From assembly GCA_024516035.1 (NCBI GenBank), contig CM044962.1, forward strand, positions 7,350,659-7,414,658: a stretch of 64,000 bases of DNA, given 5' to 3'. The DNA is from Bactericera cockerelli (lineage: Eukaryota; Arthropoda; Insecta; Hemiptera; Triozidae). How positions within the stretch are numbered: the stretch's first letter is position 1; every line of letters starts with the position of its first letter. Below are positions 1 through 64,000 of the stretch, in pieces. A program made the translations under genes and the position numbers. A model generated the notes under the pieces. That model was not told the origin of the DNA, made no database searches, and saw only the letters and a list, made by a program, of their open reading frames with translations.

Positions 1-970
1 AGTTTTATTTACAAATACCATAGAATATATACATACATAGGAATTAAAATTAACAAAACAAAACTTGATCAAGGGTGGTGCTAATGCCAACGGCATTCTC
101 TTCCGAATGCTAATGCCAAAACTGTACACCTCACACAGATTTAACTATCGCTTTATAAATTTTCAAGCAAGCATGAGGACATCGAAACCTTTCATTCAAT
201 ACCCCACTCGATAGTTTTTAATAAAAAAATTAAAAAATATCAACCGGCCTCTTTTTGGTCCTTTTTCGATGCGGCCCCAATAAACTTGTATACTAATTAG
301 TAAATTTAAACTTGTAAATTTAAATTTCAACAATTTTGAAGAATCTGATCGAGAGTTATTGCAGAACAGACAGAGAGACAAACAAAAGTCATACTGTCCA
401 GTACCCAATTGGGTACTGGACAGTATGACTTAAGTTAAGTTATAAAATAACCTCATTTATTGAGGTCGCTTCGCTGCCTCACTGATGTGTTTGGTTAAAT
501 ATTCTTAAAACTTGTTTTTTGGAATATTTATTACTAGTGGTTCTGTGAACTGCAAATCTCACACAGATTCAACTATCGCATTTTAAATGTTAAATCAAGG
601 ATGAGGATACCGAGACCTTTCATTCAATACTCGATAGGTTTTAACTTTTTTGGCCCTTTTTCGATTTTTTTACCACAGTACGGACAGCTTGACTTTTACA
701 AGCACAAAATTTCACTACTGAACCATACGCTATGACTGAACTCAAAGATATTTTTTAAAAGATTCTACAAAATTTTAAGTGCCTTGCTTGATTATATAAA
801 ATAGAAAAATCGTTTTCAATCTTCACCAAAACGCCCAAAAACTATAGATAAAATTTCAGGACCCCAATAAACTTGAGTACTAAATTTCAACAATTTGGAA
901 GAATCTGGTCGAGAGTTACCGCGGAACATACATACAGACAAACAAAAGCCAAATTGTCTAGTACCCAAGT
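1..970. repeat. Two diverged direct copies of an unknown transposon fragment
   Basis: Bases about 125-410 and 540-965 are related: both carry CTCACACAGATT, a CGATAG-containing stretch after CATTCAATAC, then GAATCTGxTCGAGAGTTA followed by ACAGACAAACAAAAG and a GTACCCAA end. No coding potential is seen. The left edge (60-120) also carries a reverse copy of the ATGCC-NNN-GGCAT hairpin tail that is common elsewhere in the window. Confidence 0.6.
386..431. repeat. Perfect 46-bp palindrome without spacer
   Basis: The left arm 386-408 is the exact reverse complement of the right arm 409-431, centred on CCCAATTGGG. It lies at the 3' edge of the first copy of the fragment described for 1-970, so it may be a junction of two inverted element ends. 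Confidence 0.9.
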
Positions 971-1335
971 TAAACAGAAAAAAAATTGTTTCCTTAGGTC
1001 TTTTTTAAGTCAGTTAAATGAGATTTAACTTTTGAAACAAAACGTCGCGCAACAAAATGTTGCACTTAGTGGGATCCCCGATCCCGGCTTTACGTTTGAT
1101 AAAACTCGACCAATACGAACGCGGTTATTGATTAAATGGATCGTGATCGTTTATCGTTTGACGAGCTGATGTAACGAGGCAATTTCTTATCACTTCTCAA
1201 AGCGCAATATTTCAAATTTCAATTATGTAAAAAAAAATTACGATAAAGACAAAACAAAGCCATTATTTGCAGATTTAATTCAGCTTTAAGAAACTGATAA
1301 TAAAATAACACACATCTTTTCTAGCAGAAAAGAAA

Positions 1336-2832
1336 ATGATTAAGCGCCCTCAAAAATACTTGCTCAACAAAGCTGCTGATATAGCTCACAGGACTATAGT
1401 TGCTGGTTGCATTGGACTTTCACTCTTTGGTAAGTTCTTCCTGTATGGTTCTGCTTAAGATAATAGCAATGTAGTGGTTTCACACTCTATTTGCTGAAAA
1501 CGTGGTAACTACCTATCTTAGTACCGTACCAGACTCCGTGGTGTAATGGTTGTGACTACTGTCCGTAGTCTGGAGGTCTCAAGTTCGACTCCCGGTTGGG
1601 GCAGACTTTTTGAAGAAAATTCTGTCCCTTCCAAACATGTGAGGCTGGCATTTCCAGCTCTACCCAGGCTGGGTGAGGTTAATGTGGGTAGCTGGTACGA
1701 TTCCCATCAAATGGAGGGTAAAACCCCATCCTGACAAATCAGGACGTTAAAACCAAATAGAATCAACTTGTCACAATAGATCTAATTAGGTAGCAGTGTT
1801 AATTGTAAGGGTTTCACTGAAAACCCTGCAACCAGGTCAGATAATAATAATAAAAACCTTAGTACCGTAAACACGGTAACCCACATTATTTACCCAGCCC
1901 TGGTTGGGTCAGGAATAGCCAGCATCACAAGAGTTTGAATTTAACATGTTCAACACCAAGTAATTTTTGGGGTATGGCATGAATGGGCCATGCTGATTTC
2001 ATGCACTGTCAAAATTTGAGCTGAATCCTATATTTGGGTTTCACTCTTTTACTTGAACAATAAAAACTACCCCAAAAGTATGTGACCCACAACAACAAGT
2101 GAGTGAAATCCAAGTATGGGTTTCATAGCCTGTCTGAACATTTCCTGAATACCAACTATATGGGATTTGTGGTTTTGAACATGTTAAATGGTCACACATC
2201 TAAGTCTATTAAGGTCACTGGACATTGCTTGAATTCAGTGACAGAAATATAAAATGTCTCTCCTGTTGGGAATCAAACCCAGGTCACCATTTGTGTAAGC
2301 CAGTTCATTGCTCCACTCAGCCACAGTGAACATTCAAAGTGTAAGGCCAAAAATCCAACTTCTCTTGTCATCAGTATGACTATAACCTATACTTTATTTT
2401 ACAGATGAGTGTTTCACAGACTTTTTTTTCATTTTGTAACAATAAAACAGCAGCAACTACTGTAGATGGCTATGGTCTATGTTTTAGCTTGCTCATCCCA
2501 TTGTATACCTTCCCATTTAGGTTCTGGGTCAATGCAAGCACACAGCAGGTATCACATACAGACAACTCTAACAAAATTTTAAATACATTTTTTTTGGGCT
2601 CTGGGAGTCAAATCTGAGACCTTCTGCATGTCAAGCAAGTATATTACCACTTAGATATCTTTGCTAATATGTTTCTTTTTTTTCAGGAATGTATGGAATA
2701 GGAGCTTGGTTCTACACTCTCCACACTCTCTCTGATGAAGAAAAACAGGCTAAGATTCTAAATGCAGTTGGTAGACTCAAGCAACAAGATGGTGTTGAAA
2801 TAATAGATAAAGCTAAAGATCTAAGCACCTAG
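1336..2832 (+). CDS. Small single-pass membrane protein, COX14-like (two exons)
   Basis: Two coding exons, 1336-1429 and 2687-2832, join in phase (donor TTTG|GTAAGT, acceptor TTTTCAG) to give 79 residues ending at TAG. After a basic N-terminus (MIKRPQKYLLNK) comes ADIAHRT, a hydrophobic stretch of about 25 residues with a central YG (residues about 20-42), then a charged helix (SDEEKQAKILNAVG). The ADI....T....hydrophobic-YG layout resembles COX14, an inner mitochondrial membrane factor for cytochrome c oxidase assembly. The family call rests on layout and a short motif only. I see nothing else that competes, but other small mitochondrial membrane proteins are possible. The intron is filled by SINEs. 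A poly(A) signal follows 52 bases after the stop. Confidence 0.6.
1531..1853 (+). mobile_element. SINE family C (tRNA-headed), full length
   Basis: The head has tRNA-like boxes (GTGGTGTAATGG and GTTCGACTCC). The body has the core CCCAGGCTGGGTGAGG and GGAGGGTAAAACCCC, and the tail ends in an AATAATAAT repeat near 1850. It lies in the intron of the COX14-like gene. Other copies are at 17153-17392, 26138-26372, 37805-37930 and 40818-41064. Confidence 0.8.
2262..2335 (-). mobile_element. Diverged SINE D tRNA-like head fragment
   Basis: GGGAATCAAACCCAGGTCACC is the reverse of a B-box region, followed by a reverse A-box-like stretch. It matches the head of the family at 39531-39834 at lower identity. 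Confidence 0.5.
2402..2660 (-). mobile_element. SINE family E copy (diverged)
   Basis: It begins GATGAGTGTTTCACAG and carries the CCCATTTAGGTxCTGGGTCAA core. It ends in a reverse tRNA-like head (GTCAAATCTGAGACC). Same family as 41170-41390 and 54410-54704. It lies immediately before exon 2 of the COX14-like gene. Confidence 0.7.
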
Positions 2833-2883
2833 TTATGGGAAAACCAAACCCTGCTTTTGTAAATACACTGTATTTTGATTTTA

Positions 2884-2889
2884 AATAAA
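2884..2889 (+). terminator. Poly(A) signal AATAAA of the COX14-like gene
   Basis: AATAAA lies 52 bases after the TAG stop in an AT-rich 3' UTR. Confidence 0.6.
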
Positions 2890-2899
2890 TCATCTAGTA

Positions 2900-5080
2900 T
2901 AGAGGTTTGTAAACTTAAATTATTTTGGGCCCCCTTCGTACAACAAAGTGTGAGGGGACCCCTATTACTAGGTATCTACCCAAAACCCACTTACAGGAGG
3001 GTCTCCACAAACCCCCTGTAAAGATCTGTGGCTTAGCTTTAGAAAAAAACATTGGATGGCCCCAATTTCTTGTAAACCAGCTTTCTGTCTTCAACAGGGC
3101 TGGAGTAATGAACTCTTTTTCTGTGTCTTAATTTGATTTTCATTTTGAACTGAATCCTAAATTGTGTTGATAGTATTTGAAATTCCTAGTTTACCAAACT
3201 AGATAAAATCCTCCTTGGATACTCTGATTTGAAATAACTTGGTTTTTCTCATCCGGTCATTAAAATATTGAGAGTTTGAAGAAACATATTATCACTGAAT
3301 GAAGGAATATTACTTACCAACAACAACTACTAAATGAAGTTGCAGTGTCAGCAGGAGGAATAAAAAGCCCCCCCTCTCAATCATGAGCTAAGCTTGACAT
3401 GTATCTGTCAAATACAATGCAACCAACAGTGTTAAAAAGTAGTTTTTATCAAATTGTCTGTGTAAGTCTGATGAAAAAATAGCCTGCTGGGAATCAAACC
3501 TAGGTCACCATGCATGCAATGCCTAGCGCGCCATCTCACTCTGCTATGGTGACTACTAGCCCTAGAAAATTGAACAATAGAAAGTACCTTACATGACTAT
3601 GACAATTTTTTTAAATTATGTTATACTCTTCACAATACTCTAGTGTCAAAAAATTCTCTTATAATTTTCATTTGTGGGCTGAAACTTTAAATGAAATAAA
3701 AAATTAAGCCATACTATATTGTTGTATACATCTGTTTTTATTTATATTTTACTAAAAGAATAAAGATCAAGAACAAATTAGAAATCAAAGAACTGGAAGA
3801 ATCAAGCACTAATAAGAGAATGAAGGGTTTGATAACTAGAGGTGACATGTTTTTTTTTTCTTCTTAAATTGGAAATATTTCTTTGCTTATCAAAAAGGGA
3901 AACTACAGAATGAGTAGACGAGGAGTGTCGCCGGTGGCCTTTCATTTTATGACCATTTCAATTTTTAGGGACTGTAAAGAAACTCATATTTTTTAAGCAA
4001 AGAGGGAGTAAGTGAAATTTTAATATCAAATAAATTGCTTGTTTACTGGTTACCGGAAAAAGAACCAATTCATAAATCAAGAAAAATCAATACCTATACC
4101 AAACATTTTTCCATCCAATATAATTACAACAGAATTTGTAAAGTTGATATTCCTGATAACCATGCATCTTAAATGACCTCTAATTTATTCACAAATCAAA
4201 ACGTTTTGTGTATTTTCTTTGACCCATTCCTAAGAAGGAACCAGTGACGAATAGATTAAAACACTGAATAACTCAAGGAATAGGATATTTGTACAGTTGA
4301 CGAATATTGAGGGGGGAAATGTTAAATTAAGAAAAGAACAATTTTTATTGTGTTGCTAAGATAGAAAATTATTTATAAATATTTTGTTGCTGTGATTTGT
4401 GACAGCTGTCACTGTCATAATATTGTTGTACGATAATAGGCAAGTATCTCTAGCAATTTCAATTAAGGATGTGAATAAATTAAATATTATTTGATGATAG
4501 AATAAGAGAAACAGAAAATTTTCAATGTATTAATATATTATGCTAAAAATAAATATTTAAAAAATCTAAAATATTTGTGAAAATGACATATATTGTAAAA
4601 TAATATTTCTTTTAGCAACAACAATATTTTAGAGCCTTTCTATATCAAACGTAAGGTACTCATCACAACACCGCAAAATAATTTAAAGTATATTACACAG
4701 AATAAATATAATTACAATTTAATATTTTCATAGTTACAATGACTTGCTGTCCAACTTCCAAAAGTGGATGAATTGAAAAGTGATAAGTCCACTTTTAAAA
4801 AATAAAATACATTGAGAAAATTTACTGACTAATTTCTGGAACCATTCACCAACACAACACAAAAAAACACCAAACAGAACTACATATTTACATTACACAA
4901 ATGTATTATTTACAACAATAAATATAGTAAAATTGCTTCAATACTAAATAAATACCTTTAACTAACCACATGTTTTATCTGATTTATTAATCTATAAATC
5001 ACTTTAGATATCTCACTATTTAATATTCACAGTAGGTACACTAAAATACTTACCACGAATAATTACATTGTTTAACAGAA
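2900..5080. other. Intergenic AT-rich DNA, no gene seen
   Basis: No convincing exon on either strand. Bases 3485-3560 are a reverse SINE D head fragment (AATGCCTAGCGCGCCATCTC). A GTGACAGCTGTCAC palindrome lies near 4400. The remainder is AT-rich single-copy-looking sequence. Confidence 0.5.
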
Positions 5081-5365
5081 GTAACACCTAGGTAGTAGGC
5101 ATTGCACACATGGTGACCTGGGTTCGATTCCCAGCGGGAGAGGATTTTTTCTGCTCTGTACTTGGATGTTCGGGGTCCACTCATACCTCGTGAGGAAAAA
5201 TGAGTAGCTGCTTTAATGTGAAGCAGCGACCAGTGGCAGGATCTTAGGCAAAAAAATAATACAAGATATTGTAAATTAAAGTGGTAAAGTCCTATGATTC
5301 TGCGCTACCCACTAAAATTGTGACATAATAACACAAAGAAAAAGCATTATTATTATTATTATTAT
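5080..5365 (+). mobile_element. SINE family D copy
   Basis: The tRNA-like B box GGGTTCGATTCCCAGCGGG is followed by the family body (GGGTCCACTCATACCTCGTG) and an ATTATTATT tail near 5350. The 5' part of the head is degraded. Confidence 0.7.
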
Positions 5366-5617
5366 TAAGTAACACCTAGGTATTTTATTTTTGTTGATTC
5401 TATCATATTTTTGTAACAGTATTACTGAAATCTTCCCCGGGATGCCACTGAGTGCAATATAGTGTCTCGAATTTTAAAAAGGAAGTGTTGCGCAGTCAGC
5501 GGGGTTTGATCTCATTTGATTCATAAAAGAACAGAGGAAACATGAAACGTTGCGCAACGGTGCGAGACAAAATATTGCACTCAAAGGGATCGCGGAATAA
5601 GTCTAAACTCTAAACAT

Positions 5618-5702
5618 CTGTACGCCGACCTCAGTGGTTAAGAGCATTAGCAGACCCGGAGGTTGCGGGTTCGAATACCGGCCTGAGCGGAAAATTCTGC
5701 TC
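5618..5702 (+). mobile_element. tRNA-like SINE head, separate family
   Basis: GACCTCAGTGGTTAAGAGC (A-box-like) and GCGGGTTCGAATACCGG (B-box-like) are 26 bases apart, as in a tRNA. The acceptor ends do not pair as in a functional tRNA, so I call it a SINE head. Confidence 0.55.
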
Positions 5703-5994
5703 GAGTTTTTCCGTTTCCGGAATGGCAACGGATGTAAAGATAGAATGCCCCGAAGAAATGCAAAAGCGGTTTCGGGGCACGAAAACCTTTTAGAAGAAAA
5801 AAACATATGTTCAAAGCTGTGTTCACTTAACTAGATTCAATTAATCATATTAGATTTTAAACACGTCCTGAATTATTCACCAGAACGGGAATTAATCCAT
5901 CCACTTGCTGGGACTTCGGACAACTGGACCAAAAACCGTCCTCACGTGTTTGCTTCAGGGACAGCAACAACAACAACAAAAAATGTCAGAAAGT

Positions 5995-6745
5995 TGTGCG
6001 GGTTCAACCTTACGATGCGATGGAGCCAAGATAAATTTCTCGATCGCCAGAACTGTCCGTTTCTTCAATCCAGTGCGAGCGTTCATCCTCACGATGATGG
6101 AGCCAAGATAAATTTCTCGATCGCCAGAACTGTCCGTTTCTTCAATCCAGTGAGAGCGTTCAACCTTACGATGGAGCCAAGATAAATTTCTCGATCGCCA
6201 GAACTGTCCGTTTCTTCAATCCAGTGCGAGCATTCAACCTTACGATGGAGCCAAGATAAATTTCTCGATCGCCAGAACTGTCCGTTACTTCTTCAATCCA
6301 GTGCGAGCATTCGACCTTACGATGGAGCCAAGATAAATTTCTCGATCGCCAGAACTGTCCGTTTTTTCAATCCAGTGCGAGCGTTCAACCTTACGACGAT
6401 GGAGCCAAGATAAATTTCTCGATCGCCAGAACTGTCCGTTTCTTCAATCCAGTGCGAGCATTCAACCTTACGATGGAGCCAAGATAAATTTCTCGATCGC
6501 CAGAACTGTCCGTTTCTTCAATACGATGGAGCCAAGATAAATTTCTCGATTGCCAGAACTGTCCGTCTCTTCAATACGATGGAGCCAAGATAAATTTCTC
6601 GATCGCCAGAACTGTCCGTTTCTTCAATACGATGGAGCCAAGATAAATTTCTCGATTGCCAGAACTGTCCGTCTCTTCAATACGATGGAGCCAAGATAAA
6701 TTTCTCGATCGCCAGAACTGTCCGTTTCTTCAATCCAGTGCGAGT
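5995..6745. repeat. Minisatellite M5, 74-bp and 53-bp units, about 11 copies
   Basis: The units begin GATGGAGCCAAGATAAATTT and contain CTCGATCGCCAGAACTGTCC. Long units add a TCCAGTGCGAG and TTCAACCTTAC segment; short ones lack it. On the minus strand each long unit contains CATCGTAAGGTTG, a donor-like GTAAGG. The right edge abuts the possible terminal exon at 6730-6837. Confidence 0.85.
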
Positions 6746-6837
6746 TCCATGAGGAAGTACTTCTCTACACCGACGCCGCCACTACCTGTGTTTGGCGCCA
6801 TGACGTTGGTGCCGCTTCGAGGTGGTTGAGTGGCGTT
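6730..6837 (-). CDS. Possible last coding exon of the ZNF143-like gene
   Basis: On the minus strand a plausible acceptor (TTTTGCTTCCAG) precedes an open stretch in phase 0, matching the phase 0 end of the zinc-finger exon at 7748. It reads from NATQPPRSGTNVMAPN to a TGA stop at 6730-6732 that lies inside minisatellite M5. A GTAGTG donor inside it (intron from 6785) is an alternative. There is no recognisable similarity to the ZNF143 C-terminus, so this is offered as a candidate only. Confidence 0.3.
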   Translation of the reverse strand, partial: NATQPPRSGTNVMAPNTGSGGVGVEKYFLMELALD

Positions 6838-7019
6838 CTGGAAGCAAAACGACAAGTTAACACATTGCGTGTCAAGAGGTAAAAGCACGACATTATACCC
6901 AATCGGGGCGACGACGTCAGGTATTTTCGCCTGAAGTGGATCATTTACGTCAGACGAAAACGCCTGACGTGGCACGGAATGTGTTAAGCATTTCATTTAC
7001 TTTTCATGAAATATTTTTC

Positions 7020-7345
7020 CTTGACTTTTTTTTCTTTATTATCAATATTATCATCATCATAGGGTGGTGTCATCGTGAACGATGGTAGCCAGACAGTGGA
7101 GGAATGACTCAGCACTTCTACCACTGTCTTTATAAGGAGGCTAATAATTGACAAGGGCCCCCAGAACCAAGCCAATGCTGGGCTACTCCCTGTTTATAGT
7201 CCCCCAGAACCAAGCCAATGCTGGTCTACTCCCTGTTTATAGTCCCCCAGAACCAAGCCAATGCTGGGCTACTCCCTGTTTATAGTCTCCCAGAACCAAG
7301 CCAATGCTGGTCTACTCCCTGTTTATAGTCCCCCAGCCAGACTAT
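7020..7345 (-). repeat. Interspersed repeat R6 with internal 43-bp tandem units
   Basis: It shares ATCATCATAGGGTGG, CATCGTGAACGATGGTAGCC and GACAGTGGAGGAATGACTCA with 45555-45765 (same orientation) and with 48795-49005 (opposite). Bases 7155-7335 are about four tandem copies of a 43-bp unit containing AGAACCAAGCCAATGCTGG. Confidence 0.75.
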
Positions 7346-7487
7346 TTATTATTATTATTTTTAAATAATAAATCATTTGTTTTATTTTTCATATTTTTTT
7401 ATGTATACAGAGGACCCATCCTAAGCAATTTTTAGTTGGCTTCTAAGATTTAATTGACTGAGATTAAATTTCCTGACTACTGATCGT

Positions 7488-7690
7488 GGGAACTCTGCAA
7501 AGGTAGTCACCGTGGTTCGATCTCCAGCCGGTTAGGAATTTTTCTGCCCTGTACTTGGATATTCAGGGTCCACTCATACCTCGTGAATTGGACCTGGAAA
7601 TTGTTGTCTTATATCCAGGTTCTCATGTAAAGGCGGTTATTTCACCCTATAAAGGGTAAATTGGACCTGGAAATTGTTCTCTTATATCCA
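7488..7690 (+). mobile_element. SINE D fragment followed by MITE fragments
   Basis: Bases 7488-7590 match the SINE D head and body (GGTAGTCACCGTGG, GGGTCCACTCATACCTCGTG). Bases 7588-7690 contain two copies of GGACCTGGAAATTGTT and a CTTATATCCA end, also found in the MITE at 49119-49550. Confidence 0.5.
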
Positions 7691-7747
7691 AAATTGACTG
7701 AATTCCTGAAAAAAAAAAAAAAAAAAAAAAAAAAAACCCCCACTCAC

Positions 7748-7927
7748 CCGTATGGTGGTAACTTTCTTCCTGGCGTCCTGCTGGTGCATGGACTTGCGGT
7801 GACTGTTGAGTGTGCACACCTGCCGGTAGGAGCGCGGACACTCGTCGCAGATGAACGGGCGAATGTCCGAGTGCACATGCGTGTGTTTGTACAGGGAGGA
7901 GTACTCGGTGAACCGCTTGGAGCAGCC
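7748..7927 (-). CDS. ZNF143: ZNF143-like exon 8: fingers 6 (second half) and 7
   Basis: Acceptor CTCGCCAG, donor CGG|GTGAGTGG, exactly 60 codons in phase 0. It starts [15 protein letters not shown], completing finger 6, whose first cysteine (CHVS) is in the previous exon. Finger 7 follows as [19 protein letters not shown], then a basic tail ([10 protein letters not shown]). An A-run of about 28 bases lies just inside the downstream intron. Confidence 0.85.
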
Positions 7928-10900
7928 CTGGCGAGACAAAGTCAAGGCATAGCGTGTAGAATTAAAGTCGTATTTTTCTTTCTAACCAAAAAAAAATTCC
8001 TGGTTAGGTTTCTTCCAAATAATTCCATGTCATTCCAAAAGAAAAATGCATTTGGTTACTTTTAAAGATAAACAATGGACTTAACCTATAAAAGAATTGG
8101 AAGCAAGAATTTTCTACTTCCACTTTGGGTAACTTTGGAAGTGGAAATTTTCCTCTTCCAAAAGAAAAATGACTTGCTTCCAGTTTGGTTCACTTTGGTT
8201 AGAAAGAAAAATAGGGCTTAAGAAGTGAGGAAACGAACCCCACTTGCATGGAAACGCCACATAGCACGCAACATCGCAAAGGAGTAGAATATTTCTCGGG
8301 GTCTGTCTCGGTATGAACTGTTTAATTTTTTTGTTGTTGTTGTAATTTTGTAAATATTTGGCATCTTTATTTATTAAATAATACATAGACAGCCTACAAG
8401 TTTATGTTTACAGTTGATACGGGGGAAGAAATTTTGTGAGGGACGAAGAGAGGAGACTCCTTTGCGATACTAGCGCTGAGGACCCCACGATGCAGGCCGG
8501 CGGGGGTTGGTTTCCACACTTCTTATTTCTACACGCTATGGTCAAGGTATTATTAGTGAGTTTGTGCTAATTAAATTGGCGGTGTGAANNNNNNNNNNNN
8601 NNNNNNNNNNNAAATTTTTTTTTTTTTTTTTATAAATTATTTTAAAAGGGGCGCAACTTTAGGTTGAGTTATATGCTCCTTTCAAAATGGTATCATTTAT
8701 TTACAAGTATAAGGAAATACAGAATAAGGAAAAGGGGTATAAATAGAAATAAAAATATACAAGAAAGGATAAATATAAGGATATAACAAAAAGGGAAAAA
8801 GGGTATAAATAAAAATAAAAGTATAACAAGTTAAAATAATAAGTAGAAGGGAAAAGATATCAGAATACAATGGAATACAAATAATAAGGAGGAGTTGGTT
8901 TTGGGTCTAAAAATTATTAATAATAGGAGAAGGGAAGTATTCAGGTTAGATTTTTTTATATACATGTATTTCTTTTAGGAACATCATTAATTTGTCCATT
9001 TTAAAAGAGGAGTCTCCTAAAATATCCATTAATTCTTTATTAGTATAATTATATTTGATTCGAATATCTTTGTATTTTGGACAATATCTAAGAATATGAT
9101 CAACTGATAATATAATGTCAGGGCAGAAAGTACATCTTGGAGGGTCAGTTTTCTCCATTAGAAATTGATGTGTTATTAATGTATGCCCTATTCTTATTCT
9201 AGTGATTATTTTTTCTTCAAGGCGATTGTTTCTATTAGAACTCTCCCAAGGATTAACATCTTTTTTAATTAATTTTATTTTGTTAGGAGTATCTATGTCA
9301 TCCCACCATGTTTGCCATTCTTTTTTAACTTTATTTTTTAAATAAATTTTTAAATCAGACATGGTAATAATGTCTATAGTAGAATTATGGTTGTTGGATT
9401 TAGCTATTTGATCAACTTTCTCATTGCCGGAAATTCCACAGTGGGAAGGGATCCAGACAATAGATAGTTTAATCCCCATAGAAATTAAAAAATGGCAGAG
9501 TTCTTGAATTTTTTCAATAATTGAATTTTTGGGGCATAATTTGTTCATTGACATAGTTAAGCTTTGAGAATCAGTAAAAATAATAATTTCTTTGGATTTA
9601 GAGGAAAAATCATATTCTGAAGCATGCTTTAGACACATTTCCATAGCAATAGCTTCAGCAGTAAAGCTAGAAGATATGTTATTAAGTTTAGCACTTTTTG
9701 CAATATCTAAAAATTTAAAAGCTGATCCAACGCCAGATTCACTTTTTGAGCCATCAGTATAGCAAATAATTGCATTCTTAGATATTTTTGATAAAAATTC
9801 ATTAAATTTATGTTTGAATTCTATTGGGTAGGCAGAATTTTTTTGTTGGTTTGAAATTTTATGAAAAAAGGGAAAGTTGTTTTTCCAAAAAGGAAGTAAA
9901 TTATTAGATGTATGTAAGAGAGGGAAAAGAGTTTTGATATTATGATTATTTTCATAAAATCTTAAGCTTAAAGGTTTAGTTTTGCCATAGAAAATATGTA
10001 TTATATCATATTCACTAATACCCATTACTATGTCCTTCATTGGGTTTATGAATTGGAATAAAGTTTTAGCAACATAATTATTAATAAGATACATGCGTCT
10101 ATATTGTAAGGGAGGTTCGCCAGCATCAACAAGCAGATTTTCAATTCTGCTTGATTTAAATGCACCAGTAGCTATTCTAATAGCATTATTTTGGATTGGT
10201 TCTAGTCGATTGAGTTGGAATTTACTAGCGGACCCATAAATTGGGGCACCATATTCAATAATTGGTCTAACATAACTTTTGTAAAGTCTTAATAAAATTT
10301 TTCTACTAAGTCCATGATTTTTGTTATTTAAAATTTGTAAAATATTAGATGCTTTAATGGCTCTGGCTCTAGTGTAATCTATATGGAATTTCCATGTGAG
10401 GCGGGCATCAAATATCATCCCTAATATTTTAATTTGGTTAAACTTTTGAATTACGATATTGTTAAATACAAGATCAAAAGAAGGGCTAGGTCTTCTTCTA
10501 GAAAAAAATATCATTTTTGTTTTTTCTTCGGAAAATTTTGGGCCGTTAGATTTAGCCCAACGAGTCAAGGAATTTAATGTTTTTTGTAAAGCTAATTGGA
10601 TGGAATCGGGATTTTTATGGGTCATATAGAAAATGATATCATCAACATATATGCTATATCTCACGGGATTATTGAAACATTTGGAGATATCAGATATTAC
10701 GATATTCCACAGTGTTGCGCTTAGAGACGAACCTTGCAAGATTCCGTTCTCTAAGTTATACAGTGAGGAAAGGGAGTTGTTTACTTTAACTTGAATGCTT
10801 CGGTTATTTAGGAATTTTTCAAGATAAGTGAAAATTCTACCATTGATATTCCATTTATTTAATTTTTGTAGTATTTTGTGTTTCCAAGTGAGATCAAAAG

Positions 10901-13900
10901 CTTTTTCAATGTCTAAGCTCACCATAACAGTATGTTCTTTACATGCAAATCCTTTTAGTATATGATGTTCTAATAGTGCTAAACTATCAATAGTTGATTT
11001 ACCCTTAATACAGCCATTTTGGTATCTATCAAGGAGGTTTTTTGATTCTAAGATCCATCTTAATCTGTTATTAACCATTTTCTCCATTATTTTACTGGTA
11101 CAACTTATTAAGGATATTGGTCTATAATTTTTAGCAATTTTTGAATCTTTACCAGGTTTACAAATAGGAATAATGATGGACTTTTTCCAAATTTCTGGGA
11201 ACAAACCACTAGTCCAAACATGGTTATAAAGAGAAAGTAATACTTCCAGTGAGTGTTGTGATAAATTCTGTAACATAGGATATGAAATTTCGTCTAAGCC
11301 AGTTGCAGAAGATCTGCAATTTTTAAGAGCCTCTTGTAATTCCTTATAACTGAATATTTCATTATAACACTCAAGATTATCAGATATATTGATTATATTT
11401 ATTTTTTCAGCATTATCTTTAAAGATTTGAAATTCTTTATCATAATGTAAAGATTTGGAAACATTGGAAAAATGTTTTGCAAAAATTTCTGATTGTTCGT
11501 AAGAATCACTTATTATAACATTATCATCTTTAATAAAAGTTATAGGGTTGTAAGGATATTTACCTTTTAATCTTTTTAGTTGTTTCCACATGGTTTTTTG
11601 GTCTAATGGTTTGTTGATTGATGAGAGGAATTCAAGCCATGAATCACATTTTTTTGTTTGTACTATTTGTCTGGTTTGAGCTCTACATTTTTTAAAGTGA
11701 ATAAAATTATCAATGGTAGGATTTTTTCGATATTTTTTCAATGCTTTTTTCCTAATGCGAATTGACTCAGCGATTTCTTCGCTCCACCATGGGACACATT
11801 TAGTTTTAATTTTGCATTTAGGGATGGAGAGAATACTAGCACTTAAAATAATGTCATTGAATTTTGATACTCCTAAGTTGATATTGTTATCATTTATTTG
11901 TATATCAGCAAGTGATTTGGTTAATTCTTGGAATTTAACCCAATCAGCCTTTCCATAGGACCAGGGTCTTTGGGGGCTGTTGTATGTAAAATTTAGAGAA
12001 GGATGTAAAGATATAATAATTGGGAAATGGTCAGAGAAATAAATATCATCATGGGTGGACCATTCAAGGAGGGGAAGGAGTGAATCAGAAGCTAATGATA
12101 AATCAATATGGGTGAATATTTTGTGGGTTAGGTTGAAATGGGTTGGGGATCCATTATTGAGGATTCCAAGGTCAATGTTATTGAAAAGGAAATTTTCCAA
12201 AACTAAACCTCTAGGATTATTGGAAGAACTTCCCCATAAAATGTGGTGGGCATTAAAATCCCCAACTAGTAGACATGGTTTAGGTAATTGGTTGTATAAG
12301 GAATTCAACTGATTATAATTAAGAGCAATGTTGTGAGATATGTATACATTACATATGCAGACAAAATTAATAGATGGATGGTATATTTTGACAGCTACAG
12401 CTTGAATTTCACTATTGATGTGTATCATTTCGGAAAAAATGGATTTATGTACCAAAGTCAATACACCATTACAGGCATGGAGAGAATGAGATATATGGTC
12501 GTGTCTGTAAGAGTTAAAAGTGTTGAAATTAATTTTGTTTCTGAAAGTTAAGTGGCTTTCTTGTAAGCATATAATTAAAGGGCGAAATTGTTGGATTAAA
12601 AGTTTAAGGTCATTTAGCTTACTAAAAAAACCATTACAATTCCATTGAAGAATTAAATTGTGACTAGTCTTATTTTGTGCTGTCATAAATTGATAAAAAT
12701 AGGTATAAAAAAGTCAAGATATTGAAATATAAGAGAGACCTTGAAGGATTATAAAAAATGGTATTAAAAAATGAATGAAATAAAATATAAAATAAAATAA
12801 TAATAAAAATAATGCAAAGAACAAAACTATCCCTGGGGGGGAGAGGCTTCTTCAGGTATAGAAGGCTCATCACCAGTAGCTGTTTTATCCTTTACTTTAT
12901 CTTCAATTATGGTTTCAGTGGTATCCATTGGGGAATGAATATTGGGAACAGGACTATTTACAATTGGGCTATCAGTCTTTTCATGAGTATTATTTTGAGG
13001 AACAGATTTTGGGGATTGAGAAAAATCAATTTTAGAAGAGTAGATCTTCTTCAATTTATTGATTATTGGATTCTTAGGTAAGGAAGATTGTGCATAGCTA
13101 TGTTCAGAAAGTTTATTGTCAATAGAGGAAATGATATTTTTGTTAAGACAAACACCATTGGGACCTTTGTATTGTTCCACATTGATGAGTTGTTCTTTTA
13201 TAATATTTGATTGAAAATTTGGAAGATGGTTTTGAGGAGGAAAGGATTTTTTCTTAGGGATCCTGTTGCTGCCAGGAGGAGCTCTCCTCTTGTGGGTTTC
13301 ATAAGTATTTGGTCTGAAATCATAGATATTCATGGAACAGGAAGGAAGGGAAGGAGAATTTACAGCAGAAGTTAGAGGAACTACTAGACTTGGGATAGTA
13401 GAAGATTTGGATTGGTTGGACTGGATATTATTGTGAAGAGCAGGAAAGTTTTGTTGATCAAGCCTTGATTGTAGTTTAGAAGAAAAGGATTTGGTATTTT
13501 TTCGAGGGAATAAGATTGCAGCTTCTTGAAAGCAAAGAGGTTGTACCATCATTATCTTTTTGATGTCACATTGTCTGATATATTCTGGGCAATCTTTCTT
13601 GGAAATAGAAGAGTGATTACCACGGCAGTGTAGACATGAAGGAGTTGAGTTTTGACAGTTGTGGGAGGTGGAGAGAGACAAGGTTTCAGAACAATTTTTG
13701 CATTTTTGTTCACTATTACATTTTTGTTAGAGTGACCAAATTGAAGGCAGTTAAAACATTGCATTACATTTTGAATGTAGGGTTCAATTTCACCTCTTAC
13801 ATGAAATAAGTAAATATAAGAAGGGAGGGATTGACCTTCTATCATGAGTTTTACTGTGTTGCTTGGGACATATTTGGTTTCTCCAACTTCATTGGGTACT

Positions 13901-16900
13901 CGGCGATTAAGCCTTTGCACTCCAACTATATTGAAATTGCGAGCATCAATATTCGCTAGGATTTCATCATCAGTGAAGTCAGGATCAATATCTTTTAAAA
14001 TTGCAAATTTGTAAAGGTAATTGGCAGGAATATAGACATTGTATGTCTTTAGGATTTCAGGATTGGAAGCCAATGTATTGGCATCAGCACAAGAATTACA
14101 GCTTACCACAATTTTTGATCTAGTTATCCGATTGAAGTGAGGTATATTTGAGGAAGGAAGGATAGTGGTTACCATTTGTCCAACTTTGAACTTGCATAAG
14201 TAGGGGTATTTCACATTTGGTTGTTTCTTGGTTTCAAAAATAACTTTATATTGTTCATATTTGACATCTTTGTTGTATAAGGAAATCGGTTTAGGCACTT
14301 CATTGTCATTAGGCTGGGGGCCTGTGCCCCCAGAGTTGTCACCCATTTTGGGTTGTCTTAAATGTTCTTAGATTATAAATCACATTTCAGTTGAAAAATG
14401 GCCCGCACAGAAAAAGAAAGAACTGTTTTACTATACACAGGAACACAATTCGAAGCAGTAAAGGTTCTCACAAATTTAGGAAAGACTCGAAATTTTAGGC
14501 TTTCTATGGAAAATTGGAAAAGGCCTAAAAAATTTACGGAGAAAACCAGAAAAGGTCCTCACTCAACGAGTTTAGATGGGGTCTGCACAAAAAGAGCTAA
14601 AATTACGAAAATTTGAATTAATGCGGTTCATTTGTTAAATAAATATAAACAAAACTTCAGCAACTTTAGTTCCTATTTCTATACTATCTTCATTCATTAA
14701 TGAATTCTACAATAGTGGGAGAAAACTCAAAAGTAGAGAAAAAATAACAGGGAAAGGAGAAATTTCACATTTCGTAGGGAAAAATCCCCGAAAAAGAGGG
14801 AAAAACAAAATATACTACCCAAACTAAAAACATTAAAAAAAACTCCGAATCGATGGCTATCTTCTACCGTGCTAGGTAGCTTCACACGGGTAATTAAATT
14901 AACGTTATGCTGATTGAACTTTTCACGTTTTTTGACGAAATAGTTTTACGAAAAAAAAAAAAAAAAAAAATAGGGTGACGCTAATTTTCAAAAGTCGTTT
15001 CTGCACATGCGCGCAACGAGTTTTCCCCTCGAAGTTTGTGCTCGTTCGTTTTGAAAACATGGGTTGATTTTTTCTTATCATATTTGTGTTAATTGCTTTT
15101 GTGATATCACAATTACCTACACTAGCTTTACTAAATTTCTGTTTTACGTGGGACTCTCAACACTGACCTCCAGAAAGCCAAAGTATTATTATCTGACCTG
15201 GTTGTAGAGTTTTCAGTAAAACACTTGCAACTAACACGGCGACCTAATTAGATTGTTGTAAGGTTTGTAATTCAAGGTAACTTTATGGAAACTTCATAAT
15301 TCGTTAATTCTATAATAATGAGAATGACTAACCAAGACGAGACACATATGGTTTCTCTACTCACCAAGACGTGACACACATATGGTTTCTTTACTCACCA
15401 AGACCTAATACACATATGGTTTCTCTACTCACCAAGACGTGACACACATATGGTTTCTCTACTCACCAAGACCAAACACACATATGGTTTCTCTACTCAC
15501 CGAGACCTAACACACATAAATGGTTTCTCTACTCACCAAGACCTAACACACATATGGTTTCTCTACTCACCGAGACCTAACACACATATGGTTTCTCTAC
15601 TCACCGAGACCTAACGCACATATGGTTTCTCTACTCACCGAGACCTGACACACATATGGTTTCTCTACTGACAGAGACCTAATACACATATGGTTTCTGT
15701 ACTCACCGAGACGTGACACACATATGGCTTCTCTACTCACCAAGACCTAACACACATATGGTTTCTGTACTCACCGAGACCTAACACACATATGGTTTCT
15801 CTACTCACCAAGACCTAACGCACATATGGTTTCTCTACTCACCGAGACCTAACACACATATGGTTTCTCTACTCACCGAGACCTAACACACATATGGTTT
15901 CTCTACTCACCGAGACGTGACACACATATGGTTTCTCAACTCACCGAGACGTGACACACATAAATGGTTTTTCTACTCACCGAGACGTGACACACACATG
16001 GTTTCTCTACTCACCGAGACGTGACACACATATGGTTTCTCTACTCACCGAGACGTGACACACATATGGTTTCTCTACTCACCAAGACCTAACACACATA
16101 TGGTTTTCTCTACTCACCGAGACGTGACATACATATGGTTTCTCTACTCACCGAGACGTGACACACATATGGTTTCTCAACTCACCGAGACGTGACACAC
16201 ATAAATGGTTTCTCTACTCACCGAGACCTAACACACATAAATGGTTTCTCTACTCACCGAGACGTGACACACATATGGTTTCTCTACTCACCGAGACATG
16301 ACACACATATGGTTTCTTCACTCACCGAGACCTAACACACATATAGTTTCTCTACTCACCGAGACGTGACACACATATGGTTTCTCTACTCACCGAGACT
16401 TAATACACATAAATGGTTTCTCTACTCACCAAGACCTAACACACATATGGTTTCTCTACTCACCAAGACCTAACGTACATATGGTTTCTCTACTCACCGA
16501 GACGTGACACACATATGGTTTCTCTACTTCTCACTTTTCTGTTTATACTGATTAAAATAGAGAGGTTAGTTGATGACATGGATAATTGGATATTCCGAAC
16601 AATTACCTGCTGATGAGAGCAAATAAGCTCGAAACAGCTGTCCAGGTATGTTCTGATATTCATATACATCTAATACAACTTCTCACTTTTCTGTTTATAC
16701 TGATTATACTGACTGATCTACTCACCGAGACCTAACACACATAAATGGTTTCTCTACTCACCGAGACGTGACACACATATGGTTTCTCGCCCGAGTGGAT
16801 GCGCATGTGATTCTTGTAGTTGGTGGCCGAGGCGAACGATTTGTCACACCCCGGTTGATCGCACACGTACGGCTTCTCACCGGTGTGCGTGCGGATGTGA

Positions 16901-19900
16901 ACCTTGCGAATGTTGGAGGTGGTGAAGGACCGGTTGCAGCCCAGCATCGGACACGGGAACGGTCGCTCGCCTGAGAATAATAATGTTTTTGTTTTTTTTT
17001 TTTATAATAGAAGCAACTACACCAACATGTCACAAAAGATCTATGTAAGGTCGCAGTGACAAAGAGCTTTCGTAGCCAATAGCCCTACTTTACCAATACC
17101 AACTACACCAACACAGATATAAAGTCAACGGCTAGATGCCCGGCTAGATGCCAACGATTCTATTTGATTTAACGTCCTGGATTAAGACGAGGGTTTTACC
17201 CTCCATTCGCTGGGAGTCGTACCAGCTACCCACATTAACCTCACCCAGCCTGGGTAGGGCCGGAAATGCCAGCCTCACATGTACGGGGGGGAACAGAATT
17301 TCTGTGTGAAAAATCTGCTCCGACCGGGGATCGAGCTCAAGGTCTCTGGACTACGGGCAGTAGTCACAACCAATACGCCATGGAGGCTGATGGTTTGCCT
17401 ATAACTAATAAATATGGTAATATAATAATGAATAAAAAGGAGGGGGAGGGGGGATTATAAATATTTCTGAACACATCTCACCGGGGTTAAGTGACATTCT
17501 CTGCCAATTAACCGCGATCAAAAAAGGGAAAAATATAATTAGAGATTAAAACTATTCTTCCTTTTTTTTTTTTTTTGCATACACATAATATTTTATTAAA
17601 CATAAAAAACATTATTCAGGACATCATCATTTGGATGACAACCCAAAACGCTTGCAGCATTGCCTCGTTGAACTGCAAGGCTTATCTATTGCAGCAAATA
17701 ATTTCCCGATCTTGGGTCTCCAGTCTTTTTTACAATGGACCTTTTCAATTCTTCTAGTCAGTGTTTAGCTTCTTTACAAATCGGCCCCATTGTTTCAATT
17801 GCAAACCCTTTCAAAAGTGTAATTCTGAATAGTTTTAAGAGATTAAAACTAGTTGACCAATTTAATCATAGCTCATGTCAGAGTTCACATAAGGTAAAAA
17901 ATGTCCGCACGCAACCTACCTGTATGTGTCCGCACTCAACCCAGCTGTATGTGTTCTCACTCAACCCACCTGTATGTGTTCCCAGGCAACCCACCTGTAT
18001 GTGTTCTCACTCAACCCACCTGTATGTGTTCCCAGGCAACCCACCTGTATGTGTTCTCACTCAACCCACCTGTATGTGTTCTCACTCAACCCACCTGAAT
18101 GTGTTCTCACTCAACCCACCTGTATGTGTTCCCAGGCAACCCACCTGTATGTGTTCCCAGGCAACCCACCTGTATGTGTTCCCAGGCAACCCACCTGTAT
18201 GTGTTCTCACTCAACCCACCTGTATGTGTTCCCAGGCAACCCACCTGTATGTGTTCTCACTCAACCCACCTGTATGTGTTCCCAGGCAACCCACCTGTAT
18301 GTGTTCCCAGGCAACCCACCTGTATGTGTTCTCACTCAATCCACCTGTATGTGTTCCCAGGCAACCCACCTGTATGTGTTCCCAGGCAACCCACCTGTAT
18401 GTGTTCTCACTCAACCCACCTGTATGTGTTCCCAGGCAACCCACCTGTATGTGTTCCCAGGCAACCCACCTGTATGTGTTCTCACTCAACCCACCTGTAT
18501 GTGTTCCCACTCAATCCACCTGTATGTGTTCCCAGGCAACCCACCTGTATGTGTTCCCAGGCAACCCACCTGTATGTGTTCTCACTCAACCCACCTGTAT
18601 GTGTTCCCAGGCAACCCACCTGTATGTGTTCCCAGGCAACCCACCTGTATGTGTTCCCAGGCAACCCACCTGTATGTGTTCTCACTCAACCCACCTGTAT
18701 GTGTTCCCACTCAATCCACCTGTATGTGTTCCCAGGCAACCCACCTGTATGTGTTCCCAGGCAACCCACCTGTATGTGTTCTCACTCAACCCACCTGTAT
18801 GTGTTCCCAGGCAACCCACCTGTATGTGTTCCCAGGCAACCCACCTGTATGTGTTCTCACTCAACCCACCTGTATGTGTTCCCAGGCAACCCACCTGTAT
18901 GTGTTCCCAGGCAACCCACCTGTATGTGTTCCCAGGCAACCCACCTGTATGTGTTCTCACTCAACCCACCTGTATGTGTTCCCAGGCAACCCACTTGTAT
19001 GTGTTCTCACTCAACCCACCTGTATGTGTTCCCAGGCAACCCACCTGTATGTGTTCTCACTCAACCCACCTGTATGTGTTCCCAGGCAACCCACCTGTAT
19101 GTGTTCTCACTCAACCCACCTGTATGTGTTCTCACTCAACCCACCTGTATGTGTTCTCACTCAACCCACCTGTATGTGTTCCCAGGCAACCCACCTGTAT
19201 GTGTTCTCACTCAACCCACCTGTATGTGTTCTCACTCAACCCACCTGTATGTGTTCCCAGGCAACCCACCTGTATGTGTTCTCACTCAACCCGCCTGTAT
19301 GTGTTCCCAGGCAACCCACCTGTATGTGTTCTCACTCAACCCACCTGTATGTGTTCTCACTCAACCCACCTGTATGTGTTCCCAGGCAACCCACCTGTAT
19401 GTGTTCTCACTCAACCCACCTGTATGTGTTCTCACTCAACCCACCTGTATGTGTTCTCACTCAACCCACCTGTATGTGTTCTCACTCAACCCACCTGTAT
19501 GTGTTCTCACTCAACCCGCCTGTATGTGTTCCCACTCAACCCACCTGTATGTGTTCCCACGCAACCCACCTGTATGTGTTCTCACTCAACCCACCTGTAT
19601 GTGTTCTCACTCAACCCGCCTGTATGTGTTCTCACTCAACCCACCTGTATGTGTTCTCACTCAATCCACCTGTATGTGTTCCCAGGCAACCCACCTGTAT
19701 GTGTTCCCAGGCAACCCACCTGTATGTGTTCTCACTCAACCCACCTGTATGTGTTCCCAGGCAACCCACCTGTATGTGTTCCCAGGCAACCCACCTGTAT
19801 GTGTTCTCACTCAACCCACCTGTATGTGTTCCCACTCAATCCACCTGTATGTGTTCCCAGGCAACCCACCTGTATGTGTTCCCAGGCAACCCACCTGTAT

Positions 19901-22900
19901 GTGTTCTCACTCAACCCACCTGTATGTGTTCCCAGGCAACCCACCTGTATGTGTTCCCAGGCAACCCACCTGTATGTGTTCTCACTCAACCCACCTGTAT
20001 GTGTTCCCAGGCAACCCACCTGTATGTGTTCCCAGGCAACCCACCTGTATGTGTTCCCAGGCAACCCACCTGTATGTGTTCTCACTCAACCCACCTGTAT
20101 GTGTTCCCAGGCAACCCACCTGTATGTGTTCTCACTCAACCCACCTGTATGTGTTCCCAGGCAACCCACCTGTATGTGTTCTCACTCAACCCACCTGTAT
20201 GTGTTCCCAGGCAACCCACCTGTATGTGTTCTCACTCAACCCACCTGTATGTGTTCTCACTCAACCCACCTGTATGTGTTCCCACTCAATTCACCTGTAT
20301 GTGTTCCCAGGCAACCCACCTGTATGTGTTCTCACTCAACCCACCTGTATGTGTTCTCACTCAACCCACCTGTATGTGTTCCCAGGCAACCCACCTGTAT
20401 GTGTTCCCAGGCAACCCACCTGTATGTGTTCTCACTCAACCACCTGTATGTGTTCCCAGGCAACCCACCTGTATGTGTTCTCACTCAACCCACCTGTATG
20501 TGTTCTCACTCAACCCACCTGTATGTGTTCCCACTCAATCCACCTGTATGTGTTCCCAGGCAACCCACCTGTATGTGTTCCCAGGCAACCCACCTGTATG
20601 TGTTCTCACTCAACCCACCTGTATGTGTTCTCACTCAACCCACCTGTATGTGTTCCCAGGCAACCCACCTGTATGTGTTCTCACTCAACCCACCTGTATG
20701 TGTTCTCACTCAACCCACCTGTATGTGTTCTCACTCAACCCACCTGTATGTGTTCTCACTCAACCCACCTGTATGTGTTCTCACTCAACCCGCCTGTATG
20801 TGTTCCCACTCAACCCACCTGTATGTGTTCCCACGCAACCCACCTGTATGTGTTCTCACTCAACCCACCTGTATGTGTTCTCACTCAACCCGCCTGTATG
20901 TGTTCTCACTCAACCCACCTGTATGTGTTCTCACTCAATCCACCTGTATGTGTTCCCAGGCAACCCACCTGTATGTGTTCCCAGGCAACCCACCTGTATG
21001 TGTTCTCACTCAACCCACCTGTATGTGTTCCCAGGCAACCCACCTGTATGTGTTCCCATCAACCCACCTGTATGTGTTCTCACTCAACCCACCTGTATGT
21101 GTTCCCACTCAACCACCTGTATGTGTTCCCATCAACCCACCTGTATGTGTTCCACCAACCCACCTGTATGTGTTCTCACTCAACCCACCTGTATGTGTTC
21201 CCACTCAACCCACCTGTATGTGTTCCACGTCAACCCACCTGTATGTGTTCTCACAACCCACCTGTATGTGTTCCCAGCAACCCACCTGTATGTGTTCCCA
21301 TCAACCCACCTGTATGTGTTCCACTCAACCCACCTGTATGTGTTCTCACTCAACCCACCTGTATGTGTTTCCCACAACCCACCTGTATGTGTTCCACTCA
21401 ACCCACCTGTATGTGTTCCCAGCAACCCACCTGTATGTGTTCTCACTCAACCCACCTGTATGTGTTCCAGGCAACCCACCTGTATGTGTTCTCACTCAAC
21501 CCACCTGTATGTGTTCCACTAACCCACCTGTATGTGTTCCCACTCAACCCACCTGTATGTGTTCCAGCAACCCACCTGTATGTGTTTCCTCACCAACCCA
21601 CCTGTATGTGTTCCACTCAACCCACCTGTATGTGTTCTCACTCAACCCACCTGTATGTGTTCCACTCAACCCACCTGTATGTGTTCTCACTCAACCCACC
21701 TGTATGTGTTCCACTCAACCCACCTGTATGTGTTCTCACTCAACCCACTGTATGTGTTCCCAGGCAACCCACCTGTATGTGTTCTCACTCAACCCACCTG
21801 TATGTGTTCTCACTCAACCCACCTGTATGTGTTCCACTCAACCCACCTGTATGTGTTCCCAGGCAACCCACCTGTATGTGTTCTCACTCAACCCACCTGT
21901 ATGTGTTCTCACTCAACCCACCTGTATGTGTTCCCAGGCAAACCCACCTGTATGTGTTCTCACTCAACCCACCTGTATGTGTTCCACTCAACCCACCTGT
22001 ATGTGTTCCACTCAACCCACCTGTATGTGTTCCACTCAACCCACCTGTATGTTCCCAGGCAACCCACCTGTATGTGTTCTCACTCAACCCACCTGTATGT
22101 GTTCTCCTCAACCCACCTGTATGTGTTCCCACTCAACCCACCTGTATTGTTCCCAGGCAAACCCACCTGTATGTGTTCTCACTCAACCCACCTGTATGTG
22201 TTCCCACTCAACCCACCTGTATGTGTTCCCACTCAACCCACCTGTATGTGTTCCACTCAACCCACCTGTATGTGTTCCCACTCAACCCACCTGTATGTGT
22301 TTCCCACTGTTGTTTCACCCACCTGTATGTGTTCCCAGGCAACCCACCTGTATGTGTCTCACCACAACCCACCTGTATGTGTTCTCACTCAACCCACCTG
22401 TATGTGTTCTCACTCAACCCACCTGTATGTGTTCCCAGGCAACCCACCTGTATGTGTTCTCACTCAACCCACCTGTATGTGTTCCCACTCAACCCACCTG
22501 TATGTGTTCTCACTCAACCCACCTGTATGTGTTCACACTCAACCCACCTGTATGTGTTCCCACGCAACCCACCTGTATGTGTTCCCACGCAACCCACCTG
22601 TATGTGTTCACTCTCAACCCACCTGTATGTGTTCCCACTCAACCCACCTGTATGTGTTCGCACTCAACCCACCTGTATGTGTTCCCACGCAACCCACCTG
22701 TATGTGTTCATTCTCAACCCACCTGTATGTGTTCCCACTCAACCCACCTGTATGTGTTCTCCACTCAACCCACCTGTATGTGTTCGCACTCAACCCACCT
22801 GTATGTGTCCGCACTCAACCCACCTGTATGTGTTCCCACTCAACCCACCTGTATGTGTTCGCACTCAACCCACCTGTATGTGTTCCCACTCAACCCACCT

Positions 22901-25900
22901 GTATTGTTCACTCTCAACCCACTGTATGTGTTCCCACTCAACCACCTGTATGTGTTCTCACTCAACCACCTGATGTGTTCCACTCAATCACCTGTATGTG
23001 TTCCACTCAACCACCTGTATGTGTTCTCACTCACCACCTTATGTGTTCCCACTAACCACTTATGTGTTCGCACCACCACCTGTTGTGTTCTCACTCACCA
23101 CCTGATGTGTTCTCACTCACCACCTGTTGTGTCTCACTCACCCACCTTATGTGTTCTCACCAACCCACCTGTATGTGTTCGCAGAACCCACTGTATGTGT
23201 TCTCAATCAAATTTTATTGTTTACTCATTCATATACATAATTTCCATAAAACCACATTAGTTACACCTCAACTATATTGTTCTCATTCAAACTGTAAAGT
23301 TGTTATACATTGATTGTTCTACAAATAAAGGCAAGTGTGTAATCATTTTTATGTGTTTCACCCGAGGAAAACTGTAGAGTTAAACTGAAATTTAATGGTC
23401 GTTTTTTAGATCTCAAAAAAAAGATTGTTGTAGAAAAGCATTTGTATTGTTTTATAAAACCTTATGGATTCTCACCAACCACCTGTATGTGTTCGCACTC
23501 ACCCAGTCTGAACGCCTTCGCACTCACGCACCGGTACGGTTCTCCCTTCGATTCCCTGTATGGGATTGCCATCAACCACCTGTAGGGCCTCCAGGCAAGA
23601 CCTGAAAGGTTCCAGGCAAGGCAGGAATGCCAGCAACCCGTTTGTTTATGAAAAATGATGTGTTCTCACTCAACCCACCTGTATGTGTTCTCACTCAACC
23701 CACCTGTATGTGTTCTCACTCAACCCGCCTGTATGTGTTCCCACTCAACCCACTTGTATGTGTTCCCACGCAACCCACCTGTATGTGTTCTCACTCAACC
23801 CACCTGTATGTGTTCTCACTCAACCCGCCTGTATGTGTTCTCACTCAACCCACCTGTCTGTGTTCGCACTCAACCCACCTGTATGTGTTCTCACTCAACC
23901 CACCTGTATGTGTTCTCACTCAACCCGCCTGTATGTGTTCTCACTCAACCCACCTGTCTGTGTTCGCACTCAACCCACCTGTATGTGTTCTCACTCAACC
24001 CACCTGTCTGTGTTCGCACTCAACCCACCTGTATGTGTTCGCACTCAACCCACCTGTATGTGTTCACACTCAACCCACTGTATGTGTTCCCACGCAACCC
24101 ACCTGTATGTGTTCCCACGCAACCACCTGTATGTGTTCACTCTCAACCCACCTGTATGTGTTCCCACTCAACCCACCTGTATGTGTTCGCACTCAACCCA
24201 CCTGTATGTGTTCCCACGCAAACCCACCTGTATGTGTTCATTCTCAACCCACCTGTATGTGTTCCCACTCAACCCACCTGTATGTGTTCTCACTCAAACC
24301 ACCTGTATGTGTTCGCACTCAACCCACCTGTATGTGTCCGCACTAAACCCACCTGTATGTGTTCCCACTCAACCCACCTGTATGTGTTCGCACTCAACCC
24401 ACCTGTAGTGTTCCCACTCAACCCACCTGTATGTGTTCCCACTCAACCACCTGTATGTGTTCTCACTCAACCCACCTGTATGTGTTCTCACTCAACCCAC
24501 CTGTATGTGTTCCCACTCAACCCACCTGTATGTGTTCGCACTCAACCCACCTGTATGTGTTCTCACTCAACCCACCTGTATGTGTTCGCACGCAACCCAA
24601 CTGTATGTGTTCAAATTCAAATCAAATATTTATTGTGATATTTATACATAAACATTTTACATAATTTACAATAATATTTTTACCTACATAAAAAAACCCT
24701 AACATTAGTTACACCTGTCTAACTTAATATCTAGCTTTCTACTTATTCAGAACTGGGGAAGTTAATAATGATAGGATAAATAGTTATACATTGATTTGTT
24801 CTAGCAAAGTTATAAAGGATGCAAGTGAAATAGTAAGGTCTATATTGTTCTGATAGTCGTTGTACAGTTGCATTGCTCTGTTGATGGGAGATAATTCTGA
24901 GTGAGAAGTTAGAGGTACTTTGAAAGTTTTAAATTGAGAATTTCTTGTTCTTTCAGATCTCGAGTTGAAAAAAAGATTGTTGTAAAGAAAGGGAATGTCA
25001 ATTTGTTTATTGTAAATTTTAAAAAGAAAAACTAGAAAGCTTCTTATGTGACGACTTCTGTTCGCACGCAACCCACCTGTATGTGTTCGCACGTGCTTCT
25101 GCAGGTCCCCCGACGTCTTGAACGCCTTCGTGCAGCGCTCGTACGAGCACCGGTACGGTTTCTCGCCCGTGTGGGTGCGGATGTGCGCCTTGCGACTGTA
25201 CTGGGTGGCGAAGGCCTTGCCGCAGTACAGGACCGGACACTTGTAGGGCCGCATCCCGGAGTGGATGCGGAGATGAACCTGAGAGGGAGAAAAAAAAGCG
25301 TTTCCTAAGTGTCAAGTGGCAGAGAATGCCTAAGGCATTAACTTCGCCCCGGATTCTGTTTATACTGATTAAAATAGAGAGGTTAGTACATCTAGTACAA
25401 CTTCTCACTTTTCTGTTTATACTGATACTGATTACAAAACAATTGTTATCAAAAATTCATATTAATCTTTATTTCTTTTTGTACATTCTTCTAAGTTTTT
25501 TTTTTTTTTTAATTTATTGTTACTTTTTTTTGATGATTGTTGCTACTTTTGTTTTATTGTTACTTTTGTTGATGATTGTTTTGTAAAAAAAATAAAGTGT
25601 AAATAAATAAATAAAAATAAACTTCTTTGTAACAATTATATATTCATAATAATATAATAATAATTCCGTGTCCGTGAGATAGGTATTGATACTTAAATCA
25701 CGGTGGTGAGAGGATTATATGGACACTTGTAGGGCCGCATGCCCGAGTGAATGCGGAGGTGAACCTGAGAGAGAAAACAAAAGCGTTTCTTAAGTGTTAA
25801 GTGGCAGAGAATGCCTAAGGCATTAACTTCGCCCCGGATTACAAAACAATTGTTATTAAAAATTCATATTAATCTTTATTTCTTTTTGTACATTCTTGTA

Positions 25901-27534
25901 AGTTTTTTTTATTTTAATTTATTGTTACTTTTTTTGTTGTGTTGATGATTGTTTTGTAAAAAAAATTAAGTGTAAATAAATAAATAAAAATAAATTTCTT
26001 TGTAACAATTATATATTCATAATAATATAATAATTTTGTGTCCGTGAGATAGGTATTGATACCTAAATCACGGTGGTGAGAGAATTATATGGACGCCCAG
26101 ACCCAATGTCTAGGCTCCTTTCATGTCCATTGATTCTATTTGGTTTTAACGTCCTGACTTGACGTAGACAGGACGGGGGTTTTACCCTCCATTCGCTGGG
26201 AATCGTACCAGCTACCCACATTAACCTCACCCAGCCTGGGTAGGGCCGGAATCGCCAGCCTCACAGGTTCGGAGGGAACAGAATTTTCTCTGCGAAAAGT
26301 CTGCTCCAACCGGGAATCGAACTCAGGATCTCTGGACTACAGGCAGTAGTCACAACCGTTACGTCACGGATTCATAATATCAAACTAGGATTCATTGTCA
26401 CAAGATTAAAAGCTTGACTTGTCTATATCATAGACTGTGAAAGATTTAGAGAGCAGTCTAACACTAGTTTCGTCCTTATTTGGACTCATCAGTTAGACTC
26501 ATCTCGTTAGGGAAACAAGGGAATAAATTCAACTTGTTTAACATCCAATACGTAACAATTATATATTCATAATATGAGACCAGCATTTATTGTCACAAGA
26601 ATTTATTCTCCCGCGTTTCTTTTTATTTTTATTTTTAATATAAAAATAAAATCTTTGTGATATCATATCACAATTCTTGTAATGGCATGGCAATTACTAG
26701 CACAAAGTCTGTATTTTTCACGTTTGCACTAGCTTTGCTTATTTGCCTTTGAGCAAAGTCAGTAAAGAAGTGGAAACATCAGACTTCAATTAACTTGCTT
26801 CTGGGGGCCCTTGTTAATTATTAGCCTCCTTGTATAAACTTGATGAAAATATAAAATTTGGAGACCATCGAATACGATGATGATACTCCATGATGATGGC
26901 TATTAGTTTTAAAGAAATTTCGGAACATTAAATAAACAAAAGTTTCACTAAATTAAAACAAAACACTGATATTGTTGTAACCAGTTTAGCTACAGCTGGG
27001 AGGAGTAATGGTCTCCAGAAAACTTTAAAAAAAAAATGAGTGTTTCACAGCTTTTTTTATTTCGTAGCAATGAAACAGGAGCTACTTTAGACGCTTGTGG
27101 TCTGTGTTGTAGCCTGCCCATCTGATGGGCGAGAAGTGACACAATACATACACAGTAAAACTTATTATTATAAATAGTCAAACTATACGATGAAAAAATA
27201 TAAAACCATTTTTCAATTATATATTGATAATATTTATGTATTGTTACATATTGGATGTCAAACAAGTTGAATTTATTAAAACTATTTTTTTTAAATACCT
27301 TCATATGATGCGGAGAAGAGAAGCACTTGTTACACTCCCGACACACATTATTCTTCTTGTGACTCGCGCTCCCCGGCTTCACACCTCCAGGCTTCACATC
27401 CACCACATCCAAATCATTCACATCCACATCCAGCTCGAAAATCATGTCCTCCTCCCTGTCCACTTCCTCGTCATCCATCTCCACAATGATGAATCTGAGC
27501 AGGTTTGAAACAAATAAATAAATCACAAGAGGGG

Positions 27535-27577
<43 letters not shown>

Positions 27578-30500
27578 AAATTAGAGCAAAAAAATTTTTT
27601 TTTACAAAAACAAACACAACATTTCCGATTTCTAATATTAGAAATTTCTCGGAGGTAAAACTTTATAAAAAGAGAAATATGGACTTGTATCTTTGTAGGT
27701 GCAAAAATTTTAGGTTACGTGATGAATCCAAGGTAAATTGGTGTGGTGTGTGTGTGTATCTGATGGATTGGCAAAACGGGTGCAGCTCACTTTGATGTCT
27801 TTTTTACATTGTAGAGAAACGACCCCACACAAAATAATAATAACGCAAATCAAGAAAATTATAAGGAGTACAAAAATGCATGATTGTACGCATCAGTAGA
27901 GCCATGCGGGCCATGCCTCAGTCTAATTTTAAAATTTTCAACCTATTCCGAATTTTGGGCAAAATCATTCTTGTCTTAAAAGAGTAACCAAGTGAGGTCT
28001 TCTATTCACCGAACCACTAGTTATTGTGAAATGAAGAAATTGTTTAACGCCCGAATTATGAAACAGGATTATATTAACTGATCCTACACTTTCCCTAAAC
28101 ACGCTCTCTGGTGGGAACTTCAAATCAATCACAGTGCATTTATATCAACTTTTTATGCTGGTATGCAGAGACGTTTTTTTTTTATAACTATAGGGTTCAC
28201 TGTAGGGTGGTGTCGAGCTTGCTATAGGGAAAACTTCGACCTTGACAATTCTTTCAATCTCTTCTTTCAAGAGACATCTGAATGCGCATGCGCACAGGCG
28301 CTTCAAACAAACGTCTCTGCATAACAAAATCAGCTGAAGGGACGAATCCCTACAGTGAGGACTCCGCATACTACCCTTAGTGATAGTCACTTGGATTCTA
28401 ACAAATCCTAGATATTTAATTCTATTTCATAATTTGGCCCTTACTCTTTATCTGCAGGTGTCTCGTGCTTGATAGACTCTAACTTGGATGGTATGAGGGT
28501 CACAATGTTACCGTCTGGTAGTTTGATCATCTGATCTGCACCTGTGGATCAATCAGTTGTTACGATTAATAAAAAAATCCTTATTGGTTAAAATAAGGCA
28601 GTTTCGAAATCCCAAATCTCCCTTTCCACCGTCAAATTTTGTTCAAATAACCCAATCAGAAGTGTTTTTTTTTTTAGTTAAAAGTTATCATATTGATCTA
28701 CAGAAGTCCAGGTTACAAGTCTGTTGCCTTATTGATAAAGCTACTAAGGTTGATCAATCAAAAGTATTGTTTGCCCAAATAACCCAATCCAAGTGGAGGG
28801 GTTATGAGATTGATGGTCTCTAACCAATTTAAGTGGAAAAGTTGGCTTGTCCTGGAACCACATATTTCAATGTGTGATGAAACATTGCGAAAAAATATAT
28901 TATTATTTTTTTTTTTTTAAATAGAGCCATAAATTTTTGTTTTATATTGTCAGACTGGCCTTTAATTTTTAATTAACAAAGACTGTTTTATAAATATTTA
29001 AGTATTAATGCCAGTGTCAGGGTAGGTTTATCAAAAAAAAAAAAAAAAAATGCATCAGACAATCTTACACAGAAGATCTGAGTTGAAGGTGAGGACTCCC
29101 AGAGTTCCATCTTCCAGTTGAACAACTTGGCCCTCCATTGACTGGGGTTCATTCTCCGCTTTGACAATGCTGAGATCTGAGTTGCACTCTTCCTTAATGT
29201 TCTGGTCTATGTAGAGAACAATTTGAGAAAAAAGAGAAAGATCAGACATTTTATTAAAACAGTTAACAAGCAACAAGGTAGTCAATGTGGTTACGGTGCT
29301 ATACTTGTGTTGTCAACAATGAAGAACATGGATCCCTGATCTGTGGTTTGAATACTACCCAATGCTTGGAATTTTATGTCAAAACTTCACTGGGTAGCTC
29401 AGCATTATAAAACTATAAATTTGATCATTTATAATATTTATTTATGTCCACAATACCAAAACTGGTCAATATCCATTCAAATAACCAATCATTCTTACTC
29501 ACAAGGCATAAGTGATGGTTTCCAGAATTTAAAGACCATTAAAAACCTTGGGAAAACTACAATCTACCCTGGCTTATTATTATTATTATTATTATTTTGA
29601 AAACTATATTACCTTTTTTATTTTTATTTTCGCAATAAAGTCTTCTATTTCTCCATGAAATGTCATTCTCAATTATTTTTTTTTTTTTTTTTTTTTTTTT
29701 TTTGCACTATTAATTAGAATAATATATTTCATTCTCAATATATTTCATCTCATGGATAGTTTGGACTCAGCTTATTTTCTTTTTACATCCTTATTAGTAA
29801 AATATGGCTTGATTATTTTTGTTTTTAACCTTGCATTTAAGGAAGAAATAAACCCAAAAGTAATATCTCACCTGAGACCAGAATGAGGCTTCCATCTGAC
29901 ACATCTTCCAGTGAAAATACAGAAGCATCTTGATCATTGATGTTTGATGTATCACAGAAAACATCAAATGGCTGCAAGGAAGGTGACTTTTCTTCTTCAA
30001 CACAGAAAGGATCCAGAAGATTGGAATTAATGAATTCAGAAGCTCCATCACTTGAGTCTATAACTGGAAACAGATCAAATATTTTAGTACCAGTGTAAAT
30101 GGCAAGTTGAATACATCAGTTCTCATTCTGTCACTTAAGTTAAGCAATGTCCAGCAAGGTTAAGACTTAGATAAATAACCATTCAAATTTTAACCCTTAT
30201 AATGTTGCTTTTTTAGCTTAACCCAGGCCAAGTGAGCTTAATGTGGGTAGCTGGCTGGTAAGGATGAATTTTTAACCTTCCATCCTTAAAAAAAACTCTA
30301 CCGAATTATACCTCTGTGGAGCTAAGTCTAGATATTGCATGTAGTCTTAGATAGGGAAAACTGATGCAAAGTCATGAGGTTCTCAAATTTGTCCATTAGT
30401 TTTGCCCTAAAAAAGTGTGCAAACAATAGAAAACACACAGCTTTTAATAATTAATGATGATACTGATTTTTTGAAGCTTATGCTAAAAAGTAAACAGTCA

Positions 30501-30585
30501 ATTTTTGCTCACCAACAGCATTCAAGTGGTTTAGATCATCTAAGATATCTGAATCATTTTCAATGTGAATTTCCAAGGTGTCCAT
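7748..30585 (-). CDS. ZNF143: ZNF143/ZNF76-type (Staf) zinc-finger transcription factor, whole gene model
   Basis: Eight minus-strand coding exons join with consistent phases: 30585-30513, 30063-29872, 29206-29069, 28541-28445, 27494-27299, 25278-25077, 16970-16762 and 7927-7748; 6837-6730 may follow. The product has an acidic N-terminus containing [15 protein letters not shown] and [15 protein letters not shown], which match the QLEDG-type activation repeats of ZNF143. Seven C2H2 fingers in the same order as ZNF143 follow, including [54 protein letters not shown] and [11 protein letters not shown]. The family binds SBS elements in snRNA and mRNA promoters and works in the nucleus. Finger 1 is C-X2-C rather than the C-X4-C of the human protein. 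Two introns carry splice-site-derived minisatellites, and one carries a LINE. The ZNF143 versus ZNF76 assignment cannot be resolved here. The C-terminal part beyond the fingers is missing or unrecognised. Confidence 0.9.
7950..8546. repeat. Inverted-repeat (foldback) region
   Basis: TATTTTTCTTTCTAACC at about 7972 is repeated in reverse at 8195-8215 (GGTTAGAAAGAAAAATA). Further out, ATAGCGTGTAGAA near 7950 is reversed near 8535 (TTCTACACGCTAT). This suggests a MITE-like foldback element inside the ZNF143 intron. Confidence 0.5.
8589..8611. other. Assembly gap of 23 N
   Basis: The gap abuts the poly(A) end of the LINE, so the target-site duplication of the LINE cannot be read. Confidence 0.99.
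8946..12686 (-). CDS. LINE ORF2: endonuclease, reverse transcriptase, RNase H
   Basis: 1246 residues, uninterrupted. Residues about 10-235 are an APE-type endonuclease ([34 protein letters not shown]). Residues about 480-800 are the reverse transcriptase ([41 protein letters not shown], and the catalytic box YVDD in place of the commoner YADD). Residues about 1000-1130 are RNase H with the D-E-D-D residues visible in [30 protein letters not shown] and [12 protein letters not shown]-terminal CX2C...HX4C motif (CTFCPD...HILRYC) follows. The RNase H points to the I/LOA/R1-related part of the Jockey superfamily; the exact clade needs a phylogeny. ORF2 starts 141 bases after the ORF1 stop. Confidence 0.95.
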   Translation of the reverse strand: MTAQNKTSHNLILQWNCNGFFSKLNDLKLLIQQFRPLIICLQESHLTFRNKINFNTFNSYRHDHISHSLHACNGVLTLVHKSIFSEMIHINSEIQAVAVKIYHPSINFVCICNVYISHNIALNYNQLNSLYNQLPKPCLLVGDFNAHHILWGSSSNNPRGLVLENFLFNNIDLGILNNGSPTHFNLTHKIFTHIDLSLASDSLLPLLEWSTHDDIYFSDHFPIIISLHPSLNFTYNSPQRPWSYGKADWVKFQELTKSLADIQINDNNINLGVSKFNDIILSASILSIPKCKIKTKCVPWWSEEIAESIRIRKKALKKYRKNPTIDNFIHFKKCRAQTRQIVQTKKCDSWLEFLSSINKPLDQKTMWKQLKRLKGKYPYNPITFIKDDNVIISDSYEQSEIFAKHFSNVSKSLHYDKEFQIFKDNAEKINIINISDNLECYNEIFSYKELQEALKNCRSSATGLDEISYPMLQNLSQHSLEVLLSLYNHVWTSGLFPEIWKKSIIIPICKPGKDSKIAKNYRPISLISCTSKIMEKMVNNRLRWILESKNLLDRYQNGCIKGKSTIDSLALLEHHILKGFACKEHTVMVSLDIEKAFDLTWKHKILQKLNKWNINGRIFTYLEKFLNNRSIQVKVNNSLSSLYNLENGILQGSSLSATLWNIVISDISKCFNNPVRYSIYVDDIIFYMTHKNPDSIQLALQKTLNSLTRWAKSNGPKFSEEKTKMIFFSRRRPSPSFDLVFNNIVIQKFNQIKILGMIFDARLTWKFHIDYTRARAIKASNILQILNNKNHGLSRKILLRLYKSYVRPIIEYGAPIYGSASKFQLNRLEPIQNNAIRIATGAFKSSRIENLLVDAGEPPLQYRRMYLINNYVAKTLFQFINPMKDIVMGISEYDIIHIFYGKTKPLSLRFYENNHNIKTLFPLLHTSNNLLPFWKNNFPFFHKISNQQKNSAYPIEFKHKFNEFLSKISKNAIICYTDGSKSESGVGSAFKFLDIAKSAKLNNISSSFTAEAIAMEMCLKHASEYDFSSKSKEIIIFTDSQSLTMSMNKLCPKNSIIEKIQELCHFLISMGIKLSIVWIPSHCGISGNEKVDQIAKSNNHNSTIDIITMSDLKIYLKNKVKKEWQTWWDDIDTPNKIKLIKKDVNPWESSNRNNRLEEKIITRIRIGHTLITHQFLMEKTDPPRCTFCPDIILSVDHILRYCPKYKDIRIKYNYTNKELMDILGDSSFKMDKLMMFLKEIHVYKKI
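12827..14346 (-). pseudogene. LINE ORF1 (gag-like), one frame break
   Basis: The upstream part (14346 down to about 13720) reads from [14 protein letters not shown] through a nucleic-acid-binding gag-like region to a first zinc knuckle, CFNCLQFGH. The frame then shifts at an A-run near 13727, after which the second frame continues with further knuckle cysteines ([13 protein letters not shown]) and a Ser/Pro-rich C-terminal half ending at 12827. Because the knuckle cysteines continue across the break, a single-base indel (assembly error or recent decay) is the simplest reading. The role in this group is binding of the element RNA. Confidence 0.8.
14400..15064. other. No gene seen; possible LINE 5' UTR and AT-rich DNA
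   Basis: A short plus-strand open frame (14398-14616) has no recognisable features. An A-run occupies about 14950-14970. No repeat family other than the possible LINE 5' UTR was recognised. Confidence 0.4.
15065..15290 (-). mobile_element. Diverged SINE A and SINE C tail fragments
   Basis: CATATTTGTGTTAATTGC, GTGATATCACAATTACC and ACTGACCTCCAG match SINE A in reverse. ATTATTATCTGACCTGGTTG and GACCTAATTAGATTGTTG match the reverse of the SINE C tail at 1790-1853. Confidence 0.55.
15310..16535 (-). repeat. Minisatellite M2, 34-bp unit, about 36 copies, derived from a zinc-finger exon donor
   Basis: The plus-strand unit has CTCACCGAGACCTAACACAC and ATATGGTTTCTCTA. On the minus strand each unit reads AGAAACCATATGTGTG then T(C/T)ACGTCTCGGTGAGT, that is, the last 26 bases of ZNF143-like exon 7 (EKPYVCHVS) plus its GTGAGT donor. 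The true exon/donor is at 16762. A further two or so units lie at 16722-16761, separated by an insertion. Confidence 0.95.
16536..16721. mobile_element. Insertion splitting minisatellite M2
   Basis: About 185 bases flanked by CTTCTCACTTTTCTGTTTATACTGATTA-like repeats at both sides (16530-16556 and 16678-16706). The same TTCTGTTTATACTGATT motif occurs at 25357-25435 and adjoins another minisatellite-bearing intron. The family is unknown. Confidence 0.5.
16762..16970 (-). CDS. ZNF143: ZNF143-like exon 7: fingers 4 and 5, start of finger 6
   Basis: Acceptor TTATTCTCAG at 16971-16972, donor TCTCG|GTGAGT. It encodes [18 protein letters not shown]..., then finger 5 [19 protein letters not shown], linker SGEKPY and the first cysteine of finger 6 (VCHVS). 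It joins exon 8 in phase 0 so that CHVS plus GC recreates the C-X4-C spacing. Its last 26 bases are the seed of minisatellite M2. Confidence 0.92.
17153..17400 (-). mobile_element. SINE family C copy, reverse
   Basis: It contains AACGTCCTGGATTAAGACG, TTTACCCTCCATTCGCTGGG, CTCACCCAGCCTGGG and a reverse B box (GGGGATCGAGCTC). Confidence 0.8.
17401..17890 (+). mobile_element. 3'-tail fragment of an interspersed retroelement
   Basis: Bases 17570-17850 (TTTATTAAACATAAAAAACA, GACAACCCAAAACGCTTGCA, CCGATCTTGGGTCTCCAG) match 56105-56480 in reverse and, more weakly, 62745-62880. This element directly borders the outer end of minisatellite M1. Confidence 0.6.
17890..23215 (-). repeat. Minisatellite M1, 25-bp unit, about 210 copies, derived from a zinc-finger exon donor
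   Basis: Two main plus-strand unit types are CTCACTCAACCCACCTGTAT-GTGTT and CCCAGGCAACCCACCTGTAT-GTGTT. On the minus strand each is ACACATACAG|GTGGGTTG plus a variable tail, identical to the end of ZNF143-like exon 6 (RTHTG) and its GTGGGT donor at 25077. Units near both outer ends carry the parental CGCAC type. Because 25 is not a multiple of 3 and the plus-strand unit has no stop in any frame, all three plus frames stay open for thousands of bases; these are not genes. From about 21040 many units have single-base losses. Confidence 0.97.
23216..23650 (-). repeat. Degraded duplicate of the exon 6 neighbourhood between the two M1 blocks
   Basis: Bases 23216-23470 match the element at 24613-25040 (TTATACATTGATT, AAAAAAAGATTGTTGTAGA). 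Bases 23505-23600 match pieces of exon 6 in order (CTGAACGCCTTCG, CACCGGTACGGTT, TGTAGGGCC) with many indels. The segment looks like a decayed or badly assembled second copy of the exon region. Confidence 0.75.
23651..24612 (-). repeat. Minisatellite M1, second block, about 38 copies
   Basis: Same 25-bp unit. Here CGCAC- and CCCACGC-type units are frequent, closer to the sequence next to the genuine exon (TTCGCACGCAACCC). The block ends where TTCAAATTCAAATC of the adjacent element begins. Confidence 0.95.
24613..25040 (+). mobile_element. 3'-tail fragment of a retroelement between M1 and exon 6
   Basis: TTCAAATCAAATATTTATTG and a long AT-rich region; a partner copy is at 23200-23470. It separates the M1 array from the final 1.4 units at the exon 6 donor (25055-25090), implying insertion into the array. 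Confidence 0.6.
25077..25278 (-). CDS. ZNF143: ZNF143-like exon 6: end of finger 1, fingers 2 and 3
   Basis: Acceptor CTCTCAG at 25279-25280, donor CATACAG|GTGGGTTG. It encodes [15 protein letters not shown], finger 2 [19 protein letters not shown], finger 3 [19 protein letters not shown] and the linker RTHTG. It ends phase 1 and joins exon 7 to restore HTGERPF. The GTGCGAACA motif is present on both sides of the donor, 25 bases apart, which is the minimal seed of minisatellite M1. Confidence 0.93.
25300..25620 (+). mobile_element. Hairpin-tail element copy (GAATGCC-TAA-GGCATT type)
   Basis: AGAGAATGCCTAAGGCATTA then ACTTCGCCCCGG, an AT-rich body, and an AATAAAGTG end with AAATAAATAAATAAA. 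It lies just upstream of exon 6 and is duplicated at 25800-26020. Confidence 0.65.
25715..26100 (-). repeat. Duplicate of the exon 6 acceptor region (pseudo-exon)
   Basis: Bases 25720-25766 copy the exon 6 start, including the CTCTCAG acceptor and codons for [15 protein letters not shown], then diverge (no finger follows). Bases 25767-26020 copy the adjacent intron and element of 25281-25620. It is a tandem duplication of about 490 bases containing a 3' splice site. Confidence 0.85.
26138..26375 (-). mobile_element. SINE family C copy, reverse
   Basis: It contains AACGTCCTGACTTGACG, CCCTCCATTCGCTGGGAATC, CCCAGCCTGGGTAGGGCCGG and the reverse head CTGGACTACAGGCAGTAGTC. Confidence 0.85.
26376..27030. 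other. Intronic DNA with old repeat fragments
   Basis: Bases 26795-26840 are a diverged R6 piece (TGGGGGCCCTTGTTAATTATT-like). Bases 26975-27020 match 44895-44960 in reverse (TAGCTACAGCTGGGAGGAG). No exon is recognised. Confidence 0.45.
27036..27140 (-). mobile_element. SINE family E, truncated
   Basis: GATGAGTGTTTCACAG, TTTCGTAGCAATGAAACAGG and GGGCGAGAAGTGACACAAT as in the copy at 54410-54704; the tRNA-like head is missing. Confidence 0.75.
27299..27494 (-). CDS. ZNF143: ZNF143-like exon 5: acidic region and most of finger 1
   Basis: Acceptor CCTGCTCAG, donor ATGAAG|GTATTT. It encodes [17 protein letters not shown], an acidic [14 protein letters not shown] stretch, a KPGG linker and [15 protein letters not shown], which joins VHLRIH of exon 6 to form a C-X2-C-X12-H-X3-H finger. 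The human counterpart has C-X4-C here. Confidence 0.85.
27534..27574 (+). repeat. Long poly(A) tract
   Basis: About 40 A bases, immediately upstream (gene sense) of exon 5, on the plus strand. Confidence 0.95.
28052..28434. mobile_element. MITE with AATTATGAAACAGGATT ends, with nested second MITE
   Basis: The ends AATTATGAAACAGGATTA and CTATTTCATAATTT are inverted. A second copy of this family is at 35482-35732. Inside, about 28162-28322 has its own inverted ends (GCAGAGACGTTTT and AAACGTCTCTGC). Confidence 0.65.
28445..28541 (-). CDS. ZNF143: ZNF143-like exon 4: QMIKLPDG repeat
   Basis: Acceptor GATCCACAG, donor AAAGA|GTAAGG. It encodes [17 protein letters not shown] then [14 protein letters not shown]. 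The LPDG element resembles the repeated QLEDG activation motifs of ZNF143. The phase fits exons 3 and 5. Confidence 0.8.
28685..28760 (-). mobile_element. SINE family A head, diverged
   Basis: GTCCAGGTTACAAGTCTGTT and GCCTTATTGATAAAGCTAC match the reverse of the SINE A head seen at 42000. Confidence 0.6.
29069..29206 (-). CDS. ZNF143: ZNF143-like exon 3: QLEDG activation repeat
   Basis: Acceptor TCTCTACATAG, donor CTGT|GTAAGA. It encodes [15 protein letters not shown] and then [16 protein letters not shown], the clearest match to the ZNF143 N-terminal repeats (GQVIQLEDG in the vertebrate protein). Confidence 0.82.
29872..30063 (-). CDS. ZNF143: ZNF143-like exon 2: acidic N-terminal region
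   Basis: Acceptor TTTCCAG, donor CTCAG|GTGAGA. It encodes [15 protein letters not shown] and [17 protein letters not shown]. The phase fits exons 1 and 3. There is no known domain; it is probably part of the activation region. Confidence 0.72.
30095..30290 (+). mobile_element. 5S-rRNA-derived SINE, diverged copy
   Basis: AAGTTAAGCAATGTCCAGC and GGTTAAGACTTAGATAAATAACC correspond to the internal 5S-like head seen more clearly at 40155-40255; the body has CCCAGGCCAAGTGAGCTTAA. Confidence 0.65.
30513..30585 (-). CDS. ZNF143: ZNF143-like exon 1 (start codon)
   Basis: ATG at 30585-30583 in context ACAACAATGG, encoding [15 protein letters not shown] and DDLNHLNAV; donor GTTG|GTGAGC. A 5' UTR segment upstream begins at an acceptor (TATTTTACAG) at 30671, so at least one non-coding exon precedes it. 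An upstream ATG in that UTR is short and out of use in this model. Confidence 0.75.
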
Positions 30586-30847
30586 TGTTGTCTTTCCACT
30601 GAGAAAGTTAGAAGAAATTTTCAAAAGATTTGCATTTCAAAAGTGAATCATAGAAACTTGAAGTGTCTACCTGTAAAATAAAACAAAGATGATAAAAAAA
30701 AGTGATTATATTCATTGAGGAAAAAATATTTGTTCAATTTAATAATTATAGATTCAATTCAAATACCTAAACGAATATTTTTCATCTATTGATTTATAAT
30801 CACACTTTTAGTGCTCTTCTGATTTGATCAATACTGATACTTTAGTA

Positions 30848-31066
30848 ACAGTTATAATAATAATAATAAAAATATTGCCTTGTTTATTCTGCACAATTAA
30901 GATTATTAAGTCCTATTATTCCAGCAGTAAGTCCAAGACATATTATTGTGTGGTAAAATTCCCAAGTGGGAGGATAACATGTTTAGTCCCAGCTGGGTTT
31001 CAAGCCCATGACCTCTGGATTACCAGACTGCTGCCTTTACCACTGAGCTACCAGGACAGACTAGTT
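30848..31066 (-). mobile_element. SINE family B copy, reverse
   Basis: Reverse tRNA-like head (GTTTCAAGCCCATGACC, CCACTGAGCTACCAGGACAG), body TCCCAAGTGGGAGGATAAC, and AATAATAATAA start at the 3' end. Confidence 0.8.
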
Positions 31067-32223
31067 GTGCTAGGAGAAGTAAATTATAGAATAATACCAG
31101 ATGATATCATTTGTCCAGAGAAAAAAAATCAACTCTTCTCATTGATCTGTAGCTATAAGCTTCAACTGTTGTTAGTACCTCCTGGGAAAAAAGTTAAAAG
31201 ATTTGATTAGAGGCAGTTTGCGGTTCCACCCACTTACTACTGAATAAAAACAAAAACAACAACTAGCACTAGATGGATGATTTCAAAGTTATGATTCACA
31301 ATGGTTCATCTTCCATCAATTGATTAATAATTCAAATAATACCAAAGCCTAACACAAGCTGGGATTGGTTTGTTGATAGTTCTCATACCAATTGTTGAAA
31401 TAGTTCTCATAACTGAACTATTACATTCAAACGTTAGAGACCATTGATACTTCTCCACACCTATGTTCCTGGGATGAATGGAATTATTTAATGTCCTATA
31501 TGGCATCTCATGACCTATCATATAAAACCAACTTGCAATGAGGCATTTTGCTTTGTTCAAAAGTTATGGTCAAATTCCTGTTGTTCCCACAGATTGAGAC
31601 CCTTTGGAATGAGACCCGTCCATTCTGTTGAGGTTTGTGAGCATGAATATTCTTCCATGCTCAATTTTTACCTAATGATATGCAAACCATCTTTACAACT
31701 ACAGCAAATACCTGAAAAACAGACATCATTGGTAAATAACTTACCTTTGTTATTCATTTTCAGTATTCTGGGAGACTGGAACTGTTGCTATCATTTACTT
31801 CCAGTTTTATGATATGTTGTCCTGTAATTTCAATGAAATTCTCACAGGATTTGAGAGAATCTAGTTGACATTAGGGTTGGAAATAGAAGACCCGGGAAAG
31901 CTTTCGCGATAGAAAGTTATGATTTGAAGGAGAGTCTGTGGACTACGCTAGAGAAAAGTGTGGATTCTAAAAGGAAATCTGATCAAACTATGCACAAAAC
32001 CTACAAAAAGCTTCAACATTCAACAACTGAAGCAAAAAATAATAATTCCAAAAAATTAAAAAGGATTTCCAATTTTTAAATTTCAACTTGGAATGAGAAG
32101 CTAGTAACTTTTCGGATGCTTCAATTTTTTCCCCGCTAGTCGAGTATTAATTGGGGCCTGTTCCACGAGCTACTTTTATTGAAAAATTTCCATACGCAAC
32201 GATGCGCAACCTTTTGATCTTAA
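31067..32223. other. No gene seen upstream of the ZNF143-like start
   Basis: AT-rich DNA. Because the ZNF143-like gene is transcribed leftward and the RRM genes rightward, this region probably holds promoter sequence, but I see no definite TATA box or repeated site. Confidence 0.35.
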
Positions 32224-32352
32224 GGGCGGGATTAATAGACAACATCAATAACTTAAGTCGTTGGTAAGTGTCGATTTTCCCTATCTTACACAGTACGCAA
32301 TTCGTGACTTAGCGCCACAGAGGTATTACAAAAACGTCTATTAATTCCGCCC
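32224..32352. mobile_element. 129-bp MITE with 3-bp TAA target duplication
   Basis: The ends GGGCGGGATTAATAGAC and GTCTATTAATTCCGCCC are inverted. TAA flanks both sides (32221-32223, 32353-32355). A second copy of identical length is at 39145-39273. TWA target duplications are typical of PIF/Harbinger elements. Confidence 0.85.
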
Positions 32353-32355
32353 TAA

Positions 32356-34091
32356 GTTGTGCAATGTTACAAATATCCTTTAAAATAATATTTGGGTGAA
32401 TATTTCCAAACGTGGTTTTTTGATGTCCCCATTGAATAAAAACAAATCGGTAAGGAAAAAATAAAGGAATCCACTAGTGAAATGAAGGGAACACATTAGC
32501 TTTAACTTGAAAGTACATAAAACATATTTTTTTATTATTATTTATATAAAAAATAAGTACATGATATCAGCAAATGTCCGTCCTCTGGCCTGTCCCCAGC
32601 TTGTTTTAGATTGTTTAAATTTATAATAGCTCAATTCCTTTTTAAATAATTAAATTAAAATATAATTTTTTCAAAAGCCAAGAAGACAACTACTTAACAT
32701 TGAATTTTATTTTATTAATTACCATTTCAATTATTTCTATTTTTGACTTTAAAGTGTGTCCCCATACTTTTTGTCCTTCCTCTGGCAAGCCACTTTATTG
32801 CCGTTTTCAAAAGAGGGGAAAGTAACGTCACTCTATGAAAGGAGGGGAAACGTCTCCTACCTCTCTTGTGATTCTAATTTCCACGTTAGTTTTGTTCGAT
32901 GTTTTGGTTGTTTGAAGATTTTCAAGAAGTAAGGTTGTGCGTAAGTGCGTCACAGAAGAGCTTGTCTTTCCTCTGGCAAGTAAAAAGAAAAGATTTATTT
33001 TACTTTAAAAAATATAATGAGATGTTTCTATTTTATTTGCAGATTATTTCTCCATTTCGAAAACAATATTAATATTTTTCTTTTAATATTGCACTTAAAA
33101 GTTAGAGTTATAGTCAAAATGTCTCTCCTCTGGTAGTCCTTCCTCTGGCTATTTTGTACCTATTATCTCTATTTTTTAAAAAACAGGGAAAAATAGAGAA
33201 AAAATAATTTCTCAGAAGTGCACCCTCTAAATACCTAAATATTAATATCCTAGGTACTTGATTTCCCCACATTCAGCTAGTTATTTTAAAAAAATTGGCT
33301 GGGGACAAAAATTGCCCTGAAAAAACCACGTTTGGAAATATTCACCCATTTAATCAAACATTTGAAATGCACAGAATGCTTGAAACAATTAAATTATTTC
33401 TTATATTTTTTACGCTACTTGANNNNNNNNNNNNNNNNNNNNNNNNNNNNNNNNNNNNNNNNNNNNNNNNNNNNNNNNNNNNNNNNNNNNNNNNNNNNNN
33501 NNNNNNNNNNNNNNNNNNNNNNTGCCTGGGTAGGGAGGGCTGGAAAACATCCAGCATGTAGTTTGTGGATTGATATGTTCATCAAAGATGGATTGGTTTG
33601 GATCATTTTTAACAGAGTATGCCTAATGAGACAAACAATAATTATTTTATATCTGCAAAGCTACTTGTGTCCATGTTTTTTTTTTTTTTTTTTTTTTGCT
33701 TCCTCTGTTTATATAACCTTTAGATTGCCTAGTCTAGATAACTAAGAATCAAATAAGATTTTAACTGTAATTGTGGGTTTCATTCTGTTATATTGTAAAA
33801 AGTAAAATAAAAAATGGCATCTAGAACCAGAAATAGTATTATACTCAAGGTTCATATTGGACATGTATAATTAAAAAATATTCATACCAACCTCAGTAGC
33901 TTGATCAATAAGGCGGTGGACTTGTAACCTGGTGGTTCAAGTCCCCATGTCAGCATAGATTTAGTCAAGCGAGTTTGAGTAGTTGTGATATCACAAAAGT
34001 TATTAACACAAATATGATAACTTTTTTTAAATAAGATTTATATTTTCCCTGAATAAAAGCTAAATAAACCAATTAATTTATATGTCAACAG
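32356..34091. other. Intergenic DNA with scaffold gap and SINE A
   Basis: Several CCTCTGGCAAG or CCTCTGG motifs recur between 32580 and 33150, unexplained. N run 33423-33522. A T-run lies at 33680-33697. SINE A occupies 33888-34022 (CCTCAGTAGCTTGATCAATA). The first exon of the RRM gene should lie here or in the gap but was not found. Confidence 0.45.
33423..33522. other. Assembly gap of 100 N
   Basis: A run of exactly 100 N, the usual size for a gap of unknown length. Confidence 0.99.
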
Positions 34092-35379
34092 GAGGTTGAG
34101 CCAACAGAAGTGAAAGAGGATGAACTGTTCATCCATAATTTTGGAGAATCAGTTGATGAAAACGAACTTCTGAACCAATTCAACCAATTTGGAACCATCA
34201 CAAAAGCTCATGTTGCAAGAGACTTCTCAGGTAAGAGCAGACGTTTTGGTTTTGTTTGCTTTGAAACTCCTGAAGAGGCAAACAGAGCCATGTCAGAAAT
34301 GAATCGTAAAAAGATTGGAGGTAAAAAAGTTACTATCACTTTTGTTCAGGTAAAACTTAGACAAAGAGAGCCCAAAAAAACAGGTAGCAAAAAAGAGTAC
34401 ATACCAGGCCCAGACAAAAAAGAGTACATACAAGAGCAAGGCCCAGCCTTATTGAAAGAAAATGAACTTCACATCAGCAATCTTGAGGATTGGGTGGACA
34501 ATCACGAGCTCATGGAGGAATTCAAAAGGTTTGGAACCATCAGAGAAGTAAGGGTGGTACGGGATAAGACAGACAGAAGTAAAGGCTTTGCTTTTCTATG
34601 CTTTGAAACAAATGAGGAAGCCAAGAGAGCACTGTCAAAGATGAATGGATATAAAATCGGAGAAAAAGCTATATCCATTGCCCTAGTGGAGCAGAAGCCA
34701 GGACAACAAGGTTGTAACCCAAAAGAAGCCGACAAGAAAGATAGAATATTTGTCAAGAATCTAGATGGATCAGTCACTGAAGAAGAGTTGAAATCTATTT
34801 TCATACAATTTGGTAATATTATAGATGTTAGAATAAACCAATTTGAAGACACAGGTAAAAGTAGAGGTACTATACGATTTTTTTCATACAAAGCAGCAGA
34901 GAAAGCCATCATTGAAATGAACGGACGTATGATAAAGGAGAATCCTGTATTTGTGTTGTATGCTGAAATTATACCAGGGAAAACTAGACCAACAATGAAG
35001 CCAAAGCCAGCACCACCACTACCCTTGCGGAAAGATACCATTTACATTTCAAATTTGCCCAAAGAAGTAACAGCTAGTAAACTAAAAGACCTTTTCAGTC
35101 GGTTTGGTAGTATTGTCGAGGTAAAAATTGTTCCAGTACAGGATGTTCCAGAACAGCATATTGCATTTATAAAGTTTGTTTTGAAAAAAGATGCACAGCA
35201 AGCAGTTAATTTGATGGATGGTTACCTTTTTGAATCCAGACAAATAAGAGTAACTCTGGCTCATCATAAAGGTGGTAAAAGTTTATAACCGATTCAAGAT
35301 GGCCAAGAAACCAAGTGAGGATCCATTATTTAAACCTAAAAAGCCAAGAAATAGAGCTCTTTATGAGGACATGTACTAA
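34092..35379 (+). CDS. Four-RRM RNA-binding protein, PABP-like (partial, one frame break)
   Basis: A single long exon follows a good acceptor (ATATGTCAACAG); the frame is open from EVEPTEVKEDELF with no ATG, so the start is in an unseen upstream exon. Four RRM domains lie at residues about 11-85, 118-190, 208-285 and 310-385. RNP2/RNP1 pairs are visible as LFIHNF/RRFGFVCF, LHISNL/KGFAFLCF, IFVKNL/RGTIRFF and IYISNL/HIAFIKF. The layout (four RRMs, MNG/MNR after RNP1) resembles poly(A)-binding proteins; no PABC domain is present. The frame stops at 35288, but a one-base shift in the AAAA of GGTAAAAGTT opens a tail (KKPSEDPLFKPKKPR, LYEDMY) similar to the tail of the second block, so the true end is probably 35379. 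The gene lies between two minus-strand genes. Confidence 0.8.
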
Positions 35380-35481
35380 TACATATTAGTATAACAGAAA
35401 ACTTGAACCTGTAGCTCTCTTTCCCTAATCCATACCAATGTGATGTATAGACCCCTGGTCATTAGGAGAAGTCTTGGGGTC

Positions 35482-35732
35482 AAATTATGAAACAGGATTA
35501 GTTAATCTATGTGGACACTATCACTTAACTTAGCCTACAGTGGCACTGTGATTGGTTGATTTTTTTCCCCTTCTTTTCTAATCGTAATTGCAACATTGTA
35601 TTTTGATTTAAACCTTCAATACATAACTAACTGAAATGATAACTTATTATTATACTAAAATTAAATTCTCACTACAGGTCTGTTAAATGATAGTGTCTAC
35701 CTACTTAGATTAACCAATCTTGTTTCATAATA
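35482..35732. mobile_element. MITE, second copy of the family at 28052
   Basis: Inverted ends AATTATGAAACAGGATTAG and AATCTTGTTTCATAAT, with TAGTGTCTAC and GTGGACACTATC further in. Confidence 0.7.
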
Positions 35733-36570
35733 ATTCAGTTCTTAGTATTATGTTTCTTAAAAATCAATTTCTTATTTTACCAATTGGTGAAATTCTTACC
35801 TATATTATTATTTAAACAAAATATTTTAATTTTTTTTTTTTTTCATTTCTAATACTCTTTTTCTATTTTATATGTTCACTTTTTTTTTGTTACTGTTAAT
35901 CCTTTTTATATTAAAAAATAAATAAAATAATTAATTACTACATATTTGGTCATTTCCACTAACTATTCTTCTTTTCATCTATATTTTCACATTGGACACA
36001 GGATATTTTCAAACATAATTTTGGAAAGTATCTCATAAAAATGAACAGAATCAACACAAGCCGATAATTAAATGTTATAGAGACCTTGAGCAAAGAACCA
36101 AAAAAAAGAAGATGGCTAGTGAGTGGTTCAGAGATCCGTGTATTTTCTGAGGTAATAACTTGAAACCATGTGAAGGAAACCTCTTTTTCAAACTTTACAT
36201 CGCCAGAATTTATAATACACTAAAATAGCTTGAATACAGTTTGGAGATGAACCAAACTGTGATTTTCATGGAATTTAATGATCATTATTTCACAGAATTT
36301 TATGAAAATTACCATTAAGTTCATCTCAAAATTCCAAGTTGTTCTTGAGTTTTTTGAATTCCAGGGCATCCTGAATAGTTAGGGCCAAATTAGTTAGACT
36401 CTCACAAAATAATACACAACCACCTGTATCAAAGAACATAAGAAGAAGAAAGAGAGAAAAAAAAAATGTACATATACTGTGTCGTTTGGGCATTGGGCAA
36501 TTGCCCATGTGGCACCAGTTGTAAAGTATTTTTTAAATAAATATTTTTACGTTCTCTCTCAGGATTAAAT
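35733..36570. other. AT-rich intergenic DNA
   Basis: AATAAATAAAATAATT near 35918-35935 could serve as a poly(A) signal for the RRM block. A minus-strand open stretch at 36326-36430 behind an acceptor (TTTGATACAG) is discussed under rejected items. Confidence 0.4.
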
Positions 36571-36660
36571 TCAAGCTAAGCCAGACATTCCCTCAAGTCA
36601 CAGTTTCAACCAATCACAGTGCACCATGGACCTACGCGAGGGATAGTCTGGCTTAAGTTG
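36571..36660. mobile_element. Short MITE
   Basis: Inverted ends AAGCTAAGCCAGACATTCCCTC and GAGGGATAGTCTGGCTTAA; about 85 bases long; contains CCAATCACAGTGCA, a motif also near 28130. Confidence 0.6.
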
Positions 36661-36661
36661 T

Positions 36662-37400
36662 CTGTACCGATAGTTCAGTGGTCAAGGCATCTGACTGGTA
36701 ATCCAGAGGATGCGTGTTCGAAATCAAGGGGAGATTTGACAAGTTATTCTCCCATTTGAGTGATCACAAAATAATACGTCTTGGGCTTACTGCTGAGACT
36801 CATTAGTCCTAGTCGAGCAGTATTAATAAGGTGATATTATTAAGTGAAAGTGTGAGCATACTTCAGAGTTCACATAAGGGATGAACAATCAATCGGATTT
36901 TAAATAGTTAAGAATGAGTAAGCCAAACTACCCTATTTAATAAATTTTGACCCATTCCTTAGCCCAAGGTTGCTTCACATGGTTTCATTCAAAAGTTAAA
37001 CATTAAGTTCTAAGCATGTATGGAACATTCATTGAAAATTTAAGCATGATAGGGTAAAAGTTCCAGCTTGTATCGCATTTTGAACACTTTGATTTTTACA
37101 TTGACTTATTTCTTTAAGTCGGGCTATAATAATAATAAATTTGTTTCTTTGTGTTATTATATCACAATTTTTAGTGGGTAGCGCATAATTATAGGACCTA
37201 ATATCTTATTTTTGCCTATAATTCCGCCACTGGTCGCTGCTCACATTTAAAGCAGCTACTCATTTTTTCTCACGAGATATGAGTGGACCACAAACACCCA
37301 AGAACAGAGCAGAAAGAATCCTGCCCCACTGGGAATCGAACCCACGTCACTGTGCGTGCAATGTCTAGCGCGCTAACTCACTCTGCCACGGTGACTTCAT
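36662..37400. mobile_element. SINE B (diverged, +) and SINE D (reverse) copies
   Basis: 36665-36845 is SINE B (GATAGTTCAGTGGTCAAGG, TGCGTGTTCGAAATC). 37130-37397 is SINE D in reverse (GGGTAGCGCATAATT, CTCATTTTTTCTCACGAG, GGGAATCGAACCCACGTCAC, CTAGCGCGCTAACTC). Confidence 0.75.
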
Positions 37401-37559
37401 GACAAGTCGGGGCTATAATAGTAACAGGAATATTTCATATAGGGCTATGTATAGTTCCATACCTTGGATCACGTGCAATTTCAACTTATTGTTGAAAAAA
37501 AAAAAAAATAATGCATTTCATTAACAAGATCAGGTACAAAATTAATCTCAAATAGTAAA

Positions 37560-37940
37560 GTACTTTTTGGGGTTCGGTGGAAGCGAAAGCCACAGGCTTT
37601 AACCTCGCCCCTTGGTTCACTACATATTCTATTGTGTTCTTTTTTTTTCATGTTATATTTTGTTGAATGTATCTAGTAGTTGACCAATAAAGTGTTCTTC
37701 TTCTTTTACTCTGTCTTATCCCGCTCAAGCAGGGTCGACGTTGTTCAACCTCATGGTTGAGGTTGATTGGTTTTGGCACATTTTTTACGGCTGGATGCCC
37801 TTCCTAACGCCAACGATTCTATTTGATTTAACGTCCTGGATTAGGACGGGGGTTTTACCCTCCATTCGCTGGGAATCGTACCAGCTACCCACATTAACCT
37901 CACCCAGCATGGGTAGGGCCGGAAATGGCATAAAGTGTTA
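37560..37940. mobile_element. Hairpin-tail element and truncated SINE C
   Basis: 37565-37700 has GAAAGCC-ACA-GGCTTT followed by AACCTCGCCCC and an AATAAAGTG end. 37805-37930 is the 3' part of SINE C in reverse (TTTACCCTCCATTCGCTGGG). Confidence 0.7.
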
Positions 37941-37987
37941 AATAATAATAATAAATCTTTCGTTTCATTCAAATCTTTTCCAAACAG

Positions 37988-38890
37988 GCCCAGAACAGAC
38001 AGAGCTCTACATAGATAATCTGGATGTCCAGGTGGGCAATGATCCACTCAGGGTCGCCTTCTGTCAATGTGGAACCATCAGACATGCGCGGGTGGTTCGA
38101 GACCAGTCCAACAAGAGTGAAGGAGTTGTTTTCTTGAGTATTTACAAGCCAGAAGTTGCGAAGAGAGCTATGACTGAAATGAATGGCAAAATGATAGGCG
38201 ATTTCCATCTCTTTGGCAAAACGAAAGCGATTTCAATCTCTTTGGTAGAAAAACCAGGACGAAGAATTGGCAACTACGGGCCCCTGAGGAAAGATACAGT
38301 GTGCGTCCGGAATCTAGAGGAAACCATCACCAGCGAAGAACTGAGGTATTGGTTCTTGAATTTTGGAGGCATTGTGCAGGCCAAAGTCCTGCTGGATGAA
38401 AACGGAAAGAGCCGCCGCATTGGGTTTGTGCAGTATCTGTGCGGTCGCGCCGCAAAGGAGGCTGTGGCCCTCTGGAACGGGTGGGTGCTGAAGAAGGAGC
38501 CAATGTTTGTGTCATTTGCTGAGATCCCGCCAGGGAAGACACCCGCGCCTTCTCGCCCCGATGGTTTTCAAGTGGATAAAATATTCGTCGGAAAAATTAC
38601 CCGACAACTTATCTGGACTGCAGGGACTTTTCAGCCGCTTTGGTCCTATTCTTGAAGCCAGAAAAGAGAGACACAGCAACTTTGGATTTGTTCGTTTCTT
38701 CGTTGCTGACTCCGCTGAGCAAGCAGTAAAGGAAATGAATGGCTATGTGATTGGGTCCCATCGGATCAGGGTTTCTCTTGCCCATAACAAACGGACACAT
38801 CGGAAATTCAATCCTGACGATCCGTATTCAAGGAAACCAACTTATCTCGATCTGTATGAAGATTTTTGGACCAAGCACCCAGATGTCTAG
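37988..38890 (+). CDS. Second RRM (PABP-like) block, three RRMs, one frame break
   Basis: The acceptor TTTCCAAACAG opens a frame without ATG (PEQTELYIDNLD), so this too is an internal or last exon. Three RRM domains correspond to RRMs 2-4 of the block at 34092: TELYIDNLD...; TVCVRNLEE/RRIGFVQY; KIFVGK...FGFVRFF. The frame breaks at an AAAAA run near 38597 within the last RRM (RNP2). The shifted frame continues LPDNLSGLQGLFSRFG to a tail NPDDPYSRKPTYLDLYEDF and stops at 38890. AATAAA follows at 39049. It has higher GC than the first block, mainly 38280-38560. It is a tandem paralogue or an alternative downstream exon; the break may be assembly error or decay. Confidence 0.72.
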
Positions 38891-39144
38891 GTCTACAGGG
38901 ATTAAGATAAGCTCGCATTATTTTTCTCAGGGAATTTATCAATTCAACTTCACAATATCTTACTCAAGCGAGGTCTGAATCTTTTCATTTAATATTTTAC
39001 TTTCTCGTTCGTTATTCTCTTGAAACATTTGTTCTGCATAAATAACAGCAATAAATCCTATTTTTCACTCAATCAAAATGAGTTTTTTATTACTTTATTA
39101 TTTTTATAAAAAAAATTAATCACAATAAAGTTCTGTCAAATTTA

Positions 39145-39273
39145 GGGCAAAATGAATAGACAAATTCTATATCACAAGTCATTGCTAAGCGTCGGTTTTC
39201 CCTATCTTACACAATACGCAATCCGTGACTTAGCGCCACAGAGGTATTACAAAAACGTCTACTAATTCCGCCC
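39145..39273. mobile_element. 129-bp MITE with TTA target duplication, second copy
   Basis: Shares the interior CTTACACAATACGCAATCCG and GACTTAGCGCCACAGAGG with 32224-32352. Flanked by TTA at 39142-39144 and 39274-39276. Confidence 0.85.
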
Positions 39274-39402
39274 TTAGTCCATCAGGATATACACGGAGTC
39301 AAATGCAAAAACATCAAGTGTCCGGTTAATTCTGCCCGGGGAGTGTATATGCCCATTTCTCAAAATTAAATTTTATCAGAATCGAGAGCAAAAAAAACAC
39401 AA

Positions 39403-39865
39403 AAACCCAGCCGGGACATGACAAGTTATCCTCCCATTTGGGATTTTTACCACATAATAATATGTCTTGGGCTTACTGCTGGAATAATGGGACTTTAATA
39501 GACTTAATCGGGTAGTATAAGGCGATAGTAAGTAAGTATGATTTTCTTTGTGGTGAAGCACAAGGCCTCTTCACAATTTTTGTGGGTAGCGCAGCATTAC
39601 TAAGAGCCTCCTGTACTTTTCGAATTCTATTACATCAATTCCTTTTTACTCTGGTAATGCCGCCACTGGTCGTTACTCATACAAGTAACTACTCATTTTT
39701 CCTCACGAGGTATGAGTGGACCCCGAATATCCAAGTACAGAGCAGAAAAATTCCTGTCCCGCTGGGAATTGAACCCAGGGCACCGTGCGTGGAATGCCTA
39801 GCGCGCTAACTCTCTCTGCCACGGTGACTACCAATAAGGCGATAGTATTATTATTATTAGAAATT
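39403..39865. mobile_element. SINE D inserted in a 5'-truncated SINE B
   Basis: SINE B body 39403-39530 and its tail 39848-39865 are split by a reverse SINE D (39531-39834). The 13-bp duplication TAAGGCGATAGTA (39518-39530 and 39835-39847) marks the insertion. Confidence 0.88.
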
Positions 39866-39898
39866 ATTGGGAAGTAAAAAAGCACACAGACAGAGCAC

Positions 39899-40122
39899 TT
39901 ACTCAGCGAAGAGCTCCTGGCGGGGGGCGGGCGCCCTCTTCCTCTGCAGAACATTGTCCAGGGTCAGCTGGTGCAGCTTGGGCGTCTCCAGCACGTGGTT
40001 GTAGCGGGTCTGGATGCTTCGGACGTCTTCGGCGAACATGCGAACATCCCCGAGCTCAATCGTGTCCACGAGACGCGTGTCCGACCACTCCACCGTGCAC
40101 ACCTGCGTGTCCTCGTCGAACG
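39899..40122 (-). CDS. Exon 12: region after the Tudor-like fold, possible C-terminus
   Basis: Acceptor TTTTCCCCAG. Encodes FDEDTQVCTVEWSDTRLVD, likely a second beta-barrel strand set, then ELGDVRMFAEDVRSI and RKRAPAPRQELFAE. The last bases CTGAGTAAGTG can be read either as a TAA stop or as a strong donor (GA|GTAAGT), so whether the protein ends here is open. Confidence 0.72.
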
Positions 40123-40406
40123 CTGGGGAAAATTTATTCGGTTTTCAATCATAATCATTGCCAGCGTCGATGGCATGTTGAATACACCGGTTCCCTTCAG
40201 AACACCGAAGTTAAGCGACATCCAGCGAGGTTAAGACTTGGATGGGTGACCATTCAAATTCTAATTCTCGTGACGCTGGCTTTTCCCGGCCCCACTCAGG
40301 CTGGGTGAGGTCAATGTGAGTAGCAGGTTTGTGAGTTTCCTGCGAATGGAGGGTAAAACCCCCGTCGTGATATGACCATGGCAGTTGAAAGCGACGTTAA
40401 ACCCCA

Positions 40407-40444
<38 letters not shown>

Positions 40445-43400
40445 ATCATTGCTAAAAGTTCCGCTAAGTACATTATTTTGTACTTTTCGTGAGTTAATCT
40501 CAGAACCATCCTATCAATAGGTGTATAGTTGTATACGTTTATGGAATATAATATCTAATCCACCCTATAATTTGAACATCTATGAAGAATTAGTTAACTC
40601 TTTGAGAGATAAACTTCTCAAACTATCACATGTTCCACTGAGAGACTAGAGCATTGTTAGCAAAGTTTTTATTTTTATTAAGAGATTTTTTTTTTAATTT
40701 TCAATTATTTTTTTTCAGGCTAGGATATTTCTTATTATATTAAGATTGTAGTGTTAAGTATTGAAAACTTGTATAAATGGGTAGTTCCCGTAAGTTTATA
40801 TAAAATTAAAACTAATCAGAGCCTCCGTGGAGTAACAGTTGTGACTACTGCCCGTCCAGAGATCCTGAGTTCGATCCCCGGTCGGAGCAGACTTTTCACA
40901 CTGAAAATTCTGTCATCTCCGTACACGTGAGACTGGGATTCCCGGTCCTACCCAGGCTGGGTGAGGTTAATGTTTAATGTATGTAGCTGGTACGATTCCT
41001 AGCGAATGGAGGGTAAAGCCCCCGTCCAAATCAGGACGTTCAATCAAATAGAATCGTTGGCTTTAGGAAGGGCATCGAGCCGTAAAAATGTGCCACAACC
41101 AACCAACCTCAACCATGAGGTTGAAAAATGCCGACCCCAAGTAGTATTGGGAAAAGGCAAAGTGAAAGAAGTCTGTGTTATACTCGTAGCTTGCCCATCC
41201 CAATAGTATGCCTCCCCTCTAATGGCGAGAAGTGACACAATACTTTCCATTTAGGTGCTGGTTCAACACGAGTGCACCGGAAGGCATCCCTTAAAATTTG
41301 GAATACAAATTATTTGTCGGCTCGGGAGTTCGAACCAGGGAACTCCTGCATGACAAGCGAGTACCTTACCACTGAGCTATGAATGCTCTATTTCCTAATG
41401 GTGGTTCTAATGGTGGTCAGCTGATGTTGGTTACCCGATGGTGGTTCTAATGGTGGTAACCTGATGGTGGTTACCCAATGGTGGTTTAATAGTGGTAACC
41501 TGATGTTGTTTACCCGATAGTGGTTCTAATAGTGGTAACCTGATGTTGTTTACCCAATGGTGGTTTAATAGTGGTAACCTGATGTTGTTTACCCGATAGT
41601 GGTTCTAATGGTGGTAACCTGATGTTGTTTACCGAATGGTGGTTACCCAATGGTAGTTACATGATGGTGGTCACCTGATGTTGGTTACCCGATGGTGGTC
41701 ACCTGATCTTGTTTACCCGATGGTGATTCTAATGGTGGTAACCTGATGTTGGTTACATGATGGTGGTAACCTGATGTTGGTTACATGATGGTGGTAACCT
41801 GATGTTGGTTACATGATGGTGGTAACCTGATGTTCTTTACCCGATAGTGGTTCTAATGGTGGTCACCTGATGTTGTTTACCGAATGGTGGTCACCTGATG
41901 GTGGTTACCCTATGGTGGTTACGAAATGGTGGTCACCTGATGTTGGTTACCCGATGGTGGTTCTAATGGTGGTAACCTGATGTTGTTTACCTTTAACCGA
42001 CCTCAGTAGCTTGATCGATAAGCCGGCGGACTTGTAACCTGGAGGTCCGTGGTTCAAGTCCCGGTTTCAGCGTAGATTTAGTAAAGCGAGTTTGAGTAGT
42101 TGTGATATCATGAAAGATGATTAACACAAATATGATAACTTTAAAAAAAAAAAACTTTTAAACTTTTTGTTTACCGAATTGTGGTAACCTGATGTTGTTT
42201 AGCGAATGGTGGTCACCTGATGGTAGTTACCTTTGAGCTTGGCGGGGCGTAGGTCCTCCGCCTCCACTTGCACGGGCGTATCCTCCACCAGCACCGCCAT
42301 GGGCACCGTCTGCACCTTCAGAATCTTCTTCACCACCCCGTCTAGATAGCGCACGCGCAGGAAGGACTGTAGGTCCTGCTCTATCACCGCGGGGTAGTAG
42401 ATCTTGTCTGCCCAGATAGCCAGAACTGTCTTGCCTGAAGATACATTAGAAAGTAATAAGATACATTGGAAAGTAATAAGATACATAATAAGGGTTGGGT
42501 GGAAGAGATTGCCATAGGCAATAACCCCGCCCTTTAGTTAGGACATATGTATATATTTTGTTTTTATGTTTTGTTTTTTTTCTTCCTTGTTTATATTATT
42601 AATATTGTCTATTTTTATATTTACCATTATTTGTCTGTATATATATGTTCTTCCTACTAATAAAGAGTTTATAAATAAAAAATAAATAAAAATAAATACA
42701 TTAGGAAGTAATAAGATATATTAGAAAGTAATAAGATACATTGGAAACTACTAATTTATTTGCATAAATAATTTGTACATAATAGTTATAATAGGTAACA
42801 TATATTTAATGCGACTACCCCACAATAAGGGGATACAGTCCTCTTGTTTTGTGAGGTAGTTAGATACACTAAGGTAGATACACTGGAAATCAATCAGATA
42901 AACTGGAAAATAATAAGATACATTGGAAAGTAAAAAATAATAATAAAAAAAAATCACGAAATAATAAATGTGTTTTCTAGCTAGTGTCAACGGCACAATG
43001 AATGAAGCTACACAAGGACATATTTATTCTGTCCTGGTATATCAGTGGTAAAGGCGGTACTCTGTAAATCTAGAGATTCCAGAGGTCGTGGGTTCAAAAC
43101 CCAGCCGAGACATGAGAAGTTATCATCCCATATGGGATTTTTACCACATAAAAAAATGGCTTGGGCACTGCTGGAATGATGGGACTTTAATAGTCTTAAT
43201 CGGGCAGTATAAATAAGGCGATATTATTATTATTATTTTTATGGTAAAGAAGAACACCCACCTGGGTCATAGACGTTAGCAGCCATGGCGGAGAGTTTGG
43301 GAGGAATCTGAAACAAAGAATGAAACTAATGTAAATAAAACGAGAGGCAATTGTAAAGTCCACCACATACTTCAAGGCACAAGAGTAATAACACTTTTTA

Positions 43401-46400
43401 GTGGAAGGTAACCACCAGGGGAGTTTACTACTCAAAACATTTTCTATCACCTAACCCTCGGAGTCTTATTATTATCTGGACCAACGGATCCCTACGCTAC
43501 CTGACAAGACTAGCGCGTAAACCACTTGACTACCAGTGCACATTGAACTTTCTCCAAAAAAAAATCGACTTCAAGTAGTTACATATCTTGGGGTCGTGAG
43601 TTGGAAGTAGGATTTATTTGGCCTACAGTTCAGTTTCTGGCTTTCCATTTTTATTTCACTGATTTTCCATGTCAGAGGTACATATTTCAATTTAAACGCA
43701 GCATTTATAATCTGTGTTATTTAAACAGCATTTTATTTTGGGTAGCATCATCGTTATGTTGATGGTACCCACTAAAAATTCTGACATAATAACACAGATA
43801 ACTAGCTTTTTATCTTTTTTTTGTATTCTGTACTAGCAGAACTCACCGAATCACTCAGTAGCTTGATCGATAAGGCGGCGGACTTGTAACCTGGAGGTCA
43901 GTGGTTCAAGTCCCAGTTTCAGCTTAGATTTAGTAGTAGTAATAATAATAATAATAATAGTATCGTCTTATTTATACTGCCCGATTAGAACTATTAAAGT
44001 CCCATTATTCCAGCAGTAAGCCCAAGATATATTATGATGTGGTAAAAATCCCAAATGGGAGGATAACTTGTCATGTCCCGACTGGGTTTCGAGCCCACGA
44101 TCTCTGGATTCACACATTCGCCTTTACCACTGAGCTACCGGGACAGATAGTAAAGCGAGTTTGAGTAGTTGTGATGAGATGGTGATTATATTTTGGAAAA
44201 CGTGAATATGTTGTTTCTCCGCTAAGCGGGGACAAGGACCCCTCGAAGTAATGCTATGCGGTTCCGAGGGGTGCCTTGACTCTGCCAAGTGCAGGAAAAA
44301 AAAAAGAAAAAAAAAAAGAGTAGTTGTGATACAAAGAAAAAAAAACTCACCGAATCACTCGTGTCGTCAGGCAGGCCAGACTTGCAGCCCCGACAGGTCC
44401 ACGCCTGTTTCCTCGCCCCCGACATCTTCCTGAACCCCGCCTCCTGCATGCACAGCACGGCGTGGTAGGGGCTCTCACACTGCGCGCAGGAGATGCGGTC
44501 TCTGTCCAGCACGGGGAGCTGGCACTTGGCACAGGTCGTCTTGATGAAAAATATATATAAACATATTATGTAAACTTTAAATATATATAAAGAATGTCAC
44601 ACCGACCTCAGTAGCTGAGCTTGCACTTGGCACAGGTCATCTTGATGAAAAATATATATAAACATATTATATAAACTTTAGATATATATAAAGAAAAGTC
44701 TGGCTGGGGGACGTTAAACAGAGAGAGAAGACCAGTGTCTCGCTAGAGGACTGTAAACAGAGAACAGACTAACCAACACTTACAAGCCAGGCTAGCTTGC
44801 AGTTTCCTAAGGGTTTAATGGATTATAAAGAAAAGTCCAAGTCCTCATGATGGTTGATCGCATATAGAAATATGACGTGATTCAGGACGAGCAAACTTTG
44901 AAATAAAATTGGCTGGAGACCATTACTTACCCCTCCAGCTGTAGCCAAGCTGGCTACAACAACAACAACATATATAAAGAATGCCGTTGGCATTAGCACC
45001 GCCCTTGATCAAGTTTTGTTTTATGAATGTCAACTTCCATGTATGTCAGGTCATCTTGATGAAAAATATAATTATATAAACATTTTATATAAACTTTAAA
45101 TATACTATATAAAGAATGCCATTGGCTTTAGCACCGCCCTTGATCAAGTTTTGTTTTATTAATGTCAATTTCCATGTATGTCAAGTCATCTTGATGAAAA
45201 ATATATATAAACTTTAAATATATATAAACTTTAAATATATATAATAATAATAATATCGCCTTATTTATAATGCCCGATTAAGACTACTAAAGTCCCATTA
45301 TTCCAGCAGAGAGCCCAAGACATATTATTATGTGGTAAAAATCCCAAATGGGAGAATGACTTGTCATGTCCCGGCTGGGTTTCGAACCCACGACCTCTGG
45401 AAACTTTGTATTCACAGAGTGCCGCCTTTACCACTGAGCTACCGGGAAAGACTATAAAGAATGCCGTTGGCATTAGCACCGCCCTTGATCAAGTTTTGTT
45501 TTATTAATGTCAATTTCCATGTATGTATATTCTATGTAAATAAAACTTGATCTAATCATCATCATAGGGTGGCGTCATCATGAACGATGGTAGAGCCAGA
45601 CAGTGGAGGAATGACTCAGAAATTCTACCACTGTGTTTACAAGGAGGCTAAATTATTGACAAGGGCCCCCAGAACCAAGCCATTGCTGGTCTACTCCGTG
45701 TTTATAGTCCCCCAGCCAGACTGCTGGTCTACTCCCTGTTTATAATCCCCCAGCCAGACTTATTTAATAATTCTATAGCAATAAATTATTGAACATCTTA
45801 TGAAAAAAAAACTCACAATGGTTTTCACAGCCGGTTCACTCGACTCAGCAAGCTCTCCTAGCGGTTTCTTGCTCTCCTTCTCCAACTTCTTCTTCTTCCT
45901 ACTCCCCTTCTTACTCCCCTTCCCACTCTCCTTCCCTCCTCTCTCCTCCGTCACTCCTACACAAGAATCTTTTTCATCTCCCTCTTCCTCTTTTTCGGTG
46001 TCATGTACACTTGTGTCGTCAACCACTTTCGTGTCAACAGTTCGGTTCTTGTCTTCTTTAAAGTCCCTCCTGGGACCATTTTTCTCATTCACAACTTTGA
46101 CGTCAACATGTCTGTCCCCTTTCGTATCATTTTCTTCACCCGAGAACCTGTCTTCTTTTCTCGCCGCCTCTTTCTCCGCCGCCGTTTCGCCGTCGAACTC
46201 CGCTTTCACTTCGTCACTCCCTCGCCGGACGGATGGTTTGCCCAGCGGCGGTGCCGACGGGGGCGGGGGCGGGAGGCGACCATTCTTCCTCGGGCGACCT
46301 TTTCGTTTGACCGGCGTGAGCGATGTGCGGTGCTGCGCGGGCGACGCGGCCGCCGTATGGTGTTTCGTTGCTTCCTCTTTGATTTGCTCGAGCGTGGTGA

Positions 46401-49400
46401 ACTTCTTGTTGAAACTGCTGCGACGAGTGGCCGCCAGGATGGGGAGGGAGGAGGAGGGGGGGGAGACGTCGGGGGGCCGGGGTGGGGCGGGGAGTCTGAA
46501 ATCACACCGGGGGGGGGGGGGGGGGGGGGGGAGGGCACGGTTAGCTCAGTGGCAATCTCTTAGAAGCTCTTCAAAGCTTAGGAGAAGTACCTTTGTATAA
46601 ATGTTTCTTTATAAAGAAAATAAATAAATAAACTATTATTATTATTAAAAAAAAGAGGTCCCGGGTTCGAATGTATTCTACAATGTTTGATTTCATCACA
46701 AAACAAGGTGCCTGGTTCCCCAGGAACCTTAGTGTGATAATATAAGTGGATAATCAAAATTATATTATTTGATTAATTTCAAGTACTTAAATATTTATTA
46801 TGTTATTGTTATTCAAAATATTGTTATGAAATGATGAACAAACAAAGCCCAAATCTTGTTTAAAAAAATAAAATGCAACAACAAGATAAAGAAAATAATA
46901 ATAATACTTTTCAGTATTATTAGAAGAACCAATTATTTACGAATTATTAGAAGAAGAAAAATGTTTCTCACCAGTCTTGGCAGGGGCGGTCGTGTCGGTC
47001 TCGGTGAGGCTGGATGAGGAGGAGACCAGGTCAGGGGTGAGCAGGGGGGCGGCAACAGGGGCGGCTTGTACTCGAAGCTGCAGTTCACGCACTGGACGGG
47101 CGGCAGATCTCGCTGTGACAGCTCTGCGAGGGGGAGGATGAAGATTTTTTAGCTTATAAAGGGTTTAATGGCTTATAAGGGTTGGGTGGAAGAGATTGCC
47201 AAAGGCAATAACCCCGCCCTTTAGTTAGGACATATATTTAATATATAAATGTCAAAGTCACTGACTGACTGTTTCTCGGAACTGGTAAGTCCTAGGAAGC
47301 TGAAATTTGGTAGGTAGCTTTGTCTTATATATTCTAGATGTGCAATAAGACGGGATATTTCGAAATTTCCACTACAACACCTGCCATTGGCGAAAAAGGA
47401 CTTTTTGCTTTCACGGCCATGCCTCGGGCCGCAAAGCGGGCAACAGCCCGCTAGTCTTAATATATAAATGTCAAAGTCACTGACTGACTGACTGACTGAC
47501 TGATCATCGCTCTACAGCCCAAACCGTAATACCTGGAAGCTGAAATTTGGTAGGTAGCTTTGTCTTATAGTCTAGATGTGCAATAAGACGGGATTTTTCG
47601 AAATTCCCACTACAACACCTGCCATTGGCGAAAAAGGATTTTTTGCTTTCACGGCCATGCCTCGGCCCGCAAAGCGGGCGACAGCCCGCTAGTGTATATA
47701 TTTATTTATTTATTTTTTCTATAAAGGGTTTAATGGCTTATAAGGGTTTGGTGGAAGAGATTGCCAAAGACAATAACCCCACCCTTTAGTTAGGACATAT
47801 ATTATGTATATATTTTTTTTATTTTTTTATATATTTATGTATATGTTACGTATATCCGTCCCGGTAGCTCAGTGGTAAAGGCGGCACTCTGTGAATCCAA
47901 AGATTCCAGAGGTCGTGGGTTCGAAACCCAGCCGGGACATGACAATTTATCCTCCCATTTGAAATTTTTACCACATAATAATATGTCTTGGGCTTACTGC
48001 TGGAATAATGGGACTTAATAGTCCTAATCGGGCAGTACAAATAAGACGATATTTTTTTTTCGTCATATTTGTGTTAATCACTTACGTGATGTCACAACTA
48101 CTCAAAATCGCTTTACTAAATCTACGCTGAAACCGGGACTTGAACCACCGACCTCCAGGTTACAAGTCCGCCGCCTTATCGATCAAGCCACTGAGGTCGG
48201 TATACATATTTTAATATTCCACTACTAGATTATATTTACCTCCATATACTTATATTTTAACTGTTGTTTTTGTATAATTTTATATTTATATTGTTTGTGA
48301 ATATATTTGTAAATTCTTAAATAAATATAGTAAGTAAGTATGATTTTCTTTGTGGTGAAGCTCAAGGCCTCTTCACAATTTTTGTGGTAGCGCAGCATGA
48401 CTAAGAGCCTCCTTTACATTTCGAATTATTCTATTACATTAATTTCTTTTTACTCTGGTAATTGAATATAAATATATATTCAATAGTACTTTGAAAAAAA
48501 AAAAAAAAATCTACTCAGTACTCACTGTGCAGGTGCATCTGGTGTCTGAGGGCTAGGGTGGCCGCGGAGGAGGCCTGGGTGGAGGAGGAGGAGGAGGACA
48601 GGCGAGGCTCGTGACACGGCGGAGGCCGCAGAGACAGCAGAGCCCCGGCGCTGTACACGGAGCCGCCACTGGAGAGAGAGTCCCGCGCCCCCGTGCCGCC
48701 CGACGATAGCGCCGGCACTGCAAATGGAATTTTTTTTCCAATAACTTTATTATATATTATTTTAATATTCATACATATTTTTTTTTAAATATTCATACAT
48801 AATCTGGCTGGGGGACTGTAAACAGGGAGTAGACCAGCAGTCTGGCTGGGCGACTATAAACAGGGAGTACACCAGCATTGGCTTGGTTCTGGGGGCCCTT
48901 GTCAATTATTAGCCTCCTTATAAAGACAGTGGTAGAAGGGCTGAGTCATTCCTCCACTGTCTGGCTACCATCGTTCACGATGACGCCAACCTATGATATG
49001 ATGATTCATACATATTCTTCATTTAATATTTAATAGTTACTGCAATCCAATGTACTTTTCAGTATGTGGTGGATTGCAGAAATACCGAGAACTTTTCAAG
49101 ATTTTTTTGTTGTTGTAATGTACAGTCGAACATGGATATAAGAGAACTAGAGATATGTAACTAAGTCTGTCCCGGTGGCTCAGTGGTAAAGGCGGCACTC
49201 TGTGAATCCAGAGATTCCAGAGGTCGTGGTTTCGAAACGCAGCCGGGACATGACAAGTTATCCTCCCATTTGGGATTTTTACCACATAATAATATGTCTT
49301 GGGCTTACTGCTGGAATAATGGGACTTTTATAGTCCTAATCGGGCAGTATAAATAAGACGATATTATTATTATTGTAATTTACAGTCGAACATGGATATA

Positions 49401-52302
49401 AGAGAACTAGAGATATGTACCTAAGAGAAACCTCTATCTATAAGAGAACAATTTTCAGGTTCAATTTACCTTTTTATAAGAGAAAAGTGGATATAAGAAA
49501 AAAAAATTCTGGCCTTTTCAGTTATCTTATATCCAGGTTCGACTTTGCGTTAACACCTGTTAAGATAAAAATAAGAATTCTCTTGAGTGGAAGGTGTGAT
49601 GCAACAAGAATAATAAAGGAAAAACTCTTTAGTGAAAGGTGACCAACAGACGAGGTTAATGCAGCATTTTTAACCACCTAACCCTTAGAGTCTTATTATT
49701 TTGTGATCATATACTCAAATAAATGAGGTAAAATTCATGCATTGGGTGCGATTCGAACCTAGTTTGCTGAGCAGGGGTGATAAGCTGATAAGTTAGGGGT
49801 CTGGGTGCTAGTATGATTTGGCTTGTGTGTGTACTCACCTAGTTTGCTGAGCAGGGGTGATAGGTTAGGGGTCTGGGTGCTAGTATGATTTGGCTTGTGT
49901 GTGTGTACTCACCTAGTTTGCTGAGCGGAGGTGATAGGTTAGGGGTCTGTGTGCTAGTATGATTTGGCTTGTGTGTGTACTCACCTAGTTTGCTGAGCAG
50001 AGGTGATAGGTTAGGGATCTGGGTGCTAGTATGATTTGGGTGGAAGAGATTGCCACAGGCAATAACCCCGCATTTTAGGTAGGACATTAACTTCATTCTC
50101 TTTTTTTTTCCTTGTATCTTTGTTCAATCTTTTTGTTTTTCTTTATAATTTCATTGTATTTTACTGTATATATTTTTGTTCTATCTAATAAAGCTTATTA
50201 TAATAATAATAATTTGTCTTGTGTGGGTGTACTCACCTAGTTTGCTGAGCAGGGGTGATAAGTTGGGGTCTGGGTGCTAGTATGATTTGGCTTGTGTGTG
50301 TACTCACCTAGTTTGCTGAGCAGAGGTGATAGGTTAGGGATCTGGGTGCTAGTATGATTTGGCTTGTGAGTGTGTACTCACCTAGTTTGCTGAGCAGAGG
50401 TGATAAGTTAGGGGTCTGGGTGCTAGTATGATTTGGCTTGTGTGTGTACTCACCTAGTTTGCTGAGCAGAGGTGATAAGTTAGGGGTCTGGGTGCTAGTA
50501 TGATTTGGCTTGTGTGTGTGTACTCACCTAGTTTGCTGAGCAGAGGTGATAAGTTAGGGGTCTGGGTGCTAGTATGATTTGGCTTGTGTGTGTGTACTCA
50601 CCTAGTTTGTTGAGCAGAGGTGATAAGTTGGGGTCTGGGTGCTGGTATGATTTGGCGTGTATGTGTGTGTACTCACCTAGTTTGCTGAGCAGAGGTGATA
50701 AGTTAGGGGTCTGGGTGCTAGTATGATTTGGCTTGTGTATGTGTACTCACCTAGTTTGCTGAGCAGAGGTGATAAGTTAGGTATCTGGGTGCTAGTATGA
50801 TTTGGTTTGTGTTTGTGTACTCACCTAGTTTGCTGAGCAGAGGTGATAAGTTAGGGGTCTGAGTGCTAGTATGATTTGGGTGGAAGAGATTGCCACAAGC
50901 AATAACCCCGCCCTTTAGGTAGGACATTAACTTCATTCTCTTTTTTTTTTTTTCTTCTTGTATCTTTGTTCAATCTTTTTGTTTTTCTTTATAATTTCAT
51001 TGTATTTTACTGTATATATTTTTGTTCTATCTAATAAAGCTTCCTATAATAATAATTTGGCTTGTGTGTGTGTACTCACCTAGTTTGCTGAGCAGGGGTG
51101 ATAAGTTAGGGGTCTGGGTGCTAGTATGATTACTCACCTAGTTTGCTGAGCAGGGTGATAGGTTAGGGGTCTGGGTGCTAGTATGATTACTCACCTAGTT
51201 TGCTGAGCAGGGGTGATAAGTTAGGGGTCTAGGTGCTAGTATGATTTGGCTTGTGTGTGTGTACTCACCTAGTTTGCTGAGCAGAGGTGATAGGTTAGGG
51301 ATCTGGGTGCTAGTATGATTTGACTTGTGTGTGTGTACTCACCTAGTTTGCTGAGCAGAGGTGATAAGTTGGGGGTCTGGGTGCTAGTATGATTTGGCTT
51401 GAGTGTGTACTCACCTAGTTTGCTGAGCAGGGGTGATAAGTTGGGGGTCTGGGTGCTAGTATGATTTGGCTTTTGTGTGTACTCACCTAGTTTGCTGAGC
51501 AGGGGTGATAAGTTGGGGGTCTGGGTGCTAGTATGATTTGGGTGGAAGAGATTGCCACAGGCAATAACCCCGCCCTTTAGGTAGGACATTAACTTCATTC
51601 TCTTTTTTTTCCTTGTATCTTTGTTCAATCTTTTTGTTTTTCTTTATAATTTTATTGTATTTTACTGTATATATTTTTGTTCTATAAAGCTTACTATAAT
51701 AATAATGTGGCTTGTGTGTGTGTACTCACCTAGTTTGCTGAGCAGAGGTGATAAGTTAGGGGTCTGAGTGCTAGTATGATTTGGGTGGAAGAGATTGCCA
51801 CAGGCAATAACCCCGCCCTTTAGGTAGGACATTAACTTCTTTCTCTTTTTTTTCCTTGTATCTTTGTTCAATCTTTTTGTTTTTCTTTATAATTTCATTG
51901 TATTTTACTGTATATATTTTTGTTCTATCTAATAAAGCTTCCTATAATAATAATAATTTGTCTTGTGTGTGTACTCACCTAGTTTGCTGAGCAGGGGTGA
52001 TAAGTTACGGGTCTGGGTGCTAGTATGATTTGGCTTGTGTGTGTGTACTCACCTAGTGGGTGCTAGTATGATTTGGCGTGTGTGTGTGTGTGTTTTCACC
52101 TAGTGGGTGCTAGTATGATTTGGCTTGTGTGTGTGTGTGTGTGTGTGTGTACTCACCTAGTTTGCTGAGCAGGGGTGATAAGTTGGGGGTCTGGGTGCCA
52201 GTATGATTTGGCTTGTGTGTGTGTACTCACCTAGTGAGTGCTAGTATGATTTGGCGTGTGTGTGTGTGTGTTCTCACCTAGTGGGTGCTAGTATGATTTG
52301 GC

Positions 52303-52339
<37 letters not shown>

Positions 52340-55300
52340 CACCTAGTTTGCTGAGCAGGGGTGATAAGTTAGGAGTCTGGGTGCTAGTATGATTTGGCTT
52401 GTGTGTGTGTACTCACCTAGTTTGCTGAGCAGGGGTGATAAGTTAGGAGTCTGGGTGCTGGGAGTAAGTTCGGTGACGATTAGAGAGAGCACCTGGTTGG
52501 TTGCCTCGCAGCGGATCTCTCTCAGCGTGGCTGTGCAGTTCACAGTGTGGGTCTTCGTTATCTGGGGAGGCGAGAAAACTACGGTAATTTTAAATTTTCT
52601 TTAAATTAAAATAAATTTTAAAATTTCATTTATATCATGTGTATAGCAATATAGCACACATAGAAGAATGCATATTGAAATGCTAAATTATAATAAATAA
52701 ACATCCAAAGGTCATTTCACATTAAAAAAAAAAAAAAAAAAAAAAAAAGGCTAAATATAAAACTATTTCAAAACTAACGCACCAGAACCAACCAGTCTCG
52801 AGCCTCAAATGGAAAAGCAAAAGCAAACTTCCAAAGTACAGAAAAACTCCGATTCTTGGGTGGAAGAGATTGCCAAAGGCAATAACCCCGCCCTTTAGTT
52901 AGGACATATACAGGGTGATCGAAACCACCCAGCCACTATCTTTTTCTCGAGAACGGTTTGAGTTAGGATCTTGAAACAAAAAATTAGTCCCCAATATGGA
53001 GTCTGAAGTTTCATGAGAAAATATTTTGAACCTACGCCCACCGCCCCTAAGGGCGTTTTCAGGGGGGCACATGTCCGTTTCTCCCGAATTTTAAATGGAA
53101 TGCATATTTTTTTATTTTACATTCAAAACATGCAAAGCAAGTTAGTAACACTAGTAAAAAGAAAAAAAATATTCCTTGGTTCGAGTCCCGAAAAAACACG
53201 GCTTTTAGAAGAAAATAGACCCAGGTTCCGGAAGTCATTACGGGCACCCGGTAAACGTTGTAAAAAAAAACAAAAATGTCAAAAAATAGGTAAAGTTCTC
53301 CTCTTTAATTAAATGTACTTACTTTTATTCTTCAAGTAAGTCATAGGTCCTTAAATTGGTCATAAACTTTTTTCAGGTTCAAAAGACCAAAAGTCCAGAA
53401 ATTTAAATTCGACCCCCTATTTTTTTTTTCTTCAACATAAAAGTAGAAAATAAGTAGCATACAATGCAAAAAAAATTAACTCTCTGCGATTTTTTTTCTG
53501 AAAATGGCAGACGAATAACCTCTGAAAAGCGTTCATTTCCGTGCGCGTGTGTCATGACACGAGTCCGTGCCTGAAGTTTGTATGTACGATGTAGATAACT
53601 CACCTCTACAGATGTTCAAAAACACCACCCTCTGCTGCAATACATTTCCTGAGTCTGCCAGAATAGGTGGCATGAACTCTCTCTAGCTCCTCAGGTGTGA
53701 TGTTCCGGCAGATCTCAATGATACGCAGCTTCATATTTTCCACATCTGTTGGCCTGGTTCGGTATGCTAAATCTTTCACCTTTCCTCACAGGTAAAAATC
53801 AATGACGGTGAGGTCCAGGGTGCCGGGGGGATAAGGGTTTGGTTCTCCTTTGTCGATCCATCTTTGAGGGAAAAAGCGATCAAGTTGTTCTCGCACCCTC
53901 AGATAAAAATGGGGTCTAATTTAACCTATTCACTTGATCCTTGGCAGATAGCTGTTGATGCAAGGAAAATAATGAAAATTACTCTCCTTTAGAATTTGCT
54001 CAATGCACGTGTAAGGAATGGCCGAATCTCTTGCTATACGAGTACCTATCTCGGATGCTGACTTCATGGTTTACAGTAACCGCAGAACGAACATTAATAA
54101 TATTATCATCAGTTGTCGTTCTTTTTCTAATTTTGTAGAGGTGAGTTACCTACATCGCACATACAAACTTCAGGCATGGACTCGTGTCATGACTTCATGA
54201 CTCACGCGCATGGAAGTGAACACATTTCAGAGGTTATCGCAGAAAGTAAATTTTTTTCGTCTTTCCGCACCCTGGACCTAACCGATTTTCACCTGTGGGG
54301 AAAGGTGAAAGATCTAGCATACCGAACCAGGCCAACAGATGTGGAAAATATGAAGCTGCGCATCATTGAGATCTGCCGGAACATCACACCTGAGGAGCTA
54401 GAGAGAGTTTTTTTTTAAAAAAAAAAAAGATGAGTGTTTCACAGCCTTTTTTATTTCGTAGCCATGAAACAGGAGCTACTGTAGACGCTTGTGGTCTGTG
54501 TTGCAGCCTGCCCATCCCGTAGTACGCCTCCCCTCTGATGGGCGAGAAGTGACACAATACTTCCCATTTAGGTGCTGGGTCAACACGAGCGCACCGGAAG
54601 GTAACCCTTACAAACAACTGTAACCAAATTTTGAATACAAATTTTTGTCGGCGCGGGGGTTCGAACCCGGGACTTTCCGCATGGCAAGCGAGTGCTTAAC
54701 CACTGAGTTCATGCCACCTATCCTGGCAGACTCAGGAAATGTATTGCAGCAGAGGGTGGTGTTTTTGAACATCTGTAGAGGTGAGTTATCTACATCGTAC
54801 ATACAAACTTCAGGCACGGACTCGTGTCATGACACACGCGCACGGAAATGAACGCTTTTCAGAGGTTATTCGTCTGCCATTTTCAGAAAAAAAATCGCAG
54901 AGAGTTAATTTTTTTTGCATTGTATGCTACTTATTTTCTACTTTTATGTTGAAGAAAAAAAAATAGGGGGTCGAATTTAAATTTCTGGACTTTTGGTCTT
55001 TTGAACCTGAAAAAAGTTTATGACCAATTTAAGGACCTATGACTTACTTGAAGAATAAAAGTAAGTACATTTAATTAAAGAGGAGAACTTTACCTATTTT
55101 TTGACATTTTTGTTTTTTTTTTACAACGTTTACCGGGTGCCCGTAATGACTTCCGGAACCTGGGTCTATTTTCTTCTAAAAGCCGTGTTTTTTCGGGACT
55201 CGAACCAAGGAATATTTTTTTTCTTTTTACTAGTGTTACTAACTTGCTTTGCATGTTTTGAATGTAAAATAAAAAAATATGCATTCCATTTAAAATTCGG

Positions 55301-56510
55301 GAGAAACGGACATGTGCCCCCCTGAAAACGCCCTTAGGGGCGGTGGGCGGAGGTTCAAAATATTTTCCCATGAAACTTCAGACTCCATATTGGGGACTAA
55401 TTTTTTGTTTCAAGATCCTAACTCAAACCGTTCTCGAGAAAAAGATAGTGGCTGGGTGGTTTCGATCACCCTGTATTATGTATATATTTTTTTTTTTTCT
55501 TCTTCTATTATGTTGTATTTTAATTTGTAATTATTTGTGTTGTATAATATAATATGTCCTATTAATAAAGTGTAAAAAATAAAAAAGATTCCGCTGAGAT
55601 TTGAACCCAGGTCCCCGAGCGTGAGAGCCTACTGCTCGGCCACGATGACACCCCTGGGATAGCAAAAAGCCACTCACCGTTTTCCTGTTCGCCCACTTCT
55701 CACTCGGGGTTGGGTTGCGAATCTGATGGGAGTTGTAAGAGTTGCTGGTCAGATTGTGCAACTCTACGGTGTGGTTCAACCCGTTGCTCGAACTCACTGG
55801 GGACCACAGAATTGAATGAGATTTTTTTAATTCACCAATGATCGCGAACATATTTATTTTATTTATTTATTTTACAAAACAATCATCAACAAAAAATGAA
55901 TAACAATAAAATTAAAAAAAAAACTTAGAAGAATGTACAAAAAATAAAAAAAAGATCAATATTAATTTTTAATCACAAGTGTTTTGTAATCCGGGGCGAA
56001 GTTAATGCCTTAGGCATTCTCTGCCACTTAACCCCGAACATAACTACATATAAAACTATAATAATATTAAATTAAAAGACTAATAATAATAAAAATGAAT
56101 ACCCTAACTAGAATTGAACAGTAAGAAGATGAGGCCCAAACTTAATCCCAAAGGAGCAGCCGCAGAGAGAGCATGTGTAAATAAACATAGAAAATATCTG
56201 CATTACATTTTGAACGACAGAATTACATTTTGAAACTTTTGCTATTGAAACAATGGGGCCGATGGGTAAAGAAGCTAAACAATGGCTAGAATAATTGAAA
56301 AGATCGATTGTAAAAAGACTGGAGACCCAAGATCGGGAAATTATTTGCTGCAACAAATAAGCCTAGCAGTTCAACGAGGCAATGCTGCAAGCGTTTTGGG
56401 TTGTCATCCTAATGATGATGTTCGTAATAATGTTTTTTATGTTTAATAAAATCAAAGAAAATCCCAAACGAGGAATTTTGTATAGTACCGCGCAGAAGAA
56501 TTTTTTGAGA

Positions 56511-56545
<35 letters not shown>

Positions 56546-59500
56546 CTTTATTAGATAGAACAAAAAATATATACAGTAGAACACAATAAAATATAAAGAA
56601 AAACAAAAAGATTAAACATATATTATACAAGAACGAAAAAAAAAGAGAAATGTCCTACCTAAAGGGCGGGGTTATTGCCTGTGGCAATCTCTTCCACCCA
56701 ACCCTTTTGTGTTGGGCGGGTAGCAGGTTTATACTGTGCAAGTGTGCACTATACAGGGCAGTATTCATTCTCATCATGTTTTGAATCAGTGGTGTGTGTT
56801 GAGGTTAAGTCAGGGGCGGGCGAGGTCCTCAAGGGGGGGGGGGAATTTCCGCCCCACCTCAAGCCTCAAGCCATGTCTCAGTTATCCGCTCTTTGTTTAA
56901 CATCATATTCAAAACATGAAATTCAATTGTTTTAATTAAAAATGAATATCTCAATGGTTAAATTAATACTAATGCTCGATGTATAAAATTATACATTAAA
57001 TCTTGCTTTGAGCATTAACCTCACCTGGTGGCTACTTTCCATTAAAGAGTGTTATTATTATTATCAAATACTCACAGCTTTTGCCAGAGAGCACAAGTGG
57101 CACCGACTCGTCTGCGCCCTCTCCATTAGTGGCGGCCATGTCATCCACATCCGTCAGTTCCTTCAGCTGGGTGTCCAACTGCGAGAAGTTGAGCTGAGAA
57201 TTTTCCCCGCTTATGCTGCTGATCAGAATCGTGTTGTTCTTCCGAGATCCGCCACTGGTGTTGTTCACTTCTGGGGCTCCCACACCACTGGCGTCTATGT
57301 GCAAGCCTTGGGGGCTCTTGTCTAAGAACAATTTTTTTATAATAATTATAAAAAACCAGGTTGGCCGTTGCTAACTCTTTTCTTCCACCTAAGGGTCAGT
57401 GGCGGCTCGTCGGGTGAAGACACTGAAGACATTTTCACCTAATTTTGAACAGTGAAAACACTACTCATAATCCCTTGAACATGGCACAATTGATCCAACT
57501 CAAAGAAAAAAAAAAAAAAAAAAAAAAAAAAAGAGTAAGCTTTGTGTAAAATAGATCAATGCTGCTTAACATTTCATGTTACTTTCCAAGGAGAACACCA
57601 AATGTGAAGACAATTCGAAATTGTCTTCAGTTGTCCTTGAATCAACCAATCAGAGTTGAGTATTTCCAAGTAGGTATCATGAAATATTAGGCAAGAACTA
57701 TATCTATGTAATATGCTACTGAGGACAGTCTTCAGTTGTATTCAGTTTACATTATCTACACGACCTCATACGAAATGTCACGAAGCCACCATGTGCGATG
57801 TCATGTGTTTTTGATATTAACATTGTTGCCAGTAGCATTATGCCAGACCTAGGGAACCAGTCAATGATTTAGCCTCCCATATCTAGCACAATCTTGTAAT
57901 ATTAAAAAAATAATAATAATAACGTAGGCGTTAGGAAAGCAGGATTTTATGTCAGGAATTTTGGATATTATTTCTCATTTTTTGGGTTCTAGTTTTGTAC
58001 ATAGTTCCTAAACGATAGCCGATACCAATAAATTTTAACTACTTATGTATCTTGTCAACTATAGTCTTAAAAAGGACATCTCGATTGAAGTCAAATCTCG
58101 GAAATAATTATTTAATGTAGGTACCGAAATTGAGCCAAATAAGATAATCTGGTATCTAGTTGTTCCAAGAAGTTTTTAAATAGGGACAATGGTGGTCCTG
58201 TTTAAGATCCTGACTATGGAACCACTTTAAAAAAAAATCATGAAATTAGACGTGTTGAAATGAAATTCTCAAGAGAAAATTCTGTTCAGGCGGTGTAGTA
58301 TTATTTTTTAAATAAATATACGTCTTAGGCGGGTCGTACACTGAAGAAACGCGTTTCACGAAACGCATTTCTTGAAACGTGAAATTTGGATTTCACAAAA
58401 CCGATAGATTGAAATACACAGAGGCGCGTACACTGGGTTACAAGAAACTACAGTTTCTAGAAATGCATGAAACAAGTTTCGTTGAAACCGAAATATTTGG
58501 TTTCGTGTGATTCAGTTTCGTGTGATTTCTCGGTGATAAATTAATTAATCAGTATTTAATAGACCGTAGAGGTTATTATTATTTAGTTGTTTTACTTCCG
58601 AGAAATTTCTAATATTAGAAATCGGAAGTATTGAGTGCGTTTTGGTAAAAAAAAAATATTTTTTGGCTCCGATTTCAATTTTTTTCATATTTCTGGACGT
58701 TTCATAACCTCTTGAGCAAATTTGGTTTTGTGTCCATCTGTCGGTCCGTCGGTCTGTTAAAACGATTCCTTGTAACGCTCAAATCTCGGTAACTACTCGA
58801 CGGATTTTGGTGAAATTTTGCACACATCTAGGAGACATTCTGTAGATGGTCCCATTTTAAATTCATCGAATTCGTACAAGCGGTTCTGGGTGAAAGAGAC
58901 CATGCGCCTGACTACTAACTTTTTACTTAAACTCTTCTATCTCGTGAACGGTACACCCGATTTTGATGAAATTTTGTATGTATATGCATATTATCATTTT
59001 ACATTGGCTGTTTATATTTATTTTTTAATTAACTATCATTTGACTCTGATATTTAAGAAAATCCGAAATTTTGGACAAAAAAGTAAAAAAATAAAGACCA
59101 CAATTTGCCGATACAGAATTTTTTGTAGAATTTAGAATGTAGAAAAAACGATATTCTACCATATAAAATAAATTTCAAGAAAATCGGTTCAAATCACGAG
59201 GAAGTACCTATTGTGTCCACAATTGGCAGTGTTTTTTTTCTACTCACAAAAAATGGACTTTCAAGTGAATCTGGTAGAGACTGTAGAAAAGTATCCCTGC
59301 CTATATAATTAGAAGTTGAAAGAATATTCTAACAGGGATTTTGTCCAATGTAAATGGGAGATGGTGGCGCAAGAAGTGAACAGTAGAGGTTAGTATTTTT
59401 CAAAGGTTTCTTATTTATTTATTTTTCATGTAGGTAGACAATATCATCTTCATCGGATGACATGACGAACGAAACTGAACTAAAAAAGTTTCACCAATGT

Positions 59501-62408
59501 GCGCGGTCTAGTGAAATCCGTTTCGGGAAATTCGTTGCATGAAATGCGTTTCATGAAACGCGTTTCTTCAGTGTACGACCTGCCTTACATGATTTGAGGG
59601 ATTTCTTTAAATTTAAAATATAGCTCTTGAAGTTTGTAGAAATTTAGCTATGAAATTAACTTGGCAACATTGTATCTCTTATCTTTAGAATGTAAACAAA
59701 ACTTGGTGTGCACTTTTCAAATTTTATTAGATTATTTTCAAATCTTCTCAACGGTAATTAAGTGACTTTTAATTGGTGTAACTAGTTAATAAAGTTATTT
59801 CCCAGTATTTGATACAGGATAGAAACATTATTCCTACCTGATCTGACCTGTGCTTTTCATAATAAGTTGAATATGAAGTAGCTATGTACTTCTTTCAGTG
59901 TCAGAAATAACATTATAATTATGCAGGTAGCTAAGCACACAGCTTCCAGTGAAGTACTTAAAATTATAAGGCAATATCTGTGTTTTTCATAAATAGTCAT
60001 TTAAACATCAATGGTAACACAAATTTAAGCTGATTTTATATTTGTAGTAAGTATGTTTTCTTAGATTTATTTTGTAATCTGGTGGTGGATTTTCTTCCAG
60101 TTTTGGATTGTAATTTTTAGTCTTCAACTAACTTTCTTTCCTTCCCAGTTCTAACCCCTCTTTAAAATGTTGTACCTACCTATCTACTGAGGTATAATCC
60201 TAATATTTTTATTTTAATTCCTTTTTACCAACTTTTAGTTAATAATTTTTATTAAGATGAATAAATATTTTTTATTAAGATGAATAATTAATAACAACAT
60301 TTCAAAGAAACAATGAGATTCCCACAAAATCATGGGTTCAAAAATTAAAAGTAACCCCATTCAGATTAAGAAGTAATGAGGATATGAAAGATATTATGAT
60401 TACTGGATGTCCAATTTCTAACCACCACTAAAAAAGTAAAGCAAATGCCTGCCCCACAGCCATACAGTTCAAGCCTGAATGGCTTATGAAAAATGAATGG
60501 CTGTGTACCAGCTCAAGTGTTGACAAATTGTTCTGCTGGCCTTGTTTATTTATTAAGTACCAAGTGTTCTCCAAAAAAAGTACCTATAAAAACTTATATG
60601 ATGCAAAACTGGTATGAGAGAAAATCATGCTTTGCAGGGAAACAGCCATAACTTACAATGGGCTGTGTTTATGAGACCATAAGAACTAAGATCTGATAAA
60701 TTAATAATTTTATTTTTTCAATACTTCTGGGTATAATTTGTCTTCACCTAGTCTTGAAGTCAGGAGCCGCCACTGCTAAGGGTTGGGTGGAAGAGATTGC
60801 CACAGGCAATAACCCCGCCTTTTAGGAAGGACTTTAGCTTCTTTCTCTTTTTTGTTCTTGTTTCTTTGCTCAATCTAAATAATTTTCTTTAATATTTTCA
60901 TTGTATTTTACTGTACCTATATATTTTTGTTCTCCCTAAAAAAGCATACTATAATAATAATAAGGACCTGCGGATCTGCAGCATCCCCAGACAAAAAACA
61001 AATGATTTTCTCAATTCCTAGCTCGTACACAGTATAAATCATCACACATTTCTAGAATAATTAATGCATAATTATTATGATTGGCATGGTTAACAAACTT
61101 AAACTGACAGAGCAACTCAACAAATTCCATTTTAGTCCAGTTTATGTGACAGCACCCCCAAAACATTTTCCCAGAAGCCATGCCTGATGAAAAACATAAT
61201 TTACTATAGTTACCAACCACAGTAGCTTAATTGATTAGGTGGCTGAATTGTAATCAGAGGTCGGTTGTTTGAGTCCCATGTTGAGTAAATCAAGTTTGAG
61301 TGAACACGTGGTGTAGTACACAACGACCTAGTGTGCATTTTTCATCTCTGTACTTTGGATGTTGTGGAACCACTCATACAATGTGAGTAAAAATGAATAG
61401 CTGTTTTTTGGCATAATTATTGTCAAATGATACAAAGAAACAGAAAAAAAATATAATTCATTGCTATATCCACTAAAATTGTGATATAATAAAGTAACAC
61501 AAAGAATACACATTTATTATTTGTGTTGTTAAAAAAAAAAAAATATGACAAAAAATATTAAACAACAATAAAAATTACCTGATGAACACTTGATTTTCAT
61601 TCTTCTCTGAGTGTCTGAGTCACCATCTGGACTGAATGGTCCGTCTTCTATCATCACGGTGCATCTCTTCCTCTTGGCAAATGGAGTGGAGGAGGTTGTA
61701 ATGGTGGAAAAGTCGGCTCCTGACTGTCTAGAACTGAAAGTAGACACAAAAAATATCAGCACGAGTGTATAATTAACTCAGTAGTAAATTTCTAGCCCAT
61801 TTTGCAGAAGGTATTCCGCTCAAATCAAAGAGTCAACAAAATTTCATAGTCACAATTGGGAAATATTGTGTCACTTCTCACCTATAAGGAGATGTATAGT
61901 ACAGGATTGGCAAGCTACAACACAGGCCACAAGAGTCGCATGGCTACAAAATAAAAAAGGCTGTTATCTTTATACAGGGCATCCATAAAGTCTCACCCAG
62001 ACCTAGGTTTCTCAAAAACAACTTATAATATCAAATTTAAAATTAAAGTCAAATATTGCCTGTATTAAAAAATTGTACATAGAGTCAAATAGAAAACATC
62101 AAGTGTCCTCCCAATCATTCTGTGAATTGATATGTATAATAATAATATAAAAAGTACAGTGTACAACTGTACATATACAAACTTTATCCTCACCTTTTTA
62201 GAATTGCATTTGAATTTTCAAGAACAGAAATAGAAGAAGGGTGGCTGTCTTGAGAGCCAAGGAACATGTCTTGTGATAGCTGCTGTGACTGCTCCCCAAG
62301 TTCACAATATGTTCCTTGTGAATCAGTTGTCAAGTCATTGGTAGTCACACCTTTACCATACACAGACACGGACAATGCATCTAAACTGTCTGATGAGCTG
62401 TTCTCCAT
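39899..62408 (-). CDS. Chromatin-type protein with AT-hook, PHD finger and Tudor-like region, whole gene model
   Basis: Twelve minus-strand exons: 62408-62194, 61733-61579, 57321-57076, 55796-55678, 52561-52417, 48717-48526, 47123-46972, 46495-45817, 44539-44351, 43307-43262, 42434-42231 and 40122-39903 (or to a TAA at 39899). Phases agree at every junction except 47123-46972 to 46495. Order of parts: Ser/Thr-rich acidic N-terminus, a basic KRKR segment, Ser-rich linkers, an AT-hook-like KRKGRPRKNGR, a highly charged Lys/Glu region, a C4HC3 PHD-type finger, then a Tudor-like stretch (KTVLAIWADKIYYPAVI). This suggests a nuclear reader of modified histones. I cannot name the orthologue; PHF20/MBD-R2-type or Polycomb-like proteins share parts but not this order. 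The first exon is preceded by an acceptor, so a non-coding exon lies upstream. Confidence 0.75.
40155..40440 (+). mobile_element. 5S-rRNA-derived SINE with poly(A) tail
   Basis: The head GAATACACCGGTTCCCTTCAG, AGTTAAGCGACATCCAGCG and ACTTGGATGGGTGACC follows the 5S rRNA internal-promoter layout. The body has CTCAGGCTGGGTGAGGTCAA and GGAGGGTAAAACCCC, the same core as SINE C. It ends in a run of about 30 A. Confidence 0.85.
40818..41070 (+). mobile_element. SINE family C copy
   Basis: GCCTCCGTGGAGTAACAG, GAGTTCGATCCCCGG, CCCAGGCTGGGTGAGGTTAA and GGAGGGTAAAGCCCCC. Confidence 0.85.
41170..41392 (-). mobile_element. SINE family E copy
   Basis: GGCGAGAAGTGACACAATAC, TTTAGGTGCTGGTTCAACAC and a reverse tRNA-like head (GAGTTCGAACCAGGG, ACTGAGCTATGAATGC). 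Confidence 0.8.
41395..42230 (-). repeat. Minisatellite M4, irregular 20-34-bp units, starting at an exon donor
   Basis: Mixed units of GGTAACCTGATG, TTGGTTACCCGATG and GTGGTTCTAAT type. The right end is at the donor of exon 11: on the minus strand CTCAAAG|GTAACTACCATCAG|GTGACCACC, so donor-like CAG|GTNACC recurs in many units. SINE A (41994-42155) interrupts it, with array sequence on both sides. Confidence 0.88.
41994..42155 (+). mobile_element. SINE family A copy inside minisatellite M4
   Basis: CCTCAGTAGCTTGATCGATA, GGTTCAAGTCCCGGTTTC (B box) and TAGTTGTGATATCATGAAAG, ending in an A-rich tail. Confidence 0.85.
42231..42434 (-). CDS. Exon 11: Tudor-like region
   Basis: Acceptor TATCTTCAG, donor CAAAG|GTAACT. 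Encodes KTVLAIWADKIYYPAVI, FLRVRYLDGVVKKILK, VPMAVLVEDTPV and AEDLRPAKLK. The pattern of hydrophobic strand, W-x-D, Y-Y-P-A-x-I and V-x-Y-x-D-G is that of a Tudor barrel, including its aromatic residues. Confidence 0.82.
42485..42700 (+). mobile_element. Hairpin-tail element copy (GATTGCC-ATA-GGCAAT type)
   Basis: GGGTTGGGTGGAAGAGATTG then CC-ATA-GGCAATAACCCCGCCC, AT-rich body, AATAAAGAG end. Confidence 0.75.
43028..43235 (+). mobile_element. SINE family B copy
   Basis: TGTCCTGGTATATCAGTGGT, GTGGGTTCAAAACCC, body TATCATCCCATATGGG, ATTATTATT tail. Confidence 0.85.
43262..43307 (-). CDS. Exon 10: 15-codon micro-exon
   Basis: Acceptor TTTGTTTCAG, donor CCCAG|GTGGGT. Encodes IPPKLSAMAANVYDP. 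It links the PHD exon to the Tudor-like exon with matching phases on both sides. Confidence 0.7.
43839..43856 (-). repeat. Stray copy of the exon 9 donor junction
   Basis: CTCACCGAATCACTC repeats the end of exon 9 plus its donor (genuine copy 44345-44361) about 500 bases into the intron. SINE A starts immediately after it. Confidence 0.8.
43856..44176 (+). mobile_element. SINE A split by a reverse SINE B
   Basis: SINE A head 43856-43935 (CTTGATCGATAAGGCGG) stops at TTTAGTA and resumes at 44150 with AGTAAAGCGAGTTTGAG. The interruption (about 43940-44149) is SINE B in reverse with AATAATAAT first and the head CCACTGAGCTACCGGGACAG last. Confidence 0.85.
44351..44539 (-). CDS. Exon 9: PHD-type zinc finger
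   Basis: Exactly 63 codons in phase 0; acceptor TTTTCATCAAG, donor TTCG|GTGAGT. Ligands are visible as CAKC, CAQC, YHAVLC (His and Cys) and WTCRGC, with the conserved Trp two residues before the last Cys pair; this fits a C4HC3 PHD finger with H-X3-C rather than H-X2-C spacing. PHD fingers bind histone H3 tails. Both ends of this exon have been copied into the neighbouring introns. Confidence 0.85.
44600..45250 (-). repeat. Tandem copies of the exon 9 acceptor region with hairpin-tail fragments
   Basis: TTGCACTTGGCACAGGTC then TCTTGATGAAAAATATATA at 44620-44660 repeats the exon 9 start and its upstream intron (44522-44555). Shorter copies (GTCATCTTGATGAAAAATAT) occur at 45048 and 45184. Between them are hairpin-tail pieces (GAATGCC-GTT-GGCATT) near 44982 and 45115. 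Confidence 0.8.
45242..45550 (-). mobile_element. SINE family B copy (reverse) followed by a hairpin-tail fragment
   Basis: 45242-45452 carries GGGTTTCGAACCCACGACC and CCACTGAGCTACCGGG. 45458-45550 carries GAATGCCGTTGGCATTAGC and ACCGCCCTTGATCAAG. Confidence 0.8.
45555..45765 (-). repeat. Interspersed repeat R6 copy
   Basis: ATCATCATAGGGTGGCGTC, GACAGTGGAGGAATGACTCA and CCAGAACCAAGCCATTGCTG, as at 7020-7345. Confidence 0.8.
45817..46495 (-). CDS. Exon 8: AT-hook-like and highly charged region
   Basis: A long exon in one frame from a Pro-rich start (APPRPPDVSPPSSS) through FNKKFTTLEQIKEEATKHH, the AT-hook-like KRKGRPRKNGR, PPPPPSAPPLG, and an acidic/basic stretch ending in KKGSRKKKKLEKESKK and SSEPAVKTI. 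Donor ACCATT|GTGAGT, phase 0 into the PHD exon. The C-run at its 5' end (46450-46495) makes the first codons uncertain. The AT-hook core RPRK suggests binding to the minor groove of AT-rich DNA. Confidence 0.75.
46500..46970. other. Intron 7 with G-run
   Basis: A G-run of about 20 at 46510-46530 beside the exon 8 acceptor. The remainder is AT-rich. Confidence 0.5.
46972..47123 (-). CDS. Exon 7 (frame uncertain)
   Basis: Acceptor CCCCCTCGCAG, donor GACTG|GTGAGA. It starts KLSQRDLPPVQCVNCSFEYK in the phase set by exon 6. After that the more protein-like reading (LLTPDLVSSSSSLTETD, TTAPAKT) is in a different frame, so a base is probably missing or extra near the CCGCCCC run. Neither frame joins exon 8 cleanly. 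Confidence 0.55.
47160..47236 (+). mobile_element. Hairpin-tail fragment
   Basis: GGGTTGGGTGGAAGAGATTG then CC-AAA-GGCAATAACCCCG, truncated at TAGTTAGGACATATAT by the Helitron-like pair. Confidence 0.7.
47238..47694 (+). mobile_element. Two tandem non-autonomous Helitron-like elements
   Basis: Two copies (about 47238-47455 and 47458-47694) both start AATATATAAATGTCAAAGTC with an ACTGACTGACTG run and end in a GC hairpin followed by CTAGT (GCGGGCAACAGCCCGCTAGT), the terminal structure of Helitron/Helentron elements. They have no coding capacity. Confidence 0.7.
47735..48202. mobile_element. Hairpin-tail (+), SINE B (+), SINE A (reverse) in series
   Basis: 47735-47850 hairpin-tail body; 47856-48052 SINE B with an intact-looking tRNA-like head (CCGGTAGCTCAGTGGTAAAG, GGGTTCGAAACCCAGCC); 48055-48202 SINE A in reverse (TACAAGTCCGCCGCCTTATC). 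Confidence 0.85.
48330..48470 (-). mobile_element. SINE D, truncated
   Basis: GTATGATTTTCTTTGTGGTG and CAAGGCCTCTTCACAATTTT as in 39531-39640; the tRNA-like head is missing. Confidence 0.7.
48526..48717 (-). CDS. Exon 6: Ser/Gly-rich linker
   Basis: Acceptor CCATTTGCAG, donor CTGCACA|GTGAGT. Encodes VPALSSGGTGARDSLSSGG, SAGALLSLRPPP, SSSSSSTQASSAATLAL and RHQMHLH. Low-complexity, GC-rich, phase-consistent; it is probably disordered. Confidence 0.68.
48795..49005 (+). repeat. Interspersed repeat R6 copy, opposite orientation
   Basis: TCTGGGGGCCCTTGTCAATT, AGTCATTCCTCCACTGTCTGG and CATCGTTCACGATGACG. Confidence 0.8.
49119..49550. mobile_element. MITE with a SINE B and a duplicated end
   Basis: Ends TACAGTCGAACATGGATATA and the inverted TTATATCCAGGTTCGACTTT. 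SINE B (49167-49372) lies between two direct copies of the first 44 or so bases of the MITE (49122-49166 and 49381-49424). Confidence 0.7.
49551..49756. other. Intronic DNA, no gene
   Basis: CACCTAACCCTTAGAGTCTT at 49675 resembles CACCTAACCCTCGGAGTCTT at 43448, a further dispersed repeat. Nothing else is recognised. Confidence 0.4.
49757..52460 (-). repeat. Minisatellite M3, about 72-bp unit, derived from an exon donor, with higher-order structure
   Basis: On the minus strand each unit has CAGACCCCTAACTTATCACC, CTGCTCAGCAAACTAG|GTGAGT and ACACACAAGCCAAATCATA: the last 43 or so bases of exon 5, its donor and about 30 intron bases. The genuine junction is at 52417. About 25-30 units. Four units carry the same hairpin-tail insertion at the same place (50037, 50878, 51539, 51782), and GT runs expand at 52080-52336. 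Units of exactly 72 bp keep one frame, reading STQTPNLSPLLSKLGEYT. Confidence 0.95.
52417..52561 (-). CDS. Exon 5
   Basis: Acceptor TCGCCTCCCCAG, donor AACTAG|GTGAGT. Encodes ITKTHTVNCTATLREIRCEA, NQVLSLIVTELTP and STQTPNLSPLLSKL. The alternating hydrophobic pattern suggests beta strands; no domain is recognised. Its last 43 bases are the seed of minisatellite M3. Confidence 0.72.
52911..55473. mobile_element. Tc1/mariner-type element rearranged into a long palindrome
   Basis: Inverted ends CAGGGTGATCGAAACCACCC with TA on both sides. Left arm 52911 to about 53790 and right arm about 54290-55473 are inverted copies (right arm interrupted by SINE E). Both arms carry the same transposase C-terminal piece (DFHLWGKVKDLAYRTRPTDV, ICRNITPEELERV), typical of Tc1/mariner relatives. 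The middle, about 500 bases, is single-copy with shifted fragments. No intact transposase remains. Confidence 0.85.
54410..54704 (-). mobile_element. SINE family E copy inserted in the mariner arm
   Basis: GATGAGTGTTTCACAGCC, the family core, and a tRNA-like head in reverse (GGGGTTCGAACCCGGGAC). Flanking GAGTT at 54405-54409 and 54705-54709 fits a short target duplication, and the left arm shows the uninterrupted site. Confidence 0.88.
55678..55796 (-). CDS. Exon 4
   Basis: Acceptor GGTCCCCAG, donor AAAACG|GTGAGT. Encodes LSSSNGLNHTVELHNLTSNS, NSHQIRNPTPSEKWANRKT. Polar; no domain is recognised; phases match exons 3 and 5. Confidence 0.68.
55850..56715 (-). mobile_element. Three reverse 3'-tail elements in series
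   Basis: 55860-56035: hairpin-tail with AATGCC-TTA-GGCATT. 56100-56480: the element that also borders M1 (17570-17850). 56520-56710: hairpin-tail with ATTGCC-TGT-GGCAAT, with a long T-run at 56515-56543. Confidence 0.75.
57076..57321 (-). CDS. Exon 3
   Basis: Acceptor GTTCTTAG, donor AAAAGCT|GTGAGT. Encodes KSPQGLHIDASGVGAPEVN, SRKNNTILISSISGENSQL, FSQLDTQLKELTDVDDMAAT. Polar and acidic; phases match exons 2 and 4. Confidence 0.72.
57397..60775. mobile_element. Non-autonomous hAT-superfamily element, 3.4 kb
   Basis: Inverted ends CAGTGGCGGCTCGT and GGAGCCGCCACTG, with an exact 8-bp duplication CTAAGGGT (57389-57396 and 60776-60783). No transposase is recognised. An A-run lies at 57508-57532. 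The element is inserted just upstream of a hairpin-tail copy (GGGTTGGGTGGAAGAG at 60780). Confidence 0.92.
58328..59584. mobile_element. Harbinger-type element nested in the hAT element
   Basis: Inverted ends GGCGGGTCGTACACTGAAGA and the reverse (TCTTCAGTGTACGACCTGCC shares the first 20 bases with one change), with TTA at 58325-58327 and 59585-59587. No transposase ORF is seen. The interior has a CCGAGAAATTTCTAATATTAG motif also found in reverse at 27627-27655. Confidence 0.88.
60776..60965 (+). mobile_element. Hairpin-tail element copy
   Basis: GGTTGGGTGGAAGAGATTGC with C-ACA-GGCAATAACCCCGCC, ending AATAATAATAA near 60960. Confidence 0.8.
60966..61578. mobile_element. Intron 2 with SINE A and SINE D remnants
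   Basis: 61213-61315: diverged SINE A (CAGTAGCTTAATTGATTAGG). 61320-61510: diverged SINE D body (GAACCACTCATACAATGTGAG). Confidence 0.5.
61579..61733 (-). CDS. Exon 2: basic segment
   Basis: Acceptor TACTTTCAG, donor CATCAG|GTAATT. Encodes SSRQSGADFSTITTSSTPFA, KRKRCTVMIEDGPFSPDG and RRMKIKCSS. KRKR is a candidate nuclear localisation signal. Confidence 0.73.
62194..62408 (-). CDS. Exon 1 (start codon): Ser-rich acidic N-terminus
   Basis: ATG at 62408-62406 in context ACCATGG, encoding MENSSSDSLDALSVSVYGKG and later LGEQSQQLSQDMFLGSQDS. Donor AAAAAG|GTGAGG. The exon begins at an acceptor (TATATTCACAG, exon from 62427), so a non-coding first exon lies further right; a possible donor for it is ATG|GTGAGT at 63735. 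Confidence 0.75.
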
Positions 62409-62429
62409 GGTTATGCAAGAAGAGCACCT

Positions 62430-64000
62430 GTGAATATAAATAAGAGTCTGAATTGCAAAAACTGAAAAAAATTTAAGAGTTTTATGAATTTATACAAAAA
62501 TAAGCTGGATTAGATACTTGATAAAAAAAGAAAATAAACTAGTGGGACACCACTCAACTTTCCTTATCACTAAAAAAAAAGTCAAATTCCCCCTCTGGTA
62601 ACTCAACAGTAACAGTTTGCTAAAAAGCAATGTCAAATTTGTAATCAGCTCCTCAAAAAATTTAAATCTGTTCTCTGGATTTTTTTTTTTATTTTAATTA
62701 ACTATAAACTTTTATTTCTTTTCATTTTATAAATAAAACAATGCATTCATTTCTTCAGAAGGCAATGCTGACAACACACTGGCAGCATTACCCCTCTGAA
62801 TCGCCAAACTTATTTTCTCTGTTAAATAGCTCTTAGATCTTAGGTCTCCAGTTTTATCAATCATTGGTTTTGATATTTCACAACCCCCATCCAAGATATA
62901 TAAAAAAAATAGTTAGTCCAAGTGGGACCCTTCAAATAACAGGTGGATTGGGGCCAGGTTCCATAAAGTTCAAGATATCAAAAAAATGATCAGAGTAAAG
63001 CCCTATCATTATTTTATTCTTAGGAAATGTTGTTCTCTAACTTTTTTTGTATATTTAACTTTATGTATTTAATGCTGCAATACACCACATACTGAAAATT
63101 ACATTGGATTGCAGTAACTATTAAATATTAAATGAAGGATATGAATGTTTAAATAAAATATAATAAAGTTCTTGGAAAAAAAAGTTGTGGCAGAAGAGTA
63201 CAACCAATTTTAACCTAATGTTCCATGGTTTGTGTGGTATATAAAATCATGTTTCATACCGAATTTCAAGTTCCAAAGTTGTAGCTCTTACTGTTCTTCT
63301 TGTGTGAGTTTGAGACTGATCTGTTTTGTTTGTTTCAATAAGGTTTGTCTTCATATTTCAAGTTTCGAGCCATTTATCTTTCCTAAGAGTGAATTTGAGC
63401 TATTCTGTAATTATATTAAACACGCAGGTTCAATAGGTCACATAGGAACACAAGCCAATTGTATAATTTCATCATAAAATGGAAAAGATTTGCAGTCCTT
63501 AATGGATCAGATCATTGGTTCAAAACTTTGAAATGGCTTGAACCAAGTGGTTCAATCTTTTTATATGGCTCACCTTTCCCATCACTACTTTATTTACAAA
63601 CACTTCAAACAAAGGGTAACAGGGACAATGTATGCTGTATACAGGCATTACAGGTTGTATTACCACACTGTAAAAAATAACAGCCATAGAAATATATAAT
63701 TTTTCGGTTTGAAATATACAAATTTTATACTCACCATCAGCTCCTATTTTTAGACGTATAGATAATCCTCTCTAATGCATGTACTTTTGGCAATAAGAAC
63801 AGGTGCAATTGAATTGGTCTTGTGCTAGGTCCAAACATCAAGTTTAAACCGGGTTGGTTTTAAACCAACTGTAAAATAGGTAATCTGATGAAATAGTAGG
63901 TATTACTTTGTTAAAAATAATATAATAGTCATTACATTATGTTCTTTTTTGGAATTACCGAAATTTTATTAAAATTTAAATAGGTACAAATTTGTTTTAC
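62430..64000. other. 5' region of the chromatin-type gene
   Basis: Mostly AT-rich. 62745-62880 is an old copy of the element at 17570-17850. A minus-strand donor-like GATG|GTGAGTATAAA at 63735 could end the non-coding first exon. No coding sequence is recognised. Confidence 0.35.

Follow-up and report, generated by a model that had tools for sequence, protein, structure and literature searches.

The stretch of DNA analysed here (the window) comprises 64,000 nucleotides of the Bactericera cockerelli genome (G000:C8:7350659-7414658; genome of 565 Mb in 1032 contigs), and positions are those of the window unless a contig is named. It contains two minus-strand genes, the introns of which host four minisatellite arrays, termed M1 to M4. 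The first gene encodes a C2H2 zinc-finger protein (zf-C2H2 matches), which we take to be ZNF143-like; its matches among solved structures are generic zinc fingers. Two of its zinc-finger exons, at 25077..25278 and 16762..16970 (both minus strand, zf-C2H2), provide the donors at which M1 and M2 are seeded, respectively. The second gene hosts M3, at the donor of a coding exon at 52417..52561 (minus strand), and M4, at the donor of a Tudor-type exon at 42231..42434 (minus strand). The M3 exon is an open frame running from the acceptor CTCCCCAG to the donor CTAG/GTGAGT (the slash marks the junction), for which no Pfam match was found. The M4 exon matches Tudor domains of the 53BP1/PHF20 type, namely SH3_Hsr9 Tudor (1.1e-5, just under its cut-off) and PHF20L1 Tudor (0.001); a weak PHD match in the same gene (0.00089) is below the cut-off. 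The last exon bases, as read from the sequence, are 25077 (M1), 16762 (M2), 52417 (M3) and 42231 (M4).

The window also carries several other features. An intron of the zinc-finger gene harbors a long LINE open frame of 1255 residues (8946-14367, minus strand) with endonuclease, reverse transcriptase and RNase H regions, accompanied by upstream open reading frames. Two RRM-like open frames, each several hundred codons long, lie on the plus strand at 34077-35288 and 37942-38890, the former with four RRM stretches and a PABP4-like protein of Diaphorina citri as its best named match. One window protein has its closest named relative in Diaphorina citri as well (51% identity), and three unnamed matches score higher. 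In addition, a short tandem element with the core CTACTCCCTGTTTATAGT occurs on either strand at 7158-7336, 45684-45760 and 48803-48877; it recurs in other stretches of the genome and looks like a dispersed repeat.

All four arrays were detected by TRF, each on the intron side of its exon. M1 (17890..24612, minus strand; 271 copies by TRF from 17908) has a 25-bp unit reading ACACATACAG/GTGGGTTG on the minus strand, to which the exon contributes 16 bases and the intron 9. The exon end GTGCGAACACATACAG is followed by GTGGGTTGC and next by GTGCGAACA, and about 450 bp of non-repeat DNA (24613..25060) intervene between the exon-proximal unit and the main array. The exon-type variant is kept in the two exon-proximal units, whereas homogenisation of the distal half has left chiefly two variants, which follow one another in a repeating order (91 and 60 of the 242 units overall), a pattern as expected under slippage or unequal exchange. 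M2 (15342..16788, minus strand) has a 34-bp unit with TCTCG/GTGAGTA at the junction, in which GAGAAACCATATGTGTGTCACGTCTCG/GTGAGTA contributes 27 exon and 7 intron bases, and forms two blocks (15342-16528 and 16717-16788), being interrupted between about 16529 and 16716. The M3 unit (49757..52460, minus strand), CAAACTAG/GTGAGTAC, is 72-74 bp long, with about 43 exon and about 30 intron bases, and the array contains internal deletions and is interrupted by a segment that recurs. M4 (41395..42230, minus strand) is a diverged array based on a 14-bp unit, ATCAG/GTAACC, that takes just the last exon base (G/GTAAC) and no exon stretch, and presents cryptic CAG/GT sites. The unit thus spans the exon-intron boundary clearly in M1 to M3 and by a single exon base in M4.

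A sequence-only reading of the window had proposed that each array begins at an exon donor and extends only into the intron, and that every unit of M1 to M3 contains the exon end plus its GT. TRF and the sequence bear out the placement of all four arrays, with the gap in M1 and the interruption in M2 as exceptions to its continuity. The alignment of units with exon ends is confirmed, and the donor GT stands at its place in 232 of the 242 M1 cores found, in 27/27 M3 cores and in 30/31 M4 cores, and GTGAGT in 35 of the 36 M2 cores. Within the window, junction arrays were seen at donors only. At least eight other likely exon ends in the window, read by eye, have no adjoining minisatellite according to TRF. 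A further array of 74-77 bp units, M5 (6018-6734), shows a weak donor-like site with no exon seen at its edge.

The zinc-finger gene has a close copy 83 kb away and a third copy on contig C580. Colinear pieces longer than 500 bp in the 83-kb copy are 91-99% identical to the window (the longest, 6.8 kb, at 98.9%), and a 212-base query over the M2 exon matches it at 100%. M5 is present in this copy as well, and alignment of the copies revealed no counterpart of the LINE stretch. Across the three gene copies M1 cores number 242, 22 and 10, and M2 cores 36, 12 and 68; the C580 numbers carry little weight, as the exon copies are rearranged there, and the three copies may be alleles separated by the assembler or true paralogues, so that the length differences may be non-allelic. 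At C580, a 226-bp tandem repeat holds part of the M1 exon itself (L014-L016). Elsewhere, the arrays at C1:491k and C1:1305k, which look like copies of one gene, have 24 and 14 units. That the arrays are artefacts of assembly might be suspected from such closely similar loci, which may be haplotypes kept apart, and from the assembly gaps in the window (N runs at 8589 and 33423). We consider this extremely unlikely, given the ordered unit variants along M1 and the common anatomy of many unrelated arrays (21 donor units, described below).

Enrichment of tandem repeats at donors throughout the genome, by which the sequence-only reading was to be judged, was assessed by counting sets of three AGGTRAGT motifs, each starting 16-46 bp from the next. 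This revealed 8463 such triplets (3959 + 4504), compared to 782 for the reversed motif (344 + 438; a repeat run gave identical totals) and 559 for a GT-to-TG control (210 + 349), although these matches are non-independent, as one array yields many. The single motif differs by only 1.24-fold (70,780 vs 57,287 reversed). The reverse of the GT-to-TG control (1229 triplets) includes the donor-like GAGGTGA and is hence an unclean control. When the matches listed are grouped by eye, the initial 4.8 Mb of C1 hold 6 donor-triplet arrays, and about 124 Mb hold 20 reversed-motif arrays, giving a roughly eightfold higher array density for the donor motif, based on few arrays. A donor-like GT site is visible by eye in at least 8 of the 20 reversed-motif arrays, which dilutes the control. 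Triplets of the acceptor pattern TTTTNCAG are not enriched (336 vs 539 reversed).

Comparison of 21 donor units showed them to be mutually unrelated, with a mean best 20-bp identity of 11.6 vs 11.0 for shuffled units and a maximum of 16 vs 15. This upholds the earlier proposal that position at the junction, and not a shared sequence, is what the arrays have in common, and it argues against a mobile element or family. Introner elements are copies of the same sequence family at many intron positions and a known source of repeats that bear splice sites, so that insertion of such an element with its own splice site, followed by expansion, would supply the donors. However, a common sequence family is absent among the 21 units, which differ between genes and match the adjoining exon instead, and we regard an introner or other mobile element as very unlikely.

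The edges of 12 arrays were read, comprising all six listed donor arrays and 6 of the 20 listed reversed-motif arrays, the latter mostly chosen for showing a donor-like site. Nine of the 12 adjoin a plausible exon, recognised as an open frame that starts at an acceptor and ends at the repeated donor, and three of these exons have solved homologues: the PDZ domain of X11/APBA (1.6e-31), the HECT domain of AREL1 (2e-5) and the glycine dehydrogenase GLDC (1.8e-26). The open frame adjoining the C1:11.9M array has a possible frameshift. At another exon, which we presume to be WDR7-like, just two units lie next to the exon, with the bulk of the array about 400 bp deeper in the intron. No clear exon was seen at the edge of the remaining three inspected arrays (C1:8.2k, C1:7.62M and C3:2.69M). 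In the vicinity of the window, open frames adjoin two arrays, C8:7334541 and 7432760, and no exon was seen at the edge of the array at C8:7422019, the unit of which is as in 7334541. Two further arrays have a different layout. At C8:7343003-7344524 (L017), an entire exon-like open frame lies within a 318-bp unit present in 4.6 copies, which may be an exon duplication of the same origin as the junction arrays. At C3:13947441-13947704, a 24-bp array, TTTTACAGAG/GTGAGTCATTTCTC, in which an acceptor and a donor meet around AG, resembles a repeated exon of near-zero length.

Both exon ends were surveyed at 40 exons hand-picked from 134 protein-kinase matches, blind to repeats and from this one family. 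Partial domains without stops were taken, one from each noticed near-duplicate pair, with 450 bp on each side, leaving out arrays with fewer than 2.8 copies, a period below 14, a length below 55 bp or near-pure A/T. Near these exons 18 arrays passed the limits, 13 of which carry the junction, and 10/40 exons have at least one junction array. On the donor side, 9 of 11 arrays carry their own exon's donor junction, at 8/40 exons (L042, L045, L055, L058, L059, L064 twice, L070 and L073); this rate is rough, coming from a small hand-picked sample, and lies above that suggested by the genome-wide triplet density. On the acceptor side, 4 of 7 arrays carry the acceptor junction, at 4/40 exons (L055 by eye, L062, L065 and L073). 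Scored over 20 bases, the donor arrays agree with the junction of their own exon at 15-20, compared to a top score of 12-15 among the remaining 39 loci. Two donor-side arrays lack the junction and agree with that of their own exon at 7 and 9 bases; the other arrays without it are three on the acceptor side. L042 was counted at 15 of 20 (profile threshold 16), its unit showing the exon end CCCATGTTCCCAG/GTGAG. Scoring of junction matches against own and other loci led us to drop L077 as an acceptor array.

Because the kinase exons show both donor and acceptor arrays, the arrays are seeded by the exon-intron junction, at whichever end of the exon, and not by the donor alone. The restriction to donors envisaged by the sequence-only reading is thus not borne out, and a mechanism confined to the donor or U1 covers too little. 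A donor specificity that we had first read from the TTTTNCAG triplets was likewise abandoned after these four acceptor arrays, none of the units of which (0/4) would match that pattern. The same observations bear on the idea that selection keeps the extra donors as decoy or backup U1 sites that would tune splicing or intron retention. The retention of GT in M1 and M3 cores would fit such a role, but recent tandem copies are alike in any case, acceptors are repeated as well, and the unit length is not a multiple of three in 12 of the 21 donor units, so that splicing at a downstream donor would in many cases change the reading frame; we judge this role quite improbable.

Of the 11 donor-side arrays near kinase exons, four span the junction, compared to 0.87 expected under a simple uniform model (P 0.007), and five more lie off the junction yet contain it, those at L059 and the second at L064 adjoining a spanning repeat. 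These numbers bear on whether a selective filter could account for the arrays unaided: duplications would arise anywhere, exonic ones would be removed, and those touching a junction would be merely tolerated. Growth of M1 to M4 into introns only agrees with such a filter. However, intron interiors should then tolerate arrays equally, yet tandem donor motifs exceed the controls about tenfold, and the spanning and junction-containing arrays near kinase exons point the same way. Purifying selection alone explains the sparing of exons, not the repetition of junctions over intron interiors, and a filter acting by itself is in our view unlikely.

Altogether, we are highly confident that the arrays belong with the splice-junction minisatellites known as mirages in amphioxus, in which a segment straddling the junction was tandemly duplicated and the array then grew intron-ward. 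In the first step, a segment of roughly 14-75 bp across the exon-intron junction would be duplicated in tandem; in the second, slippage or unequal exchange would extend the array, which purifying selection would let grow solely into the intron. The exon-proximal copy would retain a working splice site with the coding sequence unaltered, and the array should be removed together with the intron. Judged from sequence, splicing presumably uses the exon-proximal site as a rule. The host introns are probably older than the arrays, and new duplications appear to arise preferentially at junctions. The cause of this bias is perhaps mutational, for instance through breaks or template switching associated with transcription and splicing, a view that we hold tentatively and with some doubt.

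Zhuo in 2007 reportedly described human arrays in connection with intron gain by tandem duplication. The view that junction-seeded arrays are an undescribed system is not supported, since the available text on amphioxus mirages already presents tandem repeats spanning exon-intron boundaries, in Adh3 and in the globin genes BflGb6 and BflGb9 (PMC3087553). According to that text, mirages occur at both 5' and 3' boundaries and are of unstable length (6 and 3 units in two haplotypes of BflGb6), splicing is apparently undisturbed, and its authors suspect a more general phenomenon in amphioxus (PMC3087553). The psyllid arrays are similar in that the unit spans the exon-intron boundary (M1 to M4, and the donors and acceptors of the kinase exons) and in that both boundaries are affected. 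Compared to mirages, as there reported from few genes of a chordate, they occur in an insect, reach up to 271 units by TRF and show a measured genome-wide excess.

Intron gain via tandem duplication is an established model (PMC4974935, PMC2812944, as far as their available portions go). The Rogers model, in which tandem duplication copies splice signals (AGGT), is illustrated there by potato RdRp and by a 24-bp unit in fission yeasts (PMC4974935); in the cases so described a new intron arises inside an exon, whereas here an existing intron grows. In human paralogues, minisatellites at exon-intron boundaries may form novel introns, with an average of about 4 units of 30 bp, and were studied in segmental duplications, as the accessible part of that report states (PMC2812944). 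The intronic minisatellite CeRep25B of Caenorhabditis elegans, linked to alternative splicing, resembles the present arrays as a minisatellite near splicing decisions, but it is one family at many sites, and a copy of the adjoining junction is not reported in the text available (PMC4039745). Among the literature matches listed, there was no psyllid and no genome-wide case of junction-seeded arrays. The kind itself is known; new here are its occurrence in an insect, and hence in another phylum, the far larger arrays, the genome-wide scale and the measured junction bias.

The origin of minisatellites and the growth and gain of introns are open questions, mostly studied from single cases. By extrapolation, this genome would hold hundreds or more junction-seeded arrays, making both questions statistically testable within it, including which junctions are hit, where the duplications end and whether transcription or splicing strength has predictive value. 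Gene annotation near such arrays faces many decoy splice sites. Junctions copied repeatedly, gene after gene, suggest that splice junctions are a recurrent source of new repeat DNA. Beyond this, we give somewhat less than even chances to the broader possibility that the lineage has a mutational process aimed at junctions, in which case splice junctions would be one of the chief places where its satellite DNA arises and a main engine of its intron growth, and perhaps of new introns.
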